Origin: Hyposmocoma kahamanoa
Taxonomy: Eukaryota; Arthropoda; Insecta; Lepidoptera; Cosmopterigidae
Direction: 5' to 3'
Assembly (NCBI RefSeq): GCF_003589595.1
Contig: NW_020654748.1
Coordinates: forward strand, 7,807,944 to 7,871,943
Length of the DNA stretch: 64,000 bases
Shown here piece after piece: positions 1 through 64,000 of this stretch (the first letter of the stretch is position 1; every line of letters starts with the position of its first letter). Made by a program: the position numbers and the translations under genes. The notes beneath the pieces were generated by a model. That model did not search any database. It had not been told where the DNA came from and saw only the letters and a program-made list of their open reading frames with translations.

Positions 1-9
1 CACCCACCT

Positions 10-895
10 GGGTATACCACAACCTCTTAAAACAATATTACTTTAACCTTACATTGACTTTTCGTATCATAACGCGCTTAAAGCAAGCCTATTTGTAATG
101 TTAAAATTATGATGTTTTATTGGCAGCTTTGTGACTATTCATTCACTCAGCTCGTACCATGACGCGACTTTGACATTAAAGTAACATTGCTGTTATGTCA
201 AATTTAGCAATGTTAAAATAGTTACACGGATACAATGGAAACAATATTATTTTCAGTTTTATTGTCTCAATGTTGATTTGTAATGAATAAAAGTTAAGTT
301 GAACTTATTTATTTACATATCTCTTCAATATTTTCTTAATTTTTTATTTAATAGCACATAGGAAATAATTTCTCGTAAAATAAAAATACATGATGTTTAT
401 TTCGTAAAATTATGACAGCGCCATCTATATGCTCCTTGGCGAAACTAACAGTTGACAGTAGACTATAGTTCCGAATTCACAACGTGACTATCAAGACTCA
501 GCTCGTTTTATTTATTTTTCTTCATGAAAATGCGGAATAATAATTGAAAACAACTTGATTTTAATAGATTTCATTATTACATACTTTTCTTTTTTTGGCA
601 GTTAAAATTCTCCGAAAGTAAATAATATTAAATACTTTAACAATATACTACGATAACACGATTCGGAACATCAAAAAAGAAAGAGGGCATTATACAGTTC
701 ATATAGCGTTATTTCTTTCCTACTTTTAGTAAGGAATAGACAATATTGGGAAATAATTCGTTCTTTCAGTCACTTTAGCAATAATACATTACTTAGTTGA
801 TAGGTTTGTCATGGTACGAAAATAAGTAATATTACAATACGCTTACTTTATGCTTACATTGAAATAATATTGTTTTTTGAAAGGTTATGGTACTG
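10..895. repeat. possible inverted-ended element
   Basis: The first ~40 bases (TACCACAACC then AACAATATTA) reappear, imperfectly, as the reverse complement of about 850-893 (TACCATAACC, AACAATATTA). This suggests an ~880-bp inverted-repeat element with no convincing coding content. The small plus-strand frame that starts at 870 has no recognisable domain and I do not call it a gene. Confidence 0.3.
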
Positions 896-1337
896 GATGG
901 ACAGGGGGCCCTCTGTCCATCCATTAATATTTCGCACAATACTAAATGTTGGTAAACGCTTATTAGTAAATCATTCAACAGATGATAACGGATATTATTT
1001 GATTATATTCCGTTATGCCTGTATAATAATCGCTACATCGCTACTAAATAGATCTAAGCGGATGTCGATTCCCTGCCGAAGTGCAGAAGTCTTTCTTAGA
1101 TTTAATTATTATTCTTTTTTCACCGTTCTGCAAATCAGCGAACGCAAAATTTTACAAATTGATTATTTTCCTCATATTGACATGGTGACCTTTAGAATAG
1201 AATATAATAGAATAGAATTATTTATTTCGGACCATGATCCATAATAATGTTAGTAATACAGTAAATTTTTCTTACGTGCTATGGTTAGTACTATACAAAA
1301 TTACTTAATTTTAGTGAAAAGTGAGTCTAGACCACTA
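896..1337. other. AT-rich spacer, no gene seen
   Basis: No coding signal is supported. A short run of GAATA/TAGAATAG repeats near 1195-1220 is the only structure noticed. Confidence 0.5.
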
Positions 1338-1550
1338 CCCTACGCACGTTGCCCCCAATGTAGTTGATAGGGGCAGTCCAGCGTATTGGCAACAACGGCT
1401 AGGATGCTATTAGCGCTGCCGCGCACACGCATCATGAGTGAGGCAGCCTTCTTGCGCATAATGGCATGAAAGCCATCTGTGTGCGCCTCCGTGAACATGC
1501 CGGATGCACTACAGTGTCGCGGCAGCCCCATTAGCATCCTAAAAGAGTTG
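1338..1550 (-). pseudogene. 3' part of an old LINE reverse transcriptase, split by a younger LINE
   Basis: The minus strand encodes a stretch like LPRHCSASGMFTEAHTDGF followed by VRGSANSILAVVA, the C-terminal tail of a LINE reverse transcriptase family. The upstream half of the same protein (KYLGHWVTDN, ERRALSVRCNMLAHRFAR) lies at 5836-6107. Removing the 1551-5835 insertion brings RVQYN-like and FRMLMGLP coding back together. A related tail occurs at 38879-39085. It is a dead fragment; the clade is not certain. Confidence 0.65.
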
Positions 1551-1762
1551 TTTATTTATTTATTTATTTATTTTAAACACTAAGAATATTACAAAAATAT
1601 ATATACATCACACCCTTAAACCTACATTGGTTTGTCCGGGTGCTGCACGTTCTCCTTAATTACATCTTAATATTACATTCTTATATTTAATAAGCTAACA
1701 AAAGATTACAAATCTCAATTAGAAATTACATGTTTCATTGTTATACTACTACATTTATTTAA

Positions 1763-4713
1763 TTATTTATTTATTTTTATTTTTTTTTTTTCAAAGTAAC
1801 TTTTAATTGAACTTTTTATATTAACCGTAGTTATGTTTTTCTTTAATTCTAAAGGTAAATTATTAATTAATTTAGGTACAATAAAATTAGTAGTCCTTTC
1901 TCCATAGAAATTATGCGAAGCAGTTGTTATTAAGGTTTGCAAAGTAATTTGTCTCGTACCTTTTGTGTGACTAACTTTCTTATCAATATATTTAAAAAAG
2001 TTATCTATTAATAGTAAACATTTAATTTTATTTTGAACATTTAAAACTCCGCAATAATCAAATAGACCCTCGTCATTATCTCGAAACTGCTCTTTAATTC
2101 TATAAGGTACAATTAATTTTAAAAGTCTTAGCTGAAGTTTATAAATTTTTTCCAAATATGTTTTGAAAGTACGACCGTAACTAGTTAATCCATATGCAAC
2201 TATACTCTCCGCTAAAGCTTTATACATTTGTAAAAGAACACCACAAGGCACGCGACGTTGTATTAAGAAAAACTTAGCCGTAATTGCTCGTAATTTTGAA
2301 CAAATCAGTTCTATATGCGGCCCCCAATTAATCGATGGTCAATTACCAAACCAAGGTAAGTATGTTGGTTTACATTTTCAATAGCTTTACAGTCACATAC
2401 CGTACTATGATAGTTACCTGTGTGTAAACATTGATGCTCATGCGCGACTATCTGTACCCTTTCTGTAGTTTTGACATAACTGGAGTGTACATGCATTAAT
2501 TTAGTTTTTTGAGCATTGAGCACTAGGCCCGCGTCATGAGACCAACTACAAATCGCATTAAAGTCATGTTGCAGATGTCCGAGTGCAACTAAGGGGTCAC
2601 GGTCAGCTGCCACTATGCAAGTATCGTCTGCATATTGAAAAATTTTACATTTATGTATTACAATATTAATATCATTAACATATGCTAAATAATGTAAAGG
2701 CCCCAGGACCGATCCTTGTGCCGTTCCTTGTGTTACGTTAATTTTCTTACTGTGCTCTTTACCTATCTTAACACAATATGATCTTTCATCTAAGTAACTT
2801 CGGCACCAGGTTAGCAAAGGACCCCTTACCCCGCTATCATCTAACTTTTTTATTAACGTGTCATGTTGAAGCGTATCAAATGCACGACTATAATCAATGA
2901 AAATCATGAATACATGAAGTTTATTGTCTAAACATCCATTGACATAGTCGGTAAAAATTGAGAGTAATTGGGTCGTACTTTTACTTCTCTGGAAACCGAA
3001 TTGATTTACAGAGAGTATTTTATTATCGGCATAAAACTTGTTAATTTCGAAACATATATACTTTTCTACTACTTTATCCAAGATTGGTAAAATAGTTATA
3101 GGTCTATAGTTACTATAATTACGTTTGTCACCCTTTTTAAATATTGGTCTGACCACCCCTTCTTTCAACTCTCTTGGATATTTACCCGAACGTATACTCT
3201 CATATATTAATTTCGACAATGGATACACTATTTTCTCCGAGAGCGCTTTTATATCTATTGGACGAATCATATCTGCCCCCGGCGCCTTATTAGGTTTGAT
3301 ACTCTGAATAATTTTATGAAGGACTCTAGGATGCGGTTTTTTAATGTACATAGACACATCTGCAATTTTCGAGTATTCATATGTGTTTAGGATATTCATT
3401 GTGCAAGTTGGCAATATGTCTTTCACTGCTTTGTCAAAGCCCACTGCAAAATCATCAGCGATATCTTTTTCCTTAAGGTTGCTAAAAGCTTTTACTATGA
3501 CGTCATCTAGTGATTGTTTAATTTTACCCGTAATTTTATTTAAAATTTGCCAAAGTTTTCTTGGATCATTCTTATTGTTATTTATGATTTTCTTATAATA
3601 ATTATTTCTTGAGCGTTGTACATATTTATTTACTTTGTTTCTTAGTTTATTATATTCTAATTTTAAAACTCTGTTTGTACTATCTTTTTTTAATTCAATA
3701 AATTTGCTATCTTTTAGCCTACACAATTCAATAACTTTTGTATTTACCCACCCTTCTTTCCCCCGCTTAGAATTTTTAACTTTAATAGCAAATTTAGCGA
3801 CATCATAACAAGATGTTATCTTATTTTTAATGTAGTGATAAATTTTACTAGGACAATCTAAATCTTCTACAGGTTTCCAGTTTATTTTATGAAGTTCCCT
3901 CTTTAATATTTGGTAATTATATTTTATTACACAAGGTGGAGCATCCTGCACGATACTTGTGCCTACGCATGTTACTATTGTAAGCCGGTGGTCCGCTAAA
4001 ACTGTTCCGAGCGCAGCACAGTAAACGTCTTGAGTGCGCGATCTCACGAATATATGATCAATACAACTTTTCGTAATTTTTTCTTTAAGTGATTCTATTC
4101 TCGTATAATCATTGATCCCGCACACAAGACCATGCCCACTTAACATATTTATGTAACTTATTGAAATGCTTTCAGTGGATTTAAGGTTGATGTTCATATC
4201 TCCTAACAAGATCAGATCAGTTGAAGTGTACCCGCCTAAGTGAAAGTTAAGTTCTGTTATAAAAGATTGTTTACATTGCGACGGCGGTCTATAAATAGCA
4301 CAAAGAATTATAGAAGTGTTATTACTCGTTAATAATTTCCCAGTTATAGATTCATAGTAATTTGTTTTTACTGCAAAAGTTTTAAATTTATGTTTATCTA
4401 GTACGTAAATAATAATACCCCCTCCTTTTTGACTTTTCCTCAGTTCCGTGTGCATATTGTATCCCGCCAAATGAAACAAAGAACTAACTTTGTCAGATAT
4501 ACCCACCTCTGTCAAAACAATAACATCAATTTTAAACTTACAAATTTGAATCATCAATTCTATTTTAGAAAAATTCTTAATTAATGAACGAATATTTACA
4601 TGTACACACGATAAATTGTTGGAACACTGAGGCACTGAGGAGCAAAAGTTGTTTATATCTACACAGTCAGAAAGTTCTATAACGCTATTATCAACAAAGA
4701 AAGCCATTTCCAA
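1763..4713 (-). pseudogene. LINE ORF2: AP endonuclease plus reverse transcriptase, one frameshift
   Basis: The N-terminal ~230 residues are an AP-type endonuclease: HVNIRSL, VIVLTEVGIS, GGGIIIYV, AIYRPPSQ, LLGDMNINL and the C-terminal SCIDHIFV and LADHRLT. The reverse transcriptase follows with PIFKKGDKRNYSNYRPI, FIDYSRAFDTLQHD, TAQGSVLGPL and the catalytic YADD box (FQYADDTCIV). The main frame reads 800 residues and stops at 2311 after YLGLVIDHRLIGGRI. The next frame continues as PHIELICSKLRAITAKFF into the C-terminal 162 residues ending at 1763. The pattern fits loss of one A near 2327-2331 (a DHRLNWGPHIEL-like reading). The stretch 2252-2310 is therefore coding in origin. The RT makes target-primed cDNA in the nucleus. 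This copy would not make a full ORF2 without recoding or if the base is an assembly error. Confidence 0.85.
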
Positions 4714-4748
4714 ACGTTAATTTTCGTATTACATTGTAGGTACACACT

Positions 4749-5732
4749 TTACTTAGCTTGACTCGCCAACTTTTGAAGATCGTTCTCTGACCTAATGATG
4801 ATCACTTTGTCATTGTCTTGTTTACGAGCCAAAACCTTCCCATGTCTACACCACACATATTTAAAAATATCTTTCAATGTCTGTTTTGATTTCCACAATA
4901 GGTTTTTCTGGAAAGGTGTAAGCGCCTCCCTGACGAAAACTTTTGCATCTCTCTGCTCCCGCTCCAGGTTCGACAAAAGGTCACCGGCTTTTATATCGGT
5001 GGCCCGCGCCGCTGCTACCCACAAATTCTTACTATCCTCGTTCTCCATTTCTAAATGTATTACACCAGGTCTGCCTGCACGAGAGTTCATTCTCTTTGCT
5101 TTCTTTACGTTTTCCATTTGCACATTCAATTTGTTTGCTATTTTTGTAGCTAACACCTGCACATTTTCCTCATTTTGAACAGGTACTTCTGCCACTTCTA
5201 TGACATTAATCATTTTATATTGTTCTGCTTCATTAAAACGTTGCTCAATTGCGCTGATTCTATTTTCCAGAAAAATGTTTTTATTTAATAAATCCACATT
5301 TTTTTGTTCAAGAGTCTTTATCTTTTGCTGGAATACCTCCATCTTTTCCAAACTGTCGTCTAATTTGTCGCTAATAAATTGAACACTCGAAGTTAGTTCA
5401 TTTAATTCGCGTTTTAATTCTCTTTTTAACAGCTTGTCCATTTCTCTGGTTATATCCTTCATAAACTTCTTCACCTCCAGAGTAACCAATTTTTCTTCTT
5501 CGTCTTCGTCTTCGTCTTCTGGTGTGAATAAAGAAGTCTTTTTTCCCATCTTAGAGGAGCAATCATTACAGGTCCACTCCAAGTTATCCACCGCATCCAA
5601 TGCGCTTAACTGCTTCGAATTTAAACCCGAACACTCATTCTTAGAATGCACAACAATTTTGCATTTATTGCACTCAATCCCTGGGGATTTCTTATTCACC
5701 AATTTATTACACATATTGCACTTGACAGCCAT
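4749..5732 (-). CDS. LINE ORF1 with PHD-like zinc finger and coiled coil
   Basis: 327 residues if started at MAVKCNMC; an in-frame upstream ATG at 5771 would add 13 residues, but this start sits directly before the finger. A Cys/His finger occupies residues ~4-60 (CNMCNK, ECNKCK, H, C, WTCNDC), like the PHD fingers of some CR1-type ORF1 proteins. Next come an acidic run (EDEDEDEEE, seen in DNA as a GTCTTC repeat), a Lys/Glu-rich coiled coil (~residues 95-190) and a C-terminal region resembling L1-type ORF1 RNA-binding domains (VKKAKRMNSRAGRPGVIHLE). It probably packages the element RNA. It is intact and lies immediately upstream of ORF2. Confidence 0.8.
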   Translation of the reverse strand: MAVKCNMCNKLVNKKSPGIECNKCKIVVHSKNECSGLNSKQLSALDAVDNLEWTCNDCSSKMGKKTSLFTPEDEDEDEEEKLVTLEVKKFMKDITREMDKLLKRELKRELNELTSSVQFISDKLDDSLEKMEVFQQKIKTLEQKNVDLLNKNIFLENRISAIEQRFNEAEQYKMINVIEVAEVPVQNEENVQVLATKIANKLNVQMENVKKAKRMNSRAGRPGVIHLEMENEDSKNLWVAAARATDIKAGDLLSNLEREQRDAKVFVREALTPFQKNLLWKSKQTLKDIFKYVWCRHGKVLARKQDNDKVIIIRSENDLQKLASQAK

Positions 5733-5835
5733 TGTAAGGTATTTTGAAAAACAAAAACTTTGACACGACACTGTACGTGCTTACTAAACCACTGTCAGAT
5801 GAGAACTGTCTATTGCATCATCAGATGAGAACTGT

Positions 5836-6145
5836 TATATTGCACCCTTAATGTATTCAGGGTTCGCTGCGTATACTTCACCCACAGGCTGCTTGTGTAA
5901 AAGTTTTGGCAATATAAGTAGTGAAATCTTTACATCTTTGGTGTAACGAGCAAACCTGTGGGCGAGCATATTACATCTAACAGACAGGGCCCTTCTCTCC
6001 CTCTCCATGTCGGCACTATCATGCAAGTTATCGGTTACCCAGTGACCCAGGTACTTAAATTGAGAGACACGACTTATCTCACTACCATAGAGAAACACCG
6101 GCGGCATAGTTCCAACAGAACCTGCCTTCGGCTTAAAAACTAGGA
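5836..6145 (-). pseudogene. 5' half of the interrupted older LINE reverse transcriptase
   Basis: Encodes VSQFKYLGHWVTDN and ERRALSVRCNMLA, a thumb/C-terminal stretch of a LINE reverse transcriptase. Further on the reading is shifted (the other frame gives a QAACGWKYTQR-like stretch). It continues across the young LINE insertion into 1338-1550. No promoter or complete domain remains. Confidence 0.6.
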
Positions 6146-6310
6146 ACTATTTTTCGTGTCATGGGTCCTTTGACCCCCGTTGATCGAAATTCAAAATGAT
6201 AAAATTGAATACGATTCTAGTTTATAGGCCAATTCCATATGTCTGTGCCAGTTCCGTAACTCCGTTCGAAATTCGTCGAGCGAGCGAATCTTCCTTGTCA
6301 TCCTCTTAAC

Positions 6311-6515
6311 GGTAATTCTCGGACTAGTGTTTACCGTTCACTACCTTATTTCGGAGGCAATTTTTATCATACATATAAGTATTCGCTTTTTTATCGTGGA
6401 ATATTATTTAATACTCGAGTGTTGTATCGTGAAATATTATTTACACGAACATTTACACGATAATAATATACTTAAATATTTAAATAATAAAAACTGCCAC
6501 TAGTCCGAGAATGCC
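6311..6515. repeat. short inverted-repeat (MITE-like) element
   Basis: The ends are near-perfect inverted copies of TTCTCGGACTAGTG (6316-6329 and 6498-6511) around an AT-rich core of ~180 bases that contains two copies of an ATATTATTTA-like unit. No coding content. Confidence 0.5.
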
Positions 6516-6779
6516 ATAAAAATTCTATAAAATATAACTTATTCGCATTAAATATGCTTTACATTACTACATTAATAAAATTTAGTAGTAAAATTAAATT
6601 GGAGAACTATTTAGCTTTAAATAACAACGTGCTGAAGGTTCCAGTGTAGTATCCCCGCCAGACCAGTCAGAATTTTGAAACCTTATGACAAAAACCATTT
6701 ACCGTCATAGATTGTACTCGTGCTGTAACAACGCTAAATAACTCGTACAAACAATATAAGGTTGAGAGTTGTGAGAGTG

Positions 6780-7110
6780 TTCAGTGGTTGTGAGTGCGAC
6801 GTCCCAATTCTCGCAGTGGATGCAATGGAGTGCCGTGATTGCGTAGCGTAGAGAGTGTAGCAGAATATTGACCTCAGTAGACAACTACACTAAAGGCTTT
6901 TATCCAATGGACAAGTCTTGGTTGACAGCGACGATACAAAGTTGGTAAATTTCATGACAAAAATGTTATGTACATCCCTACGTACTTTACATTACATTCA
7001 TTAACACGTTTTAGGTGACTTGAGCCTGCAAGTGATATGGTTAGATTATCATTGTACGACGTTTCGGGCTCTTTACAGGTTCCATGGTCACGGTTGACTT
7101 TGTGGTGGTT
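6780..7110. repeat. dispersed repeat fragments, including a CGTTTCGGGC/CCATGGTCAC core
   Basis: Bases 6780-6950 (GTGCGACGTC, then AAGGCTTTTATCCAA) recur in part near 41200-41270 plus 42898-42960 and near 56030-56130. Bases 7045-7105 carry the core GACGTTTCGGGCTCTTTACA followed by CCATGGTCACGG, which recurs at 19465, 35350 and 53900. These are old interspersed repeats; no gene was seen between 6146 and 7261. Confidence 0.5.
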
Positions 7111-7261
7111 TTTTTTATTGTTTTTACATTTTGACATCATATTAATAGAGTGCTTGGGAAACTTAAGCTAAGCTTTTATTGTACTTTTATACCTGACCTT
7201 CCTATTTTCATTTCATATTTGCTTTTTTGAATAACTTAAGAGATAAAGAAAACAAGAGTGG

Positions 7262-7372
7262 TATTACAATTCAAAACATTTATTGATAATAATGAAATTA
7301 AAATTCGATACTTGATTTTTTCAAGCCAGTCGATTTGGGTGCGTTTTAAAAATAATTGGATTATTTCTCGTC
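7262..7372 (-). other. serpin gene A exon 10 (shared 3' UTR exon)
   Basis: A pyrimidine-rich tract ending TTTTACAG (7373-7380) precedes the exon; AATAAA lies at 7279-7284. Copies of the same exon lie at 44487-44606 and 57800-57908, all starting xxC GAG AAA TAA. The array exons end on a codon boundary, so this gives an in-frame stop four codons into exon 10. The exon is normally untranslated because exon 9 carries the stop, but it would terminate variant v15, which lacks one. The polyadenylation site was not located. Confidence 0.75.
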
Positions 7373-7651
7373 CTGTAAAATAAAAATAAAGCGTTAGTGT
7401 CAAAATAATCAGTTACAGTAAAAGATTTTGGAGTAAATAAAAAAATAAGTTATTAATACAGTTTATTAATGTTTTCTTAAACTTTACGTAGGGGCCTCTT
7501 AGTAAACAAATGATTAGCAAAAAGACAAAAAAGAAGAAAGAAATAAATCTTAAACATTTCTATAACATATAGCATGCACTTTTCCAATATGCCGTTGTTA
7601 TTGCAACAATTCCCCGTTGATATTGCATGCAAGTTGACACGTATAGCTTTA

Positions 7652-7909
7652 CACTGTCGCCATTAGTTGAAAGGGCGCACGTGATATTTTTACAAAAAAA
7701 TTGTTATATGTATATATATAATATATAATTGTTATATGTGTATGCCGTGATCAGTAAATAATAGCCGCTGTCACTATTTTTATTTTTCCTACGTGTATGG
7801 TATGAAGTTACCGGAAGAGAAAAGAAGACATATTTCTAATATAATTTTTTTTACATATTTTCTCGGTTTTGACTTTTGGTCACAAGCGCCCTTTCAACTA
7901 ACGACAGTG
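7652..7909. repeat. MITE in the intron before exon 10
   Basis: The ends CACTGTCG and TTGAAAGGGCGC (7652-7680) are inverted at about 7880-7909. The inverted copy of this intron at about 14.06 kb and the paralogous stretch near 59.0 kb lack it, so both act as empty sites. Flanks fit a 2-bp TA target duplication, but this is not certain. Confidence 0.6.
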
Positions 7910-7930
7910 CATAATGAAAAGTATTATATG

Positions 7931-8052
7931 ATTATCACTAATTACAGGTTTCTTACGGGTTGAAGACAACCCATGACTATGGAGCGTGTAACCGTTTCGA
8001 AATATCGGGAACATAAAAAGAAATGAGTAAGAAACTTGTAATTAGTGATAAT
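7931..8052. repeat. foldback element with 25-bp arms
   Basis: Arm ATTATCACTAATTACAGGTT plus TCTTA (7931-7955) is repeated inverted at 8028-8052 with one mismatch. The loop carries a variant of the CCATGG/CGAAATATCGGG core also seen near 49130-49205. Confidence 0.6.
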
Positions 8053-8373
8053 AAACATTTAGTAAATAACAAAAGCCTTAAAATCGAAAGGAGTATTGTT
8101 AGTATGACGAAATGCGTGCAGAATAATTAATTATATAGTCGTTGCAGCGTGATGTAAAAGTATATTAAGCATTTGTATTGATAGCTCAGGAGTTTAAGAG
8201 ACGCAGTGCCGTAAAGGCTGCGGTGGCATATAGAATAAACAACCATCAGAATACTGTAAATTAATGAAGTCTACCTGTTCGATGCAACCTATCGAACCCA
8301 TCGAAACACAGCCCATAAAGCAATTTTCAAACACGAACATGCTTAACATTCAAAGGGAATCTTCTATCTTTAC

Positions 8374-8495
8374 CTACGAAACGAACACTCCGTTAAAAAG
8401 AATGTTTTGCTGAGCTTTCAATATAAATATAAAGGCGTGGTCAGCGCGAAAAGTTACTCTTGGTTTCAAAGCACTTCCGAACATGATAATGATTT
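8374..8495 (-). CDS. serpin exon 9 variant v22 (intact)
   Basis: Acceptor ATTATTACAG, then two bases completing a Glu codon, then IIIMFGSALKPR, VTFRADHAFIFILK and NILFNGVFVS; TAG sits on the donor TAG|GTAAAG. 39 residues plus the junction codon. Counting from the hinge, P1 is Gly with Phe at P2 and Ser at P1', so Phe-Gly or Gly-Ser is the likely scissile bond. It belongs to the same type as v9 and the deleted v12. It is the last exon 9 before exon 10. Confidence 0.85.
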
Positions 8496-9041
8496 CTGTA
8501 ATAATATTGTTACGTGAAAAATCGAAATTGAAGCCATAAATGTGCCAACATTCGGAGGTATACAATAGGTTATTGGGAATTCGGGAACTCAATATCTTGG
8601 TCGAACTGATACAAACATTTTGGTAAAGTAAAAATATGATGGATGACTAAATTTGTAAATTCATGAAAATATTCAATGTACATATTATAGGTAGTTGACT
8701 AGCAATTCATGGATCAAAATATACGAAAATTTACGAAAGCACTGAAGCGCTTTGAATAAAATTCGATTTCAGAATAGAATGCTGCACTTTTTTTGACAGT
8801 AAAGCGAACAATTGGTCATTTGAAATTCTAAACTTCTAATAAGTTTCTTCTAGTAACTATACCAAGGCTTCTAATAAGGTATATTTAATCAAATGAGTTG
8901 CGGATAAAACGTTTACAGTGTAAATTTGAAATAAAACCGCCCATGTAAGTAATTAATATGACTCCTAAGGCAAGACTACATTTTGAGAAACAAAGTTAGT
9001 ACACAAGTCATAATTTCGTTTAGTCCAAAAACCTGCTGTAC

Positions 9042-9166
9042 CTAAGATTGGAAAACCCCATCAAAGACAGCATTTCTCCCCACTTTCACCACGAAGAGGA
9101 ATGGATGGTCCACTATGAACTCAGTGTTTTTTGATAGCGCAAAGCTTGCACCAGGACCGTAAAATA
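9042..9166 (-). CDS. serpin exon 9 variant v21 (intact, Ala-Ser loop)
   Basis: Acceptor ATTTTTGCAG; junction codon Val, then FYGPGASFALSKNTE, FIVDHPFLFVVK and AVFDGVFQS, with TAG|GTACAG. 40 residues. P1 by counting is Ala with Ser at P1', suggesting a target cutting after small residues (elastase-like); this is inference. Decayed relatives are v19, the gene B copy at 45.2 kb and the gene C copy at 60.5 kb. Confidence 0.85.
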
Positions 9167-9202
9167 CTGCAAAAATATTTTATTTATTTACAGTCAAAGT
9201 AC

Positions 9203-9321
9203 CTAAGGGTGTTAGACGCCGTTAAATAGAGTGTTACTTTCTTCTTTGAGGATGAAGACAAACGAATGGTTTGCTTTAAATGTGGAGCCCTGCCTTAAGC
9301 TATTTAAGTTTATCATGAAAT
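9203..9321 (-). pseudogene. serpin exon 9 variant v20 (acceptor AG changed to AA)
   Basis: The reading frame is open from the expected junction: FMINLNSLRQGST, FKANHSFVFILK, TLFNGV, then TAA three codons before the usual TAG|GTACTT. The splice acceptor, however, is TTTTTTCAA instead of ...CAG (the plus-strand base at 9322 is T where C is expected). The loss of three end residues is minor; the missing AG is likely lethal to splicing unless a cryptic site is used. Confidence 0.75.
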
Positions 9322-10045
9322 TTGAAAAAAATGATTGTGATGTCGCACATGAAACCAAATATTGTCCTAACTCAAAATTGTGGATGAGAAAACATAATTT
9401 GAAAATTTTAGGAAAAGACTAAATGGATTTTATTGCGAATAATGAGGTTATTTTTATTTATACATAATACTTGATTCTCAATTTATAAACGGGAATATCG
9501 AAATAATATAATATATTGGTTTCTTTCGGTATTTTTTTTTAATTTTCAAATCGTCTCTCTCAATTGCACAATTTTCAGTTAGGACAGTATTTGGTTTCGT
9601 GTGCGATGTATTATGATGAACATAAAAATTGGAAGAAGTGTTTCAGAATTCTTTGTTGATTAGCCCTGCATATTGAGTTGCTACCGAGTAACTTATTGGT
9701 TACAATCTTTTACTGATTACGATCATAGTTTTGTTTTTTTAGGCCAAAATATATATTTACAGGTAGATAAATAACAGAATATGAAGAAAATATCTGTTTT
9801 GTTGTCCTTTACCATAGAAAAATGTTTTTTCTTTGATTTTGTAAGTTGTACACAAATACATAACTTAAAGACTATTAGGCATGAATATATTATTGAAGGA
9901 CGGCAATAGAGGGACTACAGAAGTGGTTAAACCTCGAAGATTGCGAAGGACAAAGCAGAATAAGCGACGTATTCAGAACGTATTAAGTATAAGTTCGTTA
10001 GCCGGTCAACTACACGCAGCAACCCGGCGTCAATAAATTCACAAC

Positions 10046-10169
10046 AGCCTGGAAAACCCCATTAAAGACAATATTTAATTCTGCTTTTACTAGCTATAAC
10101 AATGAGTGCCCTAATTAGAACTTGATGCTCCCATGTGGCATATAGCTCATATTAGCACCGTGAACAAAA
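10046..10169 (-). pseudogene. serpin exon 9 variant v19 (decayed, v21 type)
   Basis: Recognisable end NIVFNGVFQ aligns with the v21 end AVFDGVFQS. The loop part contains two in-frame stops, no acceptor remains, and the 578-bp TTAA-flanked MITE begins immediately upstream at 10170. The stop/donor is also lost. Confidence 0.6.
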
Positions 10170-10747
10170 TTAAGAGGGAGCATGCCAAAAAAGTTTTGAC
10201 GTTAGCTCCGCCCACATTTGTGAGACAAATATATGCCTGAAGTTCGCGTGACATGCGACAGGAGATGTTGAATTTTGCGCATTAAAAGTACCAAATTCGT
10301 TTTAGCGGAATAACTCTAAAACTAAGGGGATTAAAAAAAATCCGCAGTGACAGTTGTCGATCATGCATAAATACAATTAATTATCTAATTTTTGTCCTAA
10401 TAACCTGTAGCATTTTGAGGATGAATCGAAAAAATGTGAAAATTAGAGGTCGTGATTTTTATCTATCGAGGAAACTTTATTGTTTTATGTTTCTGATTAG
10501 TGTCTATGCTTGAATATATCGTGTAGTTACTCATACAATATTTTATTTTTAACTTTAAATTGGATATACCCCTCTAAAATCAAATCGAAGATTAGGTATT
10601 TTTCCTCTGCTTTTAGCGCTAAAACAAATTTGGTACTTTTAATGCGCAAAATTCAACATCTCCTGTGGCATGTCACGCGAACTTATATTTATCTCACAAA
10701 TGTGGGCGGAGCCAACGTCAAAACTTTTTTGGCATGCTTCCTCTTAA
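10170..10747. mobile_element. 578-bp non-autonomous DNA element with TTAA flanks
   Basis: Long inverted ends: GAGGGAGCATGCCAAAAAAG from 10174 and its reverse near 10722-10743. The arm identity extends for about 150 bases, through GTTGAATTTTGCGCATTAAA. Both sides are bounded by TTAA, the target duplication of piggyBac-like elements. No transposase is encoded. It lies directly upstream of dead exon v19. Confidence 0.7.
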
Positions 10748-10817
10748 GTAGGTTTGAAAGAGAAGCAAAGCCCTTAATACCAGGATAGCATGCGTATTTT
10801 ATGTCTAAAGAAAGTAC

Positions 10818-10942
10818 CTAAGAACGATATATTCCGTTAAAGAATGTGTTATCTCCTTCTTTGAGGAAGAAGACAAAGGGACGGTCTGCTGTAAATTTGG
10901 TTTGTTGACGTATTACTGCACTTAAAGTTGCTATCCCGAATG
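10818..10942 (-). CDS. serpin exon 9 variant v18 (intact, Leu-Ser loop)
   Basis: Acceptor GTCATTTTCAG; junction codon Ala, then FGIATLSAVIRQQTK, FTADRPFVFFLK and NTFFNGIYRS, with TAG|GTACTT. 40 residues. P1 is Leu and P1' Ser by hinge counting, suggesting a chymotrypsin- or elastase-like target. There is no close relative elsewhere in the array. Confidence 0.87.
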
Positions 10943-11196
10943 CTGAAAATGACAATGGTGTTGCATAGGTCAACGTGATCGGCAGGCGTACTGAGTGTGA
11001 TTAAATTATTTTGCTGGTGATTCCTGGATATTAACTGGCTGCCTAATTTCCTAATCCATAATTTACTACTGATCGCAGTTCCATGCATCTTGATGAAAAA
11101 TCTGCTTGCATAGATAAAAAAATAGCAATGAACGAATGACAAAGTCAAATGTAGTTATGGTCTGAATATTATGCTTTAAAAGTTTGATGAAAGTAC

Positions 11197-11321
11197 CTAT
11201 GGACGATATATGCCATTAAACAAAATGTTTTCTCCTTCCTTTAGGACGAATACAAACGGGTGGTCCGCTTTGAATTGATTTGGCCGAGGTAATAGCGAGC
11301 TTGGTAAAACTGCTACAAATG
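11197..11321 (-). CDS. serpin exon 9 variant v17 (intact)
   Basis: Acceptor GCAATTTCAG; junction Ala, then FVAVLPSSLLPRPNQ, FKADHPFVFVLK and NILFNGIYRP, with TAG|GTACTT. 40 residues. The loop reads V-L-P-S-S; P1 by counting is Pro with Ser at P1', or Leu if the loop slips one residue. Same type as v7, v8, v11 and the gene C copy at 60.8 kb. Confidence 0.87.
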
Positions 11322-11752
11322 CTGAAATTGCAAGGAATTGGACTAAATTGGCAAAAATAACGAATAAAAAAGGATCACGGTCATTTGTAATTGTATTTTT
11401 TTTTGTAGTAACGTATCCCATATGTGTTTCTATACGTTAGACCTAAGTTCCCTACGAAGCTTTTAACGGACTAGTTTGAGAGCTGTTTCTCATTGAACAA
11501 AAAAAAAAGTCATTTAGTAAATATGATATTTATTAAATATGTTAGATACAAATGTAGTACTCGTAAAGTCATTATTTGGAAAATGACCGCAGACTGATCG
11601 CAGTGGTAATTATAAGAAAAATATTGAAGAGAGAAAGAAGCATAGAAATACCTCAACAACTATAGAGGTAAAGATGCCTGTTAGACCGGCACAATGTATT
11701 ACCCCGTGCAAAATAAATATTTCTAATAACATGCTTTTATAGGCAAGATTAC

Positions 11753-11874
11753 CTAAAAGTTAAAAACTCCGTTAAAGAGAATGTATTGTCCTCTCTTCAG
11801 TAAGAAGACGAACGAATGATTCGCTGTAAACTCTGCTTTCTGATACAGAACTAAGCTTTCTACGATAAAGACAG
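11753..11874 (-). CDS. serpin exon 9 variant v16 (intact)
   Basis: Acceptor TATAATTCCAG; junction Ala, then VFIVESLVLYQKAE, FTANHSFVFLLK and ILFNGVFNF, with TAG|GTAATC. 39 residues. P1 is Ser followed by Leu by strict counting, or Glu-Ser one residue earlier. Its sister copy v10 carries a nonsense codon, and the gene C copy at 61.2 kb is related. Confidence 0.85.
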
Positions 11875-12439
11875 CTGGAATTATAAAGTTTCATTGTTAT
11901 TACTTTGTTTTGCTCAATAATAATACCACTAAAATAAGACGCGAATGTAAGATATGGAAAAGTCAAGTACCGCGTTATTTTTCTAACACATAGTTGTTAA
12001 AACTGAGAAAAAAACATCTACATACATAATTATGTATAGACAAATTTCATTTAATTCTGATGATCTTGGTTTAGAAATTATTGTCTAGAGACTAGCGAGA
12101 TAATAGGAATAAACCTTTACAATGTTATATGTTAGTTTCACGCTACGCTTCTGGGCCTTGCTAAATGCATAATAGTTGCGACAAATGTATAATTCTATCT
12201 AAAAAGGTTCAACGATGAGCAAAATCATATTAATTTAATGTGGTTGATGAGCGGTGATTCTCAATTTAGTTATTAAGTACTTTGGTCGTGGTTAATTTTA
12301 GTCATGTTTTGTATGGAACATAAATATCGTTGATATTTTTGTAAGGACAACTTTTTGATATTTGCTACATGTAACCGATGGAACACACATGATGCAAGAC
12401 ACATGCTTTACTTTAAAGTATTTTATTTGTGTGAAGTAC

Positions 12440-12567
12440 CAAATTTCGAAAAACTCCACTAAATATTATATCCTTTTTGAGCTTTAACACAAATACAAAG
12501 GGGTGATCTGCTCGAAATTGTAGCTCGAGGAAGAAAGCCAAACCGCTTCGCGTTTCTACGAGTATTT
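12440..12567 (-). CDS. serpin exon 9 variant v15 (Arg-Ser loop, stop codon lost)
   Basis: Acceptor CTAAATTACAG; junction Glu, then ILVETRSGLAFFLELQ, FRADHPFVFVLK and IIFSGVFRN. P1 Arg and P1' Ser predict a trypsin-like target. The usual AAT TAG|GTACTT is here AAT TTG|GTACTT, so the exon has no stop. Splicing to exon 10 would add Leu-Asp-Glu-Lys and then TAA. The rest is intact, so it is probably functional with a four-residue tail. Sister of v6. Confidence 0.8.
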
Positions 12568-13271
12568 CTGTAATTTAGAAAGGGATCCTGTTGAGAAATT
12601 TATGTTTTGAGAATAAAATTAATCTCTATAATAGCTGATATAACGCACTGACGTCAGCGTTCATTCTTCGTTTGATCATATGTTATAACGTATTCCGACT
12701 CTGGAAAATGATTTCTTTATTTTTCTATTAGTGGTTATGTTGTAGTTTAGTTTTTTACTATATCTGGTTTGTGTTTATTAAAGTAAGTATAAATTCTCTC
12801 TATCTCAACGTTAAATGCATTTTTGTAGCCGTATTTACTACATATTTTTAAAAGTTAAGTAAAGTTAACGTTAAATGTTCTTGTGTTACTTTCTAAAACA
12901 AATGTAACAGAACAGGTATTCGGTTTCAACGTCTGCTCCTAGGTATTCGAGGACACATATAGGTATATCTTATATTAAATACGCAACATTTTTTTTTCAT
13001 TCAATATCTGTTTATATGTCAGTACAGCTTAAAGATTCATTCGAGACTGGACAATACCAGAAAATGCCATAACAACTATACTCATATTAACTCATAAGGT
13101 GTAGTGTGAACTCCAAAGGCGTGTTAAAATGAACAAACCCGTCAAACCAAAGTAGGGTTGAAATGGTATAGCAAGATATTATAAGTTCAATTGCCAGCTC
13201 GAGTATTCTAAAGCACATAAATATTTACGGTCAAAATTGGGAAGCTATGACCCCGGTGATAACATTTCCGT

Positions 13272-13393
13272 TTAAAAGTGGACGATTCCCGTAAAGAGTG
13301 TAAATTATGTTGTCTTTAGCAAAAAGCCAAACGGGTGGTCTGCCTTGAATGTCTTTGATAAATTTGGAGGGAGGGAACGCGACTCGAAAAATC
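13272..13393 (-). pseudogene. serpin exon 9 variant v14 (premature TAA)
   Basis: Acceptor AATTTTTCAG; junction Gly, then FFESRSLPPNLSKT, FKADHPFGFLLKTT, then TAA (13305-13307) followed in frame by FTLFTGIVHF. The inverted sister v13 has CAA at that codon, so the stop is a derived change here and in v5. Truncation would remove the last strand, which serpins need to fold. The TAG|GT donor is also absent. An Arg-Ser pair sits in the loop. Confidence 0.7.
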
Positions 13394-14760
13394 CTGAAAA
13401 ATTAATTTAGTTTTTTTCTCAATCATATTACGTCTGTGTTTTCATTAGACATTTACTAAACTAAGCAGGAACAATTTCTAATAAAAATAATAACTTTCGG
13501 CTACCAGTAGAGTGAAATAATTTCCCGCCTCTATGTAAAATGAAAAAAAAATCCATTCATTTTTCATCACTATTTGTCTTTTTTATAAAACTGAATAAAA
13601 AAATGTTAATTTATCTCTTTAAGACATGGTTGTATAATTCATGCAATTTTGTTAACAACAAATTTCCAAACTAGCACATACATTTATCATGCCTAAATGC
13701 TGCATTTTGATTATGTATCTACCTGCCCAAAATAATCAGTTCACGTTTATTAATTTTACTTTCTATTGACATATACCAATATCAACATAAAATAAGTTCA
13801 ATTGACAGGTCGACTATTGTCAAGCACATACATATGTATTTACGGTCACAACAGCGGAAACTGTGCCCCGGTGGTGATGTTTTCGTTTAAAAGAGTATTT
13901 ACTATTCAATTAATTTACAGTATTCTGACGGTTGTTTATTCCATATGCCACCACAGCCTTTGCGGCACTGTCTCTTAAATCTTAGGCTATCGATACAAAT
14001 GCTTAACATACTTACACATCACGCTGTAACTACGAAATGTATAAAGACTGTATTCATTAAGTAGAGCTTTATGTATTAACTTGCATGTAATATTAACGGA
14101 GAATTGTTGCAATAGTAGTAGAAAATTGGAAGAGTGTATGCCTTAATGTTTAAAATTTATTTATTTTTTCTTTTTATCTATTTGCTAATATTTTTTTACT
14201 AAAAGGCGTCTATGTAAACTTAAAGAAAATATGAATAAATTGTATTAAATAACATTTGTTACTACTCAAAATTTTTACTGTAACTGATTATTTTGAAACT
14301 AACGCTATAATCAAAATGCAGCATTTTAGCATGACAAATATATGTGATAGCTTTGATATTTGTTATTAAGATTAGCATGAGTTACATAAACAACGATATA
14401 TTAAAGAACATAAAATCAAAATTGTTTCATTCAGTGTTATCAACAAGACAACATTGCATACGTTATGTACATATTAATCTGTTAATGTATAGATTTCATA
14501 TTTAATTTACATTACGTGGGAAATTAATTTATGGTACTGGTAGCCGAAAGTTATTATTTTTATTGGAAATGTTCCTAGTTTAGTAAGGCGTACCCAATGA
14601 AAATATAGACGTAGTGTGATTGAGAAAAAAAAAACTACATTAATTTTTCAGGATTTTGGGAGTCGCGTCCCTCCGAAGTTACCAAAGACATTCAAGGCAG
14701 ACCATCCCTTTGGCTTTTTGCTCAAGACGACACAATTTACTCTCTTTGCGGGAATTTAAA
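13300..14760. repeat. large inverted repeat inside the exon 9 array
   Basis: The stretch about 13.3-13.75 kb (v14 and its upstream intron) is repeated in reverse at about 14.31-14.76 kb (v13). The spacer 13.9-14.31 kb is itself a reversed copy of the intron next to exon 10 (about 7.39-8.27 kb), without the two elements now present there. In pre-mRNA the ~450-base arms could pair. Confidence 0.75.
14652..14759 (+). pseudogene. serpin exon 9 variant v13 (inverted copy)
   Basis: On the plus strand, opposite to the gene: acceptor AATTTTTCAG, FWESR, then a five-base shortfall relative to v14 that shifts the frame. The other frame continues as LPKTFKADHPFGFLL and KTTQFTLFAGI. Orientation alone excludes it from gene A mRNA. 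It preserves CAA (Gln) where v14 has TAA. Confidence 0.75.
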
Positions 14761-15264
14761 TATGTATAACAATAACGCTTTACGTCTCAACTTAAAATGC
14801 CTCTTTATAATGAGTCTGAAATGTGTATTTTTTAAGGAAACGTGTTTTTCACTAACTGCTAATAACAAAAACTGAAAACCTGACTGAACTAAAATAATCA
14901 AGCAAGTTTTCCCCAAAACTATTCTCAGTAAATATCAAAAGTGAAACGATGCTAAGGTCATACCAACTTATTGATAGATAAATTTGTTATAATTCAATAT
15001 ATCTTCCGATGAATATAAAGTCATCTTTATTTCTGATTATCTTTGTTGTGCAATCAATCAGTTACCAGTAACCATTTCTAAAAACATTTTGCAAAGAAAT
15101 TTATTTTTTGTTTAAGTTAACACCAGCTACATTAGTTTCTCATGCGACAACTGTAGTACTTTTGTTCAACAGGTATTTTTTTTACAAAACAACTTTAGAC
15201 ACATTTAAAGCTGTTTTCAAACATGAACATGCTTAACATTTAAATGGTATCTTCGATCTTTTAC

Positions 15265-15354
15265 CTATTAAACGAACACTCCATTAAAAATAATATTTTA
15301 ATGGAGTTTAATGGACTCTTGGTAGTAATGCACTTCCATTCATGATAATGACCT
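15265..15354 (-). pseudogene. serpin exon 9 variant v12 (internal deletion)
   Basis: Acceptor ATTATTACAG, VIIMNGSALLPRV, then about 35 bases of the FHADNAFIFIL region are missing and the frame hits TAA. The end NIIFNGVFV is recognisable and TAG|GTAAAA is preserved. Same type as v9 and v22. Confidence 0.75.
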
Positions 15355-16237
15355 CTGTAATAATATTGTTACGTTTATTATTAATCGAAATTGAAGCCAT
15401 AAATGTACCAACATTGGAAGGTCTACGAATTCATGTACCTACTGTACTTTGGTTATTGGAAGTTAGAAACGGAATTCCAATAGCTAGGTTAAAGTGGTAC
15501 AAACATTTTGGTAAAATGAAACTATGTCAATACATTACATTTTAAATTCCCGAAAATATTGAATAAACTGAATATACAATATGAATATTGAAATTATTGA
15601 ATACATTATTAGCCAAATCTACTACTACGAAGCTTATGAACAGACTTAAGAAGGAGTTCGCTAAAGTGCCTTGAATAAAATGCCGATTTTTCTTTCTTTT
15701 TTTTCTTGACTCTTCGCGGTCAGCGTTTCAGCTACTTACAAGGTTTAGAATTTTAGAATAGAATGCTGCAATGACAATTGTGAATCTTTGGCGCTGAATT
15801 TTTACTGTCATTCTTTTGACTATAAAACGAACAGTTGGTTATTTCGCCATTTTCACAAAGAGACAAAAATAAATACCGTACTTGAAAATTATGTACAGAG
15901 TTATTTTTGATTATCGTGTGAATTGAAAAAGGCAATATTTCTTGACGAATATTTCTGAAATTGAATGATGAATAATTATTTAAGTACATGGAAAATATTA
16001 TTATGGTACTTTGAAGTAGAATGCTGCGCACAAAGCAAGATCTACAGTGCAAATTTGAAACAAAAAGACCACGAAATTAATATGACTCCCAAAAGCAAGA
16101 AAGATTGTAGTACTGATTGCAGTTCCATGCATTATCTTGATGAAAATTCTACTTGATGAACAATTAATCTGTTGAAATGACAATGTAAAATACATTTATC
16201 ACCTGAATATTAAGCTTTAAAAGTTTGATGCAAGTAC

Positions 16238-16362
16238 CTAGGCACGATATACGCCGTTAAACAGAATGTTTTTTCCTTCCTTCAGGACGAATACAAACGG
16301 GTGGTCCGCTTTGAATTCACTTGGCCGGGTTATAGCAGCACTTGTGAAAACTGCTACAAATG
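16238..16362 (-). CDS. serpin exon 9 variant v11 (intact)
   Basis: Acceptor GCAATTTCAG; junction Ala, then FVAVFTSAAITRPSE, FKADHPFVFVLK and NILFNGVYRA, with TAG|GTACTT. 40 residues. P1 Thr, P1' Ser by counting. The loop is identical to that of v8; only residues near the C-terminus differ. This marks a recent duplication of a block that also holds v12/v9. Confidence 0.87.
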
Positions 16363-16908
16363 CTGAAATTGCAAGCAATTGGACTAAATTGACAAAAATA
16401 ACGAAGGAAAAAAGAAAGCATGATAATAATTTTTGATTGTTTGTTTTTTTTTGTAGTAACGTATCCCAAATGCGCTCTACACGAAGACCTATGTTCTTTA
16501 TGAAAATCTCAATGGACTGGTTTGAGAGCTATGATTTCCTTATAGACCAAAAAAATGTTGTTTTGTTAATATTATGTAGATTTATTATATTTTTTACTTA
16601 TTACGCATTGATAGATATTTATTGAATATGTTAGACACAAATTATTTATTGTTCTTGTTCTTGTTCTTTCCACCTTAACAATACATTTGAAAGGGTAATT
16701 AAAGTAAAGAACATCGTACAGTGAAATTGCGAGGTGGAAGATTGGTGCCTAAACTACTGGACCTGCACTAAAGGTCACCAGGTATTCACCACTGGACCTC
16801 AATGATAGAATATTAGGAAAGTGATTATATGTGAATATTAGGAGTGAAAAGTAGGTATAATGGTTTAAGATATGTACAACGCGTCCGTGCATGTACATGT
16901 ACATGCAC

Positions 16909-16935
16909 TGTGTGTGTGTGTGTGTNNNNNNNNNN

Positions 16936-16982
<47 letters not shown>
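16909..16982. repeat. (TG)n microsatellite containing an assembly gap
   Basis: A TG run broken by ten N at 16926-16935. Its true length is unknown. Any open frame across it is an artefact of the repeat. Confidence 0.95.
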
Positions 16983-16983
<1 letters not shown>

Positions 16984-17224
16984 TGTGTGCCTGAGTGAGT
17001 GAACAGAAAAGACTGAAACGTTTAATAGAGTGATGAGTGAAAATAAATAAGTAGTATATAATAAAAGTCATATAGTAAATAATATAGTAAAAGTCATTAA
17101 ATGGGAAATAATCTAAGACTGATCGCAATTGTGATTATTATAAAAATATTGCAGAGAGAAAGCAAAATCGTAATTATCGTCCGTGCAAAATAAATAAGAA
17201 CAAGTTTTCATAAATAAGCGTACA

Positions 17225-17345
17225 TAAAATTGAAAAACTCCGTTAAAGACATTGTTTCGTCCTCTTTTTAATAAGAAGACGAACGAATGATTCGCTGTAG
17301 ACTCTGCTTGCTGATACTAAGCTAAGCTTTCTACGACAAAGACAG
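17225..17345 (-). pseudogene. serpin exon 9 variant v10 (nonsense, donor lost)
   Basis: Acceptor TATAATTCCAG; VFVVESLA, then TAG, then YQQAESTANHSFVFLLK and VFNGVFQF. The end is TAT GTA instead of TAG|GTA, so both stop and donor are gone. It is the dead sister of v16. Confidence 0.75.
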
Positions 17346-18200
17346 CTGGAATTATAGAGTTACATTATTATTAATTTCTTTTGCTTTCATAATACCTCTA
17401 CATAAACGGCGAAGGCAAGATACGGAAAAGTCTAGTACGACATTGTTACTCTAATATATAAGTTGCTACAACTAAGAAAAAATACGTCTACATGCATACA
17501 TAATTATGTATAGACAAATTTCTCTTAATTCTAATGATCTTGTTTTATAAATTATTGTCGAGCGACTAGCGAGACAATAGGAATAAACCTTTACAATGTT
17601 CTATGTTAGTATTACGCTACGCTAACCTTTCTAAATGCATAATAGTTGCGACAAATGAATAATTCGGTCTAAAAAAGTTCAATGATGAAGAAAATCATTA
17701 ATTTAATGTGGTTGACGAGCGGTGATTCTCAATTTAGTTATTAAGTACTTTGGTCGTGGTTAATTTTAGTCATGTTCTGTATGGAACATAAATATCGTTG
17801 ATATTATTGTGAGGACAACTTTTTGATATCTGCTACACGTAACCGATGGAACACACATGATGCAAGACACATGCTTTATTTACTTCAAAGTATTTTATTT
17901 GTATAAAAAGCCTCTTCACAACGATTAATGAGTTTATTTAAATGTGTACACTAACTTTTGATAATAAAAACCGAAACCCTGACTAAACCAAAATAGTCTA
18001 GCAAGTTTCCTTTCAAACCATTCCCACTAAATATCAAAAGTGAAACGATGCTAAGGTCATATCAAGTTATTGATAGATGACTTCGCTATTCTTCTATATA
18101 TCTTCTGATGAATATAAATTCATTTTTATTTTTGATTGTTTGTCTAGTAGTAATTAATCAGTTACCAATAACCATTTCTGAAAACTTTTTGCATTAATAT

Positions 18201-18428
18201 CATTGACTTACAAATAAATGGACGACGGGTCTAATACAAAAACCACGAAAAAAATGTCCCAAGTCAACCTATTCGAAATTTAAATTGTAATGTCATCGCA
18301 GTATCGCGCTGTCAGTCGAACAAATAAAGACTAAAGCGGAGTTTGGCGCTCTGTATACGATTTTAGCGCCTTACAAGTGCGGACACTTTTTAGCGCGGAC
18401 CCGACGTCCATATAATTGTAAGTCAATG
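18201..18428 (-). mobile_element. 228-bp MITE, copy 1
   Basis: Terminal inverted repeats start CATTGACTTACAA, with ~30-bp near-matching ends. Flanked on both sides by ATTAATAT (18193-18200 and 18429-18436), an 8-bp target duplication as made by hAT-type transposases. The paralogous intron stretch near 15.09 kb lacks it. Copy 2 lies at 40011-40238 in the opposite orientation with the same length and almost the same sequence. Confidence 0.85.
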
Positions 18429-18495
18429 ATTAATATTTATTTTTTGCTTAAGTCAACATCAGGTACGTCAGATTCTGATACGACAACTGTAGTAC

Positions 18496-18604
18496 AGGGT
18501 CAACAGCACGCCAAGCTTGACACTTAAGACTTTAATATAACTCTATGCCGCTTCCGATAAAAACGGTCCAAAGTACAAAGTGTCAAGCTTGATGTGCTTT
18601 TGAC
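18496..18604. mobile_element. ~109-bp foldback MITE
   Basis: GTCAACAGCACGCCAAGCTT and the reverse of GTCAAAAGCACATCAAGCTT form the arms. AGTAC flanks both sides (18491-18495, 18605-18609). The paralogous stretch at about 15.14 kb reads straight through (GACAACTGTAGTAC then TTTTGTTCAACAGG), an empty site. Confidence 0.75.
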
Positions 18605-18639
18605 AGTACGTTTGTTCAACAGGTATGTTTTGAAATTAA

Positions 18640-18920
18640 TTTCTTTTAACTCTGTAATAATTATAATAATTCATGTTTAGGCTGATGGCTTTGCCAAAGC
18701 CTTAATAAACTAAAAAAAAATTCTTTGGGTTGTCGACACCCGCGAATCAGCTGCTGCTCTGTGATTGACCAGTGGTGCAGTCCTCCGCAAACGTTCCTTG
18801 TTCCTTGCGTGGAAATATCAAGCTTCTTAGATATCAAACTCACGCAACGCAATGCGCGAAGCGAGTCACGTAAGCAAACGAAAAACGCAAATGAGAGACT
18901 CATGAACCCGCTATCAAAGC
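18640..18920. other. unclassified insertion, GC-richer than its surroundings
   Basis: Present here but absent from the paralogous 15.2-kb stretch, where AAAGCTGTTTTCAAACATG follows directly. It contains TTGTCGACACCCGCGAATCA and other GC-rich sequence. No domain was recognised in either strand. Confidence 0.35.
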
Positions 18921-18973
18921 TGTTTTCAAACATGAACATGCTTAACATCTATATGATATCTTCGATATTTTAC

Positions 18974-19101
18974 CTATAAAACGTATACTCCGTTAAAAAT
19001 AATATTTTGATGTGCTCTCAATATAAATATAAAGGCGTTGTCAGCGTGAAACGTTACTCTCTGTCTTGGTCGTAACGCACTGCCCTTCATGATAACGATT
19101 T
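18974..19101 (-). CDS. serpin exon 9 variant v9 (intact, Met-Lys-Gly-Ser loop)
   Basis: Acceptor ATTATTACAG; junction Glu, then IVIMKGSALRPRQR, VTFHADNAFIFILR and NIIFNGVYVL, with TAG|GTAAAA. 41 residues. P1 by counting is Gly with Lys at P2; a one-residue shift would make Lys the P1. It has an unusually basic loop (RPRQR) relative to v22. Confidence 0.85.
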
Positions 19102-19377
19102 CTGTAATAATATTGTTACGTTTATGAAAAATTGAAATTGAAGTCATAAATGTAAACATTGGAAGGTCTACGAATTCATGTACCTACTTTACCTTGGTTA
19201 TTGGAAGTTACAAATGGGATTCCAATAGCTTGGTTGAAGTAGCACAAAATATTGAATAATTACACAAATACGTTAATAGCCAATCTACGATTAAAACAAG
19301 TGGAAGCTTAATAAGAAGAATTAAGAAGTTCGCTGAAGTATCTTGAATAAAATTCCGAACTTTTTGTTTCTTATCGA

Positions 19378-19505
19378 GTTCTTAGGTTTTCGCGATTGTT
19401 ACACACAGGAAATGAAACTATTTTTCCGGATTTAAATCGCGTATATTTGTTTTTTCAAATATACCGACGATTCGGGCTTTACAGGTCCCATGGTCACGGT
19501 TGAAT
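19378..19505. repeat. dispersed repeat with CGTTTCGGGC-type core, orientation 1
   Basis: Contains the arm AGGAAATGAAACTATTTTTC running into TTTAAATCGCGTATATTTG and the core ACGATTCGGGC then CCCATGGTCACGG. The same arm and core at 53863-53996 are arranged with the core reversed between two arms. Confidence 0.6.
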
Positions 19506-20409
19506 TTTTCTTTCTTTTTTTTCGACTCTTCACGGTCAGCGTTTTAGCCACTTACAAGATTTAGAATAGAATGCTGCAATGACAATTGTGAATCTCTGGC
19601 AATGAATTTTCGCTGTCATTTTTTTGACTATAAAATTCTAAACTTCTAATGAAAGAAACCAAAAATGAGACAAAAAGGAATTCTGTAATTGTAAATTACA
19701 GAATTATAAAGAACATATACAAAGTTAATTTTGATTCTCGTGTGAATTGAAAGAGTTAATTTTTTTTTAGGAATATTTCTAATATTGAATGATGAATAAT
19801 TTATTTACATGGAAAATATTATTTTTATTCTTTGAAGTTGAGAGCTGCGCACAAAGTAAGTTCTACAGTGCAAATTTGAAACAAAACGGCTCATGAAATT
19901 AATATGACTCCAAAAGCAAGAAAGAATGTAGTACTGATTGCAGTTCCGTGCATTATCTTGATGAAAATTCTACTTGATGAACAATTAATCTGTTGAAATA
20001 GTTTCATATCAAACGAACTGTCACAAGTGAGGCAAAAATCAAATTCATGTAGGCTAGTTTTAGTAGTAGGTTAATTTTCGGTTTTAGTGAATATTTATAT
20101 AAAAATACAAGTTGAAACGCGTTACTTCCTTGTGGAATGTGATGTTAGTATCTATTTTATGTTTGTCTGATGTATTTTTTTTTTGTATGTATTTTTACTC
20201 ATTTACCGCACATTTCGTCATTTTTAACCAAAATTCTTGAGCTGTTTGCGGTGCAAGTTGACCTTGAGCAATGACGGCCCGCCCGCTCGTGTAGGCCCTT
20301 TGGGAGCGCTTTAATTTGCCTCACTTAGCGTGTGCGGACTAGGTTTCTATGCGTTATTAGTCTAAGTTTATCACCTGAATCTTAAGCTTTACAAGTTTGA
20401 TGCAAATAC

Positions 20410-20534
20410 CTAGGGACGATGTACGCCGTTAAACAGAATGATTTCTCCTTCCTTCAGGACGAATACAAACGGGTGGTCCGCTTTGAATTCACTTGGCCGG
20501 GTTATAGCAGCACTTGTGAAAACTGCTACAAATG
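20410..20534 (-). CDS. serpin exon 9 variant v8 (intact, acceptor tract replaced)
   Basis: Junction Ala, then FVAVFTSAAITRPSE, FKADHPFVFVLK and ILFNGVHRP, with TAG|GTATTT. 40 residues; loop identical to v11. The acceptor CAG is present, but the sequence upstream (TTTATAAGCCGTCAG) belongs to another repeat block (matching about 19890-19910 reversed) rather than the usual GCAATTTCAG tract. A recombination join at the exon edge may have weakened splicing. Confidence 0.75.
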
Positions 20535-20708
20535 CTGACGGCTTATAAAATTAATATGACTCCAAAAGCAAGAAAGAATGTAGTACTGATTGCAGTTCCG
20601 TGCATTATCTTGATGAAAATTGTATTTGATGAACAAATGTGTTAAAATGACAATGCAAAATGCAGTTAGCACCTGAATATTATGCTATAAAAATTTTGAT
20701 GAAAATAC

Positions 20709-20827
20709 CTAAGGATGATATACGCCGTTAAACAGAATGTTGTCTCCTTTCTTCAGGACAAATATAAACGGGTGGTTTGCTTTGAATTCACTTGGCTGGG
20801 TAAAACTTGTTAAATATACTACAAATC
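20709..20827 (-). CDS. serpin exon 9 variant v7 (intact)
   Basis: Acceptor GTAATTTCAG; junction Gly, then FVVYLTSFTQPSE, FKANHPFIFVLK and NILFNGVYHP, with TAG|GTATTT. 38 residues. P1 Thr, P1' Ser by counting, with Leu at P2. Related to v8/v11/v17 but with a clearly different loop. Confidence 0.87.
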
Positions 20828-20849
20828 CTGAAATTACAAGCAATTGGAC

Positions 20850-22470
20850 TAAATTAATAAGTGGACTAAATTGAGAGAAATGTCATTAAAGTTTTGTACA
20901 TAGTACTTTAATCAGTGTTATAATTCTGTACACTGATATTTATTGAGTTTCAAAAAAGAACATTGTATTTTTGCAAATTAAAATATCAAACTTGACACTA
21001 CTCAAACGCTCTACTGCCTCCAGTAGTTAAATTGGCTTAAAGATCTTGCAATTGGGCCATAAACCTTCAATAAGAAAAAGGCAGTACATGGCCACTTTTA
21101 TTCTATCTCTTTGGTTTTTGTTTTGTAGCGTTTTTTTAGCTTTCGTCTAATGGAACGTTTGCCTACCCAATTATATGGGTAAACATTTATTTTTAAAAAA
21201 ATGGGTTTGTTGTCATGGGTTGAACAAAACATACATTAAATACTGGTTGAGTTTCGTTATTTTATTTACTCGAACCCTCATTATGCAACCATTGCATAGA
21301 ATCTTAGAGCATATAGGACGGGATAGGGATGATTTGTTTGCCACAATTTAATGGCCCAAAAATTATCCATATTCAGCTTCTACTTGAAATAACAAAATGT
21401 ATCATATTTATAGCTTTTAGTGAAAACTACTTGAACACAAGAGTGATGGAGTAGTCTTAATGTCAATATTAATTCATTTTACAGTATTATGTTGAATTTT
21501 ATATGAATTCACTTCAAGTAATAAGAGTTGTGCAGATATGTAGGTAAAATAGCTGTGTCTCTCTGTTGGTAGTTATGACGTGCTGTAAGAAATGTATCGA
21601 TGTTTTGAATTTCTGGATTCCAACTAGAAGTAAACTCGAAGATTTATAATCTCGAAAACCGATTTATAATAAAACCGTTATGCATTCAGGGGATTTTGGT
21701 TGTTTATTACAGAGAAAAGATTAACTTAGTTTGTTTTGTAATATTCCCAAAATACCTAAAAAAGTACATTTGGGATTACAAAAATTCGAGCAAACATTAC
21801 TTCGGGCAAATGTATTTTCGGACTTCTGATTGATAACTTCAAACAGTAAAACGAATACAACAATATTTTGTTAGTTATTTATTACTAAGATTTAATAAAA
21901 AGTCATTTTAAAAATAAGATTAATAAATCAACTCTATAGTTTTTTTGTTCTAAATCTAAATATTTCAATCGCTTGAGCATATCTTGTGTAGGATAAGGAC
22001 AATTAGCTATTTGGTTATTTTTATTGCTTTTGTAATTTATTTGTATTCTATGCATGTACTCGTATATGTACTTTTTATTTTTTCTTACAGTATGTCATGA
22101 TTTATGATGATTTATATTAAACAATTACAATTTATTTTCATTATTTATAATTTATTACATTATTATTTAATATACAATATGACGGAAAAGTCAATTTGAA
22201 TAAACTTCGTTACATAACCTGTCGATAAAAATAGGAGCTAATAAAGCGCGTCGCTTCTCTATAACGAAAAAAACAGCGTCCATGAAGTACTGCATTTTTT
22301 AATCTATAGTTGCCTGTTAGTAATTAGGGAACTTCATAGGCATGCTTATGTCAAATATTCGAATGTTTTCAAATATTTTTTTATGTATTCGTTGAATTGA
22401 ATCAATGTGATCATTGTGAAAAAAATGTCATAAAATAGAAAATTTGCAATTAATGTAAAAAATAGGCTTA
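20850..22470. other. intron of the exon 9 array, no exon copy recognised
   Basis: AT-rich sequence. I looked for the HPFxF-like and LFNG-like signatures on both strands and saw none in this stretch. Confidence 0.5.
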
Positions 22471-22473
22471 TGT

Positions 22474-22791
22474 ATGGATGTAATTCCACCCTTGGCTAGA
22501 CTGGATGCAGCAAAGATTTTTTTGCAAGTTTGTATAGCGCAAGACGACATGTTTCGTGGAGTACTTGATGCGGTAAATTCGATATTGGAAATGAAAAAAC
22601 ATCGATTTGAAAGTAGTGTTCATTGTGCGATAGTTGTTTTGTGCTTGTACCTTGACAGAGGGGATTGCCTATCGATGATGCCTCCAGTCCTATATGCTCT
22701 AAGCATAGAATACTTTTCAGCTCAGTGGCGAGTACCAATAATAGAATTTTCATTCAGAAACAGAAAGGGTCTTTTAATAAACGGTTTATGA
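22474..22791 (+). pseudogene. possible degenerate serpin C-terminal exon on the opposite strand
   Basis: An open frame of 105 residues. Its end (EYFSAQWRVPIIEFSF, then GLLINGL) resembles serpin ends of the type F-x-A-D-x-P-F-x-x-x-I-R...LLFNG. Its start (LCMDVIPPLARLD) resembles the LGM..F...A.L stretch before the hinge. An ATAG acceptor-like site lies just upstream. The hinge glycine/alanine run is not preserved. If serpin-derived, it came from a different family member whose hinge and loop share one exon. It is not a gene A exon. The resemblance is by eye only. Confidence 0.3.
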
Positions 22792-23312
22792 AATCATAAT
22801 TGACAGATTAAAGTACAGGAGCAGAACAAGTAAATTACGACATTGCTACTCCAATATCTATGTTGTACAACAAAGAAAAAAATATATCTACATACATTTA
22901 TTCATAACAATGATCTTGTTCTAAAAGTGATTGTCTAGCGTGATAATAGGAATGAACCTTAACAATGTTATATGTTAGTATTACGTTACGCTTCTGGACC
23001 TTTTGAACCTTCTCGTGTACATAAATGCATAGTGCAAATTAATTACGATAAATGAATAATTGTATCTAAAAGTTATTGAACCTTGATGAACAAAATCATA
23101 TTAATTTAATGTGGGTGATGAGCGGTTAACCAGAATTTAATATCTTAAGTAAGTACTTTGATTATGGTTAATTTTAATCGTGTTCTGTATGGAACAGAAA
23201 TATCATTGATGTTGTTGTAACTAACTTTCTGATATGTACTACATGTAACCGATGGAACACACATGATGCAAGACACATGCTTTACTTTAGAGTATTTATT
23301 TGTTTAAAGTAC

Positions 23313-23440
23313 CTAATTCCCAAAAACTCCGCTAAATATTACATCCTTTTTGAGCTTTAGGACAAATACGAACGGGCGATCTGCTCGAAATTGTTGCTTG
23401 AAGAAGAAAACGAAACCACTTCGCCTTTCTACGAATATTG
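23313..23440 (-). CDS. serpin exon 9 variant v6 (intact, Arg-Ser loop)
   Basis: Acceptor TAAATTACAG; junction Ala, then IFVERRSGFVFFFKQQ, FRADRPFVFVLK and VIFSGVFGN, with TAG|GTACTT. 41 residues. P1 Arg with Arg at P2 and Ser at P1' predicts inhibition of a trypsin-like protease, possibly a prophenoloxidase- or Toll-cascade enzyme as for other insect serpins (inference). Sister of v15. Confidence 0.87.
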
Positions 23441-24523
23441 CTGTAATTTAAAAAGAAATTCTGTTGAGAAATTTTTGTTGTGGGAATGGCGACTAGTTTA
23501 TTAATATCTAAAATAGAAGATGTTATTTCTTTTGCGCTCTGACGTCAGTGTTCATTGTTTATTTGGCCGATTCTTGCAAAGTATTCGCAATCGGACGAAA
23601 AATTTCGTTTTTATTTTTGTTAATACAAATTTGGTTATAATCTAGTCAATTTTATGCATATGGAACTACATACATAATTATTTTTTTTTATAATATCCCA
23701 TTTTAATATCTCAATACTAAACGTATTTTTGTAGCAGTAATTACTAAAATATTGATAAAATATTTATTTTCATTTCACATACTTTTTTTTTATTTATAGT
23801 CTCATTTTATACATGTACTTTACTATATATTTTGTATGTATTCTATTAGTGTATCAACATTTACTTAAAATATGTAAGTATATGTATTCGTACGTATATT
23901 TGATATAATAAACCTATCCTTGTAATTATTGAGTATGTAGATTTCAATTTCATGATTTATTAACTTTTTTTGCCAATCCAGGAGCCAACTTTCCTATTCT
24001 TCTTATTCAAAGGATAGTTGGAAGAAATCCCGTTAACGTTTTAATTTTTTGTAAAAATTTGTAAATTGTTTTGTTGTACAATAAAGTGTTTACATACATA
24101 CACATTTGTACAAGTAAATAAAGCTAACGTTAAATTTTCTTATCCTCTTATGTTACTTTCTACAACAAATCTAATAGAACAGTTGTTCGGCCTCGACGTC
24201 TGCTTCAAGGTAATTACATCTTATTTCAAATTACGCAATATTTTTTTTTTAATTCAAAATCAGTTCATATATCAGTAAAGCATAAAGATTCATTCTAGAC
24301 TGGACAATGCCATAAAGAAAATGACATAATAACTATACTCATATGAACGCATACGGTGTAGTGTGAACTCCAAAGGCGTGTTAAAATGAACAAACCCGTT
24401 AAAAAGCGTGTTGAAATGGTATAGCAAGATATTATAAGTTCAATTGCCAGCTCGAGTATTTTAAAGCATATAAATATTTACGGTCAAAATTGGGAAACTA
24501 TGACCCCGGTCAAAAATTTCCGT

Positions 24524-24643
24524 TTAAAAGTGGACGATTCCCGTAAAGAGAGTAAATTACGTTGTCTTTAGCAAAAAGCCAAACGGATGGTCTTCTTGAA
24601 TGTCTTTGGTAAATTTGGAGGGAGAGACGCGACTCGAAAAATC
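24524..24643 (-). pseudogene. serpin exon 9 variant v5 (frameshifted)
   Basis: Copy of the v14 type: acceptor AATTTTTCAG and FFESR are kept. Two single-base losses shift the frame so that the EDHPFGFLL stretch is out of phase. It also carries the TAA seen in v14 (LLKTT then stop). The flanks 24.3-25.0 kb match 13.0-13.75 kb over long stretches. Confidence 0.75.
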
Positions 24644-25021
24644 CTGAAAAATTAATTTAGTTTTTTTCTCAATCGTCTGTGTTTTCATTAGACATTTACT
24701 AAACTAAGCAGGAACAATTTCTAATAAAAATAATAACTTTCGGCTATCAGTAGAGTGAAATAATTTCCCGCCTCTATGTAAAATGAAAATGAAATCCGTT
24801 CATTTTTTTTCACCATTATTTGTCGTTTTTATAAAACTGAATAAAAAATGTTAATTTATCTCATTAAGACATGGTTGTATAATTCATGCAATTTTGTTAA
24901 CAGCAAATTTCCAAGCTATCACATACATTTATCATGCAAAAATGCTGTATTTTGATTATGTAACTACCTGAATAAAATAATTAGTTTATTAACGTTTATT
25001 AATTTTACTTTCTATTGACAT

Positions 25022-25143
25022 TTAATTGTATAAGATCCCGTCAAAAAGAATATTGTTCCCTTTCATAAGAAAGAATACGAAAGGATGATTCGCAATAAAA
25101 GTGGCGGGACTGGTAGTGTACCCGCTATAACCGATTGCAAATT
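25022..25143 (-). CDS. serpin exon 9 variant v4 (intact)
   Basis: Acceptor CTATTTTCAG; junction Glu, then FAIGYSGYTTSPAT, FIANHPFVFFLM and NILFDGILYN, then TAA. 39 residues. P1 is Ser by counting, or Tyr one residue earlier (Tyr-Ser). This is the only intact copy whose stop is TAA and not on a donor; a weaker candidate donor (AAA|GTAAAA) lies about 16 bases downstream. Confidence 0.8.
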
Positions 25144-25829
25144 CTGAAAATAGAATAAAAACTGTGCCACGTAGTGAAAGATACGTAGTAGTTAACCTGT
25201 TTCACGAATTATAAGCTAACGGAATATTTATGCTAGGGAAAGAATTAAAACCTTATAGTCAATGATACACAAGGTGTTTTAAGCTATATAACCGCTAAAG
25301 CTTTTCGTATTTTAGTAATTTGAATACGTCATGAGTTTCGAAGTAAAAAACATAAAACTAAGTATTTCTACAGACTACGATATTGTCAAAAAATAATTGA
25401 TCAAATTTCACTGCAAATTATTACACAATTTTTTTTTTAAATTATCAACAATCCCTTAAACTGGTTTTCATAACAATGGCCGGGCGCTGCCACTTCTTGA
25501 TTGCAACGTTCCGGCAGCACTCTAAATGCGTGTTGTACCTCAAGTGACTCATTGAGCTTTCAAAAAGTATCTTGCAATACTATTGTAAAAACAGGCGAAT
25601 AGAAAAGACTGTTAATGCATAATAACTGCAATACATCTCCAAGAAATATATGAAACGAAGAAAATACCCAATTAAAAAAATTACACGTTTGGAAATAATG
25701 GTAGATACGACCCCTACGACCATTTTCTGTTTCACTGTCAACTCAACGAATAAGTAACCAGTCTTCTACTACCAACGCTTCAACTTGTGCAGTAAAGCAA
25801 TCCCAATTGATGTTTCAAGAACTTCAGGT

Positions 25830-25915
25830 AAGGTAGAGGCTATTCTAAAATACTATTTATTATGTCTGTCTTTAAGGACAATCAAAACTGGGGGATTCAC
25901 TTTAAACTCTATAGA
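25830..25915 (-). pseudogene. serpin exon 9 variant v3 (relic)
   Basis: EFKVNPPVLIVLKD matches the EFKADHPFVFVLK signature. Then an in-frame TAG and a decayed end follow. The loop part is too short from the only CAG acceptor at 25916-25918. Old and non-functional. Confidence 0.55.
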
Positions 25916-26254
25916 CTGTAGAAATATAAAATCGTCCACTTTGAAATAATTTATATGCCATCATTTATAATAATTACCTACTCCATAAAAAATAAAAAAA
26001 TAAAAAAAACACTATTTTACTACTTCATGATCATTATTTACAACGTATATTGCAATAAAGAAATAAACAATGAAGCCATAACAAGTGGTACAGCAATTCA
26101 AAAATAAAGGAAAAACTATTTAATGAATTGACGATACAGAAGGATTCCACAAAATTATCGCAACCTGAGATGAAATACACAAACCAAGACTTTCATGTAC
26201 ATTTATGTACTGTTTTTCCACTAATGTACAATTATAACAATATCAACAAAATAC

Positions 26255-26388
26255 CTATTGCATATATTTTCCTGAAAGTAAAGTTGTACGTCCAATGTTT
26301 AAAGCATAACAAAACGGCTTATCTGCTATAAATCATGCTGTAAGGGGAGGAATCACTACTAATGCTGAACCTACTGTACCTTCAAATT
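26255..26388 (-). pseudogene. serpin exon 9 variant v2 (single TGA inside an otherwise open frame)
   Basis: Acceptor TTCATTTCAG; junction Glu, then FEGTVGSALVVIPPLTA, TGA (26333-26335), then FIADKPFCYALNI and TTLLSGKYMQ, with TAG|GTATTT. Splice sites, phase and both halves of the frame are intact, so the nonsense codon is the only lesion. It falls between the loop and the FIADKPF strand. It could be a recent loss, a polymorphism or a sequencing error. Use of this exon would make a truncated, non-inhibitory serpin. Confidence 0.75.
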
Positions 26389-27200
26389 CTGAAATGAAAT
26401 ACCGTAAACATACTTTTAATTTTTTACAAAAATCAGCACGTTACACTATACCAAATTTTTTATATAGGTGTACCCACTCACATTTAAAGATATATCGAAA
26501 ATAAGATGACATTAATGTTAACGAAATAAATAAAAAATCGGAAACAAAAACAGATAGCCCCTAAAAATAAATTCGAATAAAAAAAAATTGGTTTTGTTAC
26601 TTTCGGCACTAAATAACATGAAAATTTGCTAAATTTGCTAATCTTTTGACGATGACTGGTGGTTATGATGTAAACAGATCTACAGTAATATTTGATGTTC
26701 CATTAAGTATTGTTGATTTTTTTGTAAAATTGTTTAGACTATTGAATTATTTCCTATATAAACGGGATTACATTACTTAAATATACTTTAATATGTGTAT
26801 CAAACTGAACAAGGATACAGCTTTCGTACTTACTACGTGAATATAGTTACGAGTATATACGACTGGTATTATAGAACAAAATGAATATTGCAGTATGTAG
26901 TATATATAGAATAGTAGTATTTTTTGTCTATTGCGCTGGTGTAACTTATGCAGGATGGTGCAAATGTTATAAGTACCTAATCACTTAGAATTTGATTTTT
27001 ACATATCTATAATTCAGTGTTTGGTATAAATCCTCCAACGAAATTTGTGGGAATAAATATGAGATTGTGCAGTTTTCCGCAATTCATAATTGAATAGAGG
27101 AAGAAGTGTTAAAATAAATTGTGGAATAACATGATATTGACTTAAAAGGTACTTTTAGTGCATTAAACGTAAGTTCGGTAAATTTCATTCTCATTAACTT

Positions 27201-27260
27201 CAGGGATCCCTCAAAAAGATAATATGGTTTGTGACATGAAAACATAATTATTCTATATTG
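27201..27260 (-). pseudogene. serpin exon 9 variant v1 (very decayed relic)
   Basis: QYRIIMFSCHKPYYLFEGSL aligns loosely with the strand and end of other copies. A stop lies just upstream, and neither acceptor nor donor survives. It is the copy nearest exon 8. Confidence 0.35.
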
Positions 27261-27587
27261 CACTTACCACCATATTTAATGTTATAAAAATACTAAACAT
27301 GCCTTTTCTGTGCGACTGCGTAAATAAGGAAATTGATGTAATTGTATCGATAGTAGTTTAAAGGCTCGGTTTAGACTTCTCCGAACGGGCAAATTCATTT
27401 AAGACGATGCAACTGTCCATAGACTTAGGGTAGGTAGGTTCTCAGTTTAATTTAGTCTAGTCTAGTCTTAGGTGCTAGTCAAAGAGTAAGAGTAGAGGAA
27501 CACAAATCTCGTGGCTTTACATGAAGACAAGAATTGTCTAATCTTAAAAGTTAGAAGATTGTCATATCCAAATAGAAAAAAGCTTAC

Positions 27588-27732
27588 CGTTTGCAGCAGC
27601 TGCTTCAGCACCTTCTTCATTGACTTCAATGAATGCCTTTTGGATGGCTTTACTTACAAACAAATTTCCTTCGCCCTTTAACAAACGACTCAGTTGGGCT
27701 TGTTGAGGGTCGAAAACACGTTTCACATCCAT
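27588..27732 (-). CDS. serpin gene A exon 8 (reactive-loop hinge)
   Basis: Acceptor TATTTTCAG, donor G|GTAAGC; 48 codons plus one base. [18 protein letters not shown], then [10 protein letters not shown] and the hinge [15 protein letters not shown] (residues 340-354, P17 = E345). Small residues at P15-P9 are the hallmark of inhibitory serpins able to insert the loop. It is the last common exon; the one-base overhang sets the phase for all exon 9 copies. Confidence 0.93.
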
Positions 27733-27967
27733 CTGAAAATATTTAATTCATGAATTTAATTTAATTGTCACGTCATGTTCGTAATGCATTTATACTTTTC
27801 ATTGGAAGACCAACATGTACTTTCTATTTAGATTATTTTTGACGAAAAGACGAAAACTGCCATTTATTTATTGCACATACAAGTACGTGCAGCTCATGTC
27901 TTTTGTTTAAATGTTTGTTTGTTATTGGTACTTAAGTTTGCTGCGTTCTTGTGTTATAAATGTAATT

Positions 27968-27977
27968 NNNNNNNNNN
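27968..27977. other. assembly gap in intron 7
   Basis: Ten N. True intron length between exons 7 and 8 is unknown. Confidence 0.98.
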
Positions 27978-28195
27978 CGATAAGAAAATTTATATTATTT
28001 GTAAATAATGCCTTTAATCGGTATTGTACGCTTCTATGGATAAATAACATTCACCTATCCAAACCATAATATAATAAACCATATAATACTTATGTATTGA
28101 CACTTGGTATTAAAAGAAAATCCTACACTGTGGAGTATTACTAACAGTGACTGATGCTTATGTTGCATTCATAAGAACCATTTTGACATTTTCAC

Positions 28196-28480
28196 GACTC
28201 CCGCGGTCGAGTGGCTTGCACATCGGTTTTCATGGTGTCGCCATCTCTGAAGTTCCAGGTTTGAACTTCTTTCGGGGATCGCCCCGGCCGAGTCAATGTA
28301 ATTTAAAAAAAAACTTTTCTATATTGTCTCGGGTGTGGATGCTTGTGGTCGTCGTCGTTGTTTCAGATTTCCATAAAACAAGTGCACTTATTTTGATATG
28401 TGTATGATCTAATATTTAATATTAGATCTGATATGATCTGGGAGTGTCCAACATTTAATATTTATAGGAACTGTAAATAG
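28196..28480 (+). mobile_element. SINE-like repeat in intron 7
   Basis: GGTCGAGTGGCTTGCACA followed by CAGGTTTGAACTTC resembles degenerate A and B boxes of a tRNA-derived head. The body GGCCGAGTCAATG then CCATAAAACAAGTGC matches a SINE type I know from Lepidoptera. It lies antisense to the serpin gene. The match is from memory and not a search result. Confidence 0.5.
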
Positions 28481-28568
28481 GTTGTCGTCGTCTACTTATG
28501 TCCTGGTTTGATTTAGGTGCCTAGGTAAATTGGCTAGTTATGACAGTTACATTATTGTCAATGCTTAC

Positions 28569-28778
28569 CTTTAGAAGGACGTCTTTAAGATCAGTCTTGG
28601 TTTCAATCTTGAATTTGGGCAAAGAGACGTTGACATCAAAAGTGTACATCTTTGATGTGGCTGATTCCAAGGCGGAAGGATCTTTAAGTTTGTCTACGAG
28701 AGCCGCAATGCCGTCAACTTCTTTAGGTAGAATTACTATGAAAGAGGCTTCACCTCCTTCGTAAGGCATCTCCAACAA
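28569..28778 (-). CDS. serpin gene A exon 7
   Basis: 70 codons. MPYEGGEASFIVILPKEVDG is the conserved M-x-Y-x-x-x-x-S-F-x-I-x-L-P stretch of serpin strand s2C/s1B. Then KMYTFDVNVSLPKFKIE and TDLKDVLLK. Acceptor TTTTAG, donor AAG|GTAAGC. A frameshifted copy lies at 46444-46653 (gene B). Confidence 0.93.
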
Positions 28779-28927
28779 CTAAAAGTGATGTTTATGGAAG
28801 TAAGTATTATAAATCAGTATAAAAATATTTTATATAAAATAATACTAGGAATTAGAGAGATGGTGATTTTACATAACTCAAGCTGATAACGGGTATAATG
28901 TTCTTTAAACTTGCTTAGTTATATTAC

Positions 28928-29068
28928 CTGAGCATTCAACTCGTCGCTATCAGCATATTTGAAGTCGCCTTGTACGTGCATCATTGGAACTTTGATTGTT
29001 TTGTCTTTGGAGACGTGGAAGTCTTCGTCCTTCGTGCTTTCCTTTTTGAAAGGGCTGTCCCATTTACC
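28928..29068 (-). CDS. serpin gene A exon 6
   Basis: 47 codons, GKWDSPFKKESTKDEDFHV to YADSDELNAQ. Together with the end of exon 5 it makes NAIYFKGKW, the conserved breach motif. Acceptor ATTTCAG, donor CAG|GTAATA. The gene B copy at 46873-47013 keeps the full frame. Confidence 0.93.
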
Positions 29069-29268
29069 CTGAAATTTATAAACACATATAAGAATAATTG
29101 TCAGTGAAATAGAATGATGCCAATTGGAGTTTATAAATATACATAATTTATAAAATCTATTACAGTCAGATATTTCCTTTTCATTTGTACACCGAGCACT
29201 TGAATCTTTTCTATACTTTGTACCTTGACTTACCTTGATTTACCTTGAAATAAATTTACTTGGCTTAC

Positions 29269-29367
29269 CTTGAAATAAATAGCGTTGACGAGTACACTGC
29301 GGGTGTCGGAACTTAAGTCATCAGCTGACACTAAATCTTTGATACGGTTGTTGGTTTGGTCTTCAAC
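29269..29367 (-). CDS. serpin gene A exon 5
   Basis: 33 codons, [18 protein letters not shown] to [10 protein letters not shown]. The N-x-T-x-x-x-I-x-x-L-v region is typical of serpin helix F and strand s3A. Acceptor TTCGCAG, donor AAG|GTAAGC. Three further CAAG|GTA donor-like motifs follow within 45 bases downstream. Confidence 0.93.
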
Positions 29368-29457
29368 CTGCGAAGGAGTACGATTTTTAATACACGCAGC
29401 AATTTCAAACGACAAACATTTATTAGATATTGTTTAGAAAAGGATGGAACTGTTTAC

Positions 29458-29661
29458 CCAAGTATTGATTTCCTTTGCTGTTTCCGTGCTCTTCGTGAAA
29501 TCGACATTCTTCACTTCAGAGTTGAAGATATCTTTGGTGATCGCAGAAAATTCAGGATTCAATTCGGAACCATCAGCAACATATATTTTGCTAGCTGTTT
29601 TGAGCTCGACACCTTTCACTGATTTCAGCTCTTCATTCAAACGAGGAAATACAAGTTTTGT
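29458..29661 (-). CDS. serpin gene A exon 4
   Basis: 68 codons, [15 protein letters not shown], then [30 protein letters not shown] and AKEINTW. This is the serpin helix D/E, strand s2A and helix F region. Acceptor TTTTTTAG, donor TGG|GTAAAC; joins exon 5 as INTW-VEDQT. Confidence 0.93.
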
Positions 29662-29814
29662 CTAAAAAGGAAAAAACGACTGGTTAATCGAGATCGAGTT
29701 GACAGGTGTCGTTTTGTGCCAACGCACAAAAATTCTGACATGCTTCGACCATTGGTAATAAAATGTGAGATCGTCTTTCATTTAAATGCATCAAACTTGT
29801 CAGAATTTACTTAC

Positions 29815-29958
29815 AACGTTATCGTTGGGCAGACCAATAGCCTTGAGAAGCTCGTCATGGGATGCGCCCTCCGACGCCAAGCTAAGTTGAGCCAGAGGAG
29901 TCAACACAGAGAACGCAGACAATACCACACTTTTATCCGGGTTGCTCTTTACCACTTC
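29815..29958 (-). CDS. serpin gene A exon 3
   Basis: 48 codons, [18 protein letters not shown], then [20 protein letters not shown]-x-x-x-S-V-V-L-S-x-x-S-V is the helix B shutter motif of serpins. Acceptor ATATTGCAG, donor GTT|GTAAGT. Confidence 0.93.
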
Positions 29959-30528
29959 CTGCAATATAAAAAGCTATTTTTATATCTTTACATGAGTATT
30001 TATTTATAACGAAATATTAGAAGAAATTTGAAAAGATATAATATCTGCAACAACTTCAAAAGAATGCAGTCTATAACTGCAAGTTAAATATACTATAGGT
30101 GCTTTTTCGTAATGGACCATTGTGTTCTACCTCCTTATGGGTAATATGTTTTTCAAATATTTTATCAAGAGTAGAAATTTCTGAGAAATACTAACTAAAA
30201 TTTCTGTTACTGTTTCTGAAAATTTGTAATTTACTTTGTGGTACAATAAAGTATTTAAATAATAATAATAAAATTCCGTAGTACCAACAGGAACAAAATA
30301 CAGGTAATTTTGGGAACGTCGCGTCGCTTAGCTATTCTAATTATTTTCAAACCTGCGTAGAACAATTTACAGAATCTCGTTTCAACGGTTGGGAAATTAA
30401 ATTTTCTTTGCAGCATGATATTTTTGTAAGATACGAAGTTTAGTTGATAGATGATTGAATGATTGAACGAGCTTACATTTGATGTGTTTTTTAATTAGTG
30501 TCAATTTTTCCTATACGTATGTAATACT

Positions 30529-30771
30529 CACCTTAAACGAAAAATAAATTGAATGTGCTAATGCCATTTTGCCCGTGACACGCTGATACATATTGAGAAA
30601 AAAATACACGATCATCGAACTATGACTTACTTGGATATATGTTTAATTAAACAAGTGTCATTTGTAATTCCCTTTAAAATGAAGAGATGATCGTGTATTT
30701 TTTTCAATATGTATCAGCGTTTCACGGGAAAAATGGCGTTAGTACATTCAATTTATTTTTTGTTTAAGGTG
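30529..30771. repeat. MITE in intron 2 with ~85-bp inverted ends
   Basis: CACCTTAAACGAAAAATAAA to ATACACGATCATC (30529-30617) is repeated inverted at about 30685-30771. No coding content. It lies about 40 bases downstream of exon 2 in the transcript direction. Confidence 0.75.
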
Positions 30772-30813
30772 GATATAACATCTATATATGAGCGAAAAGA
30801 AGTAAAGACTTAC

Positions 30814-30914
30814 GGAAAACATTCTTGCTGTAAATTGGTTATTTCCCTCTCTAAGGAGATTGTCCAGTTGCTTCGGATCTTGTTCGGCCATGACTGCAGC
30901 CACTAGAACCGATA
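30814..30914 (-). CDS. serpin gene A exon 2
   Basis: Two bases plus 33 codons. It begins inside the signal peptide (SVLVAAVMA) and continues EQDPKQLDNLLREGN and QFTARMFS, the start of helix A. Acceptor ATTTTGCAG, donor TCC|GTAAGT. Signal cleavage is expected after AVMA (residue 16). Confidence 0.92.
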
Positions 30915-33099
30915 CTGCAAAATAGAGATTTAAAAAGTATTGTATTATTAAATCATTGTGTAATAATTGTATGTATTGATTTAGAAATGACGGCCCGTCC
31001 AGTTACACGAACCGCTACCCGAAAAAGGCTGGTAGATGTTCGATAAGGAAGGTTCAGAAAAAAACACTATTTTGCCGCAGCTTGACGGACGCATTGTCCA
31101 TCCTTGGACTGTAATACACCAACGATGATGTTATTAAAATGTATGGATTCATTAGTATTTTTTCCTAAATTCTTTGATCTGTCTAATGCTAGACGGTCGC
31201 TGAAGAGATATTTGTATTGCTATTCGAAACGGTATCTTAACGAAGTATACACATATTTTGGCTTTCCTTTTTAACTATAGGTGGGCTGAATGCACATAAG
31301 GTATACATTGGAAATTATACTACTTTCTTATCTAAATCCAGTATATTTGCTTCTTCAAACAAAACAACGTGTCAGGTCTTTACATGTCCCTTTGTCACTG
31401 CTGATGACTGCAATAACGAAACCCTAAGAACACGACCTAAGGTATCTACAAAGTTTTGGTATCGTCTGTGCAAAAATATTTATTTTACTATTATTTCAAT
31501 TTTCATAATATTAATGACTGATATAGTGAATGATATAGTAATAAATATATTAGATTTTTTAATTATTACAAGTTGTCAAAACAAATTTAACATGCTTAAA
31601 TAATTTTTATTCCCATGGAAACATCAGAGTGAATGTATGATAATTATTGAAATATATTATTGTTCAATAGTAGTAAATACAGTAGAGTGGCTTTTTTTAA
31701 ATAGTGTGACCCATCTTAATAAATAGTTAGATATCTGTGTGTATATCCAGTACTTGGAAGGGACAATTCATTCATTTCCTATCGTTGTAATTCACCATGA
31801 CTCATTGATACAGTGTGGTTTTCCTCAACCTAATTATACAAAATATATAATGATACCTAGGCATAGTTACAGCTCTAGCGTTTACAGCATAGGTTCCCAA
31901 ACTTTTTGGCTCACCGCCATTTTAGGCAACATAAAAAATTTCAACGCCCACGACTACAAGAAATAACTGAAAACACGTATTTTTTACATTAACTTAACAC
32001 AAAATATCACAAGCAAAAAAAGTTATATATTCGTAGTGTAGTTTATATAGATAATTCAGGTGTTTGTTTTGAAATGCGGTAGGTTGATATTATTATAAAA
32101 AAGCACCCCTTAGGACTCTTCAACGCCCACTGGGTAGGGGCCATTTTGGGAAACTATGGTTTACAGTAATAGCACAGTCTAACCAATTATTTCCTATTAT
32201 GCTCTTTACACTGTGGTTATAGTATTATAATAACTATAGATCACGTAAAATTGTTTATATGACAAATTTAAGTAATTTTGGTTATCGGTACGGGCGTCGT
32301 CGTATATTATGCTATAACAAATTGCCTTAAATTTGACGCGGTCGCAAGACACTATCGACACTATAAACAAGTAAATAAGTGTTATTATACATAAGTTACA
32401 CTTATTCTTTTTATCCATTTTTTCATACATTTGTTTCTTTTATTAAATATTTGAATGTGTTCTGTTTATCCCTATTTAAACTTCAAAAGTATTTTGAAAT
32501 AGAATATTATATGTAACATGGGTACCATCAAATACCACATAGGTACTATCATGACAATATGATTACAGCTTTAAGTTCTTAAGGCGCCCACAAAATTAGA
32601 TACTTTTTGAAGCGCTGCAGTAGCGCATCGGTGGCGTTGCAGCCGCGCCATTATTAATTAATTAATAATTAATAATAAATAATTAAAATTATCATACAAT
32701 ATTTTGAAACGCAGCTGCAACGCCACAGTCGCGCCATGCGCGCGCCACCTTTGCTGACTATATATTGTAGGAAAATTAGAAGTGGCGCGATTGTTACTAT
32801 ACTTCGTTTCAATCCATTTTAAATAAAAACTAAACAAACAAGCCACTGACCCGACCATAGACGGTTTAGTGATGACCAATTGTAATGCCAACTACAAATC
32901 GATTAATTAATTGAATTAATCGGTTTGTTCAATTGAGTCATACTAGCGGTTTTCCTTACATAACCTATATAAGCATATTTAAATTTTCAAATTAAATTCT
33001 CCTTCAAATCCTTACACTTAGATACTCGTTCGATTACGTTTGAAATATTCTATTTAATAATCGATTACTAAACTTTAATTGACTGAACACAATGTTTTT

Positions 33100-33149
33100 T
33101 TTCGAAAAGCACTGTGCAGCCCCTATGACTGCATAGTGCTTTTCGACGA
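33100..33149. repeat. hairpin in intron 1
   Basis: TCGAAAAGCACTGTGCAG and its near-perfect reverse CTGCATAGTGCTTTTCGA around a short loop. Confidence 0.7.
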
Positions 33150-33970
33150 CCTTTACTGTTACTGAACCAATTAATAAGCAAATGTGACATTTGTAATAAG
33201 TATAAATAAAATAATTATGGAAATTATCCCATGCGCAACTATGTTAATTGGTAGCTTTAATTAATGGTTGGCAGACGAAATTAACTGCAGAACGTATCTA
33301 AATTACTGTTTAAAGAAAAAGAAAACACTACACTATTGATAAAGATTTTCAATTTATAATTTTATTCTACAATAATCGATGCCAAAAAAATAAACCAACA
33401 GAGAGAGCGCGCAATATTGCAGTGACGCAATATTGCTATTAACATTGAGTCAGGAGTTGGCGTTTATACCTAAACTCAACTATTTTCAACAATGTATAAT
33501 AGTGTCCAAAATTAGTGAGTTTTGATGTAACGAATACAATAAAATCATTCATTTCGTATTATCAATATCACTATTATCAATATCATTGTTACATTAGAAT
33601 TGACATTGAAATACAACGTGAATGGGTAAACATGATCGTTATTAATGAAAAAATTACCTAGTAAATTCAGCAAAACTTAAGCAAATGTAAAAAGGACGAC
33701 TGAACCATATGAAACACTTCCGTCGTTTAAAAAACTTTTCAAATTTGTAGGTAGATGTTTGTAGATTAACAAATTAAAATTAGTCAGACGACTATGGTAA
33801 TAAATTTTATTTTTAAATTGTACCGATACTTAATATGAAACAAGTTTTAGGCAATAGCTTTCGAACTATATTTGATTGGTGGTACAAAACTGGTTCCTAA
33901 TTAGACAATGATGAACATTAAAACGACTGCTATGGAAATTTTAAATTACACATTTTCGAACGGCTACGGA

Positions 33971-34117
33971 ACCGTCGGTGTTTTGTAGAAATGTAATTAA
34001 AAACTAAATTAAATTTTAAACAGGCTAAATATTTGAAAACAGCCTTTACAACCTAAAACATTCTCCCCTGAAAAATTTTTCGAAATGTCGGTTACGCCTT
34101 TTCTACAAAACACCGAC
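33971..34117. repeat. foldback repeat in intron 1
   Basis: CGTCGGTGTTTTGTAGAAA (about 33972-33990) and its exact reverse complement near 34099-34117, with ~110 bases of AT-rich loop. Confidence 0.65.
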
Positions 34118-34234
34118 GACATTACTTGTGTCCATATCTGTCTGTTTAAAATAGGTATCATTCAAACGGAGTGTTGTCAACAGCAGAGTTGACACTGGCA
34201 TGATGTAATCGTTGATTCTAGTCGTCTGGATATA

Positions 34235-34245
34235 GGGAAATTCCC
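34235..34245. promoter_or_regulatory. palindromic Rel/NF-kappaB-like motif
   Basis: GGGAAATTCCC, a perfect palindrome close to insect kappaB sites, in intron 1 of a serpin. One 11-mer in AT-rich DNA can occur by chance; there is no other support. Confidence 0.2.
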
Positions 34246-34724
34246 AAGTGCGGTACAACTTGTAATATCAATCTGCTATGTTAAGTTCCCAGAATTCAAT
34301 GTTATTGTGTATAAATATTGTTTCTGATTAGGTAAAATATGCCGAGACTCAATTATAGATAGAACTTTATAGATAATGAATATCGCCATACTAATAACTA
34401 CCAATGGCCTTTAACGAGTTTTGTGGTAACGTAACAGACTATAGACATTGGTATACTAATTTAATGACACTTAGAATTATCGAATAAAATATCTGTTGAC
34501 AAAGGCATTGAGAATAGCTATTATATTTTCGGTTTCTGGGAGTTTGGTTGGTTTGTATACATTCTAAAATTGCCTTTAAAAACGTTGTGGCCATGTTGGA
34601 ACGATTATTGCGATATTAATGTGATTTTATTTATATTACCTATGGTATTCTAACCGGGAATGTTTATTCATTCATAATAGAATCTGGTCAGATTGCGGAA
34701 AAGCCCAAGCCTACAATTTCATAC

Positions 34725-34913
34725 TTTTTTTATGAGACCAAGTGACGGGACTAACAAGTCTGTCTATAGCAATTGCATAGAGTGGCAACTCAGAGCTTGA
34801 AACCGCTAATATCTGAGGAACACTGCCTCTACCCCTGTCGCTTTGAGACTAAAAGCTGAAAAATCTCACGTTCCTGTAATTTGACTAGCACCCTAAAAAC
34901 CCGGAACGTTACA
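34725..34913 (-). mobile_element. SINE-like repeat, family S copy
   Basis: Reverse of a unit found seven times in the window: a start like GGGTGCTGGTGAAATTACAG, a middle like AAAGCTCTGAGTGGCACTGC, and an end like GTCACTTGATATTATAT then an A/T run. Diverged. It gives rise to spurious short frames. Confidence 0.65.
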
Positions 34914-35136
34914 TTAAAAACAATCAGTCAGACGGTAAATATGACAGAAATTAATTTGGTATGTTTGTTTTAGTTAGCAAAGCTATGATCATTAAATTGT
35001 TACCCATTGTGCAATTCTAGAGTTCCGTTCAAATCAAACTGATGAAATAATTGCTGTGATAATGTGAAGTAAATAAGAAACAAAACAAAATTATCTTTTA
35101 TAAATGATCTATGCAACCTTGACTGTAACTAACAAT

Positions 35137-35172
35137 CGTGTTCCAGTGTATCTACAGATACACTGGAACACG
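35137..35172. repeat. perfect 36-bp palindrome
   Basis: CGTGTTCCAGTGTATCT, two bases, then its exact reverse complement; a 17-bp perfect stem. It sits in intron 1. Confidence 0.9.
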
Positions 35173-35467
35173 TTTTGTAACAACCGGACTTGAAAACTTA
35201 AAATGTATACATATAAAGATCAGCTTAGTGTGGTACCTAGGTTATACAATATTGGTACATGCCGTTTTAAAGTCATCAACAGAAATGTATACAGTTTAGA
35301 AGACTTTTTAGAAGTTCACTGCTGGTCTAAAAAGTAGGGTGGTGAAACCGTGACCATGGGACCTATAAAGGGCCCGAAACGTCGGTTTGTTTGAAAAAAA
35401 ATCTTTGATTAATAATTTACGTAAAAGTGTACCTATTGATATCTTTGTTCGCTATTATAAATGAAAT

Positions 35468-35630
35468 TTTTTTTTATGATACCAAATGACGTTTGAACAA
35501 GTCGTGCTCTTGGTGGTAAGGGACACGCCTGTCCATAGCAAATGCAGTGCCACTCAGAGCATTAAATCGCAAAGGTCTGGCACCGCCATTGCGCTCAACA
35601 CCCTGAGACATAAGTTGACAAATCCTATGT
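35468..35630 (-). mobile_element. SINE-like repeat, family S copy
   Basis: Reverse orientation; GACACGCCTGTCCATAGCAA and CAGTGCCACTCAGAGC match the other family S copies. The upstream part is truncated. Confidence 0.6.
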
Positions 35631-36293
35631 AGATGTTATATTATGGAAACGAAAGCAAAATTTACTTGAATAACTAACAAAGACGCGGGTAGACGCTTTT
35701 TGGGTACAAATACACAATGTATCTTCAAATATTTACGTTGAAATGTTAGCCTAGCGTTAATAATAATAATAATAATAGTATTTAACAAAGTTTATTTCCT
35801 ATGAAATTTAATGTTCTAATGAAAAAATCAGCGACATTGTAAGTTCGCTATACGAGTTTGGATACTACCTTCACTTTATACAGATAACAATAGTTTTAAA
35901 ATACTAAAACATAGTAAGGTACGTAAGTAACTAAGTATAAAATGTCTGTCTTTATTGGAAACATAAAAACTGTAAAATCTCGTATAATTTAATTCGATTT
36001 ACATCCGAAAAAACTGTAATTTTGTGTTTCTTCTTACAACTAATCAGCGTATGGTCACACCATCATGAGTTAAGCAGAGTGCTGGACTATGTACATAATT
36101 GCACTTTATTTAGTTAAAATTCAATTTAAAAATAGGCAGTTTGTTTATCACGATGTTTGAACTATCTTTAAATATATTTAAGATTTTCAAAGGTACACCA
36201 TACATAAGCAAATTATCAAACCATGAAACTTCAAACATTAACATCGAAATCAATAAAACGGTAGACAACTACGTTTAAGAAAAAAAAACTCAC

Positions 36294-36312
36294 GTGTTAA
36301 AATAAGCTTCAT
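36294..36312 (-). CDS. serpin gene A exon 1 (start codon and signal peptide start)
   Basis: ATG AAG CTT ATT TTA ACA C|GTGAGT. Joined to exon 2 it gives MKLILTLSVLVAAVMA then EQDPK, a classic signal peptide. The start is chosen because it supplies the only missing base in phase, has a good donor and a CAAAC context before ATG. The distance of 5.4 kb to exon 2 makes this the least certain exon. Confidence 0.75.
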
Positions 36313-36385
36313 GTTTGTTGTTGCGCGTGCGACCGGTGATCTCAGACTAACTTGTTTCCATGATGACCCCTCTTTTTATCTGTTT
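36313..36385 (-). promoter_or_regulatory. candidate core promoter of serpin gene A
   Basis: On the minus strand AGATAAAAAG (36371-36380) lies about 30 bases before TTAGTCTG (36343-36350), an initiator-like sequence. This would give a 5' UTR of about 36 bases. Confidence 0.3.
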
Positions 36386-36399
36386 TTGTCAGTGGCCGT

Positions 36400-38455
36400 G
36401 AGTATGATCGATTTTGTACATAACTAACGTAACGATTGTATAAACAAAGAAATAATTCCACTCAAAGGTATAAATGAGGAAAACTTAGTTAAAATATAAT
36501 TATATGCATTCTTTAAATTTATTTAAAGGCCTAATCGAATTTACTTTGTATTTAAATTCATTGCTTCAAAAATAGACTAGTGAGATTTGTTAATTTAAAA
36601 AAATAAACTCTTGGGGACACCTTGCTATTCGTCGGTAAGTCACAATGATTCTATATTTCAGAAACTAGGTACCTATATGTACTTTACTGCTATCAACTTG
36701 AAATCTAGTATAGTTGTACGTTACAACTTGGTTGTTCGTTTCTATTCTATGTAGTTGAAAGTGTATTGAATGTTAATTTTCAATGATGGAATCTAAAAGT
36801 GGTATAAGTCGATTTTTATTCGCGTGTTTCACAAACGCGCGTTTGCATCGATACACTTACGATTATTTTGTAGGCTATTGCATCTATGCGAACGCGCGAC
36901 TGCATATGCATATATTGCATCATTATGTATGTTGAATCGTTATGTACGAAAAATCTGAATAGGTTTATGCACATTGTTCGTTTCGTTGATTGTAAATTTA
37001 AAAGTCGAATTAATAAATATATTAAATAAATAGATTACTTAACGATTTTACAACATGTATCGCGTTTGCATTGCGTCTAAACGTCGCCGTGTGTAACCAC
37101 TCTAAAATAGAGATTTCGAAAGCAGTCATCTTCTAGATCGAATGGGATATCTTAAGAAATAACCCCTATTACACTTTCTTTAAGCTGTTTAGTGTTTTTA
37201 TTTAATGTTTTTATTTTAAAAATACTCAAAAAATTTGCATTCCCTCATGCTTCGAAGGTAAGAATAAAATCTTAGTACCTATAAGAAACTAGAATGTGAG
37301 ATAATATAAAAGATTTGAATGGTTTTCACAAAAATGGGGGGGTAGAAGTTTGGGTTTCGAACTGCTAAGTTTAGTAATATGTACAAAACAACTATAAATC
37401 TCTAAACATTAAAAAAAGTGCAGAAAATTTTACTGTTTCTTACCACATCATGTTTGACAAAATCTGATATAGTTCAGGCTGGTAGATGGAAGATTTTATA
37501 TCATAACCATTCTTATGCAAGCAGCCCTAATCCATTACATATTTGGGGTCGACACAGCATTCTAATTTGAACAGTTTTATAACAAAGCTTCAAACATCTG
37601 TAGTTCAATAAAGTGATATTTATTCGACATACATAATATGTAGTTATGGTCAAACTATCTGAAATTTTGATGTTTAACATATATCTTAATCAAAAGTCTA
37701 TAATGGCATAAGCACGTAATTGGTATAATTTTAGAGTTATTACCCAATTAATTAGAACTCTACAATAAGTGGGGGCGATATTAAACCCATGTAGATTATA
37801 GTTTCGTTGCCATTGAGTACATAACCGATGTTTCTTGCTGCAGGATATACGTATAGTTAATTCATGTAGAAATTCTTTATTTTCATTACGACAAAAAAAT
37901 ACATATTTGGTATGTTATGAGGCATTAATACTGCATTTTCGTCAACTCTTAACCTCTTTTCAATCAACTCCAATAAATATGCTGAAAATTAATAATTAAA
38001 AGCTGTACTTATTTCAGGTATTTACAGATAGGTTATAAAGAACCTCCCATCCAATCGATATAAAATAATACCTATAACTACATACAAATAAACGGTAATA
38101 GTTAATAGGTTACTTATCTACTATAAAAAACCAGTAAACTCTATTGTCTGTTATATAATGCATCAGTGACTATAGTATATTTAACAAATGTTCATGACTA
38201 CGAGTATTAACTGTGGTCATGTAGAAGTCTAAGAATAAAACATGAGGATGTATTTGTTACGTAAACTGTATATTTCAAAGGAATAAACAAATATTACACA
38301 ATCTGAGTGTGTTAATTGAAAGTAAGTTATTTTTGGCCCAGACGAGGCTGTTACTAAACTGATATCAGTATCATATATACGTACTATAAGTAACAATAAT
38401 TGTAACTTTTTAATTGAAAATAAATAATCGACTTCAAAAGTTTGCTTGACGGCTA
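36400..38455. other. intergenic AT-rich spacer, no gene seen
   Basis: No supported ORF, RNA gene or clear repeat structure; only simple AT-rich sequence. Confidence 0.5.
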
Positions 38456-38459
38456 GTTT

Positions 38460-38837
38460 CGATTTTCATGGGAAGCCCTCACCAGATTCTGACTTCTCGG
38501 TGACAATGGGACTGTTACAGACTCCTTTGTACATTTTATACACTTTTATGGTTGTCATGGTGACGGTGGTTTGTTGATTACACGTATTGTGTCAAGTGAA
38601 AATTCGACTTTTATTTGCGGAAAATATTTTTTTAATTTGTGATAGCCAAAGCGAACCTGGAAAAGTTTCGTCGGTGTCGGCTTCCTTCTCGAGGTTGTGT
38701 TTGACAAGCCGGATATTTTGGCCAAGGTAGACGTATTTGTGCACAACCTCAAGAGTGATCCCACCTACGGTCCTACCTACTACAGGTCCCGGGGTCACAT
38801 GTGCGTTGAACATACCTTTCCTTTTGTCCAGGTTCAT
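38460..38837 (-). pseudogene. RTE-type LINE reverse transcriptase fragment
   Basis: MNLDKRKGMFNAHVTPGP, then LEVVHKYVYLGQNIRL and NLEKEAD match the thumb region of RTE-like reverse transcriptases. Frames shift within ~80 residues. Dead fragment. Confidence 0.7.
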
Positions 38838-38878
38838 CCTGAGACCTACTCACTTTGAAGAATGTTAGTAATTACGAC

Positions 38879-39110
38879 TTATAAATATGTACTGAGTTTA
38901 GTGTATGAATGACGTTTAGTCCAGTGTTCAAGAAATGAACCCTGGACCCTGCCAGCAATACCACTCACGATGTGGTCACCGCTACCACGCACTCTGCGCA
39001 TCAAAAATGCCGCTCTCTTTCTCGTGATGTCGACAAATCCATCGACATGAGCGTCCTTGAACATTCCTGACGCGCTATAGAACACGGCAGCCGCAACAGC
39101 ATCCTGAATA
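38879..39110 (-). pseudogene. LINE reverse-transcriptase C-terminal fragment
   Basis: SASGMFKDAHVDGFVDITRK and RAAFLMRRVRGSGDHIVSG match the tail seen at 1338-1550, so it belongs to the same old family and not to the neighbouring RTE piece. Confidence 0.65.
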
Positions 39111-39179
39111 TATTAAGTATATAATAATTCATCAAAATGCACAATGTAACGGAAAACATCACAACGTTGCCCGAAACGG

Positions 39180-39415
39180 GTTTTTTTAAATGTTATTAAG
39201 TGACGGTATGAACAAGTAGTGCGCCTGGTGGCAAGCGACACGCCTGTCCTGTAAAGTTGCAGTGCCACTCGGAGCTTCAAATGGTAAAGATTTGAGAGGT
39301 ACTGCCTCTGCGCCCATCATCCTTAGATGAAAGTTGATAAGTCCCGTGTGCCTGTAATTTCACCAGTCCAGGAATACCACCAGTAATATAATTTCACCAG
39401 TAATTTTACCCTTCA
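39180..39415 (-). mobile_element. SINE-like repeat, family S copy
   Basis: GTGACGGTATGAACAAGTAG, GACACGCCTGTCC and CAGTGCCACTCGGAGC mark a reversed family S unit. Confidence 0.65.
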
Positions 39416-40010
39416 AAACCGGAACTTAATGTAAACATTTGAAAAAGTGATTTAATAATGATTTGTGGATTTCAATAATTGTATATTAATTGAGTCGTAA
39501 TTACTCTTCTAACCATGAATCAGAAAGTATGTTATAATCTATCGTTTTAAAATGCAGGAGGAAAAATTGTATGAAAATTATTTTATAACGCGTTGAGCAG
39601 GAGGAAAAGTCTATATCCATTTCTATGGTGCTGTTTTTTTTTGAATTGTAACCACTGGTAACCATTATTACAGGTCAAACACCAAAAAGTTTTTACTCCA
39701 AGTTTGCCAATGATTGTGGCCTCTTGCGTTTTCTGATCAATAATTAAAAAAAGAACAATTTGAAAAACGCGCGCGGGATTTGGGTGCTATATTTTCAGAT
39801 TATATTTTTGCAATAATGATTTTACTCAAAATGTTGACGAGTGATAGTGAAGATTTAGTAACGCCGCTAAAAGAAACTGCAATAACAGTTACTGAGAACC
39901 TATTTCGTGAGAAATACAGAAATAAAGAACAAGACGTATGAAGAGTTTTTACATTGGAATATTTAGAAAAATATTCTTTGTAATGTATTGTTAAAAAGTA
40001 CTATTAATAT

Positions 40011-40238
40011 CATTGACTTACAATTATAAGGACGTCGGGTCCGCGCTAAAAAGTGTCCGCACTTGTAAGGCGCTAAAATCGTATACAGAGCGCCAAACTC
40101 CGCTTTAGTCTTCATTTGTTCGACTGACAGCGCGATACTGCGATGACATTACAATTTAAATTTCGAATAGGTTGACTTGGGACATTTTTTTCGTGGTTTT
40201 TGTATTAGACCCGTCGTCCATTTATTTGTAAGTCAATG
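40011..40238 (+). mobile_element. 228-bp MITE, copy 2
   Basis: Same length and nearly the same sequence as 18201-18428 but inverted. Ends CATTGACTTACAA and TTGTAAGTCAATG; flanked by ATTAATAT on both sides (40003-40010, 40239-40246), the same eight bases as copy 1. Confidence 0.85.
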
Positions 40239-40440
40239 ATTAATATAGAGTTAGTTTTTTATTTTCCGCGTAGGTGTAGTATGAAGCACTATATACAAAG
40301 TGTTACTCACATGAAATTGGTCCTATGTATCATCTTCCAGGGTTTCGAATTTTCCCGTACTGTCTCATTTAAAAAAAAAGCACTCAGCATAACTCGGAAA
40401 AAAGTGCGTTCCCATCTCGGTCACTTTCTGCCGTGTTTTA

Positions 40441-40625
40441 AATAATCTCAGTGTGGAGTACTAAAAAAACGACCTCAAAAGTCATTCATTCCTTAGTTTG
40501 CCACCCTCAGAGGTGGAATATTTTCTTCAAATTTAAATGGGAAAATTACTGATTATGCGCGTGTCTATTATATATTAAAAAAAAAAATACGAACTTTTTT
40601 TTTAGTACTCTGTACTGAGATTATG
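40441..40625 (-). repeat. family E repeat, truncated copy
   Basis: TCAGTGTGGAGTACTAAAAA, then CGACCTCAAAAGTC, and at the other end TTTTTTTAGTACTCTGTACT. These are terminal motifs of a repeat present in fuller form at 43640, 52062 and 61795. Confidence 0.55.
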
Positions 40626-41279
40626 AGTCAAATGTTTTGAGCTCTAGGAAGAACAAATAAAGTCTTATAATATAAGAGTTTTGAAGTGTACACTAAATTT
40701 GCCTTTATTTATCAGATTTACATTATTTAACAATCGTTACGCTAAATTCAATACTTAGGATATTTTTTAACAAAGAATAAAAAATAAAAGGAAACATTAT
40801 ATCCGTATGAAAATCCAAACCGTTTAACAGCTATGCTAAACTAAACATTTACCTTTGCGTACAATATCAAAGTGACTAAACAAAACTGTCATACAGCCAA
40901 GCCAACAGTTGTTTTTTTAGGATATTTTTCATCGGTTGTATTTAAAAAAATTCTGAGTTAAAAAGGTCAAAAAAATTATTTCAAGTTACCTATGCAAAAA
41001 GAATTCGCTTTCCACCCTTAGTAACTTATTTTTGTGAACATGTGTATTTGCACAATTTCATTGGAATTGTTATAATAATTCCTGGAAAAACAAAGTTTAT
41101 CGAACTAAGTTTGAGAGGTTTGAAGTATAAATCACAATCAGGATATAATATCGTCAATAGTAGGGTATTTCTGCTTTGCTTCGGTGAATGCGACGTCTGA
41201 ATTCTCTTAGTGGACGCAGTGGAGTAGGTGGAGTGGTAGAGGGTACATGGGGCTTAATAGAGTGCTACTTTTAGTCAAA

Positions 41280-42898
41280 TTATTACACTGTTAAGTGGTT
41301 GCAACTTTGATAAATATACAACAGTGATTCTTATAATAGGTGATAGTAATAACATTAGTAAAAAAGAAGTAAATAGTAGCATTGACGTGTTCTTGAGAAT
41401 TCATGAGAAATGTGGGTGGAAATTCATACTAAGTGCATTCCCTTACTGCTCTAACCTAGGCTCTAACATAAATTCGCACATTCATAATTTGACTTACCAT
41501 CATAGTGACGTTATATTTTGTTTTGACATTAATAAGTTCGTAAGGAACTTCAAACTTTTTGAGGATAATTTAATTTTACCCATAAGGTATCTGAGACATA
41601 TAGCTAGTTTGCTATCTTTTAATATTAAGGACGCTGTTATAGAAAATATAACACAGTCCCACGACAATGCTCCTACTTTAAGTAGCTACAGTATACTTTT
41701 TACTAACCATAATTTAAACTAAAAAACACGACAACAGAAAAGTCTAATCGTTTCCATGTAGTACATCAAAATATTCAAGGCTTTTCTGGCAAAACATTAG
41801 AAATAAGTCTTTTTTTACACGATATTTCCGTTGACGTGTTTTGTGTTACAGAACACTGGCTGAAAGACTATGAAGCAATTAACAACATAGAAAATTATGT
41901 AATAGTCAGTTCGTTCATAAGAAAGAGCTTAAGTAGAGGCGGATCCATGATTATTATTAAACGTAACTTAAAATTTAAAGAGCGTAAGGATATCACAGAT
42001 CTTTCTACTGACCGAACTATTGAGATTACATGTGTGGAATTGGATCAGTTTGTCGTCTTATGTGTATACAAGCCCCCCTCTGCAAATTTTTACGAGTTTG
42101 AATTAATTATGGAAGACAGCTTAAAGCGGATTTTTCCAACCAAAAAAACGTAGTAATATTTGGAGATTTCAATGTAAACCTGTTGGAAAACTGTTTTTTC
42201 TACTTCTGTAAGACTCATTAATTTATTTAAAAGTTTTAACTTGATTAATCTTTTCTTAGAACCGACTCGCATCACTGCCTCCTCTTCTACTTGTATTGAT
42301 AACATCTATTGTAACACAGACGCAGTGTCTAAATCAATAATAAATTGCTTAAGATCAGACCTCTCAGAGAAAAGTTTAAGGAGACTGGTATCATGACTGT
42401 GGCATCACAGTACATTTACTCAAATATTTTATATGCCCGTAAAAATATACATAATTTCAATAAGAAAGAAGATATCCATAATATTAACCTTAGAGCTAAA
42501 TCCAAACTCATGGTACCAAGATTTCGTTTAACCAAGGTAAACAACTCTTTTATGGGGAACTGTATACGTTTTTACAATAAGATTCCGGAGCATATATTAA
42601 GTTTATCATTTCCTAAGCTTAAAAACTACATTAATAATATTTTGATCGAAAAATCATATTACAAAATTGAAGACTACGTGTTAGATAAAGATGTATGCAA
42701 AGATGACATGGCTCCAGAATCCACACAAATTTGATTCAAAGTGTATTCCATAGCATTTAAGTTTATTTCAAAAGAGCAATGCCTAGAGTTTCTTGCTCGT
42801 TCTTCTCAGGGAGGTCAGCGTAGCAGTAGCTTAAATGTGACGTTTTCAAGTGTAAATTTATTTTACCTATTGAATAAATAATCTTTGACTTTGACTTT
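41280..42898 (+). mobile_element. internally deleted LINE
   Basis: Three pieces in order: an ORF1-like stretch (41324-41722, ILIIGDSNN start), an AP-endonuclease start (41836-42153: FCVTEHWLKDYEAI, GGSMIIIKRN, CVYKPPSANF), then a reverse-transcriptase C-terminal tail (42345-42734: IMTVASQYIYSNILYARKN, FMGNCIRFYNKIPEHI). The polymerase core is missing. The 3' end is AATAAATAATCTTTGACTTT, a LINE tail with (TTTGAC) repeats. It interrupts the repeat described at 6780-6950, whose halves flank it. Confidence 0.75.
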
Positions 42899-43639
42899 GC
42901 TGCAACAAAGGCTTTTATCCAAAGTTTTGGCTGAAAATGATACAAAGTTGAACCGTGACTTTGATAACAAAACAATTACACATATAACCAGACACTTCAT
43001 ATACCTTCATCATCGAGTATATGTTTAATGGAATAGTACACAGTATATTGTCAAGAAGAAAAAAAATCCTGGACAAGTACCTTCATCAAAAAGTTTTAGA
43101 TGGGCCGAGCCAGAACCTTTGGTACAGTAATAGTAGTTCACGTGACTGTTACATAATGAAAGGCATTAGAAAATGAGTGCGGGCTTAAAACATCACACGA
43201 GTGTTTTAATGCCTAATTATGTGCAGTTACATACATATACTGCTTTATCTATACACATATTAAATGATGTCCTCTATGATGTGTGACGGGAACCATATGT
43301 TACAACTGGCGAAATGGGGGAAAATAAAAACTTTTTCTCACCCATGTCACACAATCCTAGTTTTTATTTAATTCATAGACAAACTAGATTCGATCCCAAT
43401 TATCACATCGTTCGATGATATCGAACGATAGTAACGTGTGAAATTTGTCAAAATTGTTTGCTATTGACATTTCATTTCGAATAAAATTCTTCATCTCGAC
43501 TGATATTAGAACTGAGGTCGAATCAAATTGTTTTGTTTTACAAAGATGTTCGAAATTTGAATGTAATAATAAAATCGAATTTGATGTTATTATGAAGCAA
43601 TAATAACATTTTCACAGATAAGAAATTTGTTCTAACATA

Positions 43640-44115
43640 ATCTCAGTACAGAGTACTAAAAAAACCGACCTCAAAAGTCCACGTAGGATTTACATATAAT
43701 TACTAAGTTTTATTGAAATCGGTTACCGGATAGTGCGCCAACCCGGATCCATCCCCTAGTTCGCCACTATACGGGACTTGACACAGGAGATAATAAAAAT
43801 CGGTTCTCACTACCCAAAGTATATTGAGAGAACAACGTCTTGAATTAAAGAAAAGCAAAATCAGCCATTAAAATAATTGCTTACTATAGTAAAATTTAGG
43901 CGCTATTTATAAAAATGAATCTTCATGCGTGAACAGCCATCCTTAGAGGTGGATGATTTTCTTTAAAATTAAATAGGACCACTATGGAGTTACCCTCTTT
44001 CCAACAAAAAAGAATCATGAAAATTGGTTCACAAACACTGGAGTTATAGCGTAACATACAAAAAAAAAACACAGTCGAATTGAGAACCTCCTCCTATTTT
44101 TGAAGTCGGTTAAAA
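43640..44115 (-). repeat. family E repeat, full copy
   Basis: Begins TAATCTCAGTACAGAGTACT then AAAAAAACCGACCTC, and ends CTCCTCCTATTTTTGAAGTC then GGTT. Its ends are inverted copies (AACCGACTTC/AACCGACCTC). Internal GAACCGATTTTCATGATTC-like sequence is shared with other copies. No coding. Confidence 0.7.
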
Positions 44116-44167
44116 ACAGTATATTTTTGTGCAGGTCGTGGTTTGCGGTTTTTGAACTTATCATAGT

Positions 44168-44395
44168 GGGTTCATTAAATTTTTATTGAATTGATATTCA
44201 ATTATTTTTTGTGAAATTAATCCACTAGTTTGTTATAATTATTAATACAAAGATCGAACACTCAGAAAAAACACTCAGAAAAAATTCCTTCGATCCGGTC
44301 GGATTCGCTACCGTACCAACTAAGCCACGGGACGAACCAACGGACCTCACGAATTTCTCTATGTGTTTGCGTCGTGTCTTTGTACTTCGTCTTTC
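44168..44395 (-). mobile_element. tRNA-like SINE, type T1
   Basis: Reverse copy with AAGATCGAACACTCAG, GGTCGGATTCGCTACCG and CAACTAAGCCACGGGACG. Other copies at 47085 and 60270 keep the B box GGTTCGAATCC or GGTTCGAATTC. Confidence 0.6.
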
Positions 44396-44486
44396 AACAT
44401 AGTGGGTTTATTATGATACGTGTGTAGATAAAATAAATTATGACTCATATTTAACCTTTTAAATAAAGCAGCGATAAAGAAAACAA

Positions 44487-44606
44487 AAGTACAATAGTTC
44501 AAAACATTTATTAATAATAACAACATCGAAAATAAAATTCAGCATTGGATTTTTTCAATTCGGTCAATCTGGGCGTGTCTTATAAATAATTGGATTATTT
44601 CTCGCA
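44487..44606 (-). pseudogene. serpin gene B exon 10 copy
   Basis: TTAATTTTCAG|TGC GAG AAA TAA TCC aligns with gene A exon 10; AATAAA at 44507-44512. It marks the 3' end of the second, decayed serpin locus. Confidence 0.7.
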
Positions 44607-44777
44607 CTGAAAATTAAAAATAATTCCTTTATGTCAAAATAATCGTTTACACTAAAAACAAAAACCTACAAATGTATTATAGACAAAAAGAACATATAAA
44701 ATTTCTATAATAATCTAGCAGCTCTAGAGCATACATTTTTATGCATTCAGACCAAGAGACATTTTTAACCAACGTTA

Positions 44778-45090
44778 AAAAAAAAGGAGGAGGTTCTCAA
44801 TTCTACTGTTTTCTTTTTGTATACATAATAATAATAACGCTCACAATCAACATAGCCCCGCACTAGGGAAACCCTGTGTCGCGGGTGCCATGGACACACC
44901 CATAGACAACCACAAATTACACCCAAACTCACGAGAGAAATAAATGTAGGCCATACATGTATTTCTCCCGTGATATTCATATCACGCGATAACTTTGTGA
45001 ACCGATTTTGTGTGTTGTGTGTCCCATTTAAATTTGAAGAAAATGAGGCTGAATGACTTTTGAGGCCGTTTTTAGTACTCTGTACTGATC
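44778..45090 (+). repeat. family E repeat carrying a SINE fragment
   Basis: GGAGGAGGTTCTCAATTCTA opens and GGCCGTTTTTAGTACTCTGT closes a family E copy. Between them, 44835-44975 is the 3' part of the tRNA-like SINE also at 59330-59540 (CCCGCACTAGGGAAACCCTG). Confidence 0.65.
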
Positions 45091-45112
45091 AGCCAAACAA
45101 ATGAACACGTGT

Positions 45113-45310
45113 TCATTTGTTGGGTACGTACCCACCCGTTAGCCGGCCAACTACACACAGCAGGCCGGAGCCAAAAAAGATCACAACAGATTGGAAGACT
45201 CCATCAAAGACAATATTTCTTCCTGCTTCCGTCAGGACCAAGAAATAAATGGTCGACATGTACCACAATACCTTTGGTCGCATATAGCTTTTACTAGCAC
45301 CACCGAAAAT
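45113..45310 (-). pseudogene. serpin gene B exon 9 copy (v21 type, decayed)
   Basis: GGASKSYMRPKVLWY, then GRNIVFDGVFQS aligned to GRNAVFDGVFQS of v21. The acceptor CAG is gone, the HPF strand is degraded and the TAG stop/donor is replaced so that the frame runs on. Confidence 0.65.
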
Positions 45311-45473
45311 GAAATTTGTTTTATGTGCTGTTCTGTTCATTTGCTTAATGAAAATTCTGCTTACATGAGTAGAAGAGCCATGACCGAATGTGTTAAAGTA
45401 CGTTGCAAAATACAGTTATCACCTGGATGTCATGCTTTAAGTTTCATGCAATTACCCAAGGATGACGATTTTT

Positions 45474-45662
45474 AAGGGTGCTGGTGAAATTACAGACACA
45501 TGAGACTTGTTAACTTATGTCTCAGGGTGACGGTGCAGTGGCAGTGCCCCTTAGATCTTTGCGATTTAAAGCTCTGAGTGGCACTGCAATTGTTATGGAC
45601 AGGCGTGTAGCTTACCGTAAGGGGCACGACGTGTTCGTCCAGTCACTTGATGTTATATTTAA
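45474..45662 (+). mobile_element. SINE-like repeat, family S copy
   Basis: GGGTGCTGGTGAAATTACAG ... AAAGCTCTGAGTGGCACTGC ... TCACTTGATGTTATATTTAA. Open frames inside it are chance. Confidence 0.7.
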
Positions 45663-45775
45663 AGAAAGATACAGGCCGTTAAACAGAACGTTTCTATCTA
45701 TTTCCATTAGAAAGATAAGACTAAATTAATTTGTGTGAAATATAGCCAAACTTTAAAAAACTGTTGTGTATGCTG
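45663..45775 (-). pseudogene. serpin gene B exon 9 copy (v17 type, relic)
   Basis: Acceptor CATTTTCAG and an end reading RNVLFNGLYLS survive. The loop and HPF strand are unreadable, with stops. The family S repeat abuts its 3' end. Confidence 0.5.
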
Positions 45776-46157
45776 AAAATGTGTAGCAATTGAGCTGAAT
45801 GGACAAAATAACAATACTTGTGTCAGGACATTGGTTTCAAACGACTTCTACACGTTCGACCTGTGTCCTCCATCCACATCATGCATTGATTAATTCATTT
45901 TACGAGAAATCCTTGAATCGTAAACAATCATAGACTGATCGCAATACTAATTGATTAATAAGAAAGTATTGAAGAAACAAAGGTATATGGTACAAAAGCC
46001 TTAAGAAACCTTAGTGAAGAAGCGTTTTACACTAGTATAATATCGTAAGTTAATTACCCCGTAATAGATACTCCGTGTGAAGTTAGAAAATAATCCCAAT
46101 CCTAATTAACATGCTTTTTGTTCACAGCTAGGAGTACTTAATGTTTAATGTACTTAA

Positions 46158-46342
46158 TGGTGAAGTCAGAGACACATGTGACTTGTCAACTTATGTCTCA
46201 GGCTGACGGGCGCAGTGGCAATGCCCCTCGGATCTTTGTGATTTAAAGCACTTAGTGGCACTGTAACTGCTATGGACAGATGTGTCGCTTACCACCAGAC
46301 GCACGATTTGTGCGTCCCATCACTTAGTATTATAAAAAAAAC
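46158..46342 (+). mobile_element. SINE-like repeat, family S copy
   Basis: GACACATGTGACTTGTCAAC, GCACTTAGTGGCACTGTAAC and CATCACTTAGTATTATA match the family. It lies where gene B exon 8 would be expected; no exon 8 was found. Confidence 0.65.
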
Positions 46343-46446
46343 ATACATAGCGACTATTAATCGGTCGTCGCCCACTTACATCCTAGTTAGATTCGATTGC
46401 ATAGGTGACTGGTTAATCATGACAGCTAAATTATTGACAATGCTTA

Positions 46447-46655
46447 TTGTTTCAAAAACGTTTTTAAAGCAAGTCTTGGTTTCAATCTTGGATTTGGGCA
46501 AGACGTTGACGTCAAAAGTGTGCATCTTCGATATGGCCGATCCAACGCGGAAGGATCTTTAAGTTTTTCTACGAGAGCATCAAGGCCATCAACTTCTTTC
46601 GGTAAAATGACGATGGAAGAGGCATCATATCGTTGAAAATGCAGCTCTAACACCT
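46447..46655 (-). pseudogene. serpin gene B exon 7 (frameshifted)
   Basis: SSIVILPKEVDGLDALVEKL and KDPSALD match gene A exon 7. Then one base is missing (SALD|RPYRRC) and the frame is lost. A three-base deletion follows, and the donor GTAAGC has become ATAAGC. Confidence 0.85.
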
Positions 46656-46872
46656 GAAAAAGACGTTTATGGTCGTGAATATTTTCACTAAAAGAGGAAC
46701 TACAGCGATGTTGAATCGTTTAATATTCGCTGATGAAGGGTTTGCATTTAATTGTGTAAACAAGATGATAATAATTCTTCGTATCTTTACAGATGAAATT
46801 TATTTAGTAATAACTATTATAATATTACCTAATAACTAATATATTACCTGATTGATATTAGTAAAAGATTAC

Positions 46873-47013
46873 CTCAGCATTCAACTCGACGCTATCAGAA
46901 TATGTGAACAAGTTTTGTGTGTGCATCGTTGGAACTTTGATTATTTTGTCTTTGGAGATGTGGAAGTCTTCGTCCTTGGTGTTTTGCTTGTCGAAAGGCA
47001 TAACCCGGTAACC
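46873..47013 (-). pseudogene. serpin gene B exon 6 (open)
   Basis: 47 codons as in gene A: GYRVMPFDKQNTKDEDFHI, then SKDKIIKVPTMH and YSDSVELNAE. Splice sites TTTAG and GAG|GTAATC are present. The only gene B exon still fully readable; GKW has become GYR. Confidence 0.85.
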
Positions 47014-47084
47014 CTAAATTTTTGAAAATGTATTGAGAATAATTGTTAGTTGTAGTTTAGAAATAAGGAATTTAATATTTCTGG

Positions 47085-47230
47085 CACGGTAAGCTAGAAG
47101 ACGTCGGTTCGAATCCGGCAGGATCGAAGGAATATTTTCTGAGTGTTCGATCTTTGTAATAATAATTATAACAAATTAGTTGAGTAATTTCACAAAAAAT
47201 AATTGAATATCAATTTAATAAAAATGTAAA
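47085..47230 (+). mobile_element. tRNA-like SINE, type T1
   Basis: AGACGTCGGTTCGAATCCGG holds a canonical B box (GGTTCGAATCC). The tail TGTTCGATCTTTGTAATAAT is shared with the copies at 44.2 and 60.3 kb. Confidence 0.7.
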
Positions 47231-47331
47231 AGGAATTTAAGGTTTATTTTTAATATTAATCACTTTATGAACTACAAACATTGAAGCATAGATATTTATA
47301 TAGATAAGCACTTTATTCGCTAATACATAGG

Positions 47332-47790
47332 GCGTACCTTGTACTGTAAGTTTCCGGAACTAGCCACTTAACATAAACAATATTTAAAAAGTAATTACAA
47401 CATTTGAAAATAGAGCTCTTTGACTGTAGAATAAAGTTTGTTTCATCTGACTGTCACTTGTTTTACATTGTGGCGTCATTTTAGAAATTTATTGTCTACG
47501 TCACCAATGATTTAACTCGTGAAAATTTTCGTAGTATGATTTTCTACGACTTTAAGTGTCAACTGTCAAGTGTCTTTAATGGTCAACGATTTTCATCACC
47601 TGAAGAGGCTGTCGAAGGGTATGAAAGATGTTTCAGAGATTGTTACGGAGGAGTGGCATAAATGTTTTCAAAATGTGAAAAAGTGCATTAACGCTAAAGG
47701 AGAATATTTTGAGAAACAATAAATTCATTTCTGACCATTTGTAGTGTTTTTTCTTATTCTTTCCGGAAACTTATAGTGCGCCACACGTAC
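47332..47790 (+). mobile_element. mariner remnant
   Basis: The ends are inverted: ACTGTAAGTTTCCGGAA and the reverse of ACTATAAGTTTCCGGAA. The interior encodes the C-terminus of a mariner transposase: QRFSSPEEAVEGYERCF and, after a frameshift, EEWHKCFQNVKKCIN then GEYFEKQ-stop. Most of the transposase is deleted. It lies in the gap between gene B exons 3 and 6. Confidence 0.8.
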
Positions 47791-47924
47791 GACACCTAAA
47801 CAGATTAAATACAAAAAGAAAAATAAAAACATCTTTGTCATAGCAGTGACTCAGTATGTTATGCCTAAGTTCCCTAAGGCTCTGGTTTTTCATCAAAACC
47901 ATTGAGAGAGACCGAATGTTATTT

Positions 47925-48060
47925 GTAGCAAAAATAACTTCCTGAACACAAAAAGCTATTTTTATATTGTCCCAGGAGTATTTATTTGCAACGAAATTAT
48001 TACAAGAAATTTGTAACGGTACGGTACGCACAACAATTTTAAAAGATTGCAATTAAATGT
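47925..48060 (-). pseudogene. serpin gene B intron 2 / exon 3 edge
   Basis: AAAAAGCTATTTTTATAT and GAGTATTTATTT match the intron sequence upstream of gene A exon 3. The acceptor GTTCAG and the first codons (GAAGTT, Glu-Val) remain, then homology stops. Confidence 0.6.
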
Positions 48061-49286
48061 TTTCTTATTGTAATACTGTATACTTCACGGAAGAAAAAAA
48101 CAATGGAAGTGCCTTAGGCCTCGATTACTATCGAAACCGTTGTCGCCAAAACGCACACAAACAAATGACAAATACTATGAAATCTTGATAATGATTGGTC
48201 ATATTTTCTAATTTAAAAAGATGTAACAAATTCTGGATTGTTAATATAAACACGCCACATCGTCGTTGAAAGTTGAATACCTTTACTGCAGGTTACGACG
48301 TTTTGACTTTATTATGAAATTTTATTCAAAGCGTTGCCATTTTGCGGCCAGTAGCTGGACTACGCCGAACGATTAACACCTGAATCAATTCGATAAACAG
48401 AACATTGATATTATATTACATACCGATGATATGAAATACTACTATGGGTAATATTTTTGAAGCGGCTATTATTTTTGCACTCCAAAACAGCGCAATAAAG
48501 CATTTTTCTGCGATTTTAGAGAATTTGCGCGAAAGAATGACAGAACCATATTATACAAAACGAAAATGGCGAACTGAACTTAAGTAGGTCCTTCAGGACC
48601 TTATTGGTGGCACCCGTCAGACGATAACTAACAACTTCTAGTGTATTTATTGATACGTGATATTCTCGTAGTTAATGAGTAAAATGTTTTTCAAATGTTT
48701 TTTTTTTTGAGTTTCAAGTTCTGAGATATAATAAACTGAAAGTCCGTCGTATCCACTTGAACAAATAATTTCGGATAAGTCTGTTTAGCTATTTTAATTG
48801 TTTCCAATCATTTTTGAGCGGAAAGAAATCACAGAATAACATTTCCGTGGCTGTGCAATTATATTTCATTTGTAACAATATTACTACTCAAATATAAGTC
48901 TGGTTGGTGGATGATTGAGAATGAGTTTATGCTTGATGTGAACTTTAGTCCTTTAGTTAAGAGGGAATTATAAAAAAACACTGTTACTGTTATATTTTCA
49001 CATAATGTTAATCATATCCATATTCAAATAGGTTTAATTTAATGATCGGATACATTTTACATAGTATTTTTCAGTTATATAGATTTTAAGACTTTCGTGG
49101 TTATTCACTAAATGATTGTCACTAGTAACAGGTTTCTTACCACGGTATAACTTCTTTTTATTTTCCCGATATTTCGGAACGGTTGCACGCTCCATGGTCA
49201 CGGGTTGACTCAAGGGAGTCAAAGTTATGTTATTACCTATTTCTGCTCCCAAGCAGCAATGTCAGTAATTACTGTGTTCCAGTTTG
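48061..49286. other. gene B intron region with dispersed repeats
   Basis: 48410-48640 is a ~230-base unit (GAAATACTACTATGGGTAAT, ATGGCGAACTGAA, GTCAGACGATAAC) repeated at about 51000-51235. 49130-49205 matches the foldback core at 7931-8052. No exon was seen. Confidence 0.5.
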
Positions 49287-49492
49287 GAAGGGTAAGGGTG
49301 CTGGTGAAATTACAGACACATGGGACTTGTCAACTTATGTCTCAGGGTGACGAGCGCTGGGGCAGTGCTCCTCAAATCTTTGCGATCTAAAGCTCTGAGT
49401 GGCACTGCAACTGTTATGGACAGGCGTGTAACTTACCATCAGGCGCACGACTTCTTCATCCCGTCACTTGATATTATATATAAAAAAAACTT
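49287..49492 (+). mobile_element. SINE-like repeat, family S copy inserted in serpin gene B exon 2
   Basis: Full unit, GGGTGCTGGTGAAATTACAG to TGATATTATATATAAAAAAA. It abuts the truncated 3' end of gene B exon 2. Confidence 0.7.
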
Positions 49493-49493
49493 A

Positions 49494-49581
49494 GCTGTGA
49501 ATTAGTTGTTTCCTGCTATAAGGAGGTTGTCTAGTTGGACTGCATCTTGCTGGGCCATGGCTGCTGCCACGAATACCCATA
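49494..49581 (-). pseudogene. serpin gene B exon 2 (nonsense, truncated)
   Basis: Acceptor TATTACAG; WVFVAAAMAQQDAVQLDNLL, then AGNN, TAA (49502-49504; CAA in gene A), FTA, then the repeat begins. Signal peptide and mature start are recognisable, so gene B was a complete duplicate once. Confidence 0.8.
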
Positions 49582-49749
49582 CTGTAATACAGAGACTTAA
49601 AAATAATATTTACTATTACTTTAACAATTTCAGCCAGCCCAATCAGACGGACCGAGTGCTTAAGAAAGGTTTGTTGGTGTTGGATGAGGAAAGGTCAAAC
49701 TGGTCGCTGCTGTGGCGCAACTTGAAAGAGGCATTGTTCTACTGAATAG

Positions 49750-52060
49750 AGTCTGCTGATGATAGTATAACATTAACAACTTATTTGTATTGATACATAG
49801 TATTTGTATTCTTTATATATCTCTATACCTCACCTAGGTCATTGAGTTAACCATAATAACCTATTTGTTCGTAAGCAGATTTTGCATTCCTGTCTATCTT
49901 TTTGTCTCGTGGTCGGCGGTGTTCAACATACTACAATACCTACTATTGCCAGGGCGGATTGGTTAAGGCGAGGTATTTCAATGCTAGCCTAGATTTTTCG
50001 AGGAGAGATGTAGGGGTCGCCTCCTGCGTCCCTCAATTCGCGCGCTGTGAATTAATATGAATGAAATTAGAACAGGCGGAGAAAATTTGACTCAGATCTA
50101 CAAGCGCCCGATGGTGAATGACGGGGCAAAGGGCGGCGTAGTGTGTCGTTAAACCGCTTGGCAATTTGCAAATGTTAAATTTATTTTACCTTGCACGGAT
50201 TTTTATATTATTTTCTCAAGATCTTGTCTAGTTTTTCTGTTTTTAATAGCTTAGCTAGCGCCATTTGTTTGGGCAGCTTTTAAAGCGATGCGATGTAACG
50301 TATACTTTAACTTCTATTTCAGTATTGGATTTAGCCTTTGCACTGGCTCTGGTCTGATTAATAGAAGAATTGCTTATTCAAAGTTGCGTTTTGGTCTCCT
50401 TCTAGTAACCGCAGAAAACTCTTCCTCTGTATTTTCTTCACTTCTTCGCGTGTTCTTTTTTCCGTGTAGTTTCTGGCATTTCTTTCGATAACTGTATCTG
50501 TCTCCATTCTATTCCAATCTACCATGCTTTGTAATTCTCTTTCACGTTCCTCAATAATATCAGATTAACTTTTGTCACCTTCTCCACCACTATTTTCCGC
50601 CATGAGAAAAGAGGGTAGTTGCCATTGACCTTAGTTGAACAAATTTTAGACATGAACGATGTGCGCACGAACCTATGAACCACTACACGTGCGTTTAGTT
50701 TGGCTTACCGCGCGCAACTGACTTACGTTTCTTGTAACGTCACGTATATCAATTTTGAAAACTTTACAGGTGAAGAAAAAATCATTTATATAGCATCTGG
50801 TTTATTAAACAAAAATACGTAGTGTACATACATACTTGTGTAATAAAAGTATTTAAAACCTACGTATTTTTATTTAATAAACCAGATACCATATAAATGA
50901 CGCAAACAATTTTTTTCTTCACCTGTAAAGTTGTCAAAATTGAGATAGTACCGATTGCCAGTTTACAGTCGTTATTACGGTAAATAGAAAATTGAAAATT
51001 TATTAACATAAGATATTCCGATAATATGAAATACCACCACGAAAAATATTTTTGGTGCGGCTATCTTTTTTGCATTCCAAAAAAGCACAATAAGGCATTT
51101 TTCTAGGATTGTATAGACATTGCATGAAAGAATGACACAACCATACCATACAAAGCGAAAATGGCGGACTATGCTCAGATAGGTCTTTCGAGACCTTATA
51201 GTTGGCACGCGTCAGACGCTAACCACTTCCACTGTAGGTATTTATTGTTCTGTGGTATAAAACTACTTTAGATTTGCCAAACCAATTTTAACACATAAGT
51301 TAGTAAGTAATTTTATACTATAATGGAAAGAGAACATAAATTAATGATAACCACTGTGAACATATGTTCGCATAATATTAACAAACAGATAATAAGGTGG
51401 GCGAGAGAAAAAAATACTCCATTCTCAATGATAAACATATTTGGGACCTATTGGTAAGGAATATACCCTAATAAAAACAATTATTCGTTTTACACTTCAA
51501 AATAAATACAATTGGGGTGCACGAAAGGAGCCTCCCCGCCCTACTTTCCTGTACGTTCTGGCGCTCTCTGGGCTACAATTAGAAGTACCTTATGCCGATT
51601 GGCAAATCCTTTCACCGCGATGACGAGCATTATATTGTGCCATCGATACGATAAGAGAATGCAATAATCTATGAAATTATTTTTAATAAATCCAGTATAA
51701 GATCATAATCAAATCATTAACTCGTTTTTATTAAAATATCGGTCAAATTATGTACTTCTTAATTGGCATCGAACATTCTGTCAGTAAATACTGTAAAACT
51801 TCCTTAGTAGTGATGTAAACGAACGGAAAGTAAATTTCAAAGAAGTGACAAATTAATTTTTTTTCTTCTACAATTTCAAGAAATTAACAAGTCAGGTTGT
51901 AGACTGGCACTTTATGTTTTCGACTAATGAAATTGAAAATAAAATGTTACAAGTATAATTTGTTATATTAATTTAATATATTCGATTTAAAAATATGTAT
52001 TTGTTACAGTAAACATATTTTTTATTAGTGATACTCAAATTACTTTCACGTTGTATTTTT
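49750..52060. other. spacer with repeats, no gene seen
   Basis: Holds the inverted element at 50749-50942 and the repeat unit at 51000-51235 (see 48061). Short frames at 50288 and 51441 have no recognisable domain. Confidence 0.5.
50749..50942. repeat. MITE with ~75-bp inverted ends
   Basis: CAATTTTGAAAACTTTACAG then GTGAAGAAAAAATCATTTAT is repeated inverted at the other end (CTTCACCTGTAAAGTTGTCA then AAATTG). The central part AATACGTAG/CTACGTATT continues the palindrome. Confidence 0.75.
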
Positions 52061-52061
52061 A

Positions 52062-52527
52062 ACCGACTTCAAAAAAGGAGGAGGTTCTCAATTCGACTGT
52101 ATGTTCTTTTTTTTTGTTTGTATGTTACGCGATAACTCCGGTATTTGTGAACCGATTTTCATGATTCTTTTTTTGTTGGAAAGGGGGTATTTCCATAGTG
52201 GTCCCATTTCATTTTGAAGAAAATCATCCATCTCAAAGGGTGGTTGCTCACGCATGAAGATTCATTTTTATAAATAGCGCCTAACTTTAATTTAGGAGCA
52301 ATTACTTTTAGCAATTATTCAGTTGTTTTTGCTATTTCTCCAATTCAAGGCGTTTTTCTCTCGATATACTTTGAGTAGTGTCGTAGTGAGAACCTATTTT
52401 TATTATCTCCAGTATCAAGTCCTGTATAGTGGCGAACTAGGGGATATTTCAATGAAACTTAGCAAATAGACATAATTCCACGTACTTTTGAGGTCGGTTT
52501 TTTTAGTACTCTGTACTGAGATTATAT
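52062..52527 (+). repeat. family E repeat, full copy
   Basis: AACCGACTTCAAAAAAGGAG to TCGGTTTTTTTAGTACTCTG then TACTGAGATTA. Very similar to 61795-62263. Confidence 0.75.
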
Positions 52528-52689
52528 AGAGTTACATTGTGACATTGTGAACCATTCCATATTGTATTCATTAAGTCAAGTTACGTAAGTTAGGTTCGTC
52601 AAATTCAAATTATAATAAACATAATGCTGAATAGTTGCAAAAACATATCAATTGTGATAACCTGAGATAAAAAACAGATTTAAACAAAA

Positions 52690-53325
52690 TTATCATTTAT
52701 TTATTATGTATATAACCTTGACTCTGATAATATGTACAGACTATAGTGTGAAACCACGAACTCCTTATCATCTTCATCTGTCTCTAATGAGATGCAACGC
52801 AACGAACGCGTAATCGCGTTGCTTTGAAAAGTCCTTCCTTTTCCTGACTCCTGAAAGAATTCTAACTAATAAGTGCAGGACCGTAGAGTAGAGAGATTGC
52901 TGAAGAGACAGCGAGGCCGGCGGCGTAGCGATGGTTGATGATAAGCTAGCGGTTGTAACGCAGCAGTCGGTACACCTGCAACTTGCGCTCGGAGGTCGAA
53001 TTCTACCATAAATATATGTGGTTTGATACAAGAAGTACCTAAGTCCGTATTACTTATGACAGATTTATGTTTATTCATCATCTTGAGCGTTGGCCAGATA
53101 AAAGGTCTGCAAGGTTGGTACTCGAATGTTGAGGAATTGGCAGAGTAAGAATGAGCATCGAAACTCCAACTGTGAACTTTCAATTTGAAATGAGGACCCA
53201 AAATGTGATCGGCCAGGAGCAGAAATGTTTCTACTGCGAAGGTAATGTAACCCAATAAAGAAATTACTCTCAAACTTGGTTGTATGGTGCACTAGTGCCT
53301 TTGCCTTTTCTACAATGGAAAACAT
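52690..53325 (-). other. unclassified overlapping ORFs
   Basis: Minus-strand frames of 135, 85 and 84 codons overlap here. The 135-codon frame has a hydrophobic start (VISLLGYITFAVETFLLLAD). Another frame ends with an acidic stretch, ETDEDDKEFVVSHYS, followed by an AATAAATAAA polyadenylation-like run near 52697. This might be the 3' end of a broken gene read in several frames, but no family was recognised. Confidence 0.2.
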
Positions 53326-53862
53326 TACTAAAAAAAAGGAGTAATTTAAAGCATAGGTACTCTATGCAAGAATATATTGTAGAAGAAAATAGTAAATGAA
53401 GAAAAAAATGGCGGGTTTAGTAGTTACAGTTTTTACATCGTAACATTTTTAGTTCACGTATTTTTACATTTTGAGTTTCATAATTTTATTTCATACCTGT
53501 TTAAGCTGATGGCTCTATAACTAATGTTCAATAAATAAATAATTAGATATGTATGTAACAAAATACCTCTCTTACGCAACTCTGGTCAAAAAGCTGAGAG
53601 GAGTCCGTATTATAAATAAAAGTCCGGTATTGAATCGACGACATACATCGAAACTGACACTGGCCCAAGGAAATAAGGAAATATTAATAAATATGATTAG
53701 AAAGAAAAAAATATGAAATAATGCATAATTAGTGGTGGGATAAGTGAATAGCAAAGTTCAGAGGTTCACTATCAGTGCGGTAGAATGTGCAAATGTCTGG
53801 AAATCAGACGTGATAAGTGACTGTCTATATCGAGTTCTTAGGTTTTCGCGATTGTTACACAT

Positions 53863-53996
53863 AGGAAATGAAACTATTTTTCCGGATTTAAATCGCGTCA
53901 CGGTTGACCATGGGACCTGTAAAGGGCCCGAAACGTCGGTTTGTTTGAAAAAACAAATATACGCGATTTAAATCCGGAAAAATAGTTTCATTTCCT
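53863..53996. repeat. repeat with perfect 36-bp inverted arms around a CGAAACGTCGG core
   Basis: The arms at 53863-53898 and 53961-53996 are exact reverse complements (AGGAAATGAAACTATTTTTC plus 16 more). The 62-bp centre carries CCATGGGACCTGTAAAGGGC then CCGAAACGTCGG. At 19378-19505 one arm is present with the core in the other direction. Confidence 0.8.
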
Positions 53997-54082
53997 AAGT
54001 GACTGTCTGTCAAAGTGGGAAAAATAGCTTGTAAAAGGAAATTAAACTATATTGGGCACTAAATCAATAGTAAATATTAGTT

Positions 54083-54311
54083 AGAACTCTTTCAAGAGTT
54101 ACGAAAAGTAAGCGCGTTTCCTGATGAGAGAGAAGATGGTAAGGAGTACGTAGTTTCAAGCTACAAGAACCCTCATTATGCAAAGATTAGAGATTATTTG
54201 TGCACTAGAGTTGTCACTGGACCGGCAGACAACACTCACGTCATCCGGCGACTTGTCGGGCGATACTTGATGTCGTTTATATTTGCTGATGACTGGATTC
54301 CACGATTATGA
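54083..54311 (+). other. exon-like ORF fragment, unrecognised
   Basis: Following ATATTAG (acceptor-like) is an open frame without ATG: LELFQELRKVSAFPDERE, then GKEYVVSSYKNPHYAKI, DYLCTRVVTGPADNTH, RRLVGRYLMSFIF and ADDWIPRL-stop. The composition looks protein-like (balanced charges, few simple repeats). I do not recognise the family. Could be a gene fragment or part of an unknown mobile element. Confidence 0.3.
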
Positions 54312-55625
54312 AAGCTTAAAACCGCCTTCTCCGTTGAAATTACGGTGTTTTAATTTCAGAAGCTTTGAAGATATAATTTTTGAGTATTTATGGTATTTAA
54401 GATAATATTCCTATCAAACCGCAACAAATACCTACAATACCACAACGATAAACTAGAGGTCTTACGTATTATCACACAAAGTATTCACGTGGTCGGCTCA
54501 TAATATGACAGTAGGAACATTCCAAAATTGTTTTGTACAAATAAGTTTACTAACATTAATGTTAATAAAAGGCTTTGACCTATTGTTTTAGTTTCTGTCT
54601 AGAAAGACTTCCGCGTTCATATAAAATTTTGAATATTTTTCCCATATTGACATGGTGACTTTAACCAAAATTTGTATTTCAACCTCAGATAATTGGCATC
54701 TGAGGTTCAAATTAAAAGTTTGAAAATTGTATAGGATTATATTTTTTAGGCTAGTTTCAAATTCATGTCAACGACCGAGTAATTCCGATCGGAAATTGTC
54801 GCGCGAGTGACGCTTTCTCGCCATCCACTATGCATCCACTGCAATAATTTTTCAGAATTATCTGTTTCATTACGCATTCAATGTCTTAAGGTAGGTACAT
54901 TAAATGGATACTTTTGTTTTGATACGGTGCACGTACTTACCATCAGGATAGTGTGTTTGTTGTATCCGGTCAATGTATGTAATGTATGTAATGTATGTCT
55001 TCTTGATTCTACAGTCAAACTGTATATACAGTTTTGTAGAACTATGACTATATTAAGACAGTTGTACCTTATATATATAAATAAATAAATAAATAAATAA
55101 ATACGTCGTCAAAGTTTCGAGTCGTTTGCGCTGCATTCGTACCATGTCGGAATTCGTATTACAAAACTACCTACGTATGAAAACAACTTAGGCTTGATTT
55201 CAAATTTCATAAAAAGAACTAATTAAAATCGCTAGAATTTTAAATTGAGAAACCTTAAGATTTTATTCGAAAAAATGTATGAACTAAATCTTACACTGAA
55301 AAGATTTATGTCTTTTGAACTTTGAACTCACGTTTATTGCAAAGTGGTCAGAACTTTAGTATGGTATTTCATACTTTAACCCCTAAGACACACCGCCCAC
55401 TAGCAAGACGCTACAATATTAGAAAAAAATTAAAAGACAACAGCACGGAAGTGTATATAAATCTTAAGTATCAAAAGGTGATATGTTGCTATCCATCCAT
55501 TATCGCGTGTAACTCAGTTCGGCTGGTATTGAGTTACATATGAACGAGATAAATTACGAGAACATGTTACGAGACAAATATTATGTATTTGATAAATAAT
55601 ATTTTGGTAAACTCGCCTGCTATGA
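54312..55625. other. spacer, no gene seen
   Basis: A small hairpin AACCTCAGAT/ATCTGAGGTT lies at about 54681-54706, tandem GTATGTAAT repeats near 54974-55000 and a (TAAA)n run at 55078-55104. Nothing else is supported. Confidence 0.5.
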
Positions 55626-55948
55626 AATGCACAACTTGTAACAATCGTCAACCCAATTATACGTCCCACTGCCGGGCACGGGTCTCCTTTCAGACGAGGA
55701 TTTAAGCCATAATCCGCCACGCTGGCTCAATAAGGGTTGGAGATTTCACACGTTTTCCGAGGGTTGTGAACCTTCTTCAACGTGCAAGTTTCATTACGAT
55801 GTTTTCCTTCACTGAAAAGCTCATGCTAAATTTCAAATTAAATTTAAATTTCGCACATAAATTCCGAGAAACTCAGAGCCCGGATTCGAACCCACGACCC
55901 TCTGCTTGAGAGGCAGTAGGTCAAACCATTAGGCTACAACGCCTTTTT
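55626..55948 (-). mobile_element. tRNA-derived SINE
   Basis: On the minus strand the head reads GTAGCCTAATGGTTTGACC (A box) and GTGGGTTCGAATCCGGGC (B box). The body has GCCAGCGTGGCGGATTATGG and GGAGACCCGTGCCCGGCAGT, the wording of a SINE common in Lepidoptera (recalled, not searched). It is not a functional tRNA: the anticodon arm runs into a long unrelated body. Confidence 0.8.
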
Positions 55949-56240
55949 TACAGTAAGTTGTAACCAATAAGGAGCAGTAACACAATAATCATAACAAAAT
56001 AAAAATACTATTTTCCGGCTTGCATGCTCTAACTGCGATTGCGAATTCTCGCAGAGGATGCAGCGGAGAGTGGAATATCTAGAGTGCGTAGTACAAGATT
56101 ACGCTCATAAATGTTTTTATCCGATGTTTTGGCTAACGTACATTTATGTCTGTATGTATCCAGTACATTTATGAGAATGTAATTTATGTTAAAAGGAATA
56201 GTAATTTATTTATGAAAAATAGTGACAGACATAACATTAA
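55949..56240. repeat. fragment of the 6.8-kb repeat
   Basis: GAATTCTCGCAGAGGATGCA and AATGTTTTTATCCGATGTTTTG resemble 6795-6910. Confidence 0.4.
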
Positions 56241-56700
56241 TACGAGGAATAGAAATAAACTAGCTTTTCTTGATAGTCGTCTTCACAAAGTCAAAAAATC
56301 ATTTAATCATTAAAGTATACGCTTCTATAACAAGATTCCGGTTGATATACAAAATTTGCCTTTCACGAGGTTTAAAACTATAGTGAAACAAAAACTTTAT
56401 ACTAAAGGTTATTATACAACTTCTGCGTAGGTACTTGGATGACAAAAATCCGTGGTAGTAACCCGTTTAGCTCATGGAGGTAGTCTCGATCTCTGATGTT
56501 TCAAATTAAAAAAAAATATATTGTAAATGTTATTTACAAAGAGCAACCCCTAGAGTTTCTTGCTCATTCTTCTCAGGGGAATCTGCCTTACGAATGAGCG
56601 GTAGAGTTTAATATTGTGACGATTTCAAGTGTAATAATGCTTACCTATGAAATAAAGATTATTTTGAATTTGAATTTGAATTTGAACGATAACGATAGAA
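56241..56700 (+). mobile_element. LINE 3' fragment
   Basis: Shares CTAGAGTTTCTTGCTC then TTCTTCTCAGGG with the 3' end of the LINE at 42.8 kb. Ends in a (TTTGAA)n tail after GAAATAAAGATTAT. Only a remnant of the C-terminal coding (FYNKIPVDIQNLP-like) remains. Confidence 0.65.
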
Positions 56701-56867
56701 AACCTTACCCTGAATTTTATATCAAAACAATATACCTACGTCCTTCCTACCTTCTATAGCAGTAGAGCTCCTTGTGAAAGAGTTCGTCCAGGGTAGTACT
56801 GCAACCTTACCTATTTCTGCCACCAAGCAGTAATGTCCGCATTACTGTGTTCCAATTTTGAAGGGTA

Positions 56868-57058
56868 AGGGTGCTGGTGAAATTACAGGCACATGAGACT
56901 CATTTACTTATGTCTCTGGGTGACGGGCACACTGGCACTGCCCCTCAGATCTTTGCAATTTAAAGGTCTTAGTGGCACTGTAACTGTTATGGACAGGCGT
57001 GTAGCTTACCATCAGGCGCACGACTTGTTCGTCCCGTCACTTGATATTCCAAAAAAAA
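56868..57058 (+). mobile_element. SINE-like repeat, family S copy
   Basis: GGGTGCTGGTGAAATTACAG to GTCACTTGATATTCCAAAAA; well conserved. Confidence 0.7.
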
Positions 57059-57799
57059 ACGTACTTTACATGTATTCAAAAATACTTATAAGCAGTAATT
57101 GGAATTGAGGGTGTTAATTTTATTTAGCTAAACTAAAGAATGACGTGGACGTTCCCTTTGAAGTTTGAGAACATTGACTACAAATTATTTCTTATTAAGT
57201 ATTTGCTACAAATTATTGCCTCAAAAAATTATTAATTGTGTTTCTACAGGTAGTTCCGTATTTAAATACTTTAGATATTTAAAGAATAAGCACGAGACAA
57301 CCTACATTTTGAAATGTTTAAAAAATAAACAGTAATTTCAATAAACAGTGATTCTATTATGGCGTAAATCTCTATGGATAAATATTTCATTTTACGCATC
57401 AAGTAGATGGGGTAATTTATTTTTATCTTTATCTATTATTTTTATCTTCAATCTACTTAATACACTGCAGTTTTTACTTAAAATTACAACTGCAACAAAT
57501 ATTGTTTGTTTTTGGTATATTATAACAAATTTACTGGTATGGTATATTATAAACATTTTTGGGACCTGGTTGAGAGATTAGTTAAAAATAGTATGCATGC
57601 AACGTAAAAATTTGAAATGTCACAATATCAATCCTATGTGAAATGGACTATACGTACGGAATTTTGTGTACGCGGGGCCTTGAAGCTTGAACAGGAAATT
57701 GTTAAACTTTTAATTTTTAATTTTGTTTTTAGGAAACTGGCAAAATAATTTTAAGTAACGTAAAAGTAAACGTGCGTAAAGGTAAAGAAAACAAAAGTA

Positions 57800-57908
57800 G
57801 TAGTGTAATTGAAAATATTTATTGACAATGAACATAAAATTTGGCATTTGATTTTGTCAAATCGGTGTATTTGGATGTGTCTTAAAAATAAGCGGATTAT
57901 TTCTCGTT
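57800..57908 (-). other. serpin gene C exon 10 copy
   Basis: TTTATTTTTCAG|AAC GAG AAA TAA; AATAAA at 57818-57823. Third copy of the shared 3' exon. With the exon 9 copies at 60.5-61.3 kb it marks a third serpin locus continuing past the window end. Confidence 0.7.
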
Positions 57909-59329
57909 CTGAAAAATAAAAACAAAGAGTCAATATCAAAATATCAGCTACAGTAAAATTAAAGTGTAGTGCGCATGTAGTGCGAAACAAAATGGACGTT
58001 TTGAAGTATTTATTTCAATCACACGGAAAATTGATAATTCAACATTAAAATATACGAATTCAATTTGCTTTTTTAATTGATAATGAGAACAGTTCCATTC
58101 GATTGTTATTAGAGATATTTGAATAAAATTTTCTCTCTCGTGTTCAGTAATAAATGTATTAAAGGAATATGAGATTATTTTCCACTAAAAGAGTATATGT
58201 GTTTTATGTCTAAACGGCAAATGTTTCAATGGCATGCAATGAATTTTTCCCCAATTACCTCACACACACATTCACGCTTCAAAGCCTACGCAACCACGAT
58301 ACCAATTTGCCTAAATTAAGTTGTCACAAGTTTACGAAGTAAGAGGCACCTTATTAGTAAACATTATTAGTTAAAAAGACAAAATGAGGAAATAAATAAA
58401 TATTTTCACCGCACTAGCTTGGAAAGGCTTTCTTTCCCATTAGAAATCTGCGTGCAAAAGCGTTCACGCTAGCGTGGAAAAGGATTTTGAAATTGTAACT
58501 TGACGTGCACCTAAATTTTTCTTTCGATGAAAAAAAAAACATAATGACACCTTCAATTACGCGATTTGTCGTACATTATTTATGTAATATAAATCTGTTT
58601 GTATATTTTATTCTTATTATTGTTGACATTAAAATGATAACGATAACTAATTTTGTTTATTAAATAATTTTAATTTTTAGTATAGTACTTACTACTTACT
58701 TACTTACTAATGTACCCTTTTTGATATATGAATGAATGAAACTGATTTGTTATAGTTCATCTGTTCTTTCTACCTTTTTCCTCGCTATAGTGAGGTGAAA
58801 AGTTGTGTGTTTCGCTCGGCAGCAAAGTTGTTTTGCGTCTCGTGACTGGAAACCCTCGTAACTTCGCAGGCTTGCGTAACAAATAACTATTAATTTTCCT
58901 ATATTATAGTGCATGCATTTTTTCATTTCTCCACTATTGCTGCAACAAATTTCTCCCTTAAAATTACGTGCAAGTTGACTTGTACAGCTCTAAAGAATAA
59001 TTAATTACAGCTTCATGGTGTCGTTGCAGCGCTGTGTATTAAGCGTTTGTATGGATAGCTGATTTTTAGAGACGCATTGTAAAGCCTACGGTGCCTTAAG
59101 GAAAAAATAACTGTCAGAATATCGTAAATGATTGAAATAAGGTTTAATCTATTTGTTCGATGCGTTTATGGAATGTTAAACAGCAAATATTAACAAGCAT
59201 GCATTAAAGTAAAATAGTATTCGATGTCAGAAAATAAAATTAAATTGCGATAGGAAAGGAAATGCTTGGCTACAACAGTTTGTATTGTTAACATTGAATT
59301 AAATTACGGTAAAAGTGTTAAAGTATCAT
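57909..59329. other. intron of serpin gene C, copy of the 7.4-8.3 kb intron
   Basis: GCAAGTTGACTTGTACAGCT, GTATTAAGCGTTTGTATGGA and GAGACGCATTGTAAAGCC match the intron beside gene A exon 10, without its MITEs. No exon 9 copy was seen in it. Confidence 0.6.
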
Positions 59330-59540
59330 GTTTCTTTTTTTTTTACGCACACATTCATAGCCCCGCACTAGGGAAACCCTGTGTCGCGGGGGCCATGGAC
59401 ACACATATAGACAACCACAAATTACACCCAAACTCATGAGAGAAATAAATGTAGGTCATACAAAGATTTCTCTCTGCCCGGGAATCGAACCCGGGATCTG
59501 TGCGTGGCAGACCAGCATGGTAACCGGCTACGGAGGCAAA
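59330..59540 (-). mobile_element. tRNA-like SINE, type T2
   Basis: Reverse strand: TAGCCGGTTACCATGCTGG, then GATCCCGGGTTCGATTCCCG (exact B box GGTTCGATTCC). The body includes the reverse of CCCGCACTAGGGAAACCCTG and ends in an A-rich tail. The 3' part recurs at 44835-44975. Confidence 0.75.
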
Positions 59541-59841
59541 ACAATCAAGCAGTTCCCGTCAAAATCTTTATCATCATAATTTTGAAATACTTTACTTATT
59601 CATAGAGGACTTTGATATAGTTCATTGCATATTCTGTTGAATATTAAGTCCTTTTAATTTCTGATCGCAAAGAAGAGAGTGATCCACGTTTGATTGAGTA
59701 ACTTTATCTGGCATTGTCATTTTTCAGTACATGCATTCGGTGTGGAATGTAGACGAAGTAACAAGCTTTAATTAATCATATATTTAATCATAATATTCAT
59801 CCGTTCAAGACTACCGCATCTGTATAAATACAGAATAAAAG

Positions 59842-60266
59842 GTGAACTCATGGAACTTACGCGCATGCTCCGAGATATGGGGGCAAGGTTTGAATTCAGA
59901 GTTTACTACGTTACGGGACCATATAGTGAATATAATATGCAAGAAGGCGTATCGAAGTCTGGATTTTATGACTCGTCATGCAGAAAGTTTTACGAATATC
60001 AGTCATCATCACGCTGTACAACGCTTCGATACGGAGTCACAGACTAACTCTGTCACGTGGGCTCCGCACGAAGCCAAGTACGGTCTCATGCTCGAGCGTA
60101 TCCAGAAAAAAATCACCTGATATCTATATCTGAGACTTTAGGTAGTGTATACCTGTTCTATCCCTTGATGTACCCAACCTTGTTTGTATTGGATATGGTA
60201 GGATACAACAAACTGGATCCGAGAAGGGACTTGGTTCTCGCAAGCTATATGATAGATACTATTTTG
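59842..60266 (+). pseudogene. LINE reverse-transcriptase C-terminal fragment
   Basis: LRDHIVNIICKKAYRSLDFM, WAPHEAKYGLMLERIQKK and, in a shifted frame, YPLMYPTLFVLDMVGYNKL: the tail of a LINE reverse transcriptase with a frameshift and internal loss. Confidence 0.65.
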
Positions 60267-60269
60267 TTA

Positions 60270-60435
60270 TAATTATTAATACAAAGATCGAACACTTAGA
60301 AAAAAATCTTTCGATACGGCCGAATTCGAACCCGACGTCTTCTAGCAAACCGTGCCAGATGCTATGAAAACCAAGCCACGGAACGAACCAGTGGACCTCA
60401 CGAATTCTTCTATGTGCTTGTTTGTTGACTCTTTG
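60270..60435 (-). mobile_element. tRNA-like SINE, type T1
   Basis: CCGAATTCGAACCCGACGTC is the reverse of a B box. GATCGAACACTTAG and CAAGCCACGGAACGAACC are shared with 44.2 kb. Confidence 0.65.
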
Positions 60436-60485
60436 CATAGATATTGCTAGCCCATTGTGGTGCACTGCTGGATAGATAGATAGAT

Positions 60486-60544
60486 TAAAAACCAAGATGA
60501 AGAGGAATAGATGATCCACTAGCACCAGTGCTGTAAAATACTGC
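60486..60544 (-). pseudogene. serpin gene C exon 9 copy (v21 type, deleted)
   Basis: Acceptor TATGTTGCAG, FYSTGAS, then a deletion joins directly to the VDHLFLFIL strand out of frame. No end or donor. An open frame across it is fortuitous. Confidence 0.6.
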
Positions 60545-60739
60545 AACATATTTTATTCATTTGTATAAAATATCTCCAAAGATGAATCAGAGCAGAAAGT
60601 TACATAATTACTGATGGAAACTCTCTTTTAATAAGTAATTTATTTTATTTATTTAATTTCGCCGCAAATGCTTGATTTATAGTTTGCTATAGATATAAAC
60701 GTTTAAGCCAATTAAAAATTTTAACGAGAATTAAAGCCA

Positions 60740-60858
60740 TTAACAATACAATAGTGCGTGATAGTTTTCTCCTTCTTTCAGGACGAAGACAAACGGGTGG
60801 TCCGCTTTGAAATCACTTGGTTGAGTTATTGCCGCATTTGGTAAAACTGCTACGAATG
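60740..60858 (-). pseudogene. serpin gene C exon 9 copy (v17 type, altered end)
   Basis: Acceptor GCCAATTCAG; junction Ala, FVAVLPNAAITQPSD, FKADHPFVFVLKEGEN, then YHALLYC-stop instead of NILFNGxYRP. The last strand is replaced, apparently by ~11 extra bases, and no donor follows. The loop is perfect, so the damage is recent. Confidence 0.7.
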
Positions 60859-61226
60859 CTGAATTGGCACGTGATTGGAGTGAATTGAAAAAAAAAATTA
60901 CGATTGAAAACTATGCAAATCTCAGTGGACTGGCTCGTGAGCTGTAATTTCTTAATCGAGGCGCAAAATACAATAATATTATCAAATAAACATGCAGATT
61001 ACCCATTGGTCGACATTTATCAAATTTGCTGGATATCCATGCAAGTCCTTAAACAGGAAATAATCTAAAACTGATTATAATAGTATTTATTATAAAAATA
61101 TTGCAGCGTCTAATAAGCACAGAAAAGCCAAAAGAAGAAAGAAGCATTTTAAACAGGCACAAAATTGTAATTTGTTCAGTGCAAAATAAATAATTGTAAT
61201 AATAACATGCTTCCATAGAAGAGTAC

Positions 61227-61342
61227 CTTGAAGAGAAAAACTCCGCTAAAGAGAGTGTTTTGCCCTGCCTTTAATAGGAAGACGAACGGATGATTTGCTA
61301 TAAACTGCATTGGTCCCCCTGTTATTCTGTCTGACGTGAAAG
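61227..61342 (-). CDS. serpin gene C exon 9 copy (stop codon lost)
   Basis: Acceptor TATTATTCCAG; junction Ala, FTSDRITGGPMQ, FIANHPFVFLLK and TLFSGVFLF, then AAG|GTACTC where TAG|GT is usual. Spliced to the 57.9-kb exon 10 it would end Lys-Asn-Glu-Lys-stop. The loop has Arg at P2 and Ile at P1 by counting (Arg-Ile possible bond). Expression depends on upstream exons outside the window. Confidence 0.7.
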
Positions 61343-61349
61343 CTGGAAT

Positions 61350-61790
61350 AATAAAGTGACTTTGTTATTACTTATAAAATTATTGAGTGCTTTGTTTTGC
61401 CCAGTCATCGAGTATATAATCCTCTTTGCCCGATCAACTGGTACTTAACAAGTCTTTGTCCGATCTCTTTATAAATTTATTCAGAATTTCGAGTAATATT
61501 GCTGTGTTAATGGTGCGTAGGTTCAAAAAAGTACCACTGTGTTTTGCTTTAGTGACTACCCAAGGCCCAATTTAGCACACTAAAGCACACTTTATACGCC
61601 TTAAAATTGTTATATCTATAAACAGTCTTAATATGGTATAGATTTAGATAATAGTTCTCTATAAATGGTTTTAGAAAAAAGAAATTGTTCTTATAGACTT
61701 ATTTCACTCAAGTCAAAATTTTAAAACCTTCTTAATACCAAACAACTTAATTAAGTGTAATCTCTTTTAAGATTTGCTCTTATAGTCCTT
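61350..61790. other. gene C intron region, no gene seen
   Basis: No exon copy or clear repeat recognised. The upstream exons of gene C are not found in the remaining 2.6 kb of the window. Confidence 0.5.
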
Positions 61791-61794
61791 ATTA

Positions 61795-62263
61795 ACCGAC
61801 TTCAAAAAGGAGGAGGTTCTCAATTCGACTGTATGTTCTTTTTTTTTTTTTGTATGTATGTTACGCGATAACTCCGGTATTTGTGAACCGATTTTCATGA
61901 TTCTTTTTTTGTTGGTAAGGGGGTATTTCCCTAGTGGTCCCATTTAATTTTAAAGAAAATCATCCACCTCAAAGGATGGCTGTTCACGCATGAAGATTCA
62001 TTGTTATAAATAGCGCCTAACTTTAATTTAGGAGCAATTACTTTTAGCAATTATTAGTTGATTCTGCTATTTCTCCAATTCAAGGCGTTTTTCTCTCGAT
62101 ATACTTTGAGAAGTGTTGTAGAGAGAACCTATTTTTATTATCTCCAGTATCAAGTCCTGTATAGTGGCGAACTAGGGGATATTTCAATGAAACTTAGCAA
62201 ATAAACGTAATTCCACGTACTTTTGAGCTCGGTTTTTTTAGTACTCTGTATTGAGATTATTCA
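61795..62263 (+). repeat. family E repeat, full copy
   Basis: AACCGACTTCAAAAAGGAGG to CTCGGTTTTTTTAGTACTCT then GTATTGAGATTA; near-identical to 52062-52527 through CGATAACTCCGGTATTTGTG and CTCGATATACTTTGAGAAGT. Confidence 0.75.
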
Positions 62264-62593
62264 TTATTTTAAGTTCTCTGTAGAACAACTGATTATTATT
62301 TTTAGTAAAATAGTTCTACACACATCCAGTAAAGTCTATTAATACTCTAAAAACTAGTATTCTTAAATTTATTCTAGAAATATTTAATTTATAGACATTC
62401 TGTAGTGTTTGTACTTATGACAAACACGTTATAGCGCGTCTTCAGTAGATTTTATTTAAAGAAATACTACAATTAGGGTTTTTACTCTATTGGACGTTGT
62501 AAGAGTTCATGCAAAATGGATAAAATAAAGAATATTAAAAGATCTGGTGGAGGTGGTGAACCTTGGAGATTAAGTCACATCATTCGATACAAT

Positions 62594-63405
62594 CAGCGTT
62601 GCCAATGCCAATTGTTGAAGATCCCCAAAAATCACGGTTAAAATCCCCGAATTTGGGGAGAGCAAAGTTCATATTCCACACAAATTCCCCACATTTCGAG
62701 TTTTCATTATTAATTAGAAATACATCGCTTAAAAATATAATAAGGAATTAAGAAAAATCAAATTGTAATAATCTCTTACGTTTGCTGTGGATGTAAAATG
62801 TAAAACTAATTATAAAATTAGATGACCTTAAATCGTTTATTTATTTTAATTAGATTCAACATTAATCTGTAATCAGTCTTTGAAAAAAGATTCATTTTTC
62901 TTTGCCTTACAAAATTAAGTAAATCGATTATTTGTTGTGCATTTGATGACACTATGTTAATGTTGAGATGAGTTTCGACCTATATTTAATATTTAAAGTT
63001 GACGAGTGGTAAGTTGTGGTGTGGAAGTACTAACTGCGCGGCTTTGTTTACCAATAGCTGATTTCGTTTTGCTTCATACCGGGGACTGGCCTAAGCGGGA
63101 GAAAAAATCGCGAACTCAACACGCACCGACTGGTAATTTTACAATTCAGAACCAAGTGTTCTAATAATAATTATATTTAAGCTGCTTGTTAATAATACGA
63201 GGGATATGCGATGTTGAAAATCACGTCGATATAGTCCATCACAGTGTTTCTAACAGTAACGATCAAACTAGCGATGCAACAGCAATTGATAACAAAATGA
63301 AAAATGTTTCAACATTTTCCTCACATAGCCATAATCCCCACAAAATCCCCAATCTAGTTGAAATTCCCCACAATTTGGGGAATTACCCACAAATTGGCAA
63401 CGCTG
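62594..63405. mobile_element. 812-bp non-autonomous hAT-type element
   Basis: TIRs CAGCGTTGCCAAT and ATTGGCAACGCTG; 8-bp target duplication GATACAAT at 62586-62593 and 63406-63413. Near both ends CCCC/GGGG clusters (AATTCCCCAC, TTTGGGGA) form subterminal repeats. A 77-codon frame inside has no transposase motif. Confidence 0.85.
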
Positions 63406-63413
63406 GATACAAT

Positions 63414-64000
63414 AAATAGTCTTAATTTGCGCACGAGCCAGTTTTTGTTTGTTGACAAATAAAAAAACATTGTGAAGTAATTTCGTGTTCTGAAATGATA
63501 AAAACAATTGAAATGAGCGCGTAAACTACTGTACTTCAATGATGTGTATGTGTATTGTGCCGTCTATCAATAGAATACAGTGAAATCATTGTGTGAAATG
63601 TGGCGTGAAGAAATAACCTCAATTTTGTAATGAAAATTTTATTTCTTTCAACATAAGTTAGGTATGTCATTAAAATATTCCTTATATTTATATGGTAGGG
63701 AATTTATCTACCTTTCTAGTCATATATAACACATTCCATATAATTGTAAAGAATAACGTATTTTTCGACAAATTGGATTTTTCAATTGCTTTTTTGACCT
63801 AGGGTTTTGAAAAGTTTTTTATTGCATAATACGCTCACTATTACTTTTATAAATACCTTTATAAAGGTTTTGTAATACTGTCAAAAGAAAAAATCGCTTA
63901 GAAACATCGCGTTTTGTTGACAATCATAAAAGATTCATAGAAGTGAATATTGTTCTACAAGATCAACTACACTAAAGCAAGTAAAAATAATCTTTTCGTA
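63414..64000. other. AT-rich spacer to window end
   Basis: No supported feature. Confidence 0.5.

Follow-up and report, generated by a model that had tools for sequence, protein, structure and literature searches.

We identified, in the analysed window of 64,000 nucleotides from the Hawaiian moth Hyposmocoma kahamanoa, a serpin gene on the minus strand (Table 1), a strand assignment absent from an earlier sequence-only reading. All eight common exons that this reading had described as phase-compatible were located (36312–27588). Their internal junctions are all GT-AG, their entering phases are 0, 1, 0, 0, 0, 0, 0 and 0, and they form a continuous frame of 354 codons that encodes a 354-residue serpin body. 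Exon 8 ends one base into a codon, and its hinge is presumably of the inhibitory serpin type, which predicts inhibition. The best solved relatives of the serpin body were Manduca serpin 1K (445 bits) and alaserpin (443 bits), followed by the next at 247 bits. The body matched 1sek with an E-value of 1.5e-132, and the matching NCBI records were assigned to PF00079 and Manduca serpin 1 (E 3.3e-137). Isoform identity to Manduca serpin-1 is 60%. Judged by its sequence, the locus is a lepidopteran serpin-1 gene with predicted alternative splicing of exon 9, a kind already published for Manduca, Bombyx and Cydia. The gene of Manduca sexta, serpin gene-1, was reportedly described by Jiang et al. in 1994 and 1996 as having common exons 1–8, an alternative exon 9 with the reactive loop and a shared exon 10, and the H. 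kahamanoa gene has the common exons and exon 9 copies of this layout and a predicted shared exon 10. This exon 10 is preceded by an acceptor before position 7372, contains AATAAA at about 7284–7279 and is similar to the copies in neighbouring paralogs.

Table 1. Positions in the window of the serpin-1 gene, its exon 9 copies (c1–c22), an inverted intron copy and two tandem paralogs.
Feature	Position	Strand	Remarks
Exon 1, coding part with start codon	36294..36312	-	Donor GTGAGT
Common exon 2	30814..30914	-	GT-AG, phase kept
Common exon 3	29815..29958	-	Part of 354-codon frame
Common exon 4	29458..29661	-	Part of 354-codon frame
Common exon 5	29269..29367	-	Part of 354-codon frame
Common exon 6	28928..29068	-	Part of 354-codon frame
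Common exon 7	28569..28778	-	Part of 354-codon frame
Common exon 8	27588..27732	-	Part of 354-codon frame; terminates in hinge plus one base G
c1	26270..26388	-	Dead, in-frame TGA; acceptor and TAG-GT retained; 11.5 bits
c2	25859..25924	-	Doubtful relic
c3	25022..25143	-	Open frame; TAA without GT directly after; two AATAAA motifs shortly downstream
c4	24525..24649	-	Dead, c14 type, in-frame stop
c5	24383..24418	-	Doubtful fragment
c6	23313..23440	-	Complete; isoform X1 (P0007)
c7	20709..20827	-	Complete; isoform X9 (P0003)
c8	20410..20534	-	Complete; isoform X3 (P0002); duplication joint with replaced upstream flank
c9	18974..19101	-	Complete
c10	17224..17345	-	Dead, in-frame TAG, terminal stop gone
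c11	16238..16362	-	Complete; same loop as c8
c12	15271..15309	-	Dead fragment
c13	14646..14758	+	Inverted (antisense) copy, c14 type
c14	13269..13393	-	Dead, in-frame TAA, without donor
c15	12440..12567	-	Open frame, terminal stop gone (TTG-GT, donor kept)
c16	11753..11874	-	Complete; isoform X8 (P0006)
c17	11197..11321	-	Complete; isoform X6 (P0001)
c18	10818..10942	-	Complete; isoform X4 (P0004)
c19	10049..10108	-	Dead fragment, c21 type
c20	9200..9330	-	Dead, without acceptor AG, early TAA
c21	9042..9166	-	Complete
c22	8374..8495	-	Complete; isoform X7 (P0005)
Exon 10 (3' UTR)	7262..7372	-	Starts GACGAGAAATAA, AATAAA near end; 3' end 7262 as in the sequence-only reading
Inverted copy of last intron	13905..14309	+	Partner 7387-7652 + 8120-8268; predicted duplex -308.8 kcal/mol
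Tandem paralog B, pseudogene	44445..49600	-	In-frame stop in exon 2, frameshift in exon 7; exon 6 recognisable
Tandem paralog C, 3' end	57780..61342	-	Exon 9 at 61342 (used in P0009) and 60858 (broken)

The exon 9 copies lie in tandem, encode the reactive loop and the C-terminal strands, and all have the same phase. A protein profile seeded with 13 window copies scored more than 10 bits at 20 places in the interval from exon 8 to exon 10, 19 in sense and one in antisense orientation. Because of this seeding, the 12 seeds among these places match by construction; the other eight are non-seeds. Across 50 dinucleotide shuffles of the array, a single match exceeded 10 bits (best score of each shuffle: median 4.0, maximum 10.6 bits). 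A rescan of the real array gave 23 scores above 10, the three surplus ones being taken as the same places in overlapping pieces. A DNA profile, also made from window copies, found 21 places, of which 18 reached E < 1e-3. The 22 copies originally counted are thus the upper end of a range of 18–22: 20 places are clear, but a total of 22 needs two weak fragments at 25924 (4.0 bits; DNA profile E 0.026) and 24418 (6.7 bits; absent from the DNA-profile places). The window contains two gaps of 10 N, one within the array.

Twelve of the 20 clear copies have open frames and eight are plainly dead. The sequence-only reading had regarded 12 as usable, and a correctly phased acceptor AG with an open frame was indeed found in 12, but acceptor, frame, stop and donor are all present in only ten, the defective two being c3 and c15. 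In ten of the 12, TAG is directly followed by GT, an ending also seen in two paralog exons, D9d and F9. If joined to exon 10, c15 would gain DEK-stop. Seven NCBI isoform records, which are probably models, are identical letter for letter to the common exons plus c6, c7, c8, c16, c17, c18 or c22, while c3, c9, c11, c15 and c21 had no direct match among these records. Because the record for c6 represents three clustered proteins, some two further isoforms exist. The proposed panel of about a dozen inhibitors is borne out at the level of candidate isoforms, which number about a dozen and include seven with protein records; expression of each copy and the protease targets we infer from the sequence.

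The gene belongs to a tandem serpin-1 cluster of about eight members, remnants included, that extends over 180 kb of the same contig. Within the window, sequence resembling exons 9 and 10 recurs upstream of the gene at 45.8–44.4 kb and 61.3–57.8 kb, which had gone unmentioned before. The former belongs to pseudogene B, with exon 9 relics at 45716 and 45226 and exon 10 at about 44615; its exons 3–5 and 8 were not found by tblastn. The latter is the 3' end of paralog C, with a further exon 9 relic near 60546 and exon 10 at about 57910, although its NCBI record, P0009, appears to use another 3' exon. Elsewhere in the cluster, three of 14 exon 9 places are used in annotated proteins, compared with open frames in 12 of 20 in the main array. 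The sisters C, D and F have one annotated exon 9 each, of three different types. In a tree of 33 of the 37 chosen rows, rooted at the midpoint and built without members of other serpin clades, the four copies of H. kahamanoa whose bodies are intact fell on one side of a branch with support of 100/100. Since these copies group and form a tandem cluster, the gene is a co-ortholog of Manduca serpin-1; the initial assignment to the orthologous locus holds as regards serpin-1 identity, but not as a one-to-one relationship. Terminal body dN was lowest in the array copy (0.048 versus 0.089–0.092 in the sisters), but so was dS (0.151 versus 0.190–0.359), and stronger constraint on its body is therefore not clear.

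Exon birth and death, as proposed from the window alone, can be followed in live, dead, inverted and duplicated exon 9 copies. Phylogenetic analysis recovered exon 9 groups across genes (bootstrap/SH-aLRT), namely c9, c22 and F9 (100/99), c6, c15 and D9a (99/97), c4, c14, c13 and C9a (100/100), and c21 with the copy of B (99/99), the latter on a long branch. The group of c18 and D9d (92/87) remained below the starred level, and 12 of 27 inner branches were unresolved. Exon 9 order is collinear in paralogs D, C, E and B. Exon 9 types are shared between the cluster copies and follow the same order, which points to duplication of the whole gene after its array had formed. The ancestral gene would have had four or more types of exon 9 (about seven counting synteny) and been duplicated whole several times. 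The array copy would have kept every ancestral type, that of c14 as dead copies only, and grown by block duplication, while other copies would have decayed to few usable exons or pseudogenes. Whether the cluster records splice isoforms becoming genes is evenly balanced in our judgement; daughters C, D and F would then each have one annotated exon 9 (c16 type by synteny, c18 type and c22 type, respectively), and the master would hold all of them in an expanded array. The C and F records are isoform X2 with two proteins each, and a second exon 9 is possible in both genes. If true, a single genome would display how alternative splicing trades off against gene duplication, a relation that has been reported among insects as a correlation.

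The share of replacement changes is higher in loop than in body codons in two duplicate pairs, c6/c15 and c11/c17, which were picked for gap-free alignment. Pooled, their loops have 17 replacement and five silent changes and their body codons six and ten (Fisher p = 0.02). In c6/c15, loop dN (0.23) exceeds dS (0.09), while in c11/c17 it is lower (0.31 versus 0.40); body codons have a dN of 0.05 in both pairs and a dS of 0.48 and 0.29, respectively. The recent pair c8/c11 has the opposite pattern, with no change in the loop and four replacement and no silent changes in the body codons. Introns are not outpaced: in a comparison of ten pairs minus c7/c8 and c17/c18, which had aligned to themselves, loop DNA was not more divergent than the flanking introns, and the idea that loops diverge faster was not supported. 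Identity is 82% in the c6/c15 loop with 70% and 87% in the introns, and 72% in the c11/c17 loop with 76% and 68%.

We interpret the gene, with a probability of roughly 0.88, as the member of a tandem serpin-1 cluster that bears the array, with one exon 9 joined at a time to give an inhibitor panel. The transcript would carry exons 1–8 for the serpin body and inhibitory hinge, one of 10–12 usable exon 9 copies would add the reactive-centre loop together with the last strands, and the 3' end would come from exon 10. The predicted products are secreted inhibitors that differ in their P1 residue, with R in c6 and c15, L in c18 and A in c21. In most usable copies the stop ends at the last base before the donor, and only the first-joined exon 9 would be translated, which would provide exclusivity at the protein level without a perfect splicing switch.

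It is unlikely that the locus is mostly decayed, with few exon 9 copies really spliced and the others being open frames not yet broken. Eight of the 20 clear copies are dead, c3 and c15 have end defects, and the loops of c8 and c11 are identical, so that at least one may be redundant; seven copies, however, equal annotated isoforms exactly, and body codons are conserved relative to silent sites in c6/c15 and c11/c17. A false array of stacked repeated or allelic sequence appears highly improbable. The first published assembly, probably the one analysed, is of medium quality with a contig N50 of 0.059 Mb according to the available excerpt of PMC11373647, one of the two gaps interrupts the array, and the blocks of c8 and c11 agree in 96% of 172 bases. 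Against this, other duplicate blocks of the array differ by 13–31%, which is too much for alleles, and paralogs D, C and E repeat the exon order.

A distinctly unlikely addition concerns the inverted copy of the last intron, which could pair with the intron adjoining exon 10, loop out c14–c22 and favour upstream copies. The predicted duplex has -308.8 kcal/mol, and its main 249/266-base part alone has -207.9, compared with 60 random pairs of that smaller size (best -104.7, median -64.6). Yet annotated isoforms draw on copies either side of the repeat, which looks like a by-product of the inverted duplication that also carried c13, and the corresponding intron of paralog C, compared for its part inside the window, showed no inverted partner. 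A conserved last-intron stretch was rejected as proof of a regulator, as other introns also align between paralogs.

The mechanism is already known in many insects, and the locus is a well-preserved further example. In the available parts of PMC10671500, the M. sexta gene has 14 isoforms, and Cydia pomonella CpSPN1 has ten exons, of which the ninth alone differs, and isoforms of different P1 classes. The six CpSPN1 isoforms were confirmed by RT-PCR, whereas those of H. kahamanoa are predicted from the gene and from database records. H. kahamanoa differs from M. sexta in its tandem cluster and its many readable dead copies, one inverted; dead copies were examined in H. kahamanoa only. Pteromalus puparum PpSerpin-1, in the accessible portion of PMC10513286, joins alternative C-terminal exons one base past the hinge, as does H. 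kahamanoa exon 8, a position (+1) used by 161 of 192 such serpin genes. Replacement sites evolve faster in its alternative than in its common exons, and its 21 C-terminal forms outnumber those of the H. kahamanoa locus. Decayed arrays in tandem sisters are a feature of H. kahamanoa that this portion does not mention for PpSerpin-1. The same source (Yan et al. 2023) calls the interplay of alternative splicing and gene duplication largely understudied, and the cluster is a concrete case of it. The word serpin is absent from the main text of the H. kahamanoa genome paper (PMC11373647), and no title or abstract on this locus was among the matches listed, which cover the subscription literature in part. 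The value of the locus lies in its record of live, damaged, inverted and freshly copied exons beside sisters with a decayed array, which allows the order of gains and losses of exons, and of exchange between splice isoforms and gene copies, to be worked out from a single region.

For docking sites, intron 8 and the last intron were scanned against sequences flanking the 12 usable copies, and nothing rose past background (best windows, mean: -18.2 kcal/mol upstream and -18.5 downstream; background minima -18.3 and -21.0). Weaker donors in exon 9 copies than in common exons were not supported (median U1 pairing -5.5 versus -7.3, p = 0.26, with the c15 donor misplaced). ARAGORN found no tRNA, and Rfam gave no match at gathering scores. 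Rel-type sites had four matches versus 0.95 expected, a number reached by four of 100 shuffles; two of these fall within exon 9 copies, and the remaining pair is a single palindrome in intron 1 read on both strands.

Exons 1–8 of gene A, the minus-strand serpin-1 gene of the window, join at GT-AG junctions into an uninterrupted frame of 354 codons, and the nearest solved relatives of its product are two Manduca serpin-1 isoforms. Exon 8 ends one base past the hinge and is followed by the exon 9 array, whose copies are numbered c1–c22 in transcript order. A protein profile seeded with 13 copies from the window itself matched 20 places in the array at more than 10 bits (8 of the 20 were not seeds), as compared to one such match in 50 trials with shuffled array sequence; a DNA profile found 21 places, 18 of them strong. 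The 22 copies counted in the sequence-only reading are thus the upper end of the range, above the 20 protein-profile matches and the 18 strong DNA-profile places. Twelve copies have an open frame and an acceptor in the right phase, ten of which end in TAG with GT directly after. Copy c15 ends in TTG followed by GT, so translation would enter exon 10 and stop after DEK, and c3 lacks a GT directly after its stop; a possible donor lies farther on, as do AATAAA motifs. The remaining eight clear copies are dead through an in-frame stop, a missing acceptor, truncation, or inversion.

Protein search recovered H. kahamanoa records that exactly match the common exons joined to c17 (isoform X6), c8 (X3), c7 (X9), c18 (X4), c22 (X7), c16 (X8), and c6 (X1). 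As the c6 record represents a cluster of three proteins, gene A probably has nine annotated isoforms, including two others behind this record. The public annotation already contains gene A and most of its isoforms, named antichymotrypsin-2-like and not serpin-1. The locus is of the same kind as those for which two papers give six isoforms in Cydia pomonella, 14 in Manduca, and four in Bombyx (PMC10671500), and 21 in Pteromalus (PMC10513286). The latter also gives C-terminal alternative splicing for 192 of 731 insect genes of the clade and a negative correlation between splicing and gene copy number across species. What the H. kahamanoa locus contributes is a history left visible.

Self-comparison of the window showed that multi-exon blocks recur within the array: c14 and c15 resemble c4 and c6, c16 and c17 resemble c10 and c11, and c22 resembles c9 and c12. 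The joint at which c8 originated lies four bases upstream of the exon, and its acceptor context therefore derives from intron sequence resembling that downstream of c11; despite this, c8 is an annotated isoform. Copy c13 lies in an inverted piece together with a duplicate of the last intron. A 97% identical inverted pair, with one member in the array, is likely a recent mobile element insertion, and four self-inverted repeats of 200–600 bases are probably fold-back or MITE-like elements.

Whole-genome search identified further serpin exons on both flanks of the window on its contig (C1468), all on the same strand, and reading of the flanks gave the cluster order listed in the table. In paralogs D and F, the live exon 9 accounts for the tail of the protein record (P0008 and P0010, respectively), and in C it accounts for the tail of P0009 except the last residue. 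P0009 and P0010 each represent two proteins, so one further isoform each of C and F is hidden. In a tree of 33 lepidopteran proteins the four intact bodies (A, C, D, and F) fall on one side of a fully supported branch, with a silent divergence of 0.35–0.65 among them. Exon 9 copies from different genes cluster by type (c9, c22, and F9; c6, c15, and D9a; c4, c14, c13, and C9a; c21 and the copy of B; less firmly c18 and D9d, prefixes denoting the paralog), and their order in D, C, E, and B is that of c14–c22 in A. Because types and order match across genes, we infer from sequence that the array predates the gene copies and that the sister genes have since lost most of their exon 9 copies.

Serpin cluster in transcript order, followed by other features of the window
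Feature	Position	Strand	Description
G			most upstream; partial; exon 2 stop; one exon 9 without own stop
Exon 3 relic	C1468:7945767		lone
F			body intact; one live exon 9
E			pseudogene
C			body intact; exon 9: one used in annotation, two broken, one relic
B			pseudogene
A, exon 9 array	~26.4 kb down to 8.4 kb	minus	after exon 8
A, exon 10	acceptor just before 7372	minus	after array
Remnant			exon 9 and exon 10
D			most downstream; body intact; exon 9: one live, two dead, one without donor
Exon 10 copies	7372, ~44615, ~57910; C1468:7804898
Conserved last-intron stretch, A	7538-7651 and 8120-8268
Same, inverted copy	13905-14169
Same, paralog C	58878-59136
Inverted pair	18199-18444 / 39993-40240
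Self-inverted repeats	9343-9606, 10163-10754, 30509-30791, 50745-50947
Non-LTR retroelement	2311-5780	minus	between A and remnant
Rel-type site	34235-34245		intron 1 of A

If P1 is residue seven of the peptide encoded by exon 9, as the register of Manduca alaserpin indicates, it is R in c6 and c15, L in c18, A in c21, and T in c7, c8, and c11, with some less clear cases. Two duplicate pairs, c6/c15 and c11/c17, could be aligned gap-free; their loop codons differ by 17 replacement and 5 silent changes, their body codons by 6 and 10, respectively. Against a loop excess, the four replacement changes that separate c8 from c11, a very recent pair, all fall in the body, and loop DNA was no more diverged than the flanking introns. 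The safest reading of these comparisons is a constrained body with a relaxed or diversifying loop.

The stop codon directly followed by a donor suggests that the protein would be fixed by whichever exon 9 is joined first, because anything spliced after it would be 3' UTR. Scanning intron 8 and the last intron against the flanks of the 12 usable copies revealed no docking-selector system. A duplex of predicted −308.8 kcal/mol could form between the inverted intron copy and the intron adjoining exon 10. A last-intron stretch of paralog C is ~70% conserved with its counterpart in gene A or in the inverted copy, and it contains the sole acceptor in 57000-61229 compatible with the final residue of P0009. 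The four exon 10 copies listed in the table all begin with NNCGAGAAATAA or GATGAGAAATAA, which would provide a spare stop in frame should exon 9 have lost its own; the copy of gene F has CAA at this position. In the retroelement downstream of gene A, the first ORF has a Baculo_FP-type domain and another encodes a reverse transcriptase (PF00078). The Rel-type site in intron 1 is palindromic (GGGAATTTCC).
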